From: Anaeramoeba flamelloides
Taxonomy: Eukaryota > Metamonada > Anaeramoebidae
Direction: 5' to 3'
DNA: 64,000 bases
Assembly (NCBI GenBank): GCA_027625915.1
Contig: JANTQA010000036.1
Span: 3,219,501-3,283,500 of the forward strand
Part shown: piece by piece, positions 1 to 64,000 of the stretch
Position numbering within the stretch: the first letter of the stretch is position 1
How the letters are laid out: each line of letters begins with the position of its first letter
The notes under the pieces: generated by a model
Seen by the model: the letters and a program-made list of their open reading frames with translations, nothing else
Told to the model about the DNA's origin: nothing
Databases searched by the model: none
Made by a program: the position numbers and the translations under genes

Positions 1-1205
1 TATTTTAATATTACTTGCAACAAAGACTTGTTGTTTAATAATAATAACGGAAATGGTAATAAACAGGGGTAAAAAGCTGTTATCATGTGAGAAATAAAAT
101 GAATTTAAAAGTTTTCTTTTTCTTTAAAAAAATAGAAAAAAAATTGAATCTAACAAATAAAATATTCTTTTTTGCGTTTCTTAGTTGATGAAATTTTTTT
201 ATCACTTATAATACACAAAATTTGTAAGTAGATGATATCACAAATAATATATTTTAAAATTTTAACTTGTTGTTGTAGAAGACTGATCCCTTAAGTGACT
301 AGTCTCAATTAATTTTTTTAACGTAAATTTAATAGAGATTTAGAAATTTTTTAAGACGATTACTTAGATTTCAAATCAAAGTGAAAAACTTCTTAGTATA
401 GTAATGAAATTTCAATAAATGACATTCATTAAATTTAATTATTGTTTTTATAGAAATAAAAAATTTTTGCATTTTTTCACTTTTTTGAAAGTTGCTTTTT
501 TTCAACTTTTCGCACAAATACAAAAAATAAAAAAAAATATGAGCAAGAAAGCAAAACCTTGTTATGTTTGTCGAAGAAGTACAAAAAATAGTTTGAAAAA
601 TAAACCTGAAAAGCTTTTTTTTTTTGGATTTGCATGAAAAAAAAGTTTGATTCGAAAGAAATATTCAATATATGCTTTATTCAAAATAAAAGATTTTCTT
701 TCTTTTCTTCTACCATTTTTTTTTTCTTGAAACTACTTTTTGAGTTTACACCCTTTTTTTTGTCAAATTTGAGGTTGTAAAAAGTTTTCTCAAATTACCA
801 TTCTAAAAGTAATTATCAGTATCAAAAAAAAAAAATAATAAGAACTATTTTTGATAAAAAGTAATTATTGATAAAACAATTTAAGTTCTTTACAGAGCAA
901 AGTTGGATGAACAGAAGTGAAAGAGAAAATATTTATTAGTTTTCAATTATTTTTTCGTTTTTAAAAATGGGAATAAATATTAATTTTGAGAAAATAATTA
1001 AATTGGATTAAAATTTTCATTTTTATTATTTTTTCTTTCTTTATTTAAAAAAATTTTTCTAATTTCACTGTTTTTGACAAATTGAAAAATTTTAAAAAAA
1101 CAAGAACCAAAAGTTCAAAAATTGAAAAAAACTGTTTTTTATCAATTTTAAACTTATTTAAAGATAAGGATTCCTTATTTAGAAATTGGTAAAAAAAATT
1201 AATGG
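1..1205 (-). repeat. Inverted copy of the segment upstream of RCC1–BTB copies C and F
   Basis: Read on the minus strand, this stretch matches about 24820–25960 and 50840–51940, the 5' flanks of copies C and F. Shared landmarks are the CYVC mini-ORF, the paired AATCTCTATTAA blocks and the phrase AAATAAGGATTCCTT. Near 1205 the similarity stops; in C and F the gene start lies just beyond the matching point, but no RCC1–BTB exon follows here. From 1206 to 1596 I see only AT-rich sequence. This may be a flank that lost its gene, or a mobile segment with its own boundary at TCTATTAATTTTTTT. Confidence 0.7.
539..637 (+). CDS. Mini-ORF with a CYVC motif, first of three copies (doubtful gene)
   Basis: A 32-residue frame starts MSKKAKPCYVCRRSTKNS and ends after a T homopolymer. 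The same 25 residues are encoded at 25422–25517 and 51416–51523. The T run differs in length between copies, so the C-terminal end changes frame. The KPCYVCRRST start faintly recalls the zinc-binding N-terminus of Vfa1-type (VPS4-associated) proteins, but too little is left to assign it. It could be a captured first exon carried along by the repeat, or chance. Confidence 0.25.
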   Translation: MSKKAKPCYVCRRSTKNSLKNKPEKLFFFGFA

Positions 1206-1596
1206 AGAATAAACTAGCATGAAAAAATAAAAGCGAAAAAAAAAAAGGTTAGATAAAACTACTCCTTCCTTAACCTTTCATCTTGAATAATAAAGTTTAT
1301 TCACTGTATAATCAAAATTACAGAACTTTAAATTCTTGGAACTATCGTATATATTGTTTTTAGTATAACCAACTTTTTTAAAAGTCTCTAGTAAAGAAAA
1401 ATAGGTATTTTTCGGGTAAAAAATTACAAATAAATGGAAGAATGAATTATAGTTTAATTCAACTTGGAGATATTTACTTTTATAGGTAATTACAAATAGT
1501 TATGAAAACATTGTATTCATCCAATAAAACTGAAACAGAGAAAAAAATTACTGATGATAATTATTGTGAGTATCCGTTGAGTAACGTCAAGTTCCT

Positions 1597-2020
1597 AGCT
1601 TTTTTTTAATTTTTGAAATTAAAAGAAAATTTCGTAAATTTTCTTTTTATTTCAAAAATCAAAAAAAAAGCTATTTGGCGATTTTCCAGTATTCAAAAGA
1701 ATTGAGTATAATCTTTGATTTAATTCTATTCTTTTAAATCCTGGAAAACTTAACGAAAAGTGTCCTAGGTTTTTTTTACGTTTTGTAATAAACCGAAAAT
1801 TTATTTAATTTACTATTTATTTCAAAAATTAAAAAAAAACCTAACGAAGGTGTCTGTCAAGTGTCTAGCTTTTCTTGAGGTTTTCTGTTTTATTAGTAAA
1901 ATCTATCGGTTTTCCTAATAAACAGAAAACTCAAGAAAAGCTAAAGGTGGTTTTCCAGAATTCAAAAGAATTGAGTAAAATCTTGGATTTTTCTCTATTC
2001 GTTTAAATTCTGGAAAACCT
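1597..2020. repeat. Array of five adjacent hairpin modules
   Basis: Five near-perfect inverted repeats of about 65–80 bp lie head to tail: about 1597–1673, 1682–1749, 1767–1842, 1867–1943 and 1949–2020. They are of three types: arms beginning AGCTTTT or AGGTTTTTTTT with a TTTCAAAAAT core; arms beginning GGTTTTCCAGAATTC; and arms beginning AGCTTTTCTTGAG with TTTTCTGTT. Short linkers such as AAGTGTCCTAGG separate them. The same types recur at 28610–29050 and 54605–55040. From 2021 to 2400 the sequence is AT-rich with nothing recognisable. Confidence 0.75.
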
Positions 2021-2400
2021 AACGGAAAATCAAAAAAAAAAAAAAGATTTTTTTAAATTTATATTAATAAATAATTTCATAATAGTCCAAAGTATTGGTT
2101 ATAAGTTTAAAAGATTTTTATTAAATTTAAAATACTTTTAAAATATATGATTATAACCTCTTAACGGTGTAAATAAAAATATTCAAATTTTTTACTATCA
2201 AATTTGAAAAAAATCTTTATATAAATAGAACCCAAAAAATTGAATTTTCCAACTTAAATTGTAAAATATCTTGAAAAATCATTTTTGATCCAAGATCTTT
2301 TATTAACTAATTTTGTTTATTATAAGTGAAGTTATCAAAAAGTGAAAAATTAGCAAATGTTTGATTTTTTTTTGAAAAAATTTATTCATGATTGTGTAGT

Positions 2401-2975
2401 CCCTTAAGGATTACAATTGCTGAAATTTGAAAAAAGATTATCTTGTGTTGGGTGTAGTGACTTATTATTTTGGTTCTTGGCTGATCGATCTTGTACTTGG
2501 TATGGATTTTAATAGTGGTTTAAAAAAAATCAATTTTTGACAATTTATTTTTTTTTTTTTCTGAAATCTGAATTGAAGTGTTTAAGATTAATTTTTTATA
2601 ATTTTTGGTATAAAAAAATGTGTTTTGTAGGTTATTGATTGAAATTTTTAATTATGTTTGGTTTTATTGGGAGCTTTTAAAAAAAAATATTTTTTCATTT
2701 GGTTAATTGACAAAAAAGTAAATCAAAATTCAATTCTACAACCTACAAAATTCAAAAGTTATTCTTGAACACCTATCAATCTATATATCTTACACTTATC
2801 AATTCAGATTTCAGAAAAAAAAAAAAATAAATTGTCAAAAATTGATTTTTTTTAAACCACTATTAAAATCCATACCAAGTACAAGATCGATCAGCCAAGA
2901 ACCAAACCGACAACTCACAACACCCTACACAAGATAATCTTTTTTCAAATTTCAGCGATTTTAAACCTTAAAGCG
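2401..2975. mobile_element. Long inverted-repeat (foldback-type) element
   Basis: Two arms of about 160–170 bp face each other around a central AT-rich loop of about 230 bp. The left arm begins CCCTTAAGGATTACAATTG and runs through CTTGGCTGATCGATCTTGTA to about 2575. The right arm, about 2810–2975, is its reverse complement with scattered mismatches and ends CCTTAAAG. No coding sequence is present. It is best described as a non-autonomous foldback or MITE-like element of unknown family. Confidence 0.75.
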
Positions 2976-2987
2976 GTAGTATCAATA

Positions 2988-3184
2988 CAGTCAGTTTCAC
3001 TTTTAAGGCACAAACTTTCAACGAAATTTAAGGCACAAAAAAATCTCAAATTAAGGCACAAAATTTGGAATTTTTTTTTTTACAATTTATTTTTACTAGA
3101 ATTTGAATTTTGTGCTTTAATTTGAGATTTTTTTTGTGCCTTAAATTTCGTTGAAAGTTTGTGCCTTAAAAGTGAAACTGACTG
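2988..3184. mobile_element. TA-flanked palindromic MITE, family 1
   Basis: A 197-bp element is bounded by TA on both sides and has ends CAGTCAGTTTCAC and GTGAAACTGACTG. Each arm carries three TTAAGGCACAAA motifs at irregular 22–28 bp spacing, so nearly the whole element is one imperfect palindrome. TA duplication and short CAGT ends fit a Tc1/mariner-type non-autonomous element. Further copies lie at 26056–26253, 52055–52252, 60017–60213 and 63310–63507, with decayed ones near 40466 and 41168. Confidence 0.85.
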
Positions 3185-3335
3185 TATAAAAGGAAAAAAT
3201 GGCCATTGCGAACATTTTTTTTCATTTTTCCATTTGCAATTTGTCAGTTTTATTTTTTTTCATAAATGAGAATTTGTAAAAATGAAAAAAGAAAATTTTT
3301 GCTAGATAAAAATGAAAAAGAAAAGAAGATTTTAA

Positions 3336-4372
3336 GATTTTGGAATGAATCCAAATGATGATAAAACAAAAAAAACCCTAATACCAAAAGAAATTTTATA
3401 TCTTGGTATTTGGTTAGACAAAAAAACTCATCTAAAATTTAACTTTGAAAAGGTCAATAATAATTTTGAAAAAAATCCTACATATTTTTAAAGAAAGGAA
3501 TTTTTCTAATGGGTTAAAAAATTCAATTCTTTAAAGCCGTTTTACATAGTCAACTATTATATGGGTTGGAGATATTTGACTTTACAGAATCCGATTTCAA
3601 AAAAATTGATATTTGGATTAATAAGAAAATCACAGAATCTCTATTAATAAACCCACATTCCCCAAGACTTATCTATAAAACTGAAGCAAAAATTGATTTG
3701 GCAAGAATCACAATTTTCAAAAGAAAATTCAAATTAATTCAAAAATTAAAAATTTTGGGATTTGATAAATTAATAAATCTTCTCCCCTTCAGAAAAAAAG
3801 AAACAGAAAACATTAATTGGAAAGCTCGAAATTTAAAAGAATTAGAATCTGAACTCGAAGTTTACAGAATTAATCAATTAAAAAAATAGTCCAAGTTGGA
3901 AAGTACAAAATTATTTGAAAATAATTTTGATACAGGGAAATATTAACAAACAGCAAAAATATTTAAAATGGAAGGGTTCAACTTCTATTCTAAAGTTAAG
4001 AAATTATACAAATTATCTTAATAGATATTCTTATTTTATGAACAAAAATAAATCACAATTTTGCCAATTGTGTAAAATAAATAAAGATTTGGATATCATT
4101 GAAGATTTGGATCATTTTCTCTGGAACTGCCCAGCCTATGAAAATAATCGGAAAATCTGGATTTCTGAATTAGAAAAAATAATTTTTCACTTATTTTAAA
4201 TAATAATAATATTTATAATATTATTAATAAACAAGATTCAATATCTTTATTAGCTTTAGTAGATAATAAGACTATGTTTGAATCTATTATACGATTTCTA
4301 AATTCAAGTTTAGGAATTCGGGCAAACAAGAGGAATTCTAAACTCCTCCCTTAAATTACAATAAAAAAAAAA
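3336..4372 (+). mobile_element. 5'-truncated LINE (non-LTR retrotransposon)
   Basis: The insert is flanked by the direct repeat AGAAAAGAAGATTTTAA at 3319–3335 and 4373–4389 and ends in an A-rich tail, the hallmarks of target-primed reverse transcription. It encodes the end of a LINE ORF2. First comes a segment reading EILYLGIWLDKKTHLKF, as in the region after the reverse transcriptase catalytic core, then a KAVLHSQLLYGLEIF-like stretch reached after frame changes, then the C-terminal C-x2-C...H-x4-C knuckle. The catalytic domain is missing, so this is a dead 3' fragment. Confidence 0.85.
3566..4199 (+). pseudogene. LINE ORF2 C-terminal remnant with CCHC-type knuckle
   Basis: Two open pieces, 3566–3889 and 3915–4199, lie in different frames and encode the last part of a LINE ORF2 protein. 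The second holds FCQLCKINKDLDI followed by EDLDHFLWNCPAYE, giving Cys, Cys, His and Cys at the positions usual for the C-terminal knuckle of many LINE clades. Downstream, to about 4352, another frame continues with a FESIIRFLNSSLGIR-like tail. Several frame changes and stops mean it is not functional. Confidence 0.8.
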
Positions 4373-4913
4373 AGAAAAGAAGATTTTAAATAAAAAAATA
4401 AAGATCAATAAAAATTTGGAATAATTTTAAAGGGAATAAGATACTGATAAATTCAAATAAATATCTGCAAATTTTTACTTCATTTACCTTTATCCAAATT
4501 TTTTTATAAAAGCTTTGAAGAAATCATTTCATTGGTTTAAATGTTAAAAAACTTTGTTAAATTGGTTCTGCTTCAAAAGATTCTTTCTCTTGAATTGTTT
4601 TAGAAGTTGAGATATGAGATTACTAAATGGGAAATTGAACAAAAAAATTTATTTTATATATCTGAATTTATCAGTAGTGTTGATATCTCGCAGCCATTTC
4701 CAAAAAAATTTGTTTTTCTTTAATCTGTTGAATAAATCTTGCTTTTTTTTGTTTTTGTTTTTTTGAAAAATATTTTTTTTTTGATAAGCAATTGAATGAG
4801 ATTTTTTTATTGAAAGAACTCGAGTTGATAAATAAGTTTGTGTTATTCTATTCAATTTCCAAAAAAAAAAATGTTCTTTAATTTTTCATTTATAAACTAA
4901 AAAAAAATTTTTT

Positions 4914-5093
4914 TCTTTTCTTTTCTTTTCTCTTCTTTTCTTTTCTTTGCAATTTAACCATTCTATTCTTTTCTATTCTGATTTCACCTTTCTGTTCTAT
5001 TCTATTCTATTCTATTCTTTTCTTTTCTTTTCTTTTCTTTTCTTTTCTTTTCTTTTCTTTACTTTTTTTTTTTTTTTTTTTTTTTTTCTTTTC
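4914..5093. repeat. TTTTC/TATTC microsatellite and poly-T tract
   Basis: Runs of TTTTC and TATTC pentamers are followed by about 20 T residues. The purine-rich opposite strand gives spurious poly-lysine reading frames. The tract lies about 300 bp upstream of copy A. The stretch 4390–4913 before it is AT-rich with no recognisable gene. Confidence 0.9.
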
Positions 5094-5402
5094 TTAAAAT
5101 TTTGAAAAAATGTCAACGTGTGTTTTATTGTGTTTGAAAAATTTTTTCCATTAGTAGATCTTTCAATGATGAGTGGTTTCCATTTTTCGTTCTCTGAATT
5201 TTTGACCAACCTAAACTTGTATCATAGATTATTGTTTTTTCATGTTGGAAAAATAATTTAAAAAAAAATGAATTTTCAAAATGGCCAATTTCCGCTTTTA
5301 TACTCAAACTACTGCTTTAAAGTAAATTTCATTTTTTCATTTTTTTAATCAATTTTCAAACTTTTTCTTTTTGAAACCAAAACCCAAATTAGTCATTTGA
5401 AA

Positions 5403-6070
5403 ATGACCCAAACCAGAACACAAATTTTTTATTCTGGTGAAGGAAATAATTCAATAACCCATTTGATCAAGCAAAATGAAAACAAATCTCCACGATGGAC
5501 TCCTCTTTCAAAAATCAAAAATGCAAACAAAGTGAGAAAAATCGTTTCTGGTAACCGTCATAACTGTTTGATTTGGAAAGGAATCAATAATTTAGAATTT
5601 TACGATGCAACGACAAGGAACCAAAAAAAATCTTTTACAATTGAAAATGAAGAGATCAAAGATATCCAATCAGGTTATTTGACTTATTTGATTTTAACCA
5701 AATCAGGAAAGGTTTTTTCACTTGCTCAAGATTTTTTTAATTGTGAAGTTCCTTTGTCTGATCCTGAATCAAGTAACTATGAAAAAATAAGACCAGTTCC
5801 TTTTTTTAACAAAAAAGAAAACAATCGAAAAGTTGAAACATTTGCAATGGTAGGGTGGTCCAATTATTTTGTTTGTAAAGATGGTAAACTTTTTGGAAAT
5901 GGCTTCAATGAGGGTAAAATAAATTTCTTTTATGATTTTTCATTTTATTTTGAATTTTTTCTGATTTGATCTTTTGAAAAAGATTTCAAATCAAAAATAA
6001 TTCAGAAAAAAGAACCGAAGTTTTTAAAAAAATTTATCTCCTTTTTTTTCTTTTTTTTCTTTCTTTTTTT

Positions 6071-6111
<41 letters not shown>

Positions 6112-7467
6112 TTTTTTTTCTTCTTTTCTTTCTTCTTTTTTTAAAAATTTGAAAAAAACCTAAACAACCAAACCAATAAACCCCAAAAAAATAACCAACC
6201 AATAAAATCAAACAAAAACCCAAAAGGAAGACTTGGAGATGGAACTTCAAACCAATCAAAAAACCTTCCAGTTTTGATCTTTGAAAATGTAACCAGAGTC
6301 TTTGGAGGAGTTCACGGTTATGGTTTTTTTTTACAACCAAAAACAATGAATTGTATACTTGTGGGACAAACCAATCTGGATGCATGGGAATTGGAAATAG
6401 CGCCAATCAAAAATCACCTGTTAAAGTCCCCAAATGGAAAGCTGAAGATATCTTGTATCTTCAAACCAATGATAATCATTCTATATTAATCACCAAAGAA
6501 GGGAAAACTTATGGGTGTGGCCGTGCTGGCTCTAATGGATTTACTCAAGATAAATCAACATTTACTGAAATTGAAGAACTCAAAAACAAAAAAGTTGTTG
6601 AATATTTTGGAGGCAAAAGCATATCTTTAGCCTTAACAAACGAAAACGAATTATTTGGTTGGGGATTTGATTCAGATAATCACCCAACCGACCAATATGG
6701 AGATATTATGATATACAAACCTCGTAAATTCAATTTACCCAAAATTTTTCAAAACAATCCTTCAATAAAACTCAAGATCACATGTGGAATATATTGTATT
6801 TATCTTTATCCTTCTTACAATAATTGCCTTATTCAAGATTTTCAAAAATTATTTGAATCCAAAATATTTTGTGATTCAAAATTATCACTGAATGAAAATA
6901 CACAAGTTCCAATTCACAAAATCATTGTTGAATCAAGAACCAATTTACAAATATCAACAATTGAAGATTTGTTAAATAAAGAATCATTTTCAAAACAAGA
7001 AATACTATTGTTTTTTAAAATGGGTTTATTTTGATGAAATAACAAATGTTGATTTGCTGAAACAAATTTTCAATTCATTAAATTTATCCTTCCCACCAAA
7101 AAATACTTTTCAAAAAGATCTACATGATTTATTTAATGATGAAGATTCCAAAGATTTCACACTTTTAATAAAAAATGATGAGGATGAGGATGAATATGAA
7201 GAAATTCCGGTTCACAAAATTATTTTGTTAACAAGAAGTGGATTATTCAGAGAAATGTTTGAAAATATAACAGAAGAATCTAAATCAGTCAAAGATTATT
7301 CTGGCAAATCAATTGAAAGTATCGAAATTCTAATCAAATATTTTTATACTGAGAAAATCGAATTAACAGCTGACCATGACCCCCTATTAATTATTGAAGA
7401 ATTAGAAGATTCAATTGAATATTACCAACTAAATGAAAATTCAAATATTCTCATCCAATTGAATTAA
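5403..7467 (+). pseudogene. RCC1–BTB–BTB gene copy A (frameshifted)
   Basis: Exon 1 is 5403–5913, the intron 5914–6226 (GTAAAA...AAAAG) and exon 2 from 6227. The start is the ATG at 5403, which every intact copy uses. The protein would be an RCC1-type beta-propeller followed by two BTB units. Exon 2 has two disruptions. A coding T run in the FFF segment near 6326 has 9 T where intact copies have 10. A T run near 7010, just before the KWVYF-equivalent, has one T too many. The stop comes six codons before the NQIKNKL end of other copies. Exon 1 is open and carries its own variable loop residues (GEGNNSITH, GNRHNC, YDATTRNQ). The homopolymer positions mean assembly error is possible, but two shifts plus the altered terminus suggest a recent pseudogene. 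Confidence 0.75.
5952..6140 (+). other. Intron of copy A: conserved hairpin and pyrimidine tract
   Basis: Soon after the donor the intron has an inverted repeat (TTTTTTCTGA...GATTTGA...TCAAATC...TTCAGAAAAAA, about 5955–6011). All seven introns contain it, for example 24121–24187 in copy C. It is followed by a long T/C-only tract on the sense strand (about 6030–6140) whose length and composition differ in every copy. The last 80 bases before the acceptor are A/C-rich rather than T-rich, so the pyrimidine tract sits unusually far from the 3' splice site. Confidence 0.65.
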
Positions 7468-9625
7468 ATAAAAAATAAACTTTAATTTTTACAATGAATA
7501 TTCAAATATTTTATTCCATTTTGTTAAAAGAAAAATAATAATAATAGATAATAATAAAAAAAAAAATTAATATTTGAAAAGAATTTATAACAATTGAATC
7601 TTTTCATTATTCAAAATAATAATTAATGAAAATAAATATTTTGATATAAAATCAAATAAAAATATTATTGCGATCATAAAATACAACTTTGAAATTTATA
7701 TTTTAGTTAATGAAATGGATGTACTGAAAATCAAATAAACAATTTATAAATTTGATTCCGATTTTTACAAATTCAAATTTTACATATTTTCAAAATAAAA
7801 CTTAAAAATTATAAAACATTCTTTTTTTTAAACCATTTTTTTTCTTGGTCTGAATTTACCATTTAATGGGAAAAAGAATTACAAATGAAAAAGCTCAAAT
7901 GGTTACTTGTTAATACTGAGATATGCTGAAACACAAGAGTATGAATAACTTGAAAATAAAATAAAGAATAAAAATCAAAATACAAAAAATAAAAAAAAGG
8001 GTTAAAAAAAAAAATAAAAACAAAAAGAAAAATAAAATAAAAACAATTAAACAACGACTTCCACAAATGAACATACATATTTACCAATCAAAGTATATTA
8101 AATTAACCAAAAGTATTGATTTTGGTATTTTATATGTTATAAATTCAATCAATAGCATTATATTTTATATTATTATTAACCAATTTTTTATAATGGATCT
8201 TTTTTTTTATCTATTTTTTCTAATGTTTATCTCTGTTTGTTTGTTATATATTCTTGTATTTCTTTTTTTATCTTTATTGACTAATTTTTTTTTTTAACAT
8301 TTTCAACAATAAAAATAATTTGGGTATATCTTTCCTCTGCAAACTTCTCTATCTATCCCCAATTAATTAAAAAAAAAGGATCTATTTTGATTGATAATAC
8401 TATCAAAGTTATAATATTGAAAACAATCAACCTAAATAAATTTTTGATCTTCTAATAAATAAAGATTGTTCATTCTCTTTTGATATTAATTTTTTTGCAT
8501 TTAATAAAAAATAAATAAAATTCTTCAATATCATATATTTAATTGAATAAGTGAAAATTACACTCAAAATGCTCTTAATATTTAATTTCTGAAAGTGGAT
8601 TTATAACATAAAATCATCGATTTTACAATTATTAATAAATAAAAATAATTTTAAACTGTGACATTTTATAATTATTTTATACAAGTTTAATTCTTTTAAT
8701 TTATTCTGAAATATTGATTAATTTATTATTTAAGAGGAAAGGTAAACTCATCATAAATAAAATCAATATTTTCTATTATTTCTATTTTTTTTTGTATTTT
8801 AAACCTAAAATACAACTATTTTATGAATTCCTATTTATTACAGACATTAATACCTATTTATGTAATTAGTAAAAGTTCTTAATTTAAAAATTTTTTAATT
8901 TGAAGAATAACCGAATGAAGTAGTAACATTTTTTTCTGTCAAATTGGCCCAACATTTTTTTCAAATATCAATTATTTTATATAATCGACCTTTGAAGAAA
9001 TAATAAGAAATAAACAGAATAATAAACATCAAAGAATTGTTGATACCCATCCGAAATAAAGCTAATTAATCAATAGATTTTCATAATAATTTTCAAAACT
9101 CAAATTCTTATCTACCTCATTGAGAAAAACAAAAATGTTTGTTTTGATCTACTACTAGTAATTGGATAATAAATAGGAAATAATTTTCACTTCATTTTTC
9201 TCACTTTTCTTTTTGAAACCAAGTCTCACAAACCAAGCAAATTGGGGTCTGTAGTCTCTATTTGAAAAAAGGAAATGAAAATGAAATGAAAATTTTTTAG
9301 ATTAATTTATTCAAATATTAGTAACAAAGATTGAATAAAATTCCAATAAATATCAATATGATTTCTCAACAATCATTTCCACAGTTTTGATAACCTTTGA
9401 ATAACACATTTTTACCAAGTGGCTATTGATCATGTAATAAAAATTAAAATTTGCAACTTAAATAAATTTATCAAAAAAAATGGAAAAACAAAAACAAAAA
9501 TTTCAAAAAATGATTTTAATTTTGACAATATCCAAAATAAATTTTTTCATCTAAAATCGATGCAATCTCTTTAAATATATGTATTTCATTCATTATCATC
9601 GTCCCACTTTAACTGGGAAATACTA
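7468..9625 (+). repeat. 3' flank of copy A, duplicated behind copy B
   Basis: This non-coding stretch aligns almost throughout with 17506–19935, so A and B arose by duplication of gene plus about 2 kb of downstream DNA. The main structural difference is a 304-bp MITE in B at 19397–19700; the TA at 9391–9392 is the matching empty site. Part of it (about 7830–8140) also matches 47280–47660, and another part (about 8150–8850) matches 42850–43660, both inverted. Frames such as 8067–8297 are AT-rich and not kept in B. Confidence 0.8.
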
Positions 9626-12600
9626 TATTATTAGTAGATTAATATAATCAGAGATTATATTTACTAAACTAATTTTCAAAATTGCCCACACAATAAGACG
9701 TTCAAACAATCACAATAATCAAATTTCATTGAAATTGGAAATAATTTTGATTTTTGAAAAATATGAAAATCATTTTCCCATCTTTTTATTTTTGTTTTTG
9801 TTTTCATTTAATTTTTTGATTTCTGTGACTTGTTTCAAAAGATCCAAATATTTTTTCAAAACAAAAGATACTATGATAAAGTTGAATTCGTCCAAAATAG
9901 AAGAATTCAAATAAAATTAGATTGATTTTCTTTTATCATTTGACTATCAATATTTCTAATCGAACTTCAACAATTTTACTAATACATTTTTTTTTTTTAA
10001 AACTAAATTAAGATTCAAATTATTCTGATGACTGTATCTGTTAGATACCCTTTGACTCATACGTCTCAAATTTAGTAACTTCAAAATTCTCTCTTTAATA
10101 GATTAGATGAGATTTCATATAATCTTTTACAATAAATCAAAATACATTGTTTTGTTTTAATCGTTCTAAAAATTTCAACAACTTGTTGATTTTCAAGTAT
10201 TGATAATTATTTTTTTTTTATTTTGTGATTATTGTAAGGTATAAACAATTGTTAACGTGGTAACAAAACGATAGGGTATGATAAAAAAAATATGAGAGAT
10301 GAGAAAATAGTATTATTTTTTTAGTGACTTGATGATCATAGATTCTCTAAATTTTTTTTTAAAAAATAATTTGATATTGATTTTTAATAATGATAAACAA
10401 TAACAAAAAAAGATAAAATAATTGATAAAATTGGTTCGATTTTTATTTTTTTATCTAATATATAGTTTTTTTTTGGGAGATGATAATTCTAGAATCTTAG
10501 AATAAAACATATAGTTATTTTTTGGTTTAAAATTTGATAAAATATAATCATATTCACTTCTCCAAATCCACCAAATCCAAGTGTTTAAAAGCTGTCAGCA
10601 AATATATTTTGCTATAATTATTACTTTTTTTTGGAATCAGTCTAGCTATTAAAGAACTCTGCCAATTCCCTTTTGTGGTTCTCCCAATTGTAATAATTTT
10701 TTTCTTTAAAAAAAAAATCCATTTATCGAAAATTGTACTGATAAAATAATCTTTCTTATTGTTTTTTGATATCATTATAAAAAAAAAATTCAAAAATGAT
10801 GTAAAAAATTAAGAAATACAAAAAATTAAATTTCAAAATAGAATGTTGAGATAACGATAAAAGATAATTCATTCTAAATCTAAAACGCTACTTTAAACAA
10901 TTCAACTCAATAGTATATTGTGGCAATTTCTTTGAGACTTTGAAATAAAATTTGAAAAATCTAATAAATGAAGTAATTGAAATAATAAAAATCAGTGAGT
11001 TAAATCCAAAGTAAAAAATTATAATTTTCTGATCCTCTTCAAAATTGCAAAAAAAGTGTAAAACTTTTCCTTTAACTTGTCTACCCCCTTAAAATTTCCA
11101 TTAATCATTTGTTCTAATTTAGTATTTCTTAAAGAAAGGATTAAAAATAGATTTTTTTATCAAAAATTAAATTTTAGGAAGTTAAAAATTTTGTTTTATT
11201 TTTTATTATTAAATATTTGAAGAGAGAAAATTACTTTTCAAAAATTTTGAATTTTATTTTATTATCAAATTTTAGATAAATTCATGTAACTAATTATTTA
11301 TCTTGAAAATTGTATAAACTCTATTTTTTATAACAGTCATATTTATAATAGTCTAGGAAGTAATTTTTTAATCAAAATAGTTCCAAAAAAAAGTTTTTTC
11401 AATCAAAATTTACAATAAAATTATGTAAAGAAGAAATAATTTTATCAGAATTTTACAGATAAAATCAAGAAATAAATAATTTTGATATACTTTTTATTGA
11501 TCATTTTTTTGATTTTGTTGATTTTTCATTTCTTAATTGGTTGATAAATCTATTATATGGGATATAGGACAATATAATATTTATTATAATAATTAAATAA
11601 TTTTTGTTAAGGAAATTTTTTGAATGATTCTTTTTGATAGAAACCAAGGTATTCAAAAAATATTAAAATGTACTTACCCACTTAATTATTTTTGTATTGT
11701 TAATCAAATATTTGGATATTTTAAATTTTAAAATAATCATGTGAGATCTCATGGAGTAACATAATGTGTTTTAGCGTATCTATATTATTTCGTATTCAAG
11801 AAATAAAAATAAAATTTTTGAAATTTTCATTTAATTTCGAAAATTAAAAAAAAAACACATAATGATACCTTTCACGAATTCAAAAGAATATGGAAAGCAA
11901 AGAAATTGACATATTTATTTAAATTATGGAAAATTTATATACTCTACCACACTTTACTAGAATAAATAAACACTTTGGTTCGTTTTTTTTTTTTTACATT
12001 TTTGAAATAAAATAAAAATTTCAAAAATTTTAGCTTTATTTAAACCCTTAAACAAATCGCAAATAGGTTACTTTTTATTTAAAAAAATTGAGTAAAATAT
12101 AACTTTTATTCAATTTATGTGAATTCTGTAATTTATAATGATTATTTTATTCTTTTTTTTTTTTTTTTTTTTTGATTTATTCATGAAATATTGTTTTTTC
12201 AGAATTGACTTAAACCCCCTAGAAAACACAATATAACTCACAACTCATAGAATATAATAACTCATAATAAGTATATAAATAGATTTTTAATTTTTTAAGA
12301 ATCTTGAAATTCTATGAATTTCAATTAATTTCAATATTTATTCATTGATTGGATTATATTAATTGTCAAGATAAAGGGGGGGAATAAAATATGTTAATTT
12401 AATCATATATATGAAATTTTTTTAATACACCAATAGTGTGAATATGAATGTTGTAGAAAATTTAGTTTTTAACAATATACAATATTTATGGTTGAAACTA
12501 AAATTACCCAATATTTTGAATTGAAATTCTATTTTATCAAGACTGAAAGCGTTGTGTTGTTGTTTATATTTTGCATATATTTTAATAATACATATATTAA

Positions 12601-13180
12601 TACAAGAATTCAAATAATAAAATGTCACTTACTTCTTAATTTACATTCAGTTAAACTTTTACTGAATAAATGTTCAACAAAAATATTATCATAAAAAAAT
12701 TTTGAAATTTAAGTACAAAATTCTGATTCTCAACTAGATTTCAAAAATTGTGACTCACTTTATAATGTTAATGGAAATTGTTTTGTATGTTTATTTCAAT
12801 ATTCTTATCAAAAAAATAATTTCAAATGATCAGACCATTCTTTCTAATTTTACAAATTTTTGTTTTTCTTTTTTTTCTTTTTTCCCTTTTTTTTTATTTG
12901 TTTTTCTTTTTCTTTTTTCTTTTGCAAAATATCATTTGGAAAAAAAAAATATGATATTCGAAAAGACAAATAATCACTCAGAAAATAGAGACTATTTAAT
13001 GTATGTTAAAATGAATTTTATTATGAGTAAAAAATCTCGTTATTCACCTTTTTTCAGTGAAAATTCAGCAATAAAAAATCAGGAATGCTCATTTCATAAA
13101 ATTGTGACTCACTTTTTTTTAGTTTTTAGGTTTATTTTTTTTAATTTTTTAAATATCAGGTTTTAATGGTTTTGGAATTA
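9626..13180. other. Gene-poor AT-rich spacer
   Basis: I find no convincing gene here. Degenerate hairpin modules of the type at 1597–2020 are recognisable near 11770–11880 and 11950–12060. A frame at 10554–10793 on the minus strand is discussed separately. Frames at 12422–12694 and 12750–13166 are T-rich and lack domain-like composition. Confidence 0.6.
10554..10793 (-). pseudogene. Possible short LINE reverse-transcriptase scrap
   Basis: The C-terminal half of this 79-residue frame reads GNWQSSLIARLIPKKSNNY followed by SKIYLLTAFKHLDLV. That spacing faintly resembles the start of LINE reverse transcriptase domains, where a Trp, an IPKK-type motif and an RPISLL-type motif follow one another. 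Base composition is slightly less AT-rich than around it. Without a search this is only a hint; it may be chance. Confidence 0.2.
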
Positions 13181-15395
13181 TTTAAAAGTGAATTGTTAAA
13201 AAGATTAAATTGTTGTTCTTGAATACTAAGGGATAAATATTTATATTTTCCAATTTAATATTTCAGGTGAGTTACAATTTGTGAAATGGTATTGAGTTCA
13301 ATAATTTGATTGATAAATGTTCCAAAAAATTTGAATTAGTTTAGAGATTATCTTTTATTATAAATTTTGTTGAAAGTTTTAACCTTAAAAGTGGAACTGG
13401 GTGTGGTTATATACTATATCTCAGTTGTTTAAAATCAAATAAAATCTGAAAAATATTCCAGGTATATTGATAATTTATTCTGGGGATATACTCAATAGGA
13501 AATTTCATCAAAATGATTGTGAAAATCTTTGATAAATTAATAAAGATAAAAAAATCAACAACAACAATAATAATAAATAAATAAAGAGAAAGTATATTTA
13601 TTGTGTAAAGTGATAATAATGATAATTATTTTTAAACTCATAGTAGTTTTTTTCATTAAATAGAATGAATGAAGATATATTTTTAATAAGATCTAAAATA
13701 ATATCATTCCTAATTCCTCATCTTGTTCTCTCTTTTTATCTCTCTCTGTTTCTTTTTCTTAATTTTCTCGTTTTTTATTTGTTTCCTGGTTTAAGAATTT
13801 TTATTAATTCTATATGATATTGTAATATATATCTTGAAAAAAAGCAATTTTATAAGTCTGTCGTGATTTTTAAAATGAAAAAATTTATACCTGTGATGTA
13901 TTTATATTGATAAATAACTGACTTGTAAACTTTGATTATTTATCAAATAAAAAATCATCTACTCATCTGTTTTCCTTGCTCTTTTTAGTTTGAAAATTCT
14001 TGTATTTTTATCTTCTAAAAAGAAAAAATAGCAAGTTTACTTCTCATCAATAAATTCATTAAAAATTATATTTTTTTTATAAAACAATAGAAATTAAGAA
14101 CCAGGTTGAAAAACCACCAAATTGTCTTCAAAATCTTTTATTCCATCTCATATAAATAGTGAAAACATATTTATGGAAAATATTGTCCAAATTTGATCAA
14201 AAAATCATTATAGATATATTTTTTAATGAAAAATTGAGATAATAGTTTTAGGGACCTAAACTCAAGCACCCTTACAAAGGAACATGTGAATGAAAAAGAA
14301 AAATTTATCTTGATTTTTGAGTCTAAAAAAGTGACCAGCATTTACAAACCCTTGAAAAAAAATAATAAATTCAAACTTTAAAAAAATCATTTTGACATAT
14401 ATTTTTTTATAAGTAAGTTATTTGAATGTTCCATTGTCACACGAAATCATAATAATGATCACGAAGGAATTATAATTGTTTCTTTGTTTTTTTTTATGGT
14501 GTATTTTTCATTTTGATTTGGCTTTTTTTTTAGGACTTAAGTCCACAATAACTGTTTGAAAAATAGTCTTTATTCATTTGGGATTTTGAAAAAAAACCCA
14601 GACATTATACCAAAAAAATTTAATTTATTTTGTAAGTATTTTTTTGTTCACTTCTATTATAACACTTAAAACCCAATTATTAGTTCCAAAACAAATTGGG
14701 TTGGGATATTGTTTGAAAAGGATTTGAGGGATTTTATATTCCAATATATAATGAAAAGTCGGCAATTACCAGCCAATAGCTTTTGTTATTCATAAAAAAA
14801 AAATTAAAAGCTTGGTTAATCTAAAAATGATTTCAAATAGGAAAAATGAGCCTTGAGTTAATTCTTTTCAATAATAAATAACATACCAAGCTTTTATCAA
14901 ATTCTCTAACCAAACAAGAAAATAAACAAAAAAACAATTTATAAATTTTTCCAATTTTTCTCGATTTTAAAGTTTAAAAACAATTTTTAGAATAATATCA
15001 ACTTATTGAATACACCAAGAAAAAAAAATAGAAAATTATTAATAAAGTGTAAGAGTTCTATAAATTGTTTTTAAGTAACAATTTCTTAAATTTTTTTTTT
15101 GATTTTTCCCGAACCTTCTTTTTTCATTTTGTTTTGATCAGCAAATAATTCGAAAAATTTAAAAATATTCCATTTTTGAGTTTTTTTTAATCTCGCTTCA
15201 GTAATATATTTGAGCATTTAAAATAACAACAGCTCCTTATCTGTAAAGAACAGATTACTTTGAAATTTAATTTTAAAAAATCATCTTTTAAATATTTCAA
15301 AATAAAAAAACTTTAAAACTAATTTCATTTTTTTCAGATTTTATTTTAATTAATTTACAAACTTTTTTCTTTGAAACCAAAACCCAATTAATCAT
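13180..15395 (+). repeat. 5' flank of copy B, matching the D 5' flank in inverse
   Basis: About 13700–15395 matches 32395–34400 in reverse complement; shared words include GGGTTGGGATATTGT against its complement near 33436, and AAAGAACAGATTACTTTGAA near 15245. The preceding part, about 13180–13690, matches 40780–41400 in reverse. A leftover arm of the family 1 MITE is visible at about 13370–13403. No gene is seen; open frames in one copy are closed in the other, which argues against coding. Confidence 0.7.
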
Positions 15396-15401
15396 TTGAA
15401 A

Positions 15402-17505
15402 ATGACCCAAACCAGAACACAAATATTTTGTTCAGGAAAACGAAATTATTTAGTACGACAATTGATCAAACGAAATGAAAACAAAGGTTCACGATGGACT
15501 CCTCTTTCAAAAATCAAAAATGCAAACAAAGTGAGAAAAATCGTTTCTGGGAACAATCCTAACTGTTTGATTTGGAAAGGAATCAATAATTTAGAATTTC
15601 ACCAAACAATACTTCGAACCAGAATTTTTCACAATTGAAAAAGAAGAGATCAAAGATATCCAATCAGGTTATGAGACTTATTTGATCTTAACCAAATCAG
15701 GAAAGGTTTTTTCACTTGCTCAAGATTTTTTCTATTGTGAAGTTCCTTTGTCTGATCCTGAATCAAGTAACTATGAAAAAATAAGACCAGTTCCTTTTTT
15801 TAACAAAAAAGAAAACAACCGAAAAGTTGAAACATTTGCAATGGTAGGATGGTCCAATTATTTTGTTTGTAAAGATGGTAAACTTTTTGGAAATGGTTAT
15901 AACGCAGGTAAAATAAATTTCTTTTTCATTTTATTTTTTCATTTCTTTTTGAATTTTTTCTGAATTTGATCTTTTGAAAAAGATTTCAAATCAAAATTAA
16001 TTCAGAAAAAAGAACAGACTTTTTTTAAAAAATTTATCTTTTCTCATTCTTTTTTTTCTTATTTTCTTCTCTTCTCTTCTTTTTTTTCTTTTTTTTCTTC
16101 TTGTTTTTCTTTTTTTCTTGAAAAAAATAAACAAACAACCTAAACACCAAACCAAACCAATAAAATCAAACAAAAAAATTTCCAAACAAAAACCCAAAAG
16201 GAAGACTTGGTGATGGAACTTCAAACCAAGCAAAAAACCTTCCAGTTTTGATCTTTGAAAATGTAACCAGAGTCTTTGGAGGAGTTAACGGTTATTGTTT
16301 TTTTTTTACAACCCAAAACAATGAATTGTATGCTGCTGGAAAAAACTCAATACGGATGCTTTGGAACTGGAAATCTCACCAATCCAAAATCAACTGTTAA
16401 AGTTCCCAACTGGAAAGCTGAAGATATCTTGGATATTCAAACCAATGATGATCATTCTATATTAATCACCAAAGAAGGGAAAACTTATGGGTGTGGCCGT
16501 GATGGCTTTAATGGATTTACTCAAAACAAATCAACATTTACTGAAATTGAAGAACTCAAAAACAAAAAAGTTGTTGAATATTTTGGAGGCACAAGAATAT
16601 CTTTAGCCTTAACAAATGAAAACGAATTATTTGGTTGGGGCTTTTATTCAGATAATCATCCAACCGACCAATATGGAAATACTAGGATACAAACACCTCA
16701 TAAATTCAATTTACCCAAAATTTTTCAAAACAATCCTTCAATAAAACTCAAGATCACATGTGGAACAGAATGTATTTATCTTTATCCTTCTTACAATAGT
16801 TGCCTTATTCAAGATTTTCAAAAATTATTTGAATCCAAAATATTTTGTGATTCAAAATTATCACTGAATGAAAATATACAAGTTCCAATTCACAAAATCA
16901 TTGTTGAATCAAGAACCAATTTACAAATATCAACAATTGAAAATTTATTAAATAACGAATCATTTTCAAAACAAGAAATACTATTGTTTTTAAAATGGGT
17001 TTATTTTGATGAAATAACAAATGTTGATTTGCTGAAACAAATTTTCAATTCATTAAATTTATCCTTCCCACCAAAAAATACTTTTCAAAAAGATCTACAT
17101 GATTTATTTAATGATGAAGATTCCAAAGATTTCACACTTTTAATAAAAAATGAGGACGATGATGAGAATAAGGACGAGGATGATGAGGAGGACGAGGATG
17201 ATGAGGAGGATGAATATGAAGAAATTCTGGTTCACAAAATTATTTTGTTAACAAGAAGTGGATTATTCAGAGAAATGTTTGAAAATATAACAGAAGAACC
17301 TAAATCAGTCAAAGACTATTCTGGCAAATCAATTGAAAGTATCGAAATTCTAATCAAATATTTTTATACTGAGAAAATCGAATTAACAGCTGACCATGAC
17401 ATCTTATTAATTATTGAAGAATTAGAAGATTCAATCGAATATTACCAACTAAATGAAAATTCAAATATTCTCAAGCAATTGAATCAAATAAAAAATAAAC
17501 TTTAA
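15402..17505 (+). pseudogene. RCC1–BTB–BTB gene copy B (frameshifted)
   Basis: Exon 1 is 15402–15907, the intron 15908–16200 and exon 2 16201–17505. The coding T run in the FFF segment has the normal 10 T. Two single-base insertions disrupt the frame: one in exon 1 near 15607, inside the loop where other copies read QTNSEPKS-like residues, and one in exon 2 near 16350, after the AAGKNS segment. From about 16355 to the stop the frame is open. It includes both BTB units and the full NQIKNKL end. The Asp/Glu stretch in the second BTB unit (about 17150–17220) is the longest of the family. Both insertions fall in loops that vary between paralogs, so they may be by-products of the diversification. 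It is likely a young pseudogene. Confidence 0.75.
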
Positions 17506-19935
17506 TTTTTACAATGAATATTCAAATATCTTATTCAATTTTGATAAAAGAATCATAAAAATAATAAAAATAATAAAAATTAATTAATATTTGAAAAGAA
17601 TTTATGGCAATTGAATCTTTTCATAATACAAACTAATAATTAATGAAAATAAATATTTTGATATAAAAAAAAATAAAAATATTATTGCGATCAAAAATAT
17701 TTTCTCTGAAATTTATATTTTAGTTAATGAAATGGATATACTGAACATCAAATAAACAATTTATAAATTTGATTACTCTTTTTGCAAATTCAAATTTTAC
17801 ATATTTCCAAAATAAAACTTAAAATAATAAACTATTCTTATTTTTCAACCATTTTTTTCCTTGGTTTTGGATTTACTCTTTAATGAGAAAAAGAATTACA
17901 AATGAAAAAAATCAAATGGTTATTTGTTAATACTGAGATATGCTGAAACACAACAGTATGAATAACTTGGAAATAAAATAAAAACTAAGTAGGCAGAGTA
18001 CAAAAAATAAAAAAGAGTTGAAAAAAACTAAAAAAAAAAAGAAAATAAAATAAAAACAATTAAACAACTACTTCCCAAATGAACATTCATATTTACCCAT
18101 CAAAGTATATTAAATTAACCAAAAAGTATTGATTCTGGTATTTTATATATTCTAAATTCAATCAATAGCATTGTATTTTTATTATTATATACCAATTTTT
18201 AATTATGGATCTTTTTTTATGCTTTTTTTTTTTTTGTTTCTCTCTGTTTGTTTGTTATATATTCTTGTATCTTTTTTTATTTTTGTTAACTATTTTTTTT
18301 TTTACCATTTTCAACGATAAAAATAATTTGGGTATATCTTTTCTCTGAATCTCCTCTATCTATATTACCCAATTAATTAAAAAAAGATATATTTTGATTG
18401 ATAATACTATCAAAATTATAATATTGAAAACAATCAAATTAAATAAAGCTTTGATATTCTAATAAATAAAGATTGTTCATTCTCTTTTGATATTACTTCT
18501 TTTGTATTTAATAAAAAATAAATAAAATTCTTCAATATCATATATTTTATTATATAAATATAAATTACACTCGAAATGCTCTTAATATTTAATTTCTGAA
18601 AGTGGATTTATAACATAAAATCACAAATTTTACAATTATTAATTAATGAAAATAATCTTTACGTGTGACATTTTATAACTATTTTATACAAGTTTAATTC
18701 TTTTAATTTATTCTGAAATATTAATCTAATATTATTTAAAGAGGAAAGGTAAACTCATCATAAATAAAATCAATATTTTCTATTATTTCTATTTTTTTTT
18801 TATTTTGTACTTAAAATACAACCTTTTTATGAATTCAGATTTATTACACATAGTAATATCTATTTAAGCAAGTGGTAAATATTCTTAATTTAAAAATTTT
18901 TTAATTTGAAGAATAACCCAATAAAGCAGTTACATTTTTTACTTTCAAATTGGCCCAACATTTTTTTCAAATATCAATTATTTTATATAATCGACCTTTG
19001 AAGAAATAATAAAAAATAAGCAGAATAATACACATCAAAGAATTGTTGATACCCATCCGAAATAAATCAAATTAATCAATATATTTTCATAATAATTTTC
19101 AAAACTCAAATTTTGATCTACCTCATTGAGAAAAACAAAAATGTTTGTTATGATCTACTACTAGTAATTGGATAATAAATAGGAAATATATTTTCACTTC
19201 ATTTTTCTCCTTTTCTTTTTGAAATCAAGTCTCATAAATAAGTAGATTGGAGTCTGTGGTCTCTATTTGAAAAAAGGAAATGAAAATGAAATGAAAATTT
19301 TTCAGATTAATTATTCAAATATTAGTAACAAAGATTGAATAAAATTCCAATAAATATCAATATGATTTCTCAACAATCATTTCCACAGTTTTGATACAGT
19401 CCTGTGCTCTTTTAAGGCACAGGAAAAATTGAGAAATAAGGCACAAAAAAAACCCATTTTGGCAAAAAATCAAAGTGGGCAAAATAAGGCACAATTTTCT
19501 GTGTAAATAGGCAAGATTACTCATAATTAAATATTCTATATATATTGAAGAAAACACTCAAACTAACTCTATAATTATTCAGTGAAATTATATCTTGAAA
19601 TCAGGAAAGTGCCTCAAATCAAAAATTTGTGCCTTTAAGTGAACAAAATTTTGTGCCTTATCTGTTGATTTTTCATGTGCCTTAAATAGACACAGAACTG
19701 TAACTTTAAAATAACACATTTATACCAAGTGACTATTGATCATGTAATAAAAAAAAATTTGCAACTTAATTACATGTTTCAAAAAAAATCTTAAAATAAA
19801 AACAAAAATGTGAAAAAATGATTTTAATTTTGAATATTTCCAAAAATAAATTTTTTCATCTAACATCCATACAAACCTTTTGAAAATATACGTAATTCAC
19901 TCATTACTACTGGTCCACTTTGACTGGGTAATTGC
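17506..19935 (+). repeat. 3' flank of copy B, duplicate of the A 3' flank
   Basis: It matches 7468–9625 base for base over long stretches, with scattered substitutions and indels; the similarity ends near CCACTTTGACTGGG. Divergence here is clearly greater than between the C and F spacers, so the A/B duplication is older. No gene is present apart from the MITE insertion. Confidence 0.8.
19397..19700. mobile_element. TA-flanked MITE, family 2, with a proven empty site
   Basis: A 304-bp insertion has ends CAGTCCTGTGCTCTTTTAAG and, inverted, CAGTTCTGTGTCTATTTAAG, flanked by TA on both sides. Copy A's 3' flank has the uninterrupted sequence at 9391–9392, giving a direct empty-site proof of insertion with TA duplication. 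The arms hold repeated AAGGCACA/TGTGCCTT motifs, as in family 1, but the central part is unrelated. It is a Tc1/mariner-type non-autonomous element by its ends; the short frame at 19357–19557 is not a gene. Confidence 0.9.
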
Positions 19936-22530
19936 TTGGTTACATTTTACCATTTTGAAAATATTTAATTATTAGAACCATACTGAAAAAAAAAAACATT
20001 TCTTGAGTGTTATGGACTCTTGAAACATTGAAACCAAAGCACTATTCACTAATCTATTTGTGAAAAGAACTCAAAGTAAATTAGAGTTAGATCTTCATTA
20101 TTTTAATTTTTTTTGAATTTTTTTTGATTATATAAATTGTTTTTATCATATTATGTTATGGGGCGAGAAATATGCCCGCACTACCCAAAAAACACTAAAA
20201 GTGGAAAACATATCAAATAATTTATATTAATACAATTAAAAATACTAAATGAAAAAATAAAAATAAATAAAGTTTCAATTTCACTTTTTCTTTAAAACAT
20301 TTTTTTGTCAAAATCATTGAATTTACACACGAAATTATGTATATTTTTAGATTCAGTATCTTGTTTTTACTCATTTACTAAAACGAATTCTAAATTATGG
20401 GAATTTTCTTTTCACAAAAGGCACTAATTTGGTCCTCAAATGTTTTTTAGTTTTAAATGGTAAAATTAAAAAAAAGTTAAACTAAAAGGATAAACAATCT
20501 GGAAAAATCATTTTAATTTAATATATTAACGTATTCTTTGATTTCAAACTTTTCTCAACCCCAATTTTTCAAAAAAAAAAATTGCACAGTTATTTCAAAA
20601 AATATTTTTTATATACAAAAGTTGAGATTGTTTTTATTCTAAAAAAATTTATACCACACAAGTATAAATTGAAAAAAATTGAATTTATAAATATTGGATC
20701 TCTGGGCAAATTACTCATCTTTCCAAAATCAAAATAATTTGAAAAATTGATTTTTCAAGTTTAGAGCTCTTTATCTCCTCTATTTTAGAAGTTATTCTCA
20801 ATTTTCGATTTTTTGTCAAAAAAAATTTTTTTTGAAATTTTGAATTTTTCATTTCTAAAAAGGTACATTTTAACACAAAAATAATTTTTTTTGGTGTTTT
20901 TAAAGATCATCTTACTAGGGTAATTTTCAATCAAAAATATGATTTTAGTGAAAAAAATTTGAAAAAATCAAGGTTTAAAAAAAAAAAATTTTTGAAAATT
21001 TTTTTTACTACTCTTTTGATTTTCCCATTTTTGATTTACTCAATTATTATATTTATAATATATTTTTAACTACAATAGTTATAAAATTTTTAATTTTGAA
21101 ATTTTTTTTTAGATTAAAAAAAAAAAAAAAAATTTTTTTTTTCACTTTATCAAAGTTAATTATAAAAATACATAAGTTACTGTGAATATTAGTTGATAAA
21201 ATGAAAAATAAAAATCTATTTGTCATAGACAATAAATTTTTTTCAAAAATTTTTTATTTTGATTTTTTTTGTGAATTTTTTACATTTAAACTTTATGAGG
21301 ATTAGTGGTTTCGAAAATATTTAGTATTTAAAATGGGTGTTTTTGACTTTTTTTAAAAATTGAAAATTTTAAAAAATGTTTATAAAAAAATTTTTTACAC
21401 AATATTTTTTAAAGTACTAAAAATTGGTAACTTTGAAAAAAAAAATGTTTTTTTAAACATCTCAAAAAAATGATTTTTATTTTTATTTTAACTGAAAAAC
21501 AATGTTTAAAAAAAATTTATTTTTTTTAATAGGAAAACTCTGCCAAATTTTCATTTTTTTCTAATTTATGATAAAAAAATTCACATTACAGATATTTTGA
21601 AAAAAAACTTATTAGAACTCAACTTATTTTATCTTAAAAATCATTTTTTCAAATTTTTGATAATATAATTCACAAGAGTAAATATAAAACTGGGATCAAA
21701 AAAATTTTTTTTGCTCAACAAATTCAAAATTTTCTTAAATTTCGATTTTTGATGTTTAGAAGTCTCTAGGACGTCTATTTTTCGAGATATTGTCCAAAAT
21801 CGATTTTTATATACAAAGTTTTTACTAGTGATTTTTCAAAACTATTTTGGGTAATAATTCGAAAAATACAAGAGCCCCCAAAAAATGAAAAATTGAGATT
21901 GTTTTTATATTTTTTATATAGTGACTCCCATCAATTAAAATGGATTTAAAAGTTTTTTTTTTTAAAAAAAAAAAAAAAATTTTTTTAATTGTAGGTTTTA
22001 CTATATATAAATAATTTAAAATCTTCTACTCCTCACACAGAAAAAACTACTTAGTTAACAGCATTTATCCGAATTTTGGTATCTTAATAAGATTTTTATT
22101 TTTGAAAAAAAAAATTTTGAATAGATTTAAAGGTAAATTCAGGTAACCTACCATTATATATTAATTGATCAAATTATATATATAAAATTTTTTTAAAATA
22201 AAAAAAAAATATTAATTTTATTGATCTTATCGGGAATCGAACTCAGGCTAAACACTTTTCAAATTTTGAGATCTCGGTGCTCTACCGCTGATCTAATGAG
22301 TAATTATTGGATATTTTAAAATTATAAAATTCTGAAGATAATGAAATTGAATTTTTAATTGAGTAATTTTTCTCAGGTCTTTCAAATAAGAAATTTTTTT
22401 AAAAAATCGATGTCAAACCTTAAAATGTATATGATAGCGTATAACCGTTTATTTTTTTTTTGTATTTAACTAAAACAAAAAGTCAATTTCTATGTCTGTC
22501 AAATTTCACGGGTAGGTTTGGAACTGCTGT
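19936..22530. other. Very AT-rich spacer with a dispersed-repeat fragment
   Basis: About 19936–20150 matches 42560–42830 in reverse, and more weakly 27130–27330 and 60330–60560, around the phrase TTGAAACCAAAGCACTATTCAC. From about 20560 to 22200 the sequence is almost only A and T in short runs, with no gene. A tRNA-like segment near the right end is listed separately. Confidence 0.6.
22229..22303 (-). tRNA. tRNA-like relic (probable pseudo-tRNA or SINE head)
   Basis: On the minus strand the sequence reads TTAGATCAGCGGTAGAGC, close to a tRNA D arm and A box, then about 35 bases later GAGTTCGATTCCC, a good T-loop and B box. The acceptor stem, the T stem and a canonical anticodon stem do not pair well, so I cannot name an amino acid. 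The two internal promoter boxes are better preserved than chance would give in such AT-rich DNA. It is likely a decayed tRNA or the head of a tRNA-derived SINE. Confidence 0.4.
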
Positions 22531-22660
22531 ATTATGTGTAAGATTAAATTGTAATAAATTCTTTTTAAATATTAATTGTTTTTGTTTTTTTTTATTATTA
22601 TCATATTTATTTTTCTTTATATCAAAATTGAATAAAATATTTGAATGTTCATTATATAAA

Positions 22661-24730
22661 TTAAAGTTTATTTTTTATTTCATTCAATTGGATGAGAATA
22701 TTTGAATTTTCATTTAGTTGGTAATATTCGATTGAATCTTCTAATTCTTCAATAACTAATAGGGGGTCATGGTCAGCTGTTAATTCGATTTTCTCAGTAT
22801 AAAAATATTTGATTAGAATTTCGATACTTTCAATTGATTTGCCAGAATAATCTTTGACTGATTGAGATTCTTCTGTTATATTTTCAAACATTTCTCTGAA
22901 TAATCCACTTCTTGTTAACAAAATAATTTTGTGAACCGGAATTTCTTCATATTCATCCTCATCCTCATCATCGTTTTTTATTAAAAGTGTGAAATCTTTG
23001 GAATCTTCATCATTAAATAAATCATGTAGATCTTTTTGAAAAGTATTTTTTGGTGGGAAGGATAAATTTAATGAATTGAAAATTTGTTTCAGCAAATCAA
23101 CATTTGTTATTTCATCAAAATAAACCCATTTTAAAAACAATAGTATTTCTTGTTTTGAAAATGATTCGTTATTTAATAAATTTTCAATTGTTGATATTTG
23201 TAAATTGGTTCTTGATTCAACAATGATTTTGTGAATTGGAACTTGTATATTTTCATTCAGTGATAATTTTGAATCACAAAATATTTTGGATTCAAATAAT
23301 TTTTGAAAATCTTGAATAAGGCAATTATTGTAAGAAGGATAAAGATAAATACATTCTGTTCCACATGTGATCTTGAGTTTTATTGAAGGATTGTTTTGAA
23401 AAATTTCGGGTAAATTGAATTTATGAGGTATTTGTATATTAATATTTCCATATTGATCAGTTGGATGATTACCTGTATAAAATCCCCAACCAAATAATTC
23501 GTTTTCATTCGTTAAGGCTAAAGACATTCTTGAGCCTCCAAAATATTCAACAACTTTTTTGTTTTTGAGTTCTTCAATTTCAGTAAATGTTGATTTATCT
23601 TGAGTAAATCCATTAAAGCCAGCACTACCACACCCATAAGTTTTCCCTTCTTTGGTGATTAATATAGAATAACCATCATTGGTTTGAAGATCCAAGATAT
23701 CTTCAGCTTTCCATTTGGGAACTTTAACAGGTGATTTTTGATTGGAGCTATTTCCAGTTCCTAAGCACCCATATTGGTTTTCCCCACAAGTATACAATTC
23801 ATTGTTTTTGGTTGTAAAAAAAAAACTATAACCTTGAACTCCTCCAAATACTCTGGTTACATTTTCAAAGATCAAAACTGGAAGGTTTTTTGCTTGGTTT
23901 GAAGTTCCATCACCAAGCCTTCCTTTTTGGGTTTTTGTTTGGGTTTATTGTTTTGGGTTTATTGTTTGGGTTTTTTTCAAATTTTTTTCAAATTTTAAAA
24001 AAACAAAAAAAAAAAAAAGAAAAAAAAGAAGAAAATAAGAAAAAGAAGAGGAAAAAAAAGAAAGAAAAAGAAGAGATAAGGAAGAGAATGAGAAAAAAAA
24101 AATTTTTTTAAAAACTTCGGTTCTTTTTTCTGAGTTATTTTTGATTTGAAATCTTTTTCAAAAGATCAAATCAGAAAAAATTCAAAAAGAAATGAAAAAT
24201 TAAATCAAAAAGAAATTTATTTTACCTGCGTTATAACCATTTCCAAAAAGTTTACCATCTTTACAAACAAAATAATTGGACCATCCTACCATTGCAAATG
24301 TTTCAACTTTTCGATTGTTTTCTTTTTTGTTAAAAAAAGGAACTGGTCTTATTTTTTCATAGTTACTTGATTCAGGATCAGACAAAGGAACTTCACAATA
24401 ACAAAACTCTTGAGCAAGTGAAAAAATATTTCCTGATTTGGTTAAAATCAAATAAGTTGAATAACCTGATTGGATATCTTTGATCTCTTCATTTTCAATA
24501 GTGAAAGATTTTGGTTGGTTGTTGGTTCGGTGAAATTCTAAATTATTGATTCCTTTCCAAATCAAACAGTTATGATTGTAACCAGAAACGATTTTTCTTA
24601 CTTTGTTTGCATTTTTGATCTTTGAAAGAGGAGTCCATCGTGGAGATTTGTTTTCATTTTGGTTGATCAATTGTCTTATTGAATTATTTCTATTTCCTGA
24701 ATAAAAAATTTGTGTTTTGGTTTGGGTCAT
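22661..24730 (-). CDS. RCC1–BTB–BTB protein, copy C (intact)
   Basis: Exon 1 is 24226–24730, the intron 23923–24225, exon 2 22661–23922; joined, they give 588 residues. The split codon restores the RCC1 motif GNGYNAG-RLGDG, which supports the splice sites. Residues 1 to about 365 form RCC1-type repeats: SGYNHNCLIW, VGWSNYFVC, GENQYGCLGTG, YGCGSAGFNGF and LFGWGFY are blade motifs. A degenerate BTB unit follows at about 370–455 (PIHKIIVESRTN...LKWVYFDE), then a clearer one at about 465–560 (VHKIILLTRSGLFREMF, LIKYFYTEK). BTB domains of this kind dimerise and often bind cullin-3, with the propeller as the binding part; that role is inference. A 45-bp block just upstream of the ATG is shared by all copies. 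Confidence 0.87.
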
Positions 24731-24776
24731 TTTTAAATGATTAATTTGGGTTTTGTTTTCAAAAAGAAAAAACTTT
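24731..24776 (-). promoter_or_regulatory. Conserved block just upstream of the ATG (5' UTR or core promoter)
   Basis: All seven copies have, directly before the start codon, a block reading roughly CTTTTTGAAACCAAAACCCA then AATTAATCATTTRAAA. It is retained even in copy D, which lost its ATG. It lies close to where the C/F and D/G flanks switch from near-identity to gene-type divergence. It could be a transcription or translation start context; no function is shown. Confidence 0.5.
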
Positions 24777-24819
24777 GAAATTGTCGAAAAAAAAATGAAA
24801 AAATGAAATTTTCATAAGA

Positions 24820-25960
24820 AAACTAATCTCTATTAATTTTTTTTTTTGAACAATAACTAAATAAGGAATCCTTCTCTAGAAATATGTTTAAAATTGAAAA
24901 TAGACATGTGTTTTTAATGTTAGAACTTTTAGTTCTTGTTTTTTTTAAAATTTTACAATTCATTCAAAAAAGTGTATTTTAAAATTTTTTTAATAAAAAA
25001 AAAATCTTTTAAACGAAAGAGAATTTTTTGATTAATTTTGGATTTAATTATTTTCTCAAAAATAATATTTATTCTCATTTTCAAAAAACGAAAAAAATGA
25101 TTTAAAACGAGTGAATATTTTCTCCTTCACTTCTGTTCATCCAACTTGACTCTATAAAGAACTCAATTTGTTTTTTCAATAATTACTTTTACAAAAAATA
25201 GTTAATATTTTTTTCTTTTATTATTTTTTGACTCTGACAAAAACTTTTAGGATCGTATCATTTGGGAACACTTAAAAAAACTTCAAATTCAACAAAAACA
25301 AAAGAGTGTAAACTCTAAAAATTAGATTCATGAAAAAAAAGAATGGTACAAGAAAAGAAAGAAAATATTTTATTATAAGTAAAGCATATATTGTATATTT
25401 TTTTCGAATAAAACTTTTTTTTCATGCAAATCCAAAAAAAACCTTTTCAGGTTTATTTTTCAAACTATTTTTTGTACTTCTTCGACAAACATAACAAGGT
25501 TTTGCTTTCTTGCTCATATTTTTTTTTATTTTTTGTATTTGTGCGAAAAGTTGAAAAAAAGCAACTTTCAAAAAAGTGAAAAAAAGGGAAAAAATTTTTT
25601 ATTTCTATAAAAACAATAACTAAATTTAATGAATGTCATTTATCAAGATTTCATTACTATACTAAGAAGTTTTTTCACTTTGATTTGAAATCTAAGTAAT
25701 TGGCAAAAAAAAATTCTAAATCTCTATTAAATTAACCTTAAAAAAATTTAATATAGACTAGTCCCTGAAGACAACTAATCTCTATTAATTTTTTTGTTTG
25801 ACCAATTTCTAAATAAGGATCCCTTCTCTAGAAATATGTTTAATATTGTAAATAAACAGGGGTTACCAAATCTAAGTAATTGATAAAAAATTTTTCAATC
25901 TCTATTAAATTTAGGTAAAAAAATTTAATAGAGATTATTCTCTTAAGGGATTATTGTCAA
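24820..25960. repeat. Dispersed segment upstream of copy C, inverted at 1–1205
   Basis: It starts near CTCTATTAATTTTTTT and runs to a palindromic AATCTCTATTAAATTTAGG block near 25900. A shortened relative of its final part occurs at about 58420–58585. No gene other than the CYVC mini-ORF is visible. Confidence 0.65.
25422..25517 (-). CDS. CYVC mini-ORF, second copy (doubtful gene)
   Basis: It starts MSKKAKPCYVCRRSTKNS like 539–637. A run of 8 T, against 7 at 51416–51523, shifts the last residues to GFA. The coding part is unchanged between copies, but so is the surrounding non-coding sequence, so conservation says little about function. Confidence 0.2.
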   Translation of the reverse strand: MSKKAKPCYVCRRSTKNSLKNKPEKVFFGFA

Positions 25961-26055
25961 CCAGGTAGAAGCCTACGATCAAAGTATGTTGTTATTGGAC
26001 CTATACACATTAATGCTACTATTTCAAAATCTCTAAAAAATCGATTAGTCAAGTA

Positions 26056-26253
26056 CAGTCAGTTCCACTTTTAAGACACAAACTTTCAACGAAATTTAAG
26101 GCACAAAAAAATACCAAATTAAGGCACAAAATTTGTAATTTTTTTTTAATTACAATTTATTTTACTAGAATCTGAATTTTGTGCTTTAATTTGAGATTTT
26201 TTTTGTACTTTAAATTTGGTTGAAAGTTTGTGCCTTAAAAGTGGAACTGACTG
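26056..26253. mobile_element. TA-flanked MITE, family 1
   Basis: A 198-bp palindromic element between TA dinucleotides, with ends CAGTCAGTTCCACTTTTAA and the reverse, and TTAAGGCACA-type motifs in both arms. It sits in what looks like a truncated TTAA-family element (left end about 25935). The homologous element at 61941 runs uninterrupted past the equivalent GTCAAGTA position near 62044, an empty site. Confidence 0.85.
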
Positions 26254-26399
26254 TATTATCAATACAATTATCAATATCTTAAAAATCTGTTTTGGTTGAA
26301 TGGATACTTCTCATCGATGTAGAAATTGAAGTTATAACACACCTTCAAAAAAATTGAATTTATAGAGTGTTTGATAATATCTTTGTTAATTCAAGATAA

Positions 26400-26580
26400 T
26401 GTACAAAAATCACGGTTATTTTAATCAAATCAAGATATTGTAGAAAATTGAGATAATCAATAATATCACAACAATATTATATATCGTGATATTCTCTTTA
26501 ATTGGGATAATTGTTTAAAATCGTGATATTTTTATAAATATCGTGATAATGTCTAAATCGCGAAATAATGTTTGATTAGC
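26400..26580. repeat. Cluster of ATCGTGATAT-type motifs
   Basis: Within 180 bp there are several irregularly spaced copies or half-copies of the near-palindrome ATATCGTGATAT, such as TATATCGTGATATTC, AAATCGTGATATT and AAATATCGTGATAAT. The duplicate lies at about 52390–52560 and a diverged inverted relative at 47050–47240. It may be a decayed satellite or a protein-binding cluster. Confidence 0.45.
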
Positions 26581-26989
26581 TGAAGGGCCACTTTAACAAT
26601 ATTTTTATAAAAAGTAAAATTTTCATTGATCACAAAACGAATGCTTGAAAAAAAAAGTTATTTTGTTAAAAAACAACAAAAAAAGATACCTAATTCAATT
26701 GAGGATCAGATCAAAACTGTTTTCATTGTTTTTTATTTTGATTTGGTTGACCTATCGATCATACCAATAGAACAGTCAAACTAATAACAAAGATCAAAAT
26801 AATAGTTTACCAATCTATAGTTGTGCTCTAAAGTATGTTGAATAAAAATTACTCCAAGAATATCGTGCCTTTCACATGTTCTTTAAAGAATATGTTGTTG
26901 GATTAAAATATTTTATTTATTGTAGGAAAGTTTAGTGGGATTAGGATAACTTTTCAAAAGCTATCTCAACAACCTTGTAAGATTATCAC

Positions 26990-28368
26990 ATATTATTTGA
27001 TGTTTAGTACATCCATTTCATAAACTAAAATATAAATTTCTTGAAATTTATAAGATTTCAACAAGTTTTTTCTATGATTTATATATCAAAATAATATATA
27101 TTCCTTAATTATCAGTTTGAATTAGGAAAAATTTAAAGAAGTACATTTTGACCATTTTGAAAATTTAAATTGTGTAAAAATTTCTGAAAAAATATTTTTT
27201 GAGGGTCATCAGATATTGAAACTTTGAAACCCAAAAATCAATCACAGCTCTATTTATGAAAAGAAATACCAAACAAATTAATTCAGAGTTCAATCTTTAA
27301 TTTTTCGATTTTTTTGAACATCTTTTTTTTTTTCGTGTGAATTTCAATTTTTGAACTTTATTAAATTTGGTGTTGAATCAAGAAATGTGTTTATAGATAT
27401 TAATCCATATAAAAAAAAATAGACCCGAAAAGGTTTTTATTTATTACAAATATTTTCTTTTAGAAGACCAAACACAAAAAGATTACCTTTCAAATAAATT
27501 TGTTAAAATCAAAAATGGATGAAATAATAAAAATTGATAAAAGCCTATTTTTGAAGATTTGTTTTCTTGATCTTCTTAGTTTGTTTGAATATAAACTATT
27601 TTTTTCCTTGAATTTCTCTTCTCATTCATGTTTATTATTATTTTACAATACAATTTTAACAAATTTGCTAACAAAATATTTTTTCCAAATAATTTTATCA
27701 AATAAAACCAAAATAAAGAATATTATTTCAAAAATTAAAAGTAATTACAGTAAATGGGGTATGAGTTCTTGGAATCAAAAAACACAGTAATAAAAGACAC
27801 ACCCCAAAATAAAAGAGATATTTAGAAAAGAATTCAATCACATTCAGAATTAATTTAGTTCTCATTTTAATGGTAAATAAATAATTATAAAATCAAAAGA
27901 ATTTGTCAAATAAACCTTTATTTCAGAAGAAAAATTTAATATATATATCCAATGTTCTGAACCAAATCAAGAATTGGATGAATTAAATGAAAATAGGATT
28001 TTTAGTTTCTTTTTGGAATAAAATTTTGGTAATAACAATAAATTGAACGAATAAAAATTGTACAAACAAGAGTATTTCTATGAAGAATTAAAAATAAAAT
28101 CAAATTAAGAATTTTTAATTGTATCAAATCTAAATAGATAAGATCAAGAAATAAATAATTTTTATTTTATTATTTCTTGATCAATCTTTTTTTTTTTTTT
28201 TTTTGGTTTCCATTTTTTTAGTTGGGGTGAAAATTTACGATACTATGATATATTCAACCCTCGTATTTATTAAAATATCAATGTATTTGATTAAAGTGAT
28301 GATTTGAAGAATTCAGTTTCACATAAATTGTGGCATTCAAAATTTGAAAAATGTACTTTCTTCGTTAA
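26990..28368 (+). repeat. Dispersed flank-derived repeat
   Basis: About 26990–27130 resembles the 3' flanks of the RCC1–BTB genes (compare 48360–48540, and 7600–7800 inverted). About 27130–28368 matches 60330–61936 plus 62691–62790 in the same orientation, and 45150–46350 and 41480–42850 in reverse. Frames at 27500–27790 and 53500–53694 are not kept open in the diverged copy at 60660–60960, so I do not call a gene. Confidence 0.65.
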
Positions 28369-28552
28369 GGGATTAGCGTCGCCATAGATTTCACTATAAT
28401 CAAAGTATGTTGTAATTAGGTGCAAATGATATTAGTGCACCATGGTAAAAAATAGTTTCTGTGTCTTTAAAATATATATATATATAAATATTATTGCACA
28501 ATAAATTCTTACATTTTTTACTAAATGATCACTATAAGAAAAGTGTCATTTT

Positions 28553-29574
28553 TTTTTTTTTTTTTTTTTTATTGGTTGAAGGGAGTGATCAAAGATCCTC
28601 TTACACAGCCGTTAGGTTTTTTTTAATTTAAGAAATAAACTGAAATTTTATTTAATTTTCAGTTTATTTCAAAAATTAAAAAAAACCTAGGCACTTTCCG
28701 TTAGGTTTTCCAGAATTTAAGAATTGAGTAAAAGCTTAGATTTTATTCAATTCTTTTGAATTCTGGAAAACCTCCGTTAGCTTTTCTTGAGTTTTCTGTT
28801 TATTTGGAAAATCGAAAGAGTTTCGTTAGGTTTTTTTTACTTTTCGAAATAAACCGAAAATTTCAAAAAATTTTCTGTTTATTTCAAAAAGTAAAAAAAA
28901 CCTAGAACACTTCACAAATAAAACAGAAAACCCCAAGAAAAGCGCCGTTAGGTTTTTTTTAATTTTTGAAATAAACCGAAAATTTCAGAAATTTTCGGTT
29001 TATTTCAAAAAAATTAAAAAAAACCTAGGCACTCTACGGCACTCTACGGCACTCACTCTGATTACTAATGGTAAATTAGTAATTTAGATGATAAAGAAAT
29101 AAAAATATTTTGGAATCGAGTAGGTTCCAATTTTTTATTGGTTGAAAAAACAAAAAGAAAAATCAAAAGAAAAAAAAAAAAAAAAAAAAGCAAGTTAGAA
29201 AAAAAAAAAAAAATTTTTTTGACATTTGATAAAAAATCAAAAAAAAACCAACTATCCATTTTTATCAAGAACACTCATTAAAACAGACAAGATCCTTTTT
29301 ATTTAAAATTTTGTCGTTTAATTATTTCTAAGAAATCATGAATGCTTCGTTGAGTGGTAGTTATTTAGTAGCTTACATTTTTTTTCTTTTTGATCCAATC
29401 TTTTTTGATCGTTCCAGTTTTTGTTTTTGTCTTTTCTTTTTATTTTCAAGTTACCCATACCGACTAGTTTCTGTCCGTCGAGTATTAGCAAGTAACAACT
29501 TGATTTTTCATGTTAGTAACTCTTCTTCCCAATTAAAAGGAAATTCAACAAGGGAAAAAATAGAAAAAAAATCA
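28553..29574 (-). mobile_element. Poly-A retroposon-like insert inside the TTAA element
   Basis: It is bounded by the 14-bp direct repeat AAAAGTGTCATTTT (28539–28552 and 29575–29588). It begins on the plus strand with about 20 T, that is, a poly-A tail on the minus strand. The TTAA element at 61941–62686 lacks it, providing the empty site. Inside are a hairpin array (about 28610–29050) and a segment (about 29400–29540) that also occurs in the A and B 3' flanks near 7880–7980. No protein is recognised. It may be a composite SINE or a retroposed transcript. Confidence 0.7.
28610..29050. repeat. Nested hairpin array
   Basis: It holds modules like those at 1597–2020. One hairpin (arms GCTTTTCTTGAGTTTTCTG and its complement) has another complete hairpin (arms GTTAGGTTTTTTTTACTTTT and complement) sitting in its loop. 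Modules are preceded by CCGTTAG and followed by CTAGGCAC or similar. The nesting suggests each hairpin is a separate small insertion. Confidence 0.75.
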
Positions 29575-30278
29575 AAAAGTGTCATTTTGAAAAAATTTTT
29601 TAAAATTCATTTACCAAATCTAAAAATAGAAACCGAAAATACTGCATTTCGGTATTTAATAATTTAGATTTAGAACTTCCAAAAGTAACTATTTTTATAA
29701 TTTTTTAATTTCGCGGATTAACTTAATAATCATCAACATCAAAAACCCAAATACTGATTATTTTTGTTTGCTTTTTATAAAGATAATTGGATCTTCAATA
29801 ATATATTTCCATGATTTGAGAAATAATTTGTTAAAAGAACTGATTCGTTAATTATTGAATTTTATCGTTAATTATTGAATTTTTTAGTAACGTATCTACA
29901 TTTTGCCACAAAGTAAAGAATGATATTTTGTGATTTTTTAGTCTGAATATTGATAATCTAGCCTTTAAATTTATGGCAAAATGCAGATTTTATTCTGAAA
30001 TTGTTGGGTTTTTTACTAATACATAGATCATTTTTAATTGATGAGATCAACAAAATTTACTACTTGACTAAACGATTTTTTTAGAGACGTTTGAACCATG
30101 TAGCACTAATGTGGTTACGTCCCAACAACAAAATACTTTTGTTCTTAGATGCTTCTCCTTGGTAGACGCTAATCCCTTAATGTGTCAAAAATTCTTTTAA
30201 AATAATATTAGTTTTTTTTTATTTATTGGTTTTCTTTTATCAAAATTGAATGAAAGATTTGAATAGTCATTATAAAAA

Positions 30279-32326
30279 TTAAAGTTTATTTGTTATTTGA
30301 TTCAATTGGCTGAGAATATTCGAATTTTCATTTAGTTGGTAATATTCGATTGAATCTTCTAATTCTTCAATAATTAATAAGATGTCATGGTCAGCTGTTA
30401 ATTCGATTTTCTCAGTATAAAAATATTTGATTAGAATTTCGATACTTTCAATTGATTTTCCAGAATAGTCTTTGACTGATTGAGATTCTTCTGTTATATT
30501 TTCAAACATTTCTCTGAATAATCCACTTCTTGTTAACAAAATAATTTTGTGAACCGGAATTTCTTCATATTCATCCTCATCCTCATCATCATTTTTTATT
30601 AAAAGTGTGAAATCTTTGGAATCTTCATCATTAAATAAATCATGTAGATCTTTTTGAAAAGTATTTTTTGGTGGGAAGGATAAATTTAATGAATTGAAAA
30701 TTTGTTTCAGCAAATCAACATTTGTTATTTCATCAAAATAAACCCATTTTAAAAACAATAGTATTTCTTGTTTTGAAAATGATTCTTTATTTAACAAATC
30801 TTCAATTGTTGATATTTGTAAATTGGTTCTTGATTCAACAATGATTTTGTGAATTGGAACTTGTATATTTTCATTCAGTGATAATTTTGAATCACAAAAT
30901 ATTTTGGATTCAAATAATTTTTGAAAATCTTGAATAAGGCAACTATTGGAAGAAGGATAAAGATAAATACATTCTGTTCCACATGTGATCTTGAGTTTTA
31001 TTGAAGGATTGTTTTGAAAAATTTCGGGTAAATTGAATTTATGAGGTGTTTGTATCCTAATATTTCCATATTGGTCAGTTGGGCGATTATCTGTAAAAAA
31101 TCCCCAACCAAATAATTCGTTTTCATTCGTTAAGGCTAAAGATATTCTTGAGCCTCCAGAATATTCAACAACTTTTTTGTTTTTGAGTTCTTCAATTTCA
31201 GTAAATGTTGATTTCTTTTTAGTAAATCCATTATAGCCAGTATTGCCACACCCATAAGTTTTCCCTTCTTTGGTGATTAATATAGAATAACCATCATTGG
31301 TTTGAAGATCCAAGATATCTTCAGCTTTCCAGTTGTAAACTTTAACAGGTGATTTTTGAATCTTTCTATTGCCAATTCCTAAGCATCTGTATGAGTTTGC
31401 TCCAGCAGTATACAATTCATTGTTTTTGGTTGTAAAAAAAAAACTATTTCCTTGAACTCCTCCAAATACTCTGGTTACATTTTCAAAAATTAAAACTGGA
31501 AGGTTTTTTGATTGGTTTGAAGTTCCATCTCCAAGTATTCCTTTTTGGGTTTTTGTTTGGAAATTTTTTTTATTGGGTTTATTGGTTTGGTTTGTTTAGG
31601 TTTTTTTTCAAAAACAAGAAAAAAAAGAAAAGAAAGAAAAAAAAGAAGAAAAAGAAAAAAGAAAAGAAAAAAAAAAGAAAAACAAGAAAAAAAGAAGAGA
31701 AAAAAAAAGTCTGTTTTTTTTCTGAATTATTTTTGATTTGAAATCTTTTTCAAAAGATCAAATCAGAAAAAATTCAAAAATAAAATGAAAAAATAAAATC
31801 AGAAAAAGAAATTTATTTTACCCTTGTTGAAGCCATTTCCAAAAAGTTTACCATCTTTACAAACAAAATAATTGGACCATCCTACCATTGCAAATGTATC
31901 AACTTTTCGATTGTTTTCTTTTTTGTTAAAAAAAGGAACTGGTCTTATTTTATCATAGGTACTTGATTGAGGATCAGACAAAGGAATTTCACAACAAGTA
32001 CCATTTTGAGCAAGTGAAAAAACCTTTCCTGATTTGGAAAAGATCAAATAAGTTGAATAACCTGATTGGATATCTTTGATCTCTTCTTTTTCAATTGTAA
32101 AAGATTTTGGTTCGGAGTTTGTTTGGTAAAATTCTAAAATATTGATTCCTTTCCAAATCAAACAGTTAGGATTGTTACCAGAAACGATTTTTCTCACTTT
32201 GTTTGCATTTTTGATTTTTGAAAGAGGAGTCTATTGTGGACATTTATTTTCATTTTGGTTGAACAATTGTTTTATTGAATTATTTAAACTTCCTGAATAA
32301 AAAATTTGTGTTCTGGTTTGGGTAAT
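30279..32326 (-). pseudogene. RCC1–BTB–BTB gene copy D (start lost, one nonsense codon)
   Basis: Exon 1 is 31822–32326, the intron 31541–31821 and exon 2 30279–31540. The codon aligned with the start ATG is ATT (32324–32326), and the Trp codon of the PRWTPL segment is TAG (near 32232). The rest of exon 1 and all of exon 2 are open, with 10 T in the FFF run, both BTB units and the NQITNKL end. It carries distinctive loop residues (NGTCCEI, NTGYNGFTKKK, GNRKIQK). A shorter product from a downstream start is conceivable but would lack the first blades. Its duplicate, copy G, is intact, so D probably broke after the 10-kb duplication or the defects were removed from G by conversion. Confidence 0.75.
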
Positions 32327-32394
32327 TTTTAAATGATTAATTTGGGGTTTTGGTTTCAAAGAAAAAACTTTGAAATTGTTGGAAAAAAATGAAA

Positions 32395-34400
32395 AAATGA
32401 AATTGCCTTTGTGAAAAAAATTACCTCGGACAGGGAAAAGAAAAGTTCAACACCAGTTTTTCATTCGGAGAACATTAATACAACATTACTGAAAAAGAAA
32501 AGCAAAATCAATAAAAAGAAGAAACCAATTAACTTCAAATAATAATCCATTTTATTAATTTCAATCAAACCAACAAACACTATTTAAATCTACTTTCATA
32601 TCGAAATTCTTGTTGTGGTTTTGGAGATCGCAAAAAAAGTAAATTTTTAACAACAAATTTTTAATAATTGATCAATCAAAGAAAAACTCTTACCAAATTT
32701 AAAGTTAGTATTAAAAAAACTGTTATTGTGTTGAACCCTTCGTGTTGTCTTTATTTATTTTTTTATTCTTTTTTCCATTGATCTTATTTTGAATTTTCAA
32801 GTTCTATTAATGTTCCCAATTAAAAACTGAGTTGAACTTTTTTTCTAGAACGGTAACTTTTTTTTTAATATTTTTTGTTTGAGTACGATTTTAAAAAATT
32901 TAAATTCAAAGTAATCTGTTCTTTAACAAAGTAGCTGTTGTTATGTTGTAAAATTCTTTCATATATTTCTGAAGTGAGATTAAAAAAACGGAAAAAATGG
33001 AATACATTATTGAAATTTAATCTTTCCTTTCGTATCAAAATGTGAAATTGAAATTTGGAGGAAAAATCAAAAAAAAAGTTTGAAAATATTACTTCAGAAC
33101 AATTTATAGAACTCTGACACATTGTTAATAATTTTCTATTTTTTTCTTTTTTCTTGTTGTGGTCAATAAGTTGATATTGTTCAAAAAATTAGAAAATTGG
33201 AAAAACTTAGAAATTGATTTTTTGGTATTTTCTTGTTTGGTTAGGATTTGATAAAAGCTTGTCAAAATATTTGTTATTGAATAGAATTAACTCAATTCTT
33301 ATTTACCTAATTAAAATCATTTTATATTAACCAAGGGTTTTTTTTTTTTATTCATAAAAAAGCTCTAGACTGGTTCTTGCATACTTATTTTGATTAGATC
33401 TTCGAATATAAAAGGCCTCAAAACTATTCACACAATATCCCAACCCAATTTTACTTGGAACTAGCAATTGGGTTCTGAGTGTGAAAATATAACAAAAACA
33501 AAAATTAACACACAAAATGGAATTAAATTTTTTGGGTAATAATGGATATTACATTCAAAATACCAAATGAACAAAAAATATCCTTGAAAGAGTGATTGTG
33601 AACTTCATTCCCAAAAAAATGCAAGAAAATGAACAAAAATCATAAAAAAAAACAAAGAGAAAATAACAATTTCATCGTGATCATTATTATGATTTCGTGT
33701 GACAATGGGAACGTTCAAATAACTTACTTATAAAAAAATATATGTCAATATGATCTTGGAAATTTAATTTTATTATTGTTTTAGAGAGGGTTTGTAATGA
33801 TCGTTACTTTTTTAAGACTTGATAATCAAGATTATTTTTTCTTTTTCATTCACGTGTTTCAAAATAACGGTGTTAGAGATTAGGTCTCTAAAACGTTTAT
33901 CTCAATTTTTCATTAAAAAATATATCTTATAATGATTTTTTGATCAAATTTGGACAATGTTTCTTATGAATATGAATTCATAATTTATATGAGATTGAAT
34001 AAAAGATTTTGAAGACATCTTGGTGGTTTTTCAACCTGGTTCTTAATTTATGTTATTTTATAAAAAAATATAATTTTTAATGATTTTATTGAAGAGAAGT
34101 AATCTTGCTATTTTTTCAATATAGAATATAAAAATACAAGAATTTTGTAACTTAAAAGAGTAAGGAAAACTGGTGTGTAGATAATATTTTCATTCGATAA
34201 AAAAATCAAAGTTTACAATTCATTAATCCCTAGATATAATTACATCACATGTATTACATTTTTTCATTTTAAAAATCACAGCAGACTTATAAAATTGCTT
34301 TTTTTTAAGATATATATATATATATATATATATATTGTTCCATTCATTATTTCATTTTTTGTTTTTTGAAAAAGTCATTGAATACTTTTGAAATCATACT
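32395..34400 (-). repeat. 5' flank of copy D, inverted match to the B 5' flank
   Basis: It matches 13700–15395 in reverse complement with moderate divergence. The frame 32865–33122 is closed in the B copy, so I do not call it a gene. A TA microsatellite lies at its right end. Confidence 0.65.
34310..34335. repeat. (TA)n microsatellite
   Basis: An uninterrupted run of about 13 TA units. Similar short runs occur at 39389–39402, 39427–39452, 61282–61300 and 61882–61905. Confidence 0.9.
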
Positions 34401-34479
34401 TTCCATTTCTGGAATGTTTAAAAATGCAAACTCAAAAACTTAAAAATAAAGAAAGAAAAAAAATAACTGTATGTTTTTG

Positions 34480-35400
34480 ATTTGGAAACAACATCCTAGT
34501 TATGTTATAAGTTTGGCCTGGAAGAACGAGAAATATGATATTGTTCGAAGTGATATAAGATTATGTTGAGGAGTTTGAATCTCGATGATTAATATAATCT
34601 TAGTACCAGAACAATCTCATATTTTGAGTCTGGAAAAAGAACCAAAACGAGGCAACTATAACTGGTGACTGTTGAACAAATGAAACATTATGAGATGCTA
34701 TTTATTTTTTAACTCGGGATCTAAAACAATAAAAAAACGAACAAACGAAAACAAACAAACACATTAAGCCCAAAACAACTAATTTGATATTTTTTAATGG
34801 TACTTTAAAGAACTTGTTTTTCAAAGGATCTTTTTCTTTCCCAATGGAGTTAAAGAAAATATTGAAGTTAAATTTTATATTTTCTCCCATTGAGAACAAA
34901 ACTTGGTTTAAAAATCCAACAGAGACAAACTAGATCGCTAACTTTTCAATGAGTTTCTATTTACCCTTGTATTTTACACTTGTTAAGAAACATCCGAAGT
35001 CGATCAAACATAAAACCTGTGTTTATTGTGTGTTCTTAACAGTGACTGATTTTAAACATTCCTCTCCAAAATTTCTTGGCTTGAGATAGTAAAATAAAAT
35101 GTTTTTTTTTTTTCTAATTTCAAAAATTGGTAAATTTATTTTTTTCACCTTTTCGAAATCTTTTGTTAGTGGTCTCTTTTCTCTCTTTTTTCAAAGAATA
35201 AAAGAGACCAAACGTTTTTATTTTTTTAAAAATGAGATTGATTTTTTTGGAAGACATACGAAAAACGGTGTTAGATTATCGACATTTTTTTTAAACAAAG
35301 AAAGGGAATTCATTCAATTTCCGAACTTTAAGGGAAAGTTGATGGACTTTTTTCTTTGTTGTCTTTATTGATCAAATAATTGAGTGACTTGAACCAAATT
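34480..35400. repeat. Dispersed repeat, inverted partner of 43930–44890
   Basis: Shared landmarks are TTGGCCTGGAAGAACGAGAA, AACAATCTCATATTTTGAGT and AACTCGGGATCTAAA with their complements in the partner. It is slightly richer in G and C than its surroundings. Frames 34702–34899 and 35099–35371 are not preserved in the partner, so it looks non-coding. Its family is unknown. From 35400 to 35814 I see only AT-rich sequence. Confidence 0.6.
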
Positions 35401-35814
35401 AATTTTCCAATGTCGTAAATCCTTGAGCGCGGCGATCTTTATATATTTATGAGATTAAATACGTCTTAAATTAATTTTTACAAAGACTTCTAAAATAACT
35501 TTAAATATCATTTTTAAAGTTGAATTTATTAGTAAAATGCTTCCTATTTCATTTAAATTCAATTCCAAATTCGAAAATCAGAAAATTTCCAAACTTTGCT
35601 TAATTACGAAAGGATTTCCCAAAATCTTTCCACATTGTCTACAATATTATCCTAAACTTTTGAGTGTTCTAATCTCTTTCTTATCAGTAGTTATGAGGAA
35701 TTATATAGTTAAATTTTATCAATTAAAATGTTTGAGTTTTTAAAAAAATATATAGCATTATTATTTTTCTTTAAAACAAAATTGAATAAAACATTTGAAT
35801 AGTCATTATAAAAA

Positions 35815-37884
35815 TTAAAGTTTATTTTTTATTTCATTCAATTGGCTGAGAATATTTGAGTTTTCATTTAGTTGGTAATATTCGATTGAATCTTCTAATT
35901 CTTCAATAACTAATAGGGGGTCATGGTCAGCTGTTAATTCGATTTTCTCAGTATAAAAATATTTGATTAGAATTTCGATACTTTCAATTGATTTTCCAGA
36001 ATAGTCTTTGACTGATTGAGATTCTTCTGTTATATTTTCAAACATTTCTCTGAATAATCCACTTCTTGTTAACAAAATAATTTTGTGAACCGGAATTTCT
36101 TCATATTCATCCTCATCCTCATCATCATTTTTTATTAAAAGTGTGAAATCTTTGGAATCTTCATCATTAAATAAATCATGTAGATCTTTTTGAAAAGTAT
36201 TTTTTGGTGGGAAGGATAAATTTAATGAATTGAAAATTTGTTTCAGCAAATCAACATTTGTTATTTCATCAAAATAAACCCATTTTAAAAACAATAGTAT
36301 TTCTTGTTTTGAAAATGATTCTTTATTTAATAAATCTTCAATTTTTGATATTTGTAAATTGGTTCTTGATTCAACAATGATTTTGTGAATTGGAAATTGT
36401 GTATTTTCATTCAGTGATAATTTTGAATCACAAAATATTTTGGATTCAAATAATTTTTGAAAATCTTGAATAAGGCAACTATTGGAAGAAGGATAAAGAT
36501 AAATACATTCTGTTCCACATGTGATCTTGAGTTTTATTGAAGGATTGTTTTGATAAATTTTGGGTAAATTGAATTTATGAGGTTTTTGTATATTAATATT
36601 TCCATATTGGTCGGTTGGGTGATTATCTGAATCAAATCCCCAACCAAATAATTCGTTTTTATTTGTTAAGGCTAAAGATATTCTTGTGCCTCCAAAATAT
36701 TCAACAACTTTTTTGTTTTTGAGTTCTTCAATTTCAGTAAATGTTGATTTATCTTGAGTAAATCCATTAAAGCCAGCAAGACCACACCCATAAGTTTTCC
36801 CTTCTTTGGTGATTAATGTAGAATAATCATCATTGGTTTGAATATCCAAGATATCTTCAGCTTTCCAGTTGGGAACTTTAACAGGTGATTTTTGATTGGA
36901 GAGATTTCCAATTCCCAAGCATCCATATGAGTTTGTCCCACAAGCATACAATTCATTGTTTTTGGTTGTAAAAAAAAAACAATAACCTTGAACTCCTCCA
37001 AAGACTCTGGTTACATTTTCAAAGATCAAAATTGGAATTTTTTTTGCTTGGTTTGAAGTTCCATCACCAAGCCTTCCTTTTGGGTTTTTGTTTGGAAATT
37101 TTTTTTGGTTTGGGTTTATTGGTTTGGGTTTTATTGGTTTGGTTGTTTAGGTTTTTTTCAAATTTTCAAAAAAGAAAAATTCAAAGAAAAAAACAAAAAA
37201 AAAAAAACAAAAAAAAGAAGTAAAAAAAGGAAAGAAAAAAAAAAAAGAAAAGAAGAAAAAAAAGTCTGTTCTTTTTTCTGAATTAATTTTGATTTGAAAT
37301 CTTTTTCAAAAGATCAAATCAGAAAAAATTCAAAAAGAAATGAAAAAAAAAAAAAGAAAGAAATTTATTTTACCCTTGTTATAACCATTCCCAAAAAGTT
37401 TACCATTTTTACAAACAAAATAATTGGACCACCCTACCATTGCAAATGTTTCAACTTTTCGATTGTTTTCTTTTTTGTTAAAAAAAGGAACTGGTCTTAT
37501 TTTTTCAAAGGTACTTGATTGAGGATCAGACAAAGGAGCTTCACAATAACAACAATTTTGAGCAAGTGAAAAAACCTTTCCTGATTTGGTTAAAATCAAA
37601 TAAGTCTCATAACCTGATTGAATATCTTTGATCTCTTCATTTTCAATTGTAAAAAATTTTATTTTGTAGTTTGTTTGGTAAAATTCTAAAATATTGGTTC
37701 CTTTCCAAATCAAACAGTTCTGATTGTTACCAGAAACGATTTTTCTCACTTTGTTTGCATTTTTGATTTTTGAAAGAGGAGTCCATCGTGGACATTTGTT
37801 TTCATTTTGGTTTGTCAAATGGTTTACTAAAACATTTTTATTTCTTCTTCCTGAATAAAAAATTTGTGTGTTGGTTTGGTTCAT
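35815..37884 (-). CDS. RCC1–BTB–BTB protein, copy E (intact)
   Basis: Exon 1 is 37374–37884, the intron 37077–37373 and exon 2 35815–37076, giving 590 residues. It has the same plan as copy C: RCC1 blades to about residue 367, a degenerate BTB unit, then a canonical one. Exon 1 has two extra residues near position 15 (RRNKNVLVNHL against NRNNSIRQL). Loop residues differ at the usual sites: GNNQNC, QTNYKIKFF, SGYET, GNGYNKG, YACGTNSYG and YGCGLAGFNG. It is the only intact gene outside the 10-kb duplication and stands alone between inverted repeats. The first part of the BTB region (KIEDLLNKESF, QFPIHK) has small private changes. Confidence 0.87.
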
Positions 37885-37889
37885 TTTTA

Positions 37890-40465
37890 AATGATTAATT
37901 TGGGTTTTGGTTGCAAAAGAAAAAACTTTGAAATTGATGGAAAAATATCGAAAAAATGAAATTATGATAGGGAAAAAATTATATCTAACATGAAAATAAT
38001 CCCAGACAAGATTTTTAATTGTTAAAGAGACAGAAAATGTTTTTTAAATTGCTTCAGAATTTGCTAAATATTATTTAAAACCCTTTTGAGAAATAACCAA
38101 ATTTTTTATCAGATTAGTAATGAACCGACCTAAAGTTCACTAAAGTAAGGTGTCTAGAATAATCAATTAATTGTTGGACAACGAAAGCAAGATCAACTTT
38201 TTTGTGGAAAAAAATCTGAGTTTAAGAACTGTAGTGAAAATTAAGTGTACAAAAAAATTTAAAGCATGTTTCAAAATAAAAAGCGTGTGTTTTTGTTATA
38301 GTTGACCAATACCTTAACCAATCAAATAAAGCCAACAATAAACACTTGACAAATATGGTATTGGTTTCTTAAAGTTCTATTATTTAAAAAGAAATTCTAA
38401 AAAAGAAAGATCAAATAGGAAAATTTATCTCAAAAAATAGAGGAATAATCAAAAAATAAATAAAAAAATTCAAAAAAAAAAGAATAAATATAGAAAATTT
38501 TCAACTATTTGCACGAATGATTCAAATTTTACTTAAAATATCCAGACCTTTACTTTCAAAATTGATTTGAACTTAGTATACTATATGATAGTTTATTAGA
38601 TGTTACCTTGGAACATGAAGATTCCCAAGAATGGAGATCCAATTTAGTAATTTCTTAAAAATGATCCTGCCTTTTGATTTTTAGGTGTTTAGAAATTAAG
38701 GATCCATCAAAAACCTGAAATTTTTGGAAATTGTTGATCATAGATAAGGTTTGAATTGAAGATTTTCAAATTCTCATATTTTCTCTATGAGAAATTTTTG
38801 TTCTTTTATAAAATTTCACAGTTTGTAATAGGCTATCACACGAATATGAAATCCTGTGATAGAAATGAAAGTGTGAGATAGAAAATGAATTTTCTGTTTA
38901 TCAGAGATTTCACGGTAGGGTTGGAAACGCTGTATCCCTTAGAACCCCAAATATACTAAATACCTTTCAAACATAATTTTTAATTTAAAATGTTATCAAT
39001 GAGTTTTAAGATATATAATTGATAAAAAATTACCTTAGAAAGAAAATTTTATAATTAAAAATTGTATAGTTACTTAAAATAAAAAAATAACATGAAAAAA
39101 ATTTTTCATCAAAGGTAATTTTTTTTTTGGTTATTGTGCTTTTATTATTTTCCATCCAAATTTTGTCAAAAAAAAATATTTTTTTTTTGAAAAGTTTGTC
39201 TAGACATCAAAAACCTCTTATTTTTAATGATTAAAACACATCATAATCTACTGGAAATTTTTTTGGGGGTGCTTTTGTAACCCGAAATTGCATAAAATAG
39301 TTTATTAAATAATTTATTCATTACAAGAGTTATTTTGAAATCACATAGAAAATTTGTTTTATCTGCTGATTAACCATCAATAACAATATATATATATATA
39401 TATGATTCTAAATAATTTAAAAATAAATATATATATATATATATATATATATTAATGTTGAAAAAACAATAATATCTATTTTCATTAAAATTTGGAATTT
39501 TTTTCAACAATAATTTTTTTCAAAGTTAAATGATTTGGCCAATATTCCGAGTTAGATTAATAATTGATTTTTTTTGACTTTTATTATTTTTTAATTTTTG
39601 ACTATTTAAAACCTAGATATAAAATAAATAATATTATTGAATAAGATACTTTATATCAGAACTTATTTCCCAAGATCTGAATTAATTTAGAAAGGAAAAA
39701 TTCCTATTTCACAAAGATATTATTCCACTTTTTACTAATAACAAAATTCACAAAAAAATCCTCCTTTCGAAGATTATTCTATTGTCTTTGAATAATATTT
39801 AAGGGTTATTATTTATTTTTTTTTAAATTTAGGGTTAATAATTTTATCTATTAAAAAGGTTTTTATGTGTAAAAGTCCAATTTAATAAATGTAATTATTT
39901 TAGAATTTTATTTTTTTTTTATTTGTCAAGTATTCCCTATTGCTTAAATTAAAGTTTTAGAAAATTATTTAAATTTTAAAATTTTAATTTTGTCCAAAAG
40001 AAATTGATTTCATTTTTCTCTTGATTGGATATTTATTGAAATTTTTTCTAAAAAATAAAATTAAAATTTCTCATTAATATATTTATTTATTTTTTTTTAT
40101 CATAATATTAACATTATTATTTTGTTTATTATTATTAAGAAACCAACGTGTTGAGTTTTGATATACTATACCTGTAATAAAATTTCTGATTTAAAAAATT
40201 AAAATAACAATAAAAATCTTTATAGAAAATTTTTGTTAATAAATAATTATTATTTTTTTTCAATTTCAAATAAAAAAAACAATAACACAACTACTTTATC
40301 TTTGAACAATTTTGACTTTTTAATATAATTAAAATCAGGATTAAAGACAAATAACAAAATAAATATATTAGTACATCAATATCATTTTAAATCTTTTTTT
40401 AGAAACTTGATGAAATTAAGGTAAATCCGGGGTAGTACGGGATATATATATAACATGTTATATCA
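37890..40465. other. Gene-free AT-rich spacer upstream of copy E
   Basis: Apart from the conserved block at the ATG and the TA microsatellites near 39389–39452, I see nothing recognisable here and could not match it to the other gene flanks by eye. Confidence 0.55.
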
Positions 40466-40653
40466 ATTACTACTTTTAAGGCACAAAGTTCAACGAAATT
40501 TAAGGCACAACAAAAACCTCAAACTAATTACAAAATTTGGAATTTTATTCTTTACACAAATTGTTTTACAAGAATCTGGATTTTGTGCCTTAATTTGAGA
40601 TTTTTGTTGTTGCTTAAATTTCGTTGAAAGTTTTTGCTATGAAATTGGAACTG
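40466..40653. mobile_element. Decayed MITE, family 1
   Basis: It has the arms CTTTTAAGGCACAAAG and TTTCGTTGAAAGTTTTTGCT with a central AT stretch as in 2988–3184, but the terminal CAGTCAG and TA are lost and several motifs are mutated, so it is an older insertion. Confidence 0.7.
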
Positions 40654-40779
40654 ATTTTATATTCAATTACTAAATAACCTTTGATTGAGAGATTAACCTC
40701 TTTGGATTTACAAATTTCTTTTGGATAAAGATATATAATCCAATATCAGATAGAATTATTAAAAAAATGAAGAGAGGAA

Positions 40780-41479
40780 ACACATAAGAATGAATAAAGA
40801 AAGTAAAGAAAAAGAGTCAGAGAAAAAGAAAGTAAAAGACGGAGGGGATATGTAGGAATGATGTTATTTTAGTCTTTTCAAAAATTGATCTTAATTCTCG
40901 AGATTTAATGAAAAAATCCAATACGTGTTAAAGAATAATTATCATTATAAACACTTTACCTTATAAATATACTATCTCTTTGTTTATTGATTATTATTTT
41001 TTTTTTCATTGATTTTTTTTTACTTGAATTTGTTTACTGAGATTTTCAACATTATTATGGTGAATTTCAGATTAAGTATATTCCCATAAGTGATTATCAA
41101 TGTTCTCCAAAATATTTTTCAGATTTTATTTGATTTTAAACAACCAAGATATAGTTTACAATCACATCCAGTTCCACTTTTAAGGCACAAAATCTGAACA
41201 AAATGTAAAGTAAAAGAAAATCTCTGATTTGATTCGAATTTTTTGGAACTTTTTTAAATTAAATTATTTTAAATAGAATCGGAATTTTGTTATTCAATTT
41301 AAAAAATTTTTTATGACAGTATTTTTGTTGAATATTTGTTCTTTAAAAATTACGATGAAGGTAAATTTTGAAAAAAGTGACTTTGAATTATTTGAATTTT
41401 TGTATTAATATATGTATTACTGAAACATGTAAAATAAAATACCTCACAAACCATCTGTCTTTATAAAATAGAATTTAAA
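40780..41479. repeat. Inverted relative of 13180–13690 with a decayed MITE
   Basis: The words CAGATTTTATTTGATTTTAA and AACTTGAGA-type neighbours match the B-side segment in reverse. At about 41168–41350 there is a heavily decayed family 1 MITE beginning CCAGTTCCACTTTTAAGG. No gene is seen. Confidence 0.55.
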
Positions 41480-43660
41480 TTCAATGTATTTGGTAATTCA
41501 AGTTTTAAATGTAAATATGGAATGGTATCTTGTTAAAAAATGTTTTTTAACAATTTTAGAGATAAATAAAAAGTTTCATGTAATTACCCACAATTTCATT
41601 ATTGTAAAGGAAATACCTGTTTCGATTTTTGAGCTCAAAATTAATTTTAAATTTAAAATCGTTTGGTAAACACCAATACTGTGTTTGAAAAATGATTAGT
41701 TTATAGAAAAATTGAAAGATTCGTGCTCATCAACAATTTTTTGATTAAAATTATATTTAGTTTATTCAGATAATCAGATATCATATTTACTATCACCACA
41801 ATTTGGACTAATGTACGGAACTCGTTATTTATCTCTAAAATAGTTGAAATACTTTATTTTTTACAAAATTCCAAATTCACATTTATTTATTTAAAAAGAA
41901 TTTCCCAAATAAATTATAAAATAATATATACATTTAATTAATCTAATTCTAGTTTTGGTTCAGAAAATAAAATATATTTTGATTTGTTCTTCGGAAAAAA
42001 AGATGTATTTGATGTATTTGTTTGATTTGATAATTAGTGTTTTTTTTTCTATTAAATTATAAACTCAATTTAATTCTGATTTGTTGTTTATAATTTTTTT
42101 CAAAATATTTCTTTTTCTTTTAGGTTGAATAGTTGATAGATTTTTTTTTTTTTAATTTCAATAATTCAATCTCACTTTTCTTGAATCTTTGAAATAATAT
42201 TCTTATTTTTGGCATTGTTTGATAAAAATATTTGAAAAAAGTATCTTGAAGACCAATATATAAGAAAATGTTTTTTTATAATAATAAATAATAGTAAAGT
42301 GTGGGAAATCCAAAGTAATTAAGTATTTGGATACATTCAAATTTATAGAAAAAGAATGAAATATCTTCTTAAAAAAGACTTTGGTTGCATTTTTTTATCT
42401 ATTTATTGATTTCAAAAAAAGAATCTGGAAAGGTGATCTTACTTATTTGGTTTTCTAAAAGAAAAAATTTGTATAAAATAAATACCTTTTCCACTGTCTA
42501 TTTTTTTTTTATTCAATGATTAATTTTAAGTTAACACATTTATACACATATTTCTAGCTCCAAAACATAATATAATAAAGCCATGCATTTAATCAAAAAA
42601 AAATTCAAAAAAATTGAAATATTAAAAGATTCTAACTCTAGTTTACTTTGAGTTCTTTTCACAAATAGAGTAGTGGATGGTATTTTGGTTTCAAAGTTTA
42701 AAGAGTCCATAACACTCAAGAAATGTTTTTTTTTTTCTGTATGGTTCTAATATATGAAAAATTATCAAAATGGTAAAATGTAACTACTTCATTGAGTTCT
42801 CATTCAAGTTAAAAAAATTTTAAAATTCAGAAAATTTACCAATTACATAAATAAATATTATTGTGTAATAATGAGGAATTCAAAAAAAGGTTGTATTTTA
42901 TGTTGAAAAAGACAAAAAAAAAAATATTAATAATTGAAAATATTGATTTTATTTTATAATTGATTTATCCCTTCCTCTATAAATATTAGATTAATATTTC
43001 AATATAAATTAAAAGAATTAAACTTGTATAAAATAATTTCAAAATGTAATAGTATAAGATTATTTTTATGAATTAATAATTGTAAAAATCGATGATTTTC
43101 TGTTATAAATCCACTTTCAGAAATTAAATATTAAGAGCATTTCGGGTGTAATTTACACTTAATTTATAGTTTTCAATAATATAGATGATACAAAAGAATT
43201 TTATTTTTTTTTTATTAAATCCAAAAGAATTAATATCAAAAGAGAGAACAATCTGTTTTTATCAGAATATTATATATTTATTTAATTTGATTGTTTTCAA
43301 TATTATAATTTTGATAGTATTATCAACCAAAGTATATCCTTTTTTTAATTAATTGAGAAATATATATAGAGGAGATGTAAAGGAAAGATATACCCAAATT
43401 ATTTTTATCGTTGAAAATGTAAAAAAAAAAAACAATCAACAAAAAGATATTAAAAAGATAAAAGAGGAAATAAAAACAAACAGAGAAATAAAAAAAAAGA
43501 TCTATAATAAGAAATTGGTAAATAATAATAGAGATTTTGATGATAACATAAATTATCATGATATTAACAATAAAATCGCGATAGTATTAAAAAAATCGTG
43601 GCAAGTCTCACTTTTCACAGAAAATCAAATAATTGCGCTATATATTTTTTTTTAAACTAA
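41480..43660 (-). repeat. Inverted pieces of RCC1–BTB locus flanks without a gene
   Basis: About 41480–42850 is a reverse-orientation relative of 27130–28250, and about 42850–43660 of the A/B 3' flank (8150–8850). Together they look like a rearranged or decayed locus. The frames 41484–41669 and 43353–43655 are not shared with the relatives. Confidence 0.55.
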
Positions 43661-43929
43661 AACATTTTATTTGGGAAAATTTAAGTAAATAAATTTTGAT
43701 AAATACAGATAAGAAAGAGATTGTCGATCTAAAAATGTTATCACTGCACTGTAGTCAATGTGGAATGATTTAGGGAAATCCTTTTGTAATTAGATAAAGT
43801 TTGAAAATTTTCTGATCTTCTTATTTTCAATTCTAACAAAGTAAAATAATTTGGATTTTACCAATAAATTCAACTCTAGAAATGTAATTAAAAGTTATTT
43901 TAGAAGAGTTTGAAAATAAATTTTTTTTT

Positions 43930-44890
43930 GGGATTTTTTTCTTCATAAATCCCAAAAGACGACACGTCTCAATTAAAAACTCTTTGAACTAATAATTTGG
44001 TTCTTTGAACCAAATAATTAGTTCCAACAAAGTTCAAAAAAAAAGTCCATCAAATTATGCGTACTGTTTGGAAATCGAATAAATTCCCTTTCGTTATTAA
44101 AAACAATGCCCTTTTTCAAACATGGTTTTTTCTCTTTTCGAAAAAAAAGCAATCTATTTTTAAAAAATAAAATTGTTTAGTCTCTTTTTTCTTCGAAAAA
44201 AGGGGAGAAAAACCCATTAATAAGAGATTTTGGAAAGGGGAAAAAATAAATGGACATTTAAGGAAAAAAATTAGTAACAAAAACATTTTTTTTTTTATGT
44301 CAAGTCAAGAAATTTTAGAGGAAAGTTCTAAATCACTAATTGTAAAGAACACCAAGAGATGCATGCAGATTTTTAAGTTTGATCGTTTTCGGGAATTGGT
44401 TGACAAACGGAAAATAAAAGGATAGATAGATCTCATTGAATGGATGAACTATCTGTTTTATCTCTATAAAATGTAAAGCAAGTTTTGTCACCGATGATGG
44501 AAAATGAAAAATTTAACTTCAATGTTATTATAAATTCAATTGGGATAAGATCCTTTGGGTAACAAGTTATTCAAAGTATTAGTAAAAAATAGAAAACTTT
44601 TTTTGTTTGTTTGTTTTTGTTCTTTGTTTTTGGTTCTGTCGAGTTAGATCCCGAGTGAAAAAATACATAGCAACTCATATTGTTTCATTTGTTCAACAGT
44701 CACCTTTTATGCTTCCTCGTTTTGCTTCTCCTTCCAGACTCAAAATATGAGATTGTTCTAGTGCTAAGATGATATTAATCGTCGTTCTTCGAACTCCTCA
44801 AAATCATCTTATGTCACTTCGAACAATCTCATATTTCTCGTTCTTCCAGGCCAAACTCGTCACATAACAAGGAGATTGTTTCCAAATCAA
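43930..44890. repeat. Dispersed repeat, inverted partner of 34480–35400
   Basis: It contains the complements of the landmarks named for 34480–35400, for example ATATTTCTCGTTCTTCCAGG near 44831. No coding frame is conserved between the two. Confidence 0.6.
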
Positions 44891-45149
44891 AACAATAAAG
44901 ACCGATATTCCACATTATCGCCATAAAATAATTATCACATTAAAAAAAAATCTCTTGACTTTTACAAATATCTGAGACTTTTACAACATTTTTCCCTTTC
45001 AAAATGTTTGAAAGTTATTTGCAAGTGTTGTGAATTGTGCATTGGTGTTTGAAAGTTTTGAAAGACAGAAAACTTTTATCAACAGATTGAGATCGTTTGT
45101 AGTGGAAAAAAAAATTTTTATTCTTTTCATTTTTTGTTTAAGGGAGTAA

Positions 45150-47660
45150 GACTATTTTTCATATTTTGAGTTCCATCATTTATTCGAAACTGAATTATTC
45201 AAATCATTTCTTGAACCAAATATATTAATATTTTAATAAATACGAGAGTGGAATATATCCTAATATAATATATTTTCATACCAACTAAAAAATAGAATTC
45301 AAAAAAATGAAAAGATTGAGCAAGAAAAAATAAATACAAATCATTTATTTCTTGATCTTATCTGTTAACATTTGATACGATTACTTCTTCTTAATTTGAT
45401 TTTGTTTTTTTATTCTTCATCGAAATACTTTGATTTGTAAAATTTTTGTTCATATAATTACTTTTTATTTCTATAGAATTTCCAAAATGAATTTAAAAAT
45501 CATATCTTCATTTAATTAATCTAATTCTTGATACTGGTTCAGAAAATAGGATATTTATTAGAATTCCTCTTTAGAAACAAAGATTTATTCGACAAATTCG
45601 TTTGATTTAGTAATTATTTATTTTCCTTGAAAATGAGAATGTAAAATATTTATGAATTCTGATTGAATTTTTTTTCAATTATTTTGGGTTGAATCTTTTG
45701 TAAATGTTTTTTGATTACATAGAATTCAACCCCTTTACTTTAATTTTTGAAATAATATTCTTTATTTTGGTTTTGTTTGATAAAAAGATTTGAAAATTGA
45801 ATTTTGAAAGCAAATTTGTAAAAAAAAAATGTTTTGTATAATCATAATAAAAAGTTAGGGGGGGGATTCAAGGTTATAAAGTATTTGGTTTCATACTAAT
45901 TAAGAAGATAAAGAAAACAAATTTTCAAAAATAATTACTTTTTGTTTTTTTTTTTATTTATTCTTGATTTCAAAAAATTTATTTGGAAATTAGGCTCTTT
46001 CGTGTTTGGTCTTATAAACGATAAATATTTGTTTCAATGAAACACCTTTTCGGGTTTATTTTTTGGATTATTCACGGACTATTTTCATTTATACGTATAA
46101 ACATAATTTCTCGATCTAAAACCAATTTTAAAAAAACCTGTAAATTTAATCAAAAAAAATGTTCAAAAAATTGAAAAATAAAAGATTCAACTCTGAATTA
46201 CGTTGTGTTTGCTTTCTTTTCACAAATAGACTAGTGAATGATATTTTGGTTTCAAAGTTTTAATATCTGGTGGTGACACTCAAAAAATATTTTTCAGTAA
46301 AGTTGTTACACAATTAAAATATTTCAAAATGGTAAAATGTACTTATAACCTTAACAAAATTTTAAAATCTCAATCAAATTTTCTGAACATACTAACAATA
46401 ACCATAAATTTCAACAATATAATTGAATATAAAATAGATTTGTTTTTTTAAAATGGAGTCGTTACCTTCACAAGTTAAATAGCCAAAAAAAGAAGAAAGA
46501 GTAATTTTACTTCTTATTATTGATGGATCAACAAAAAGCTCTAAGCTCTAGTTATGTTTTCCGTCGAATACAAAGATACCGAGAAGAAGAGGAAGAATAA
46601 GTAGACAGTAATTGTACAAAAAATCTTAATAATAGATGATCATCTGGCCAAGGATGTCGGGAAAGCTTTTTGAAAAGTTATCCAACTACTTTCAGTTTCC
46701 GATGATATTTAAAATGTTTTAACCCATGAAACATCATCTCAAAGAGAATGATAAAGGATTTGTTGTTTTAGAAGCTCTTTTTTATTCATCACCATTTATA
46801 TCACCATGATTCACTGAGAAAATATTTAAGTATCTTGAGTTATCATTGTTGTTGATCTCAAAGGATCCATAGTGTTGTCAACGAAATCAAAAGAAAAGAT
46901 AATAAAACTTATTTGGTCTGATCCTTGATTGAATCAAGTATCTTCTTTGGTTGGTTTTTTCAAAGCATAACTTTTAATCACATAATCTATTTTTTGATCA
47001 AGAAAAAATATCTTTGTAAAAATATTGCTCAATTAGACCAATAACACAACAAATATTATATCTCAATTACTTTTTAATCGCCATATTTTGAAATTTATCT
47101 CGATTTTTTTTTAATTATCACAATTTTATCGAAAACCATGATTCATATTATTGCAATAATATAGAATATCATGATTTTCAAGAGTATTGCGATTTGATAG
47201 AAATTATTTCAATTTTTGTAAATTTATCGTGAATTTTGCAAGATATCAGTATAAACTCGAATAAAAATACAATGCTATTTATTTAATTTAGAACATACAA
47301 AATACCAGAATCAATACTTTTGGTTAATTTAGGATCCTTTGATAAGTAAACATGAATTTTTATTTGGGAAGTTGTTGTTTAATTGTTTTTATTTCATTTT
47401 TCTTTTCGTTCTTATTTTTTTTTTAACTCTTTTTTTTATTTTTTGTACTTTACTTTTTAGTTTTTATTTTATTTTCAAGTTATTCATACTGTTGTGTTTC
47501 AGTATCTCATAATATTAACAAGTAACCATTTGTGCTTTTTCATTTTTAATTCAATTTCCCATTAAAGAGAATAACTAGACCAAGGAAAAGATGGTTGAAA
47601 AAAAAGAATAGTTTATTTTTTAAAAGTTTTATTTTGGAAATAAACTATTTTTGAAAAGTA
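45150..47660 (-). repeat. Second block of inverted flank pieces without a gene
   Basis: About 45150–46350 matches 27130–28300 in reverse and carries an uninterrupted TTAA at 45233–45236, the equivalent of the insertion site used at 61937. About 46440–47240 matches 26400–27000 in reverse, and 47280–47660 matches the A/B 3' flank. The short stretch 47660–48350 has no match that I can see. Confidence 0.55.
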
Positions 47661-48658
47661 AGGGCACACGTCTCAATTCATCAATGCCATTGAATTTGAT
47701 TGTTAATAAGACAATTACTTATTAGTGAGTTTCATTTTAATTATTCATTTTTTCATTTTTTGTTTTTTTTTATTTTGAATAATGAACAGTTAAAGGATGA
47801 AAGAAACAAAATAAGAAGAAAACAATTTGGAAATAATCTGACAGTATAGAAATGGAAACAGTTTAAGTTTGATTTCAAATGAGCTAGATGTAGGAATTAA
47901 GAAAGACCATTATTGGATTGATGCATGGAACTAAGAAAAGAGAAGATAAATGGAAAAAAAAAAATCACAACAAAAGAACCAGATGAATTGTGACTTTACC
48001 TTTAAAATGAGACTTTGAAGAACCAAAGTTTGACCTGTAAAGAATTATCAATAACTTGTAAAGAAATTTTTCCCAATTCGACCTTGTTCAAAGGTTGTTA
48101 TTGATTTTATATTTTTTTTCTTTACAATTTACAAAACGAGATTTCTCATTTCAAATAAAAGGGTATACAAATTTTTAAAATATTGAATTTTAATTTTTAT
48201 TGTTTTGTTTTGATGATTTTGAAAGATTCAGTTGAGTGTTTTTTTATGTTTTAAATAGTTTTTTATATTTTAGAATGATACTACAATTAATTTGATTCAA
48301 TAATGAATAAATCTTGAAAATGTCTGTGCGCTTTTATTTGAAAAAGAGTTTATGTAAACTTTGATTTTAAAAAAAAGTTGAATCATATTTATAAATTGTT
48401 TATTTAATGTCCAGTACAACCATTTCATAAACTAAAATATAAAATACAGAGAAATATTTTATGATCTCAACAAGTATTTTTATTTGATTTTTATCTCAAA
48501 ATATTTATTTCTTTTAATTATCAGTTTGTATTATGAAAAAGATTAAATTGTCATAAATTCTTTTTAAAATATTAATTGTTTTTGTTTGTTTGCTTTTTAT
48601 CATGATTATTTTTCTTTTATCAAAATTGAATAAAATATTTAAATATTCATTATATAAA

Positions 48659-50741
48659 TTAAAGTTTATTTTTTATTTGATTCAATTGGATAAGAATATT
48701 TGAGTTTTCATTGAGTTGGTAATATTCGATTGAATCTTCTAATTCTTCAATGATTAATAAAGGGTCATGGTCAGCTGTTAATTCGATTTTCTCAGTATAA
48801 AAATATTTGATTAGAATTTCGATACTTTCAATTGATTTTCCAGAATAGTCTTTGACTGATTTAGATTCTTCTGTTATATTTTCAAACATTTCTCTGAATA
48901 ATCCACTTCTTGTTAACAAAATAATTTTGTGAACCGGGATTTCTTCATATTCATCCTCATCATCATCCTCGTCCTTATCCTCATCCTCATCTTCATCATT
49001 TTTTATTAAAAGTGTGAAATCTTTGGAATCTTCATCATTAAATAAATCATGTAGATCTTGTTGAATAGTTTTTTTTGGTGGGAAGGATAAATTTAATGAA
49101 TTGAAAATATGTTTGAGCAAATCAACATTTGTTATTTCATCAAAATAAACCCATTTTAAAAACAATAGTATTTCTTGTTTTGAAAATGATTCTTTATTTA
49201 ACAAATTTTCAATTGTTGATATTTGTAAATTGGTTCTTGATTCAACAATGATTTTGTGAATTGGAACTTGTATATTTTCATTCAGTGATAATTTTGAATC
49301 ACAAAATATTTTGGATTCAAATAATTTTTGAAAATCTTGAATAAGGCAACTATTGTAAGAAGGATAAAGATAAATACATTCTGTTCCACATGTGATCTTG
49401 AGTTTTATTGAAGGATTGTTTTGAAAAATTTCGGGTAAATTGAATTTATGAGGTATTTGTATATTAATATTTCCATATTGGTCAGTTGGATGATTATCTG
49501 TATAAAATCCCCAACCAAATAATTCGTTTTCATTTGTTAAGGCTAAAGACATTCTTGAGCCTCCAAAATATTCAACAACTTTTTTGTTTTTGAGTTCTTC
49601 AATTTCAGTAAATGTTGATTTATCTTGAGTAAATCCATTAAAGCCAGCACTACCACACCCATAAGTTTTCCCTTCTTTGGTGATTAATGTAGAATAACCA
49701 TCATTGGTTTGAAGATACAAGATATCTTCAGCTTTCCATTTGGGAACTTTAACAGGTGATTTTTGATTGGAGCTATTTCCAGTTCCTAAGCGTCTGTATG
49801 AGTTTGCTCCACAAGTATACAAATCATTGTTTTTGGTTGTAAAAAAAAAACTATAACCTTTAACTCCTCCAAAGACTCTGGTTACATTTTCAAAGATCAA
49901 AACTGGAAGGTTTTTTGCTTGGTTTGAAGTTCCATCTCCAAGTCTTCCTTTTGGGTTTTTGTTTGGAAATTATTTTTGGTTTGGGTTTTTTTGTTTGGTT
50001 TGGTGTTTAGGTTGTTTGTTTATTTTTTTCAAATTTTCAAAAAAGAAAAAAAAGAAGAAGAAAAGAAAAAGGAAAAATTAGAAAAGAAAAAAAAAAGAAA
50101 AAGAAAAAAAAAATTTTTTTAAAAACTTCGGTTCTTTTTTCTGAGTTATTTTTGATTTGAAATCTTTTTCAAAAGATCAAATCATAAAAAATTCAAAAAG
50201 AAATGAAAAATTAAATGAAAAAGAAATTTATTTTACCCAAGTTATAACCATTTCCAAAAAGTTTACCATCTTTACAAACAAAATAATTGGACCACCCTAC
50301 CATTGCAAATGTTTCAACTTTTCGATTGTTTTCTTTTTTGTTAAAAAAAGGAACTGGTCTTATTTTTTCATAGTTACTTGATTGAGGATCAGACAAAGGA
50401 ACTTCACAATAACAAAAATCTTGAGCAAGTGAAAAAACCTTTCCTGATTTGGTTAAGATCAAATAAGTTTGATTACCTGATTGGATATCTTTGATCTCTT
50501 CATTTTCAATGGTGAAAAATTTTGGTTCGGAGTTGGCTCGGTGAAATTCTAAATTATTGATTCCTTTCCAAATCAAACAGTTATGATTGTAACCAGAAAC
50601 GATTTTTCTCACTTTGTTTGCATTTTTGATCTTTGAAAGAGGAGTCCATCGTGGAGATTTGTTTTCATTTTGGTTGATCAATTGTCTTATTGAATTATTT
50701 CTATTTCCTGAATAAAAAATTTGTGTTTTGGTTTGGTTCAT
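48659..50741 (-). CDS. RCC1–BTB–BTB protein, copy F (intact)
   Basis: Exon 1 is 50237–50741, the intron 49948–50236 and exon 2 48659–49947, giving 597 residues, the longest intact member. The extra length is an Asp/Glu/Lys expansion in the loop of the second BTB unit (NDEDEDEDKDEDDDEDEYEE). It is the positional duplicate of copy C, but differs in exon 1 at about 20 bases, of which about 16 change residues, clustered in RCC1 loops: RANSEPKF against RTNNQPKS, GNQTY against GYSTY, and GYNLG against GYNAG. In exon 2 the blade reads GANSYRRLG against GENQYGCLG in C. The flanking spacer is almost identical to that of C. Confidence 0.87.
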
Positions 50742-51415
50742 TTTTAAATGATTAATTTGGGTTTTGGTTTCAAAAAGAAAAAACTTTGAAATTGTTGGAA
50801 AAAAAAAGAAAAAATGAAATTTTCATAAGAAAACTAATCTCTATTAATTTTTTTTTTTGAACAATAACTAAATAAGGAATCCTTCTCTAGAAATATGTTT
50901 AAAATTGAAAATAGACATGTGTTTTTAATGTTAGAACTTTTAGTTCTTGTTTTTTTAAAATTTTACAATTCATTCAAAAAAAGTGTATTTTAAAATTTTT
51001 TTTTAAAAAAAAATCTTTTAAACGAAAGAGAATTTTTTGATTAATTTTGGATTTAATTATTTTCTCAAAAATAATATTTATTCTCATTTTCAAAAACGAA
51101 AAAAATGATTTAAAACGAGTGAATATTTTCTCCTTCACTTCTGTTCATCCAACTTGACTCTATAAAGAACTCAATTTGTTTTTTCAATAATTACTTTTAC
51201 AAAAAATAGTTAATATTTTTTTCTTTTATTATTTTTGACTCTGACAAAAACTTTTAGGATCGTATCATTTGGGAACACTTAAAAAAACTTCAAATTCAAC
51301 AAAAACAAAAGAGTGTAAACTCTAAAAATTAGATTCATGAAAAAAAAGAATGGTACAAGAAAAGAAAGAAAATATTTTATTATGAGTAATGCATATATTG
51401 TATATTTTTTTCGAA

Positions 51416-51523
51416 TCAAACTTTTTTTTCATGCAAATCCAAAAAAACCTTTTCAGGTTTATTTTTCAAACTATTTTTTGTACTTCTTCGACAAACATAA
51501 CAAGGTTTTGCTTTCTTGCTCAT
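51416..51523 (-). CDS. CYVC mini-ORF, third copy (doubtful gene)
   Basis: This is the longest of the three versions at 35 residues: after the shared CYVCRRST start it ends PEKVFLDLHEKKV. It has a 7-T run where the other copies have 8 or more. If any version reflects an ancestral exon it may be this one, since VFLDLHEKKV is less repetitive. There is no evidence of expression. Confidence 0.25.
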   Translation of the reverse strand: MSKKAKPCYVCRRSTKNSLKNKPEKVFLDLHEKKV

Positions 51524-52054
51524 ATTTTTTTTTATTTTTTTTTTGCTAAAAGTTGAAAAAAAGCAACTTTCAAAAAAGTGAAAAAAAGGGAAAAATTTTT
51601 TATTTCTATAAAAACAATAACTAAATTTAATGAATGTCATTTATCAAGATTTCATTACTATACTAAGAAGTTTTTCACTTTGATTTGAAATCTAAGTAAT
51701 TGGCAAAAAAAATTCTAAATCTCTATTAAATTAACCTTAAAAAAATTTAATATAGACTAGTCCCTGAAGACAACTAATCTCTATTAATTTTTTTGTTTGA
51801 CCAATTTCTAAATAAGGATCCCTTCTCTAGAAATATGTTTAATATTGTAAATAAACAGGGGTTACCAAATCTAAGTAATTGATAAAAAATTTTTCAATCT
51901 CTATTAAATTTAGGTAAAAAAATTTAATAGAGATTATTCTCTTAAGGGATTATTGTCAACCAGGTAGAAGCCTACGATCAAAGTATGTTGTTATTGGACC
52001 TATACACATTAATGCTACTATTTCAAAATCTCTAAAAAATCGATTAGTCAAGTA

Positions 52055-52252
52055 CAGTCAGTTCCACTTTTAAGACACAAACTTTCAACGAAATTTAAGG
52101 CACAAAAAAATACCAAATTAAAGCACAAAATTTGTAATTTTTTTTTAATTACAATTTATTTTACTAGAATCTGAATTTTGTGCTTTAATTTGAGATTTTT
52201 TTTGTACTTTAAATTTGGTTGAAAGTTTGTGCCTTAAAAGTGGAACTGACTG
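52055..52252. mobile_element. TA-flanked MITE, family 1
   Basis: The duplicate of 26056–26253, with the same TA borders and one visible substitution in a TTAAGGCACA motif (AAAGCACA). Confidence 0.85.
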
Positions 52253-54374
52253 TATTATCAATACAATTATCAATATCTTAAAAATCTGTTTTGGTTGAAT
52301 GGATACTTCTCATCGATGTAGAAATTGAAGTTATAACACACCTTCAAAAAAAATTGAATTTATAGAGTGTTTGATAATATCTTTGTTAATTCAAGATAAT
52401 GTACAAAAAATCACGGTTATTTTAATCAAATCAAGATATTGTAGAAAATTGAGATAATCAATAATATCACAACAATATTATATATCGTGATATTCTCTTT
52501 AATTGGGATAATTGTTTAAAATCGTGATATTTTTATAAATATCGTGATAATGTCTAAATCGCGAAATAATGTTTGATTAGCTGAAGGGCCACTTTAACAA
52601 TATTTTTATAAAAAGTAAAATTTTCATTGATCACAAAACGAATGCTTGAAAAAAAAAGTTATTTTGTTAAAAAAACAAAAAAAAAGATACCTAATTCAAT
52701 TGAGGATCAGATCAAAACTGTTTTCATTGTTTTTTATTTTGATTTGGTTGACCTATCGATCATACCAATAGAACAGTCAAACTAATAACAAAGATCAAAA
52801 TAATAGTTTACCAATCTATAGTTGTGCTCTAAAGTATGTTGAATAAAAATTACTCCAAGAATATCGTGCCTTTCACATGTTCTTTAAAGAATATGTTGTT
52901 GGATTAAAATATTTTATTTATTGTAGGAAAGTTTAGTGGGATTAGGATAACTTTTCAAAAGCTATCTCAACAACCTTGTAAGATTATCACATATTATTTG
53001 ATGTTTAGTACATCCATTTCATAAACTAAAATATAAATTTCTTGAAATTTATAAGATTTCAACAAGTTTTTTCTATGATTTATATATCAAAATAATATAT
53101 ATTCCTTAATTATCAGTTTGAATTAGGAAAAATTTAAAGAAGTACATTTTGACCATTTTGAAAATTTAAATTGTGTAAAAATTTCTGAAAAAATATTTTT
53201 TGAGGGTCATCAGATATTGAAACTTTGAAACCCAAAAATCAATCACAGCTCTATTTATGAAAAGAAATACCAAACAAATTAATTCAGAGTTCAATCTTTA
53301 ATTTTTCAATTTTTTGAACATCTTTTTTTTTTTCGTGTGAATTTCAATTTTTGAACTTTATTAAATTTGGTGTTGAATCAAGAAATGTGTTTATAGATAT
53401 TAATCCATAATAAAAAAAAATAGACCCGAAAAGGTTTTTATTTATTACAAATATTTTCTTTTAGAAGACCAAACACAAAAGATTACCTTTCAAATAAATT
53501 TGTTAAAATCAAAAATGGATGAAATAATAAAAATTGATAAAAGCCTATTTTTGAAGATTTGTTTTCTTGATCTTCTTAGTTTGTTTGAATATAAACTATT
53601 TTTTTTCCTTGAATTTCTCTTCTCATTCATGTTTATTATTATTTTACAATACAATTTTAACAAATTTGCTAACAAAATATTTTTTTCCAAATAATTTTAT
53701 CAAATAAAACCAAAATAAAGAATATTATTTCAAAAAATTAAAAGTAATTACAGTAAATGGGGTATGAGTTCTTGGAATCAAAAAAACACAGTAATAAAAG
53801 ACACACCCCAAAATAAAAGAGATATTTAGAAAAAAATTCAATCACATTCAGAATTAATTTAGTTCTCATTTTAATGGTAAATAAATAATTATAAAATCAA
53901 AAGAATTTGTCAAATAAACCTTTATTTCAGAAGAATAATTTAATATATATATCCAATGTTCTGAACCAAATCAAGAATTGGATGAATTAAATGAAAATAG
54001 GATTTTTAGTTTCTTTTTGGAATAAAATTTTGGTAATAACAATAAATTGAACGAATAAAAATTGTACAAACAAGAGTATTTCTATGAAGAATTAAAAATA
54101 AAATCAAATTAAGAATTTTTAATTGTATCAAATCTAAACAGATAAGATCAAGAAATAAATAATTTTTATTTTATTATTTCTTGATCAATCTTTTTTTTTT
54201 TTTTTTTTTTTGGTTTCCATTTTTTAGTTGGGGTGAAAATTTACGATACTATGATATATTCAACCCTCGTATTTATTAAAATATCAATGTATTTGATTAA
54301 AGTGATGATTTGAAGAATTCAGTTTCACATAAATTGTGGCATTCAAAATTTGAAAAATGTACTTTCTTCGTTAA

Positions 54375-56175
54375 GGGATTAGCGTCGCCATAGATTTCAC
54401 TATAATCAAAGTATGTTGTAATTAGGTGCAAATGATATTAGTGCACCATGGTAAAAATAGTTTCTGTGTCTTTAAAATATATATATATATAAATATTATT
54501 GCACAATAAATTCTTACATTTTTTACTAAATGATCACTATAAGAAAAGTGTCATTTTTTTTTTTTTTTTTTTATTGGTTGAAGGGAGTGATCAAAGATCC
54601 TCTTACACAGCCGTTAGGTTTTTTTTAATTTAAGAAATAAACTGAAATTTTATTTAATTTTCAGTTTATTTCAAAAATTTTAAAAAAACCTAGGCACTTT
54701 CCGTTAGGTTTTCCAGAATTTAAAAGAATTGAGTAAAAGCTTAGATTTTATTCAATTCTTTTGAATTCCGGAAAACCTCCGTTAGCTTTTCTTGAGTTTT
54801 CTGTTTATTTGGAAAATCGAAAGAGTTTCGTTAGGTTTTTTTTTACTTTTCGAAATAAACCGAAAATTTCAAAAAAAATTTTGTTTATTTTAAAAAGTAA
54901 AAAAAACCTAGAACACTTCACAAATAAAACAGAAAACCTCAAGAAAAGCGCCGTTAGGTTTTTTTTAATTTTTGAAATAAACCGAAAATTTCAGAAATTT
55001 TCGGTTTATTTCAAAAATTAAATAAAACCTAGGCACTCTACGGCATTCACTCTGATTACTAATGGTAAATTAGTAATTTAGATGATAAAGAAATAAAAAT
55101 ATTTTGTAATCGAGTAGGTTCCAATTTTTTATTGGTTGAAAAAACAAAAAGAAAAATCAAAAAGAAAAAAAAAAAAAAAAAAAAAAAGCAAGTTAGAAAA
55201 CAAAAAAAAAAAATTTTTTTTGACATTTGATAAAAAATCAAAAAAAAAACCAACTATCCATTTTTATCAAGAACACTCATTAAAACAGACAAGATCCTTT
55301 TATTTAAAATTTTGTCGTTTAATTATTTCTAAGAAATCATGAATGCTTCGTTGAGTGGTAGTTGTTTAGTAGCTTCCATTTTTTTTCTTTTTGATCCAAT
55401 CTTTTTTGATCGTTCCAGTTTTTGTTTTTGTCTTTTCTTTTTATTTTCAAGTTACCCATACCGACTAGTTTCTGTCCTTCGAGTATTAGCAAGTAACAAC
55501 TTGATTTTTCATGTTAGTAACTCTTCTTCCCAATTAAAAGGAAATTCAACAAGGGAAAAAATAGAAAAAAAATAAAAAAGTGTCATTTTGAAAAAATTTT
55601 TTAAAATTCATTTACCAAATCTAAAAATAGAAACCGAAAATACTGCATTTCGGTATTTAATAATTTAGATTTAGAACTTCCAAAAGTAACTATTTTTATA
55701 ATTTTTTAATTTCGAAGATTAATATAATGATCATCAACATAAAAACCCAAAGACTGATTATTTTTGTTTGCTTTTTTATAAAGATAATTGGATCTTCAAT
55801 AATATATTTCCATGATTTGAGAAATAATTTGTTAAAAGAACTGATTCGTTAATTATTGAATTTTATCGTTAATTATTGAATTTTTTAGTAACGTATCTAC
55901 ATTTTGCCACAAAGTAAAGAATGATATTTTGTGATTTTTTAGTCTGAATATTGATAATCTAGCCTTTAAATTTATGGCAAAATGCAGATTTTATTCTGAA
56001 ATTGTTGGGTTTTTTACTAATACATAGATCATTTTTAATTGATGAGATCAACAAAATTTACTACTTGACTAAACGATTTTTTAGAGACGTTTGAACCATG
56101 TAGCACTAATGTGGTTACGTCCCAACAACAAAATACTTTGTTCTTAGATGCTTCTCCTTGGTAGACGCTAATCCC
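54375..56175. mobile_element. TTAA-flanked element with nested insertion, duplicate copy
   Basis: TTAA at 54371–54374 and 56176–56179, with ends GGGATTAGCGTC and GACGCTAATCCC. It contains the poly-A insert at 54558–55575, whose target duplication AAAAGTGTCATTTT is at 54544–54557 and 55576–55589, and a hairpin array at about 54605–55040. It duplicates 28369–30176. Confidence 0.85.
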
Positions 56176-56277
56176 TTAATGTGTCAAAAATTCTTTTAAA
56201 ATAATATTAGTTTTTTTTTATTTATTGGTTTTCTTTTATCAAAATTGAATGAAAGATTTGAATAGTCATTATAAAAA

Positions 56278-58327
56278 TTAAAGTTTATTTGTTATTTGAT
56301 TCAATTGGCTGAGAATATTCGAATTTTCATTTAGTTGGTAATATTCGATTGAGTCTTCTAATTCTTCAATAACTAATTGGATGTCATGGTCAGCTGTTAA
56401 TTCGATTTTCTCAGTATAAAAATATTTGATTAGAATTTCGATACTTTCAATTGATTTTCCAGAATAATCTTTGACTGATTTAGATTCTTCTGTTATATTT
56501 TCAAACATTTCTCTGAATAATCCACTTCTTGTTAACAATACAATTTTGTGAACCAGAATTTCTTCATATTCATCCTCATCCTCATCATTTTTTATTAAAA
56601 GTGTGAAATCTTTGGAATCTTCATCATTAAATAAATCATGTAGATCTTTTTGAAAAGTATTTTTTGGTGGGTAGGATATATTTAATGAATTGAAAATTTG
56701 TTTCAGCAAATCAACATTTGTTATTTCATCAAAATAAACCCATTTTAAAAACAATAGTATTTCTTGTTTTGAAAATGATTCCTTATTTAACAAATCTTCA
56801 ATTGTTGATATTTGTAAATTGGTTCTTGATTCAACAATGATTTTGTGAATTGGAATTTGTATATTTTCATTCAGTGATAATTTTGAATCACAAAATATTT
56901 TGGATTCAAATAATTTTTGAAAATCTTGAATAAGGCAACTATTGGAAGAAGGATAAAGATAAATACATTCTGTTCCACATGTGATCTTGAGTTTTATTGA
57001 AGGATTGTTTTGAAAAATTTCGGGTAAATTGAATTTATGAGGTATTTGTATCCTAATATTTCCATATTGGTCAGTTGGATGATTATCTGAATAAAATCCC
57101 CAACCAAATAATTCGTTTTCATTTGTTAAGGCTAAAGATATCTTTGAGCCTCCAAAATATTCAACTACTTTTTTGTTTTTGAGTTCTTCAATTTCAGTAA
57201 ATGTTGATTTCTTTTTAGTAAATCCATTAAACCCATTACGGCCACACCCATAAGTTTTCCCTTCTTTGGTGATTAATGTAGAATGTCCATCATTGGTTTG
57301 AAGATCCAAGATATCTTCAGCTTTCCTTTTGGGAACTTTAACAGGTGATTTTTGATTGGTGAGATTTCCAATTCCCAAGCATCCACATTGGTTTGTCCCA
57401 CAAGCATACAATTCATTGTTTTTGGTTGTAAAAAAAAAACCATAACCTTGAACTCCTCCAAATACTCTGGTTACATTTTCAAAGATTAAAATTGGAAGGT
57501 TTTTTGCTTGGTTTGAAGTTCCATCTCCAAGCCTTCCTTTTGGGTTTTTGTTTGGAAATTTTTTTCGTTTGGGTTTATTGGTTGGTTTATTGGTTTGGGG
57601 TTGGGTTTTTTTCAAATTTTCAAAAAAGAAAAAAAAGAAGAAGAAAAAAAGAAGAAAATAAGAAAAAGAAGAGGTAAAAAAAGAAAAAGAAGAGATAAAT
57701 TTTTTTAAAAAAGTCTGTTCTTTTTTCTGAATTATTTTTGATTTGAAATCTTTTTCAAAAGATCAAATCATAAAAAATTCAAAAAGAAATGAAAAATTAA
57801 ATCAAAAAGAAATTTATTTTACCCTGGTTATAGCCATTTCCAAAAAGTTTACCATCTTTACAAACAAAATAATTGGACCATCCTACCATTGCAAATGTAT
57901 CAACTTTTCGATTGTTTTCTTTTTTGTTAAAAAAAGGAACTGGTCTTATTTTTTCATAGGTACTTGATTGAGGATCAGACAAAGGAACTTCACGATTAAA
58001 AAAATCTTGAGCAAGTGAAAAAACCTTTCCTGATTTGGTTAAAATCAAATAAGTCAAATAACCTGATTGGATATCTTTGATCTCTTCTTTTTCAATTGTA
58101 AAAGATTTTGGTTCGGAGTTTGCTTGGTGAAATTCTAAATTATTGATTCCTTTCCAAATCAAACAGTTCTGATTGTAACCAGAAACGATTTTTCTCACTT
58201 TGTTTGCATTTTTGATTTTTGAAAGAGGAGTCCATCGTGGAGATTTATTTTCATTTTGGTCGATCAATTGTTTAATTGAATTATTTAAACTTCCTGAATA
58301 AAAAATTTGTGTTCTGGTTTGGGTCAT
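56278..58327 (-). CDS. RCC1–BTB–BTB protein, copy G (intact)
   Basis: Exon 1 is 57823–58327, the intron 57537–57822 and exon 2 56278–57536, giving 587 residues. The reading frame of exon 2 stays open about 80 bases into the intron (to 57615), but those residues (PNKNPK and Lys-rich) are intron sequence; the split glycine and RCC1 motif GNGYNQG-RLGDG support splicing. It is the duplicate partner of broken copy D. Its loop residues are partly those of C/F and partly those of E, for example GYNQNC, which combines the Tyr of C/F with the Gln of E. Others are YGCGRNGFNGFTKKK, GTNQCGCLGIG and SKISLAL. The acidic stretch in the second BTB unit is short. Confidence 0.87.
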
Positions 58328-58419
58328 TTTTAAATGATTAATTTGGGTTTTGGTTTCAAAGAAAAAACTTTGAAAAATTGCTGGAAAAAAATGAAAAATT
58401 GAAATTCACTATGAACCAA

Positions 58420-58585
58420 CCCTATTAATTTTTTTTTTTGACCAATAACTAAATAAGGATTCCTTCTCTAGAAATATGTTTAATATTGTAAATAAACAGG
58501 GGTTACCAAATCTAAGTAATTGATAAAAAATTTTTTCAATCTCTATAAAATTTAGGTAAAAAAATTTAATAGAGATTATTCCCTT
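58420..58585. repeat. Partial copy of the C/F upstream segment
   Basis: This is closely similar to about 25797–25960, from CTATTAATTTTTTTTTTTGA to TTAATAGAGATTATTC. It lies directly upstream of copy G, just beyond the 10-kb unit. Confidence 0.65.
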
Positions 58586-58587
58586 AA

Positions 58588-59341
58588 CGGATTATCGTCA
58601 ACCTACTAGAAGCCTACGATCAAAGTATGTTGTTATTGGACCAAACCACCTTAATGCTACATTTCAAACTCTCTAAAAAATCTCGATTAGTCAAATATTT
58701 ATATTTGTTGATATTCATCAATTTAAAATGATACTTGTTTTAGTAAAAAACCCAACAATTTCAGAATAAAATATCTGCATTGTCCAACACAAATTTAAAG
58801 GTTGAATTATCAATCTAAAGACTCCAAAATTATAAAATATGTTGTCTTAAATTTGTCATGAAATGTAGATTAATAGTTAAAAATATAATGTATTTAAAAA
58901 TGAAAAAATTAACCAATAGATCTTTTTGACAAATAATTTTTGAAATCTTGGAAATATATTGATGTTGCAATTAGCTTTATAAAAAGGAAACAAAAATAAA
59001 TAATTTTTGTGTTTTTATGTTGATGATTTTTGAGTTAATCTTTGAAATGAAAATATTATCAAAAATAGTTACTTTTGGAAGTACTATAAATGAATTATTA
59101 AATACCTGGTGACTATTATTTTGAGTTTCTATTTTCAGATTTTGAAAAGGAATTAATTAAGAAATTTGCAAAATGAAAATTTTTAATTGTGATTATTTGT
59201 AAAAAATGTAAGAATTTATTGTTCAATAAGATTTATAATTGATTTTTTAGAGAAATTATTTGAGTTTTGTCAAAATAATACCATTCGCCCCCAATTATAA
59301 CATATTTAGATTCTAGAGAAGTCTATGGCGACCTTAATCCT
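58588..59341. mobile_element. Decayed TTAA-family element
   Basis: The left end is CGGATTATCGTC after TTAA (58584–58587) and the right end is GGCGACCTTAATCC. The interior follows 61941–62686 with many substitutions, so this is an older copy; it lacks the poly-A insert. Confidence 0.7.
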
Positions 59342-60016
59342 ATAATGATGAAAAAATGAAATATTTTTTAAAATTTGAAAAATATTAACCTCTCTAAAAA
59401 GTTAAAAGAAGGTTAGTTAAAAAAACAAAACCAATTATAATCAATTACTTTTAAGGTTTAAATTACTATACCCTGAGACCTTGTTGATAAAATAAATTCC
59501 AAAATTGTGAACACAGTTTAAACAGTTTATAGAATAGTAATACCACAAATTACATGCAATTTACAAATAATTTTGATTTTACAAATTATTTCATTTTTTG
59601 TCTTTTTTATTTTGTTTTCATTACATGTTTTCTAGTTTGGTAAGATGTTTTCTTAGGTCTGAATATATTTTTTTTTTTGATTGAAGGTTACTGTTGATTT
59701 TTTATAATAGAAAAATCTTATAAGAAATTAGTCAATGTTATCTTATCATTTGATCGATCAACAATTGTTGGTGAATTTTCAATAAATTTACAAAAACAGT
59801 TTTTGTTACTCTCATTTCATTAATTTGGTCACATTAATTTTTATTTTTTCATTTAATTTGGGTGGAAATGATTACTTATAAAAGCATTGATACTAAATTA
59901 CTTAAATGTGATTTTATATTAAAATTGGAAAAATATAATAAATTGAGTTTTTTTTTATCTATTTTTGATTTTTGGTATGTCCAAATTTTTGGAATGGGGT
60001 TTAATTTTCTAATATA
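59342..60016. other. AT-rich spacer
   Basis: I see nothing recognisable. The frame 59862–60086 runs into the MITE at 60017 and is not a gene. Confidence 0.5.
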
Positions 60017-60213
60017 CAGTCAGTTCCACTTACAAGACACAAACTTTCAACGAAATTTTAAGGCACAGAAAAAAATTTCAAATTAAGGCACAAATTTCAA
60101 ATTCAAGTACAATAATTTGTATCAAAAAAATTCCAAATTTTGTGCCTTAATTTGGGATTTTTTTGTGCCCTAAATTTCCTTGAAAGTTTGTGTCTTAAAA
60201 GTGCAACTGATTG
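60017..60213. mobile_element. TA-flanked MITE, family 1
   Basis: A 197-bp copy with ends CAGTCAGTTCCACTT and, inverted, CAATCAGTTGCACTT; TA lies on both sides. The motifs are somewhat more mutated than in the 26056 copy. Confidence 0.8.
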
Positions 60214-60239
60214 TATTTTTTTTTGGTGTAGTTGAATTG

Positions 60240-61936
60240 ATTTAGAGGTTTTGAAATTTTTATAAAAAAAATCAAATCTTAATTAAAATAATTACCAAAA
60301 ATTTCAAAATTTTTTATTTTAATTATTAAGTTAAATTTTGATTATGGAAGTAGACATATTGTATAATTTTTAAAAAGTTCTAATTATGTAAAAATTACTG
60401 AAAAAAAATATTTATTGAATGTAATCATCGGTTATAGTAACTTTGAAACCAAAGAATCATTCACTGCTCTATTTGTAATTAAAAAGCTGTCCCAAAGTAA
60501 TTCAGAGTTGAATATTTCTTTTATTTGATTTTTTGGAACATTTTTCTTGATTAATTTTACAGATTTTATTAAATTAAGTTTTGGATCTTGAAATGTATTT
60601 ATTCAAATAAATGAAATTAATAATAAGAATAAACCAAAAAATAGACCCAAGAAAATGATGTATATTTGAAAAAAATCTATTTTCTTTTTGAAGAAAAAAC
60701 AAGAAAGATCATTTTTCAATATAAATTCGTCGAAATCAGGAATGAAAAGAAAAAAAAAGTAAATTTTCCAAAGATTTTTTTTCAAATTCTTCTTGATTTA
60801 TATGAATCCAAACAAATTATTACCTTGAATTTCTCACCCTATTACTATTTATTATTATTTTACAAACTATTTTTTGAACAAATACATTTTCAAAATTCAA
60901 TTTTCAAATATTTTAATCAAAAAAACCAAAAAAGTGAAATACATTGGTGCAAATAACTTGTATTTTTTATTTTAACCCAAGATTACTAAAATTTAATCCC
61001 CCCCAAAAATATTTGTTTCCTGTAGAAATAAAAGAAACTTATTAATGGGATGAAAGCAGTATAGATATATATATATATAACGTTCTTTAAATAACATTTT
61101 TAAAAAAGAATTATGAAGATATTGGAAGATTAAAAATGTCATATTTTTGGAATTTTTATAAAAATCATTTAATCTCAGAATTTAATAAATATGACTAAAT
61201 TTTTGAAACAGTATTAGTTAATATTATTGAGATATTTCGGGAAATTAAAGATCTAACCTCTAAAGTCAATTTAAATCCATACAATATATATATATATATG
61301 TCTTCCTATCTTCAATAACCAGGTCTGGAAAAAAAAAATACCAGTTAAATTTTTGTAATGGGTTGAAGTTTGTCAACATGGGTTATTTAAACCACTATAG
61401 TATTTCAAAAATTAAATTAAAATGGTTGAATCCTGGGAATCAAAAAATAGTTCGCAAAGATTCGACCAACAATAATCCAAAAAATTAGGAAAAAATTTCA
61501 ATCATAATTCGGAATTATTTTAAGTTTTCAATTTAATAGAAAATAAATAATTATAAAATCAAAATAAAAGTATTCAATAATTCTTCATTTCTGAATTATA
61601 ATTTTCAATTATATCCTAGTTTATGAACCAAAAATATTATTAGAAGAATGAAATTTAAATAGGATTTTGAAATTCATTTTTATAATTCTTGAGAAAAAAT
61701 AAATAATTTATTTCTCCAAAAAATTCTATCTATCAAAATTTTTTTACAATGAAGTACTAATAACATCAAATAATAAAGTAGCAATTGATCAAATATTTCA
61801 AATATAGATCAAGTAATGCCTGATTTTTATCATTTTTTCTTGTCCAATTTAATCACTTTTTAGGATTTCCATCATTTAGTTGATATATATATATATATAT
61901 ATATCAAATTAGGATATCTGACAACCATCTGAGTTA
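60240..61936 (+). repeat. Diverged copy of the 27130–28260 dispersed repeat
   Basis: The correspondence runs from the GAAACCAAAGAATCATTCAC phrase near 60445 to the GGAATCAAAAAA and AATAAATAATTATAAAATCA phrases near 61435–61560. It then continues beyond the TTAA insertion at 62691–62790. Frames are not conserved between copies. Confidence 0.6.
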
Positions 61937-61940
61937 TTAA

Positions 61941-62686
61941 GGGATTAGCGTCTACCAAGTAGAAGCCTAGGAACAAAGTATGTTGTTATTGGGTTTAACC
62001 ATATTAGTGTTACATGGTTCAAATGTCTCTAAAAAATCTCAAAGTCAAGTAGTAATATTTGTTGATCTCATCAATTTAAAATGATCTATGTATTAGTAAA
62101 AAACCAAATAATTTCAGAATAAAATCTGCATTTCACCATAAATTTAGAGGTTGAATTATCAATATTCAGACTACAAAGTCACAAAATATCTTTCTTAAAT
62201 TTGTGGCCAAAGGTAGATTAGTAACTAAAAAATTCGTTTTTTAAAAATTAAATAATTAACAAATAAATTTTTTTGACTAATTATTTCTCAAATCATACAA
62301 ATATATTGATGCTACAAGTACATTTATCAAAAGCAAACAAAAATAATCAGTCTTTGTGCTTTTATATTGATGATTATTGAGTTAATCTTTGAAATTAAAA
62401 AATTCTAAAAATATTTACTTTTGTAAGTTCTAAAACTAAATTATTAAATACCGGAATACTGTATTTTGGGTTTCTATTTTTAGATTTGGAAAAGGAATTA
62501 AAGAAAAAATTTTTTCAAAATGAAAATTTTTTAATTGTGATCATTAGTAAAAAATGTAATAATTAATTGTGCAATAAGATTTATAATAGATTTTTTAGTA
62601 CTATTTGAGCCATCGTGCACTAATATGATTTGCACCCAATTACAACATACTTTAATGATTGGTAAATCTATGGTGACGCTAATCCC
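61941..62686. mobile_element. TTAA-flanked element without insertion, with empty sites elsewhere
   Basis: A 746-bp element with perfect 12-bp ends GGGATTAGCGTC/GACGCTAATCCC, flanked by TTAA (61937–61940 and 62687–62690). The host sequence around it matches 28260–28368, where the single TTAA at 28270–28273 is uninterrupted; 54275–54278 and 45233–45236 are further empty sites. No coding potential, so it is a non-autonomous element with TTAA preference. Confidence 0.9.
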
Positions 62687-62690
62687 TTAA

Positions 62691-63309
62691 AATATTATGT
62701 AATCAGATTAATTAATAATTCGAAAAATTCAATTTCACTTAAATGGTGGCACTAAAAATTTCAAAAATTTTACTTGCCCTATTAAAATCGAGAACATAGT
62801 ATTTGATATTGTGATGAATTTATCAAAACTCCCCTCACTTTAAAATAGATCATTTTTTTTTATTGAAAATAATTTGAATATTAATTTCCTCTGACTGATG
62901 TTAACTTTTCGAATTTTTTTTTAATTAGATAACCAATAGATTTTCGAAACTAAAACAAGTATTAAAAAAATCTCTGCTAGACATTCTTGAGATTTACTTT
63001 TTTTTTCTGTAAAATCAAAAGAATGTATAGAAAAAAAGAAACCCCAACAAAACCACCATTATTTTTTTTTTTTTTAATTCATAAAAATAAAAGAAATTTG
63101 AGTTGATTTTTTTTTTATTTCTGAAATTAAAAAAAAAATAGGTCGATGATGTTTTACATGATTTAATAGAATTAGTTTAAATCAGTATTTTTACTCTGAT
63201 TTTTTGAATTATGGAAAAAATAAGGTTAACCTTTTCTGTTTTTTTTTTTATGTTTATTTATAAAATCAAAGATTTTTTTACAATTATTTTAAATTCTCGA
63301 AAACATTTA
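62691..63309. other. Spacer with the tail of the dispersed repeat
   Basis: 62691–62790 continues the host repeat interrupted by the TTAA element (TTCAATTTCACTTAAATGG). The rest is AT-rich, with a short hairpin near 63100–63140. Confidence 0.5.
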
Positions 63310-63507
63310 CACTCAGTTCCACTTTTAAGGCACAAACTTTCAAAGAAATTTAAGGCACAAAAAAATCTCAAATTAAGGCCTAAAATTTGGAATTTTTTTT
63401 TTTTACAATTTATTTTACTAGAATCTGAATTTTTGTTCCTTAATTTGAGATTTTTATTGTGCCTTAAATTTCGTTGAAATTTTGTGCTTTAAAAGTGGAA
63501 CTGGCTG
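63310..63507. mobile_element. TA-flanked MITE, family 1, slightly decayed
   Basis: It starts CACTCAGTTCCACTTTTAAG and ends AAAGTGGAACTGGCTG between TA dinucleotides; the TTAAGGCACA motifs are partly mutated. The frame 63211–63477 crosses it and is spurious. Confidence 0.8.
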
Positions 63508-63509
63508 TA

Positions 63510-64000
63510 ATTTTGTTTTTAATTTTTTGAAAATAATTACAATTTATTTTATTTTCTTTTCATTTCTAAAATTAAAATAAACTTAGGTATCTACAACACT
63601 TGGTGGCACTTGAAGACACGACTGTTAATTAATATTATTTTGAATAGAGATTATTTTTAAATAATTTTGTTGAGTGTTGTCAAGTGCTGTAAATTGTCTA
63701 GCTTTTTCAGATTCAAAAGAAAAGAGAAAAAGCTTTTATTTTGTTCAATTCTTCTCAATTCAAGAAAAACTAAATACAGTTCCAACTTGGACTGTTTTCT
63801 AGTTGTTTAATTTTGTATTTATCAAGTTTAATTTCTGATTCTTTTAAGTTGTTTGATTAAGTGTTGATATTTTCTTATTTCTGTTATCTGAATTAAAGAT
63901 TTTAAACTATTAAATAAAAATATCAAAAATTTACTTTTTGAATTCTTTTCAATCTTCTTTTGTATATTGTATTTCTTGTCGTGTCACTTTTTTGATTCAG
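63510..64000. other. AT-rich end of the window with a hairpin remnant
   Basis: Around 63540–63605 and 63695–63775 are decayed hairpin modules (CTAGCTTTTTCAGATTC...AAAAGCTTTT). Nothing else is recognised. Confidence 0.45.

Follow-up and report, generated by a model that had tools for sequence, protein, structure and literature searches.

An array of RCC1-BTB genes and its duplicated block

The window analysed here, a stretch of DNA 64 kb in length, holds genes of an array of 15 RCC1-BTB copies, nine with intact frames and six broken (Table 1). Two blocks 26 kb apart on the same 13-Mb contig align over 22528-32404 and 48527-58406, in agreement with a preliminary description of the sequence that had presented genes C and F as positional duplicates in a 10-kb block; D and G are likewise twins. 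The block flanks do not align, and the outer block limits coincide with the end of the homology common to all gene copies. Exon 2 of F is 27 nt longer than that of C, in an acidic stretch. D is probably a pseudogene, disabled by substitutions that have turned its start codon into ATT and put an in-frame TAG into exon 1. Within the window we found no Rfam family above threshold and, by ARAGORN, no tRNA. An Anaeramoeba-like genome is plausible from its A+T content, from some 14 Ribosomal_L10 loci that we counted in 20 matches, and from published work on Anaeramoeba (PMC11550330).

Beyond the array, exon 1 finds its nearest matches at 90% (C33), 88% (C32) and 87% (C48:15417053), and a 120-bp piece matches at 91% (C51). 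A second RCC1-BTB array is present on C70; the stretch fetched from it contains three gene copies that are 83-85% alike and no fresh duplicate, so it allows no comparison with the C/F pattern.

Table 1. Gene copies, spacers and divergence segments, in window coordinates
Feature	Position	Strand	Description
Gene A	5324..7602	+	broken copy; frameshifts
Gene B	15321..17630	+	broken copy; exon 1 frameshift
Gene C	22661..24730: exon 1 24226-24730, intron 23923-24225, exon 2 22661-23922	-	intact, 588-codon RCC1-BTB
Spacer S, between C and D	24812..30178	.	41/5332 substitutions vs S'
Gene D	30279..32326: exon 1 31822-32326, exon 2 30279-31540	-	probable pseudogene
Gene E	35753..37963	-	intact copy
Gene F	48659..50741: exon 1 50237-50741, exon 2 48659-49947	-	intact; positional twin of C
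Spacer S', between F and G	50823..56177 (approximate limits)	.	
Gene G	56278..58327: exon 1 57823-58327, exon 2 56278-57536	-	intact; positional twin of D
HIGH patch, C/F BTB end and 3' flank	22528..23090	-	5.5%
LOW patch inside C/F exon 2	23091..23766	-	8/676 (1.2%)
HIGH patch in C/F	23767..24526	-	67/730 (9.2%, intron included); coding-part ranks 19 and 42 of 105 pairs
LOW segment	24527..31082	.	61/6518 (0.94%); spacer, 5' 200 bp of C/F exon 1, 3' part of D/G exon 2
HIGH patch in D/G	31083..32404	-	142/1316 (10.8%, intron included)

Alternating divergence along the block pair

Alignment bears out the earlier claim that C and F diverge far more than the spacer duplicated with them. The C/F pair differs at 20/505 positions in exon 1, the number first counted by eye, and at 40/1262 in exon 2, compared with 0.77% for the spacer. 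The spacer is nearly identical to its twin, as described, though its substitutions come at one per 130 bp and not one per few hundred; their distribution is slightly clumped (index of dispersion 2.1). Nei-Gojobori counting divides the exon 1 changes into 15 nonsynonymous and 5 synonymous, a slight revision of the 16 and 4 originally given. The C/F intron (36/273, with a low-complexity, poly-pyrimidine middle that aligns poorly) and 3' flank (12/131) also differ, as had been noted, and the 81 bp directly upstream of the ATG contain 4 differing positions. Such unevenness is not peculiar to C and F; D and G behave likewise, differing at 31/505 positions in exon 1 and 61/1260 in exon 2.

A two-state segmentation, with rates that we preset at 0.6% and 8%, placed the C/F jump some 200 bp into exon 1, not near the ATG (24730) as first thought. 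Even divergence along the aligned block, which the preliminary description had taken as evidence against its own reading, was not seen; segments of about 1% and about 10% alternate, and C and F pass from near-identical patches to unrelated ones and back. Across the LOW patch inside exon 2, the next closest copy has 28 differences from C and 25 from F. At the BTB end (22661-23090), C is only 5-6/427 from A, E, g4 and g5 yet 19 from F. There F is at least 16/427 from every other copy, so that no donor for F is seen in this part.

Sharp breakpoints occur in two other pairs of the array. Between g4 and g5, at 61000-62950 of the pieced region, 13 windows of 150 bp contain 6 substitutions in all, with 3-21% per window upstream; the near-identical tract comprises the second part of exon 2 and about 1 kb of 3' flank. 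The g2/g3 pair has a similar breakpoint. Since such tracts continue into the 3' flank, the suggestion that conversion is confined to the gene does not hold strictly.

This pattern bears on the possibility that one of the blocks was falsely duplicated in the assembly or comes from a haplotype joined in the wrong place. Of the 35 indel events in the spacer, 30 involve 1-2 nt of a single base type, and in this they resemble long-read errors. A haplotype copy, however, is expected to be evenly diverged, whereas here the two levels alternate at places linked to the gene family; moreover, the block flanks differ, and the two other pairs have sharp breakpoints as well. Haplotype duplication is disfavoured by the uneven divergence, and we regard an assembly artefact of either kind as highly improbable.

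Silent divergence, shared alleles and their source

One mechanism first proposed for the contrast between C/F and the spacer was rapid diversifying selection. In its strict form, C and F began as identical duplicates and have since accumulated selected point mutations. The raw exon 1 count, with three times as many nonsynonymous as synonymous changes, would suit it, as would D/G exon 1, where pN (0.064) exceeds pS (0.045), and the share of C/F amino-acid differences that falls at loops (8/21 in residues 1-365, within 40 loop positions). Per site, the comparison of dN with dS, made exon by exon as the preliminary description envisaged, goes the other way: C/F pN is below pS in exon 1 (0.037 and 0.051) and in the RCC1 (0.022 and 0.069) and BTB (0.018 and 0.091) parts of exon 2. 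D, moreover, is broken. Silent C/F changes number 25/347 against 41/5332 in the spacer (Fisher P 2e-14), about nine times the spacer rate, and those of D/G about 23/350 (Fisher P 1e-12). Silent sites have diverged even further than amino-acid-changing ones, for which reason diversifying selection does not account for the contrast. We rejected it as sole cause on this ground, and consider it extremely improbable.

Most of the differences recur in other copies. Both alleles of 42/60 C/F coding differences, and of 62/92 D/G coding differences, are present among the other cluster copies (13 in the case of C/F), a coincidence expected of a fresh mutation in only about 8% of cases and one that counts further against selected point mutations. 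Among the matches outside the array, the comparison covered the copies C33 and C32; they explain a further 2/60 C/F and 5/92 D/G differences, bringing the C/F coding differences with no private allele to 44/60. Those with a private allele occupy 16/1764 bases (0.91%), near the level of the spacer. Gene-targeted hypermutation, for instance linked to transcription, would raise divergence in genes only, and high divergence does track the genes in the plot; but new mutations would mostly be private, and LOW patches sit inside genes, which leaves this idea with a vanishingly small probability.

Relationships also change along the genes. Ranked by closeness among all 105 pairs, C/F takes positions 2, 1, 19, 42, 1, 68 and 12 along the gene, and D/G positions 1, 11, 25, 97, 34, 26 and 1. 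Copying-model painting renders all 15 copies as patchworks of different best donors, and in a PHI-type test 0/999 shuffles were as low as observed. The check for conversion tracts gave a divided answer: on 312 coding sites a GENECONV-like test found 6/105 array pairs significant (global P<0.05), C/F and D/G not among them, and on 58 silent-codon sites, where power is low, it found 0/105. Association between sites drops near background within 25-50 bp. Conversion tracts are usually longer, and some of the allele sharing may therefore stem from repeated change of the same codons. Together, the shared alleles and alternating patches lend good support to the other mechanism first proposed, gene conversion from other paralogs.

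The excess silent divergence, the shared alleles, the alternating sister and non-sister patches and the sharp breakpoints in two other pairs are, we think, probably best explained by block duplication followed by patchy conversion of the genes by their paralogs, together with amino-acid change concentrated in loops. A recent duplication of one segment inside the array would have produced the positional twins. Other array members would then have overwritten pieces of the genes, by interlocus gene conversion or an equivalent unequal exchange, importing old differences between paralogs at silent and non-silent sites alike. The spacer would have stayed near-identical because it had no homologous donor except its twin. 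No third spacer copy was present among the 40 scored of 19696 candidates; what recurs is a dispersed repeat of about 770 bp, along with shorter pieces. Amino-acid change would meanwhile have gathered at propeller loops, as selection on a binding face would have it do. That duplication came first and overwriting second, and the molecular pathway, are what we infer; the data come from one genome of one individual.

A different history could yield much of the same pattern. F and G may be old, independent members of the array between which one long recombination tract (24527-31082, numbered as in C/D) carried the spacer across, with the flanking genes serving as homology arms and the gene differences being old paralog divergence. 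The LOW segment indeed runs unbroken for 6.5 kb and has both of its ends within genes, and over the body of D/G no sister relationship shows (ranks 11 to 97 of 105). D/G ranks first only at the two gene ends, and this signal taken alone fits such a transfer nearly as well as it fits duplication and conversion. Yet one of those ends, in the 5' flank, lies past the tract, though its rank is narrowly held (4.2% against 5.3% for the next pairs), and a second C/F sister patch, also first of 105, begins 0.8 kb past the tract end (23091-23766). Sister patches beyond the tract oblige a spacer transfer to invoke extra events, and we judge it a possible but rather unlikely history.

If duplication and conversion are the right account, the block pair is a natural clock for gene conversion: the age of the duplication can be read from the spacer, and the amount of old paralog variation imported since then from the genes. 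It also carries a warning: twin genes in tandem arrays may look fast-evolving or old merely through having many donors. The preliminary description spoke of a system that keeps refreshing these genes, a fair phrase for tandem-array recombination, but nothing that we saw shows dedicated machinery of the sort that programmed diversification, as in antigenic variation or V-gene conversion, would employ. Among the literature matches listed, no paper treats conversion in RCC1-BTB arrays. Interlocus (intergenic) gene conversion is described in the Arabidopsis RPP8 NLR family (PMC6771003). RPP8 paralogs exchange sequence, enlarging and reshuffling the variation at each locus, and the recognition region is the most variable; the present case differs in that it concerns an array of 15 RCC1-BTB copies in a protist and is deduced from a single genome.

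Variable loops on a putative binding face

All 23 of the 23 aligned exon 2 proteins carry a Pfam RCC1 and RCC1-like domain and a Pfam BTB/POZ domain (PF00651), with RCC1 repeats followed by BTB as in RCC1-BTB and IBTK-type proteins; IBTK additionally carries ankyrin repeats, and our two-exon model begins at the exon 1 ATG. The propeller half of exon 2 finds its best sequence and fold matches in UVR8 and HERC2, whose RCC1-like propeller it shares, with a fold match to RCC1 too. Exon 1 alone gave no match to solved structures, and loop positions in exon 1 and the last blade were therefore placed by eye.

Selection appears to act at another level than the C/F contrast, since in the array as a whole amino-acid change clusters in the predicted propeller loops, where pN nominally exceeds pS. 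Loop sets in exon 2 follow the HMMER alignment to UVR8, with residues 198-199 extended two beyond the alignment end. In the nine intact copies these sets, which were fixed after the variable codons had been seen, have pN/pS of 2.79 (12 codons) and 1.25 (9 codons), compared with 0.46 for the remainder of the RCC1 domain. Random codon sets reached the observed pN in 0 and 195 of 20000 draws, respectively, and circular shifts of the joint set did so in 0/195. With the loops of all blades included, the ratios are 1.14 (21 codons) and 1.71 (19 codons).

The variable loop positions align with W285/R286 and W337/R338 of UVR8, and with W198, W250 and W302 (chain numbers are shifted by one). According to two papers (PMC4501546, PMC7455749), the UVR8 dimer interface holds the tryptophans of these sets. 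Much of the variation falls on a putative binding face of the protein. In contrast to UVR8, C lacks the UVR8 tryptophans at the exon 2 positions; the face also differs among copies and is attached to a BTB domain. Judged by their architecture, the proteins would be BTB-type (cullin 3) substrate receptors with a face that varies from copy to copy, and the array a repertoire of them. Variation at the equivalents of the UVR8 interface points to a protist substrate-receptor family with a variable face, a specific and testable guess at function.

Expanded families of substrate receptors, such as the F-box and nematode MATH-BTB proteins, evolve under positive selection with fast birth and death, and their substrate-binding part is variable while the ligase-binding part is conserved. 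Unlike in these families, the binding part here would be an RCC1-type propeller, and the variation is visibly shuffled between copies. A bolder proposal, which we hold to be doubtful, is that in this protist the array generates diversity for recognition inside the cell, with broken and intact copies forming a donor library for short-tract conversion. New binding faces would then be assembled onto a conserved half that couples to the ubiquitin ligase, and their targets would be changing viral, bacterial or symbiont proteins. The 6/15 broken copies could serve as conversion donors.

At the other end of the protein, the AlphaFold model suggests two successive BTB-like alpha/beta units, which would recall the tandem BTB of IBTK-type proteins; Pfam detects the second only. 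The 233-residue chain of 4u2m, a Miz1/BCL6 POZ pair, aligns to this model with an E of 1e-7 and an rmsd of 5.9.

Divergence along the block pair

The assembly (254 Mb in 76 contigs) contributes a window (C37:3219501-3283500) of about 77% A+T whose genes contain an intron, which marks the organism as a eukaryote. Self-comparison delimited two 10-kb blocks in the same orientation, separated by 26 kb (22528-32404 and 48527-58406), each containing two RCC1-BTB genes, with C and D in the first block twinned by position with F and G in the second. Global alignment of the blocks showed divergence raised over both gene pairs and low over the spacer between them, where mildly clumped substitutions occupy 41 of 5332 sites (0.77%). 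The preliminary description, which held that C and F had diverged more than their shared spacer, with about 20 differences in exon 1, is borne out: C and F differ at 20/505 positions in exon 1 and 40/1262 in exon 2, and D and G at 31/505 and 61/1260. The introns are more diverged (36/273 for C/F, 62/277 for D/G), with a poly-pyrimidine middle in which the alignment is untrustworthy. In all seven copies in the window, the intron has conserved ends and a fast-changing middle tract whose length varies.

Two-state segmentation, with rates that we set, yielded a low-divergence segment reaching about 200 bp into exon 1 of C/F and about 800 bp into exon 2 of D/G; the jump thus lies inside C/F exon 1, not near the ATG as first thought. 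A second low patch within C/F differs at 8 of 676 positions. Little can be concluded from the D/G share of the low-divergence segment, the region being conserved array-wide: D has 8 differences from copy E and 9 from G over the final 350 bp of the gene, and 3 from copy g6 and 5 from G in the next 454 bp. The outer block ends, 22528 and 32404, are the limits of homology common to all gene copies.

Diversifying selection had been one proposed cause. Silent sites differ at 25/347 in C/F (odds ratio versus the 41/5332 of the spacer 10.0, P = 2e-14) and 23.5/350 in D/G (9.1, P = 1e-12), about nine times the spacer rate, and in each of the three parts of C/F pS exceeds pN, which rules out selection as the sole cause of the contrast. 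The source of the differences carried silent ones as well. D/G exon 1 has pN 0.064 above pS 0.045. Over the nine intact copies, dN/dS in exon 1 amounts to 0.59; within exon 2 it is 0.74 for the RCC1 part and 0.37 for the remainder.

Probable exchange among members of the array

C, D, F and G are members of a cluster in which 15 full-length copies span 137 kb; elsewhere in the 194 kb examined there were no further full-length copies, just short low-complexity matches. The frame is intact in nine (g2, g4, g6, C, E, F, G, g8 and g9) and broken in six (g1, g3, g5, A, B and D). Part of the frameshifts could be homopolymer sequencing errors; the defects of D are substitutions. A genome-wide protein search scored 98 of its 1326 candidates and listed 106 matches, a gene being represented in some cases by several pieces. 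A separate RCC1-BTB group on another contig comprises three copies whose gene sequences are 83-85% alike.

Gene conversion from other paralogs, the second proposed cause, is supported by alleles, by ranks and by breakpoints. Of the 60 coding differences in C/F and the 92 in D/G, 42 and 62 respectively have both alleles present among the other 13 copies; a fresh mutation would match an existing allele about 8% of the time (10% and 9% for silent mutations). Differences with an allele private to a twin number 16 in 1764 bases (0.91%) for C/F, about the spacer rate, and 25 in 1761 (1.4%) for D/G, 19 being private to D. Among 105 pairs, closeness ranks alternate along the gene (C/F: 2, 1, 19, 42, 1, 68, 12; D/G: 1, 11, 25, 97, 34, 26, 1). 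A copying model painted every one of the 15 copies as a patchwork, and neighbouring-site incompatibility fell below all 999 shuffles. Two other pairs give a cleaner picture: near-identity of copies g4 and g5 begins midway along exon 2 and runs about 1 kb into the 3' flank, and windows in the 5' halves differ by 3-21%; g2 and g3 split likewise, with the BTB half and 3' flank near-identical and the RCC1 half diverged. In g8/g9 and g5/g6 the pattern is more mixed. At the BTB end, C differs at 5-6 of 427 positions from A, E, g4 and g5 versus 19 from F; no donor was seen there for F, which lies at least 16/427 from every other array copy.

Several results count against conversion, among them the missing donor for F and the mild clumping in the spacer. 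The conversion-tract test suggested in the preliminary description, run in GENECONV-like form, was significant on 312 coding sites for 6 of 105 pairs, C/F and D/G not among them, and on 58 silent-codon sites for 0 of 105. Sites more than 25-50 bp apart show close to background association, so some sharing may reflect recurrent change at the same codons. It is also conceivable, though we consider it less likely, that the spacer was transferred between two older gene neighbourhoods; this would account for D/G about equally well but fits C/F less well. The narrow D/G signal in the 5' flank and the small number of clean breakpoint pairs tilt the balance slightly towards it. The whole is probably best explained by duplication of the block followed by overwriting of the twin genes from paralogs, an order of events that we infer. 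Members of the tandem array would swap pieces via gene conversion or unequal exchange, twins with donors drifting toward the pool and those without staying alike, and the block pair offers an unusually clean internal clock.

The proposed process, interlocus conversion, is established elsewhere: in Arabidopsis RPP8, for example, it increases and reshuffles variation in recognition genes (PMC6771003); a limited literature search found no published account of it in RCC1-BTB arrays.

Encoded proteins and loop variation

Exon 2 encodes Pfam RCC1 repeats and BTB in 23 of 23 aligned proteins, and its model (mean pLDDT 87, pTM 0.58) shows half a propeller followed by what resemble two BTB folds. Among solved structures, UVR8, HERC1/2 and RCC1 are the best relatives by sequence and fold. 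In HMMER alignments (chain numbering shifted by one), array residues 251-253 and 299-301 align to W-R-H of the UVR8 GWRHT repeats, and 216 and 268 to UVR8 W198/W250 and W302; two papers place the aligned tryptophans in the UVR8 dimer interface (PMC4501546; PMC7455749).

Loop sets, chosen after variable codons had been seen and including residues 198-200 by stretching the HMMER alignment two residues, gave exon 2 pN/pS of 1.25 (first set) and 2.79 (second) over the nine intact copies, versus 0.46 for the remainder of the RCC1 domain; among 20000 random codon sets, the observed pN was reached by 195 for the first set and by 0 for the second. Including the loops of all blades gives 1.14 and 1.71. 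When all 15 copies are used, the exon 2 sets give 1.53 and 2.69 and the all-blade sets 1.41 and 1.42. The signal is strong for the second set and modest for the first; blade 150-152 has zero variation. Forty loop positions hold 8 of 21 C/F and 19 of 51 D/G amino-acid differences in residues 1-365. Overall, conservation marks the BTB half, with change probably concentrated on one propeller face. The architecture predicts that the products are probably substrate receptors of a cullin 3 ligase.

Repeats and other features

Positions of features in the window and array
Feature	Position	Remark
Low-divergence segment	24527-31082	two-state segmentation
Second low patch, C/F	23091-23766
Intron of C	23923-24225
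g4/g5	contig C37 about 3199155-3209700, outside window	sharp breakpoint inside exon 2
g2/g3	contig C37 about 3174200-3187500, outside window	sharp breakpoint inside exon 2
Separate RCC1-BTB group (L048, L049)	contig C70 10970001-10989000
Dispersed element, about 200 bp	26054-26255, 52053-52254, 2982-3187, 60013-60217, 63308-63509	nearly own reverse complement, 80-87% on opposite strand
Repeat, about 770 bp	25000-25770, about 51010-51780	spacer, C/F side
Second self-complementary stretch, about 570 bp	2404-2971	81% to own reverse complement
Short open frame	3518-3889

The short open frame by eye resembles a piece of LINE-type reverse transcriptase and has no Pfam match at E 0.001. The dispersed element, whose form suggests a foldback or MITE-type repeat, occurs at 93% or more in at least 40 genome places (40 of 1940 candidates scored), and the 770-bp repeat at 87-93% in at least 38 further places among 40 candidates scored.
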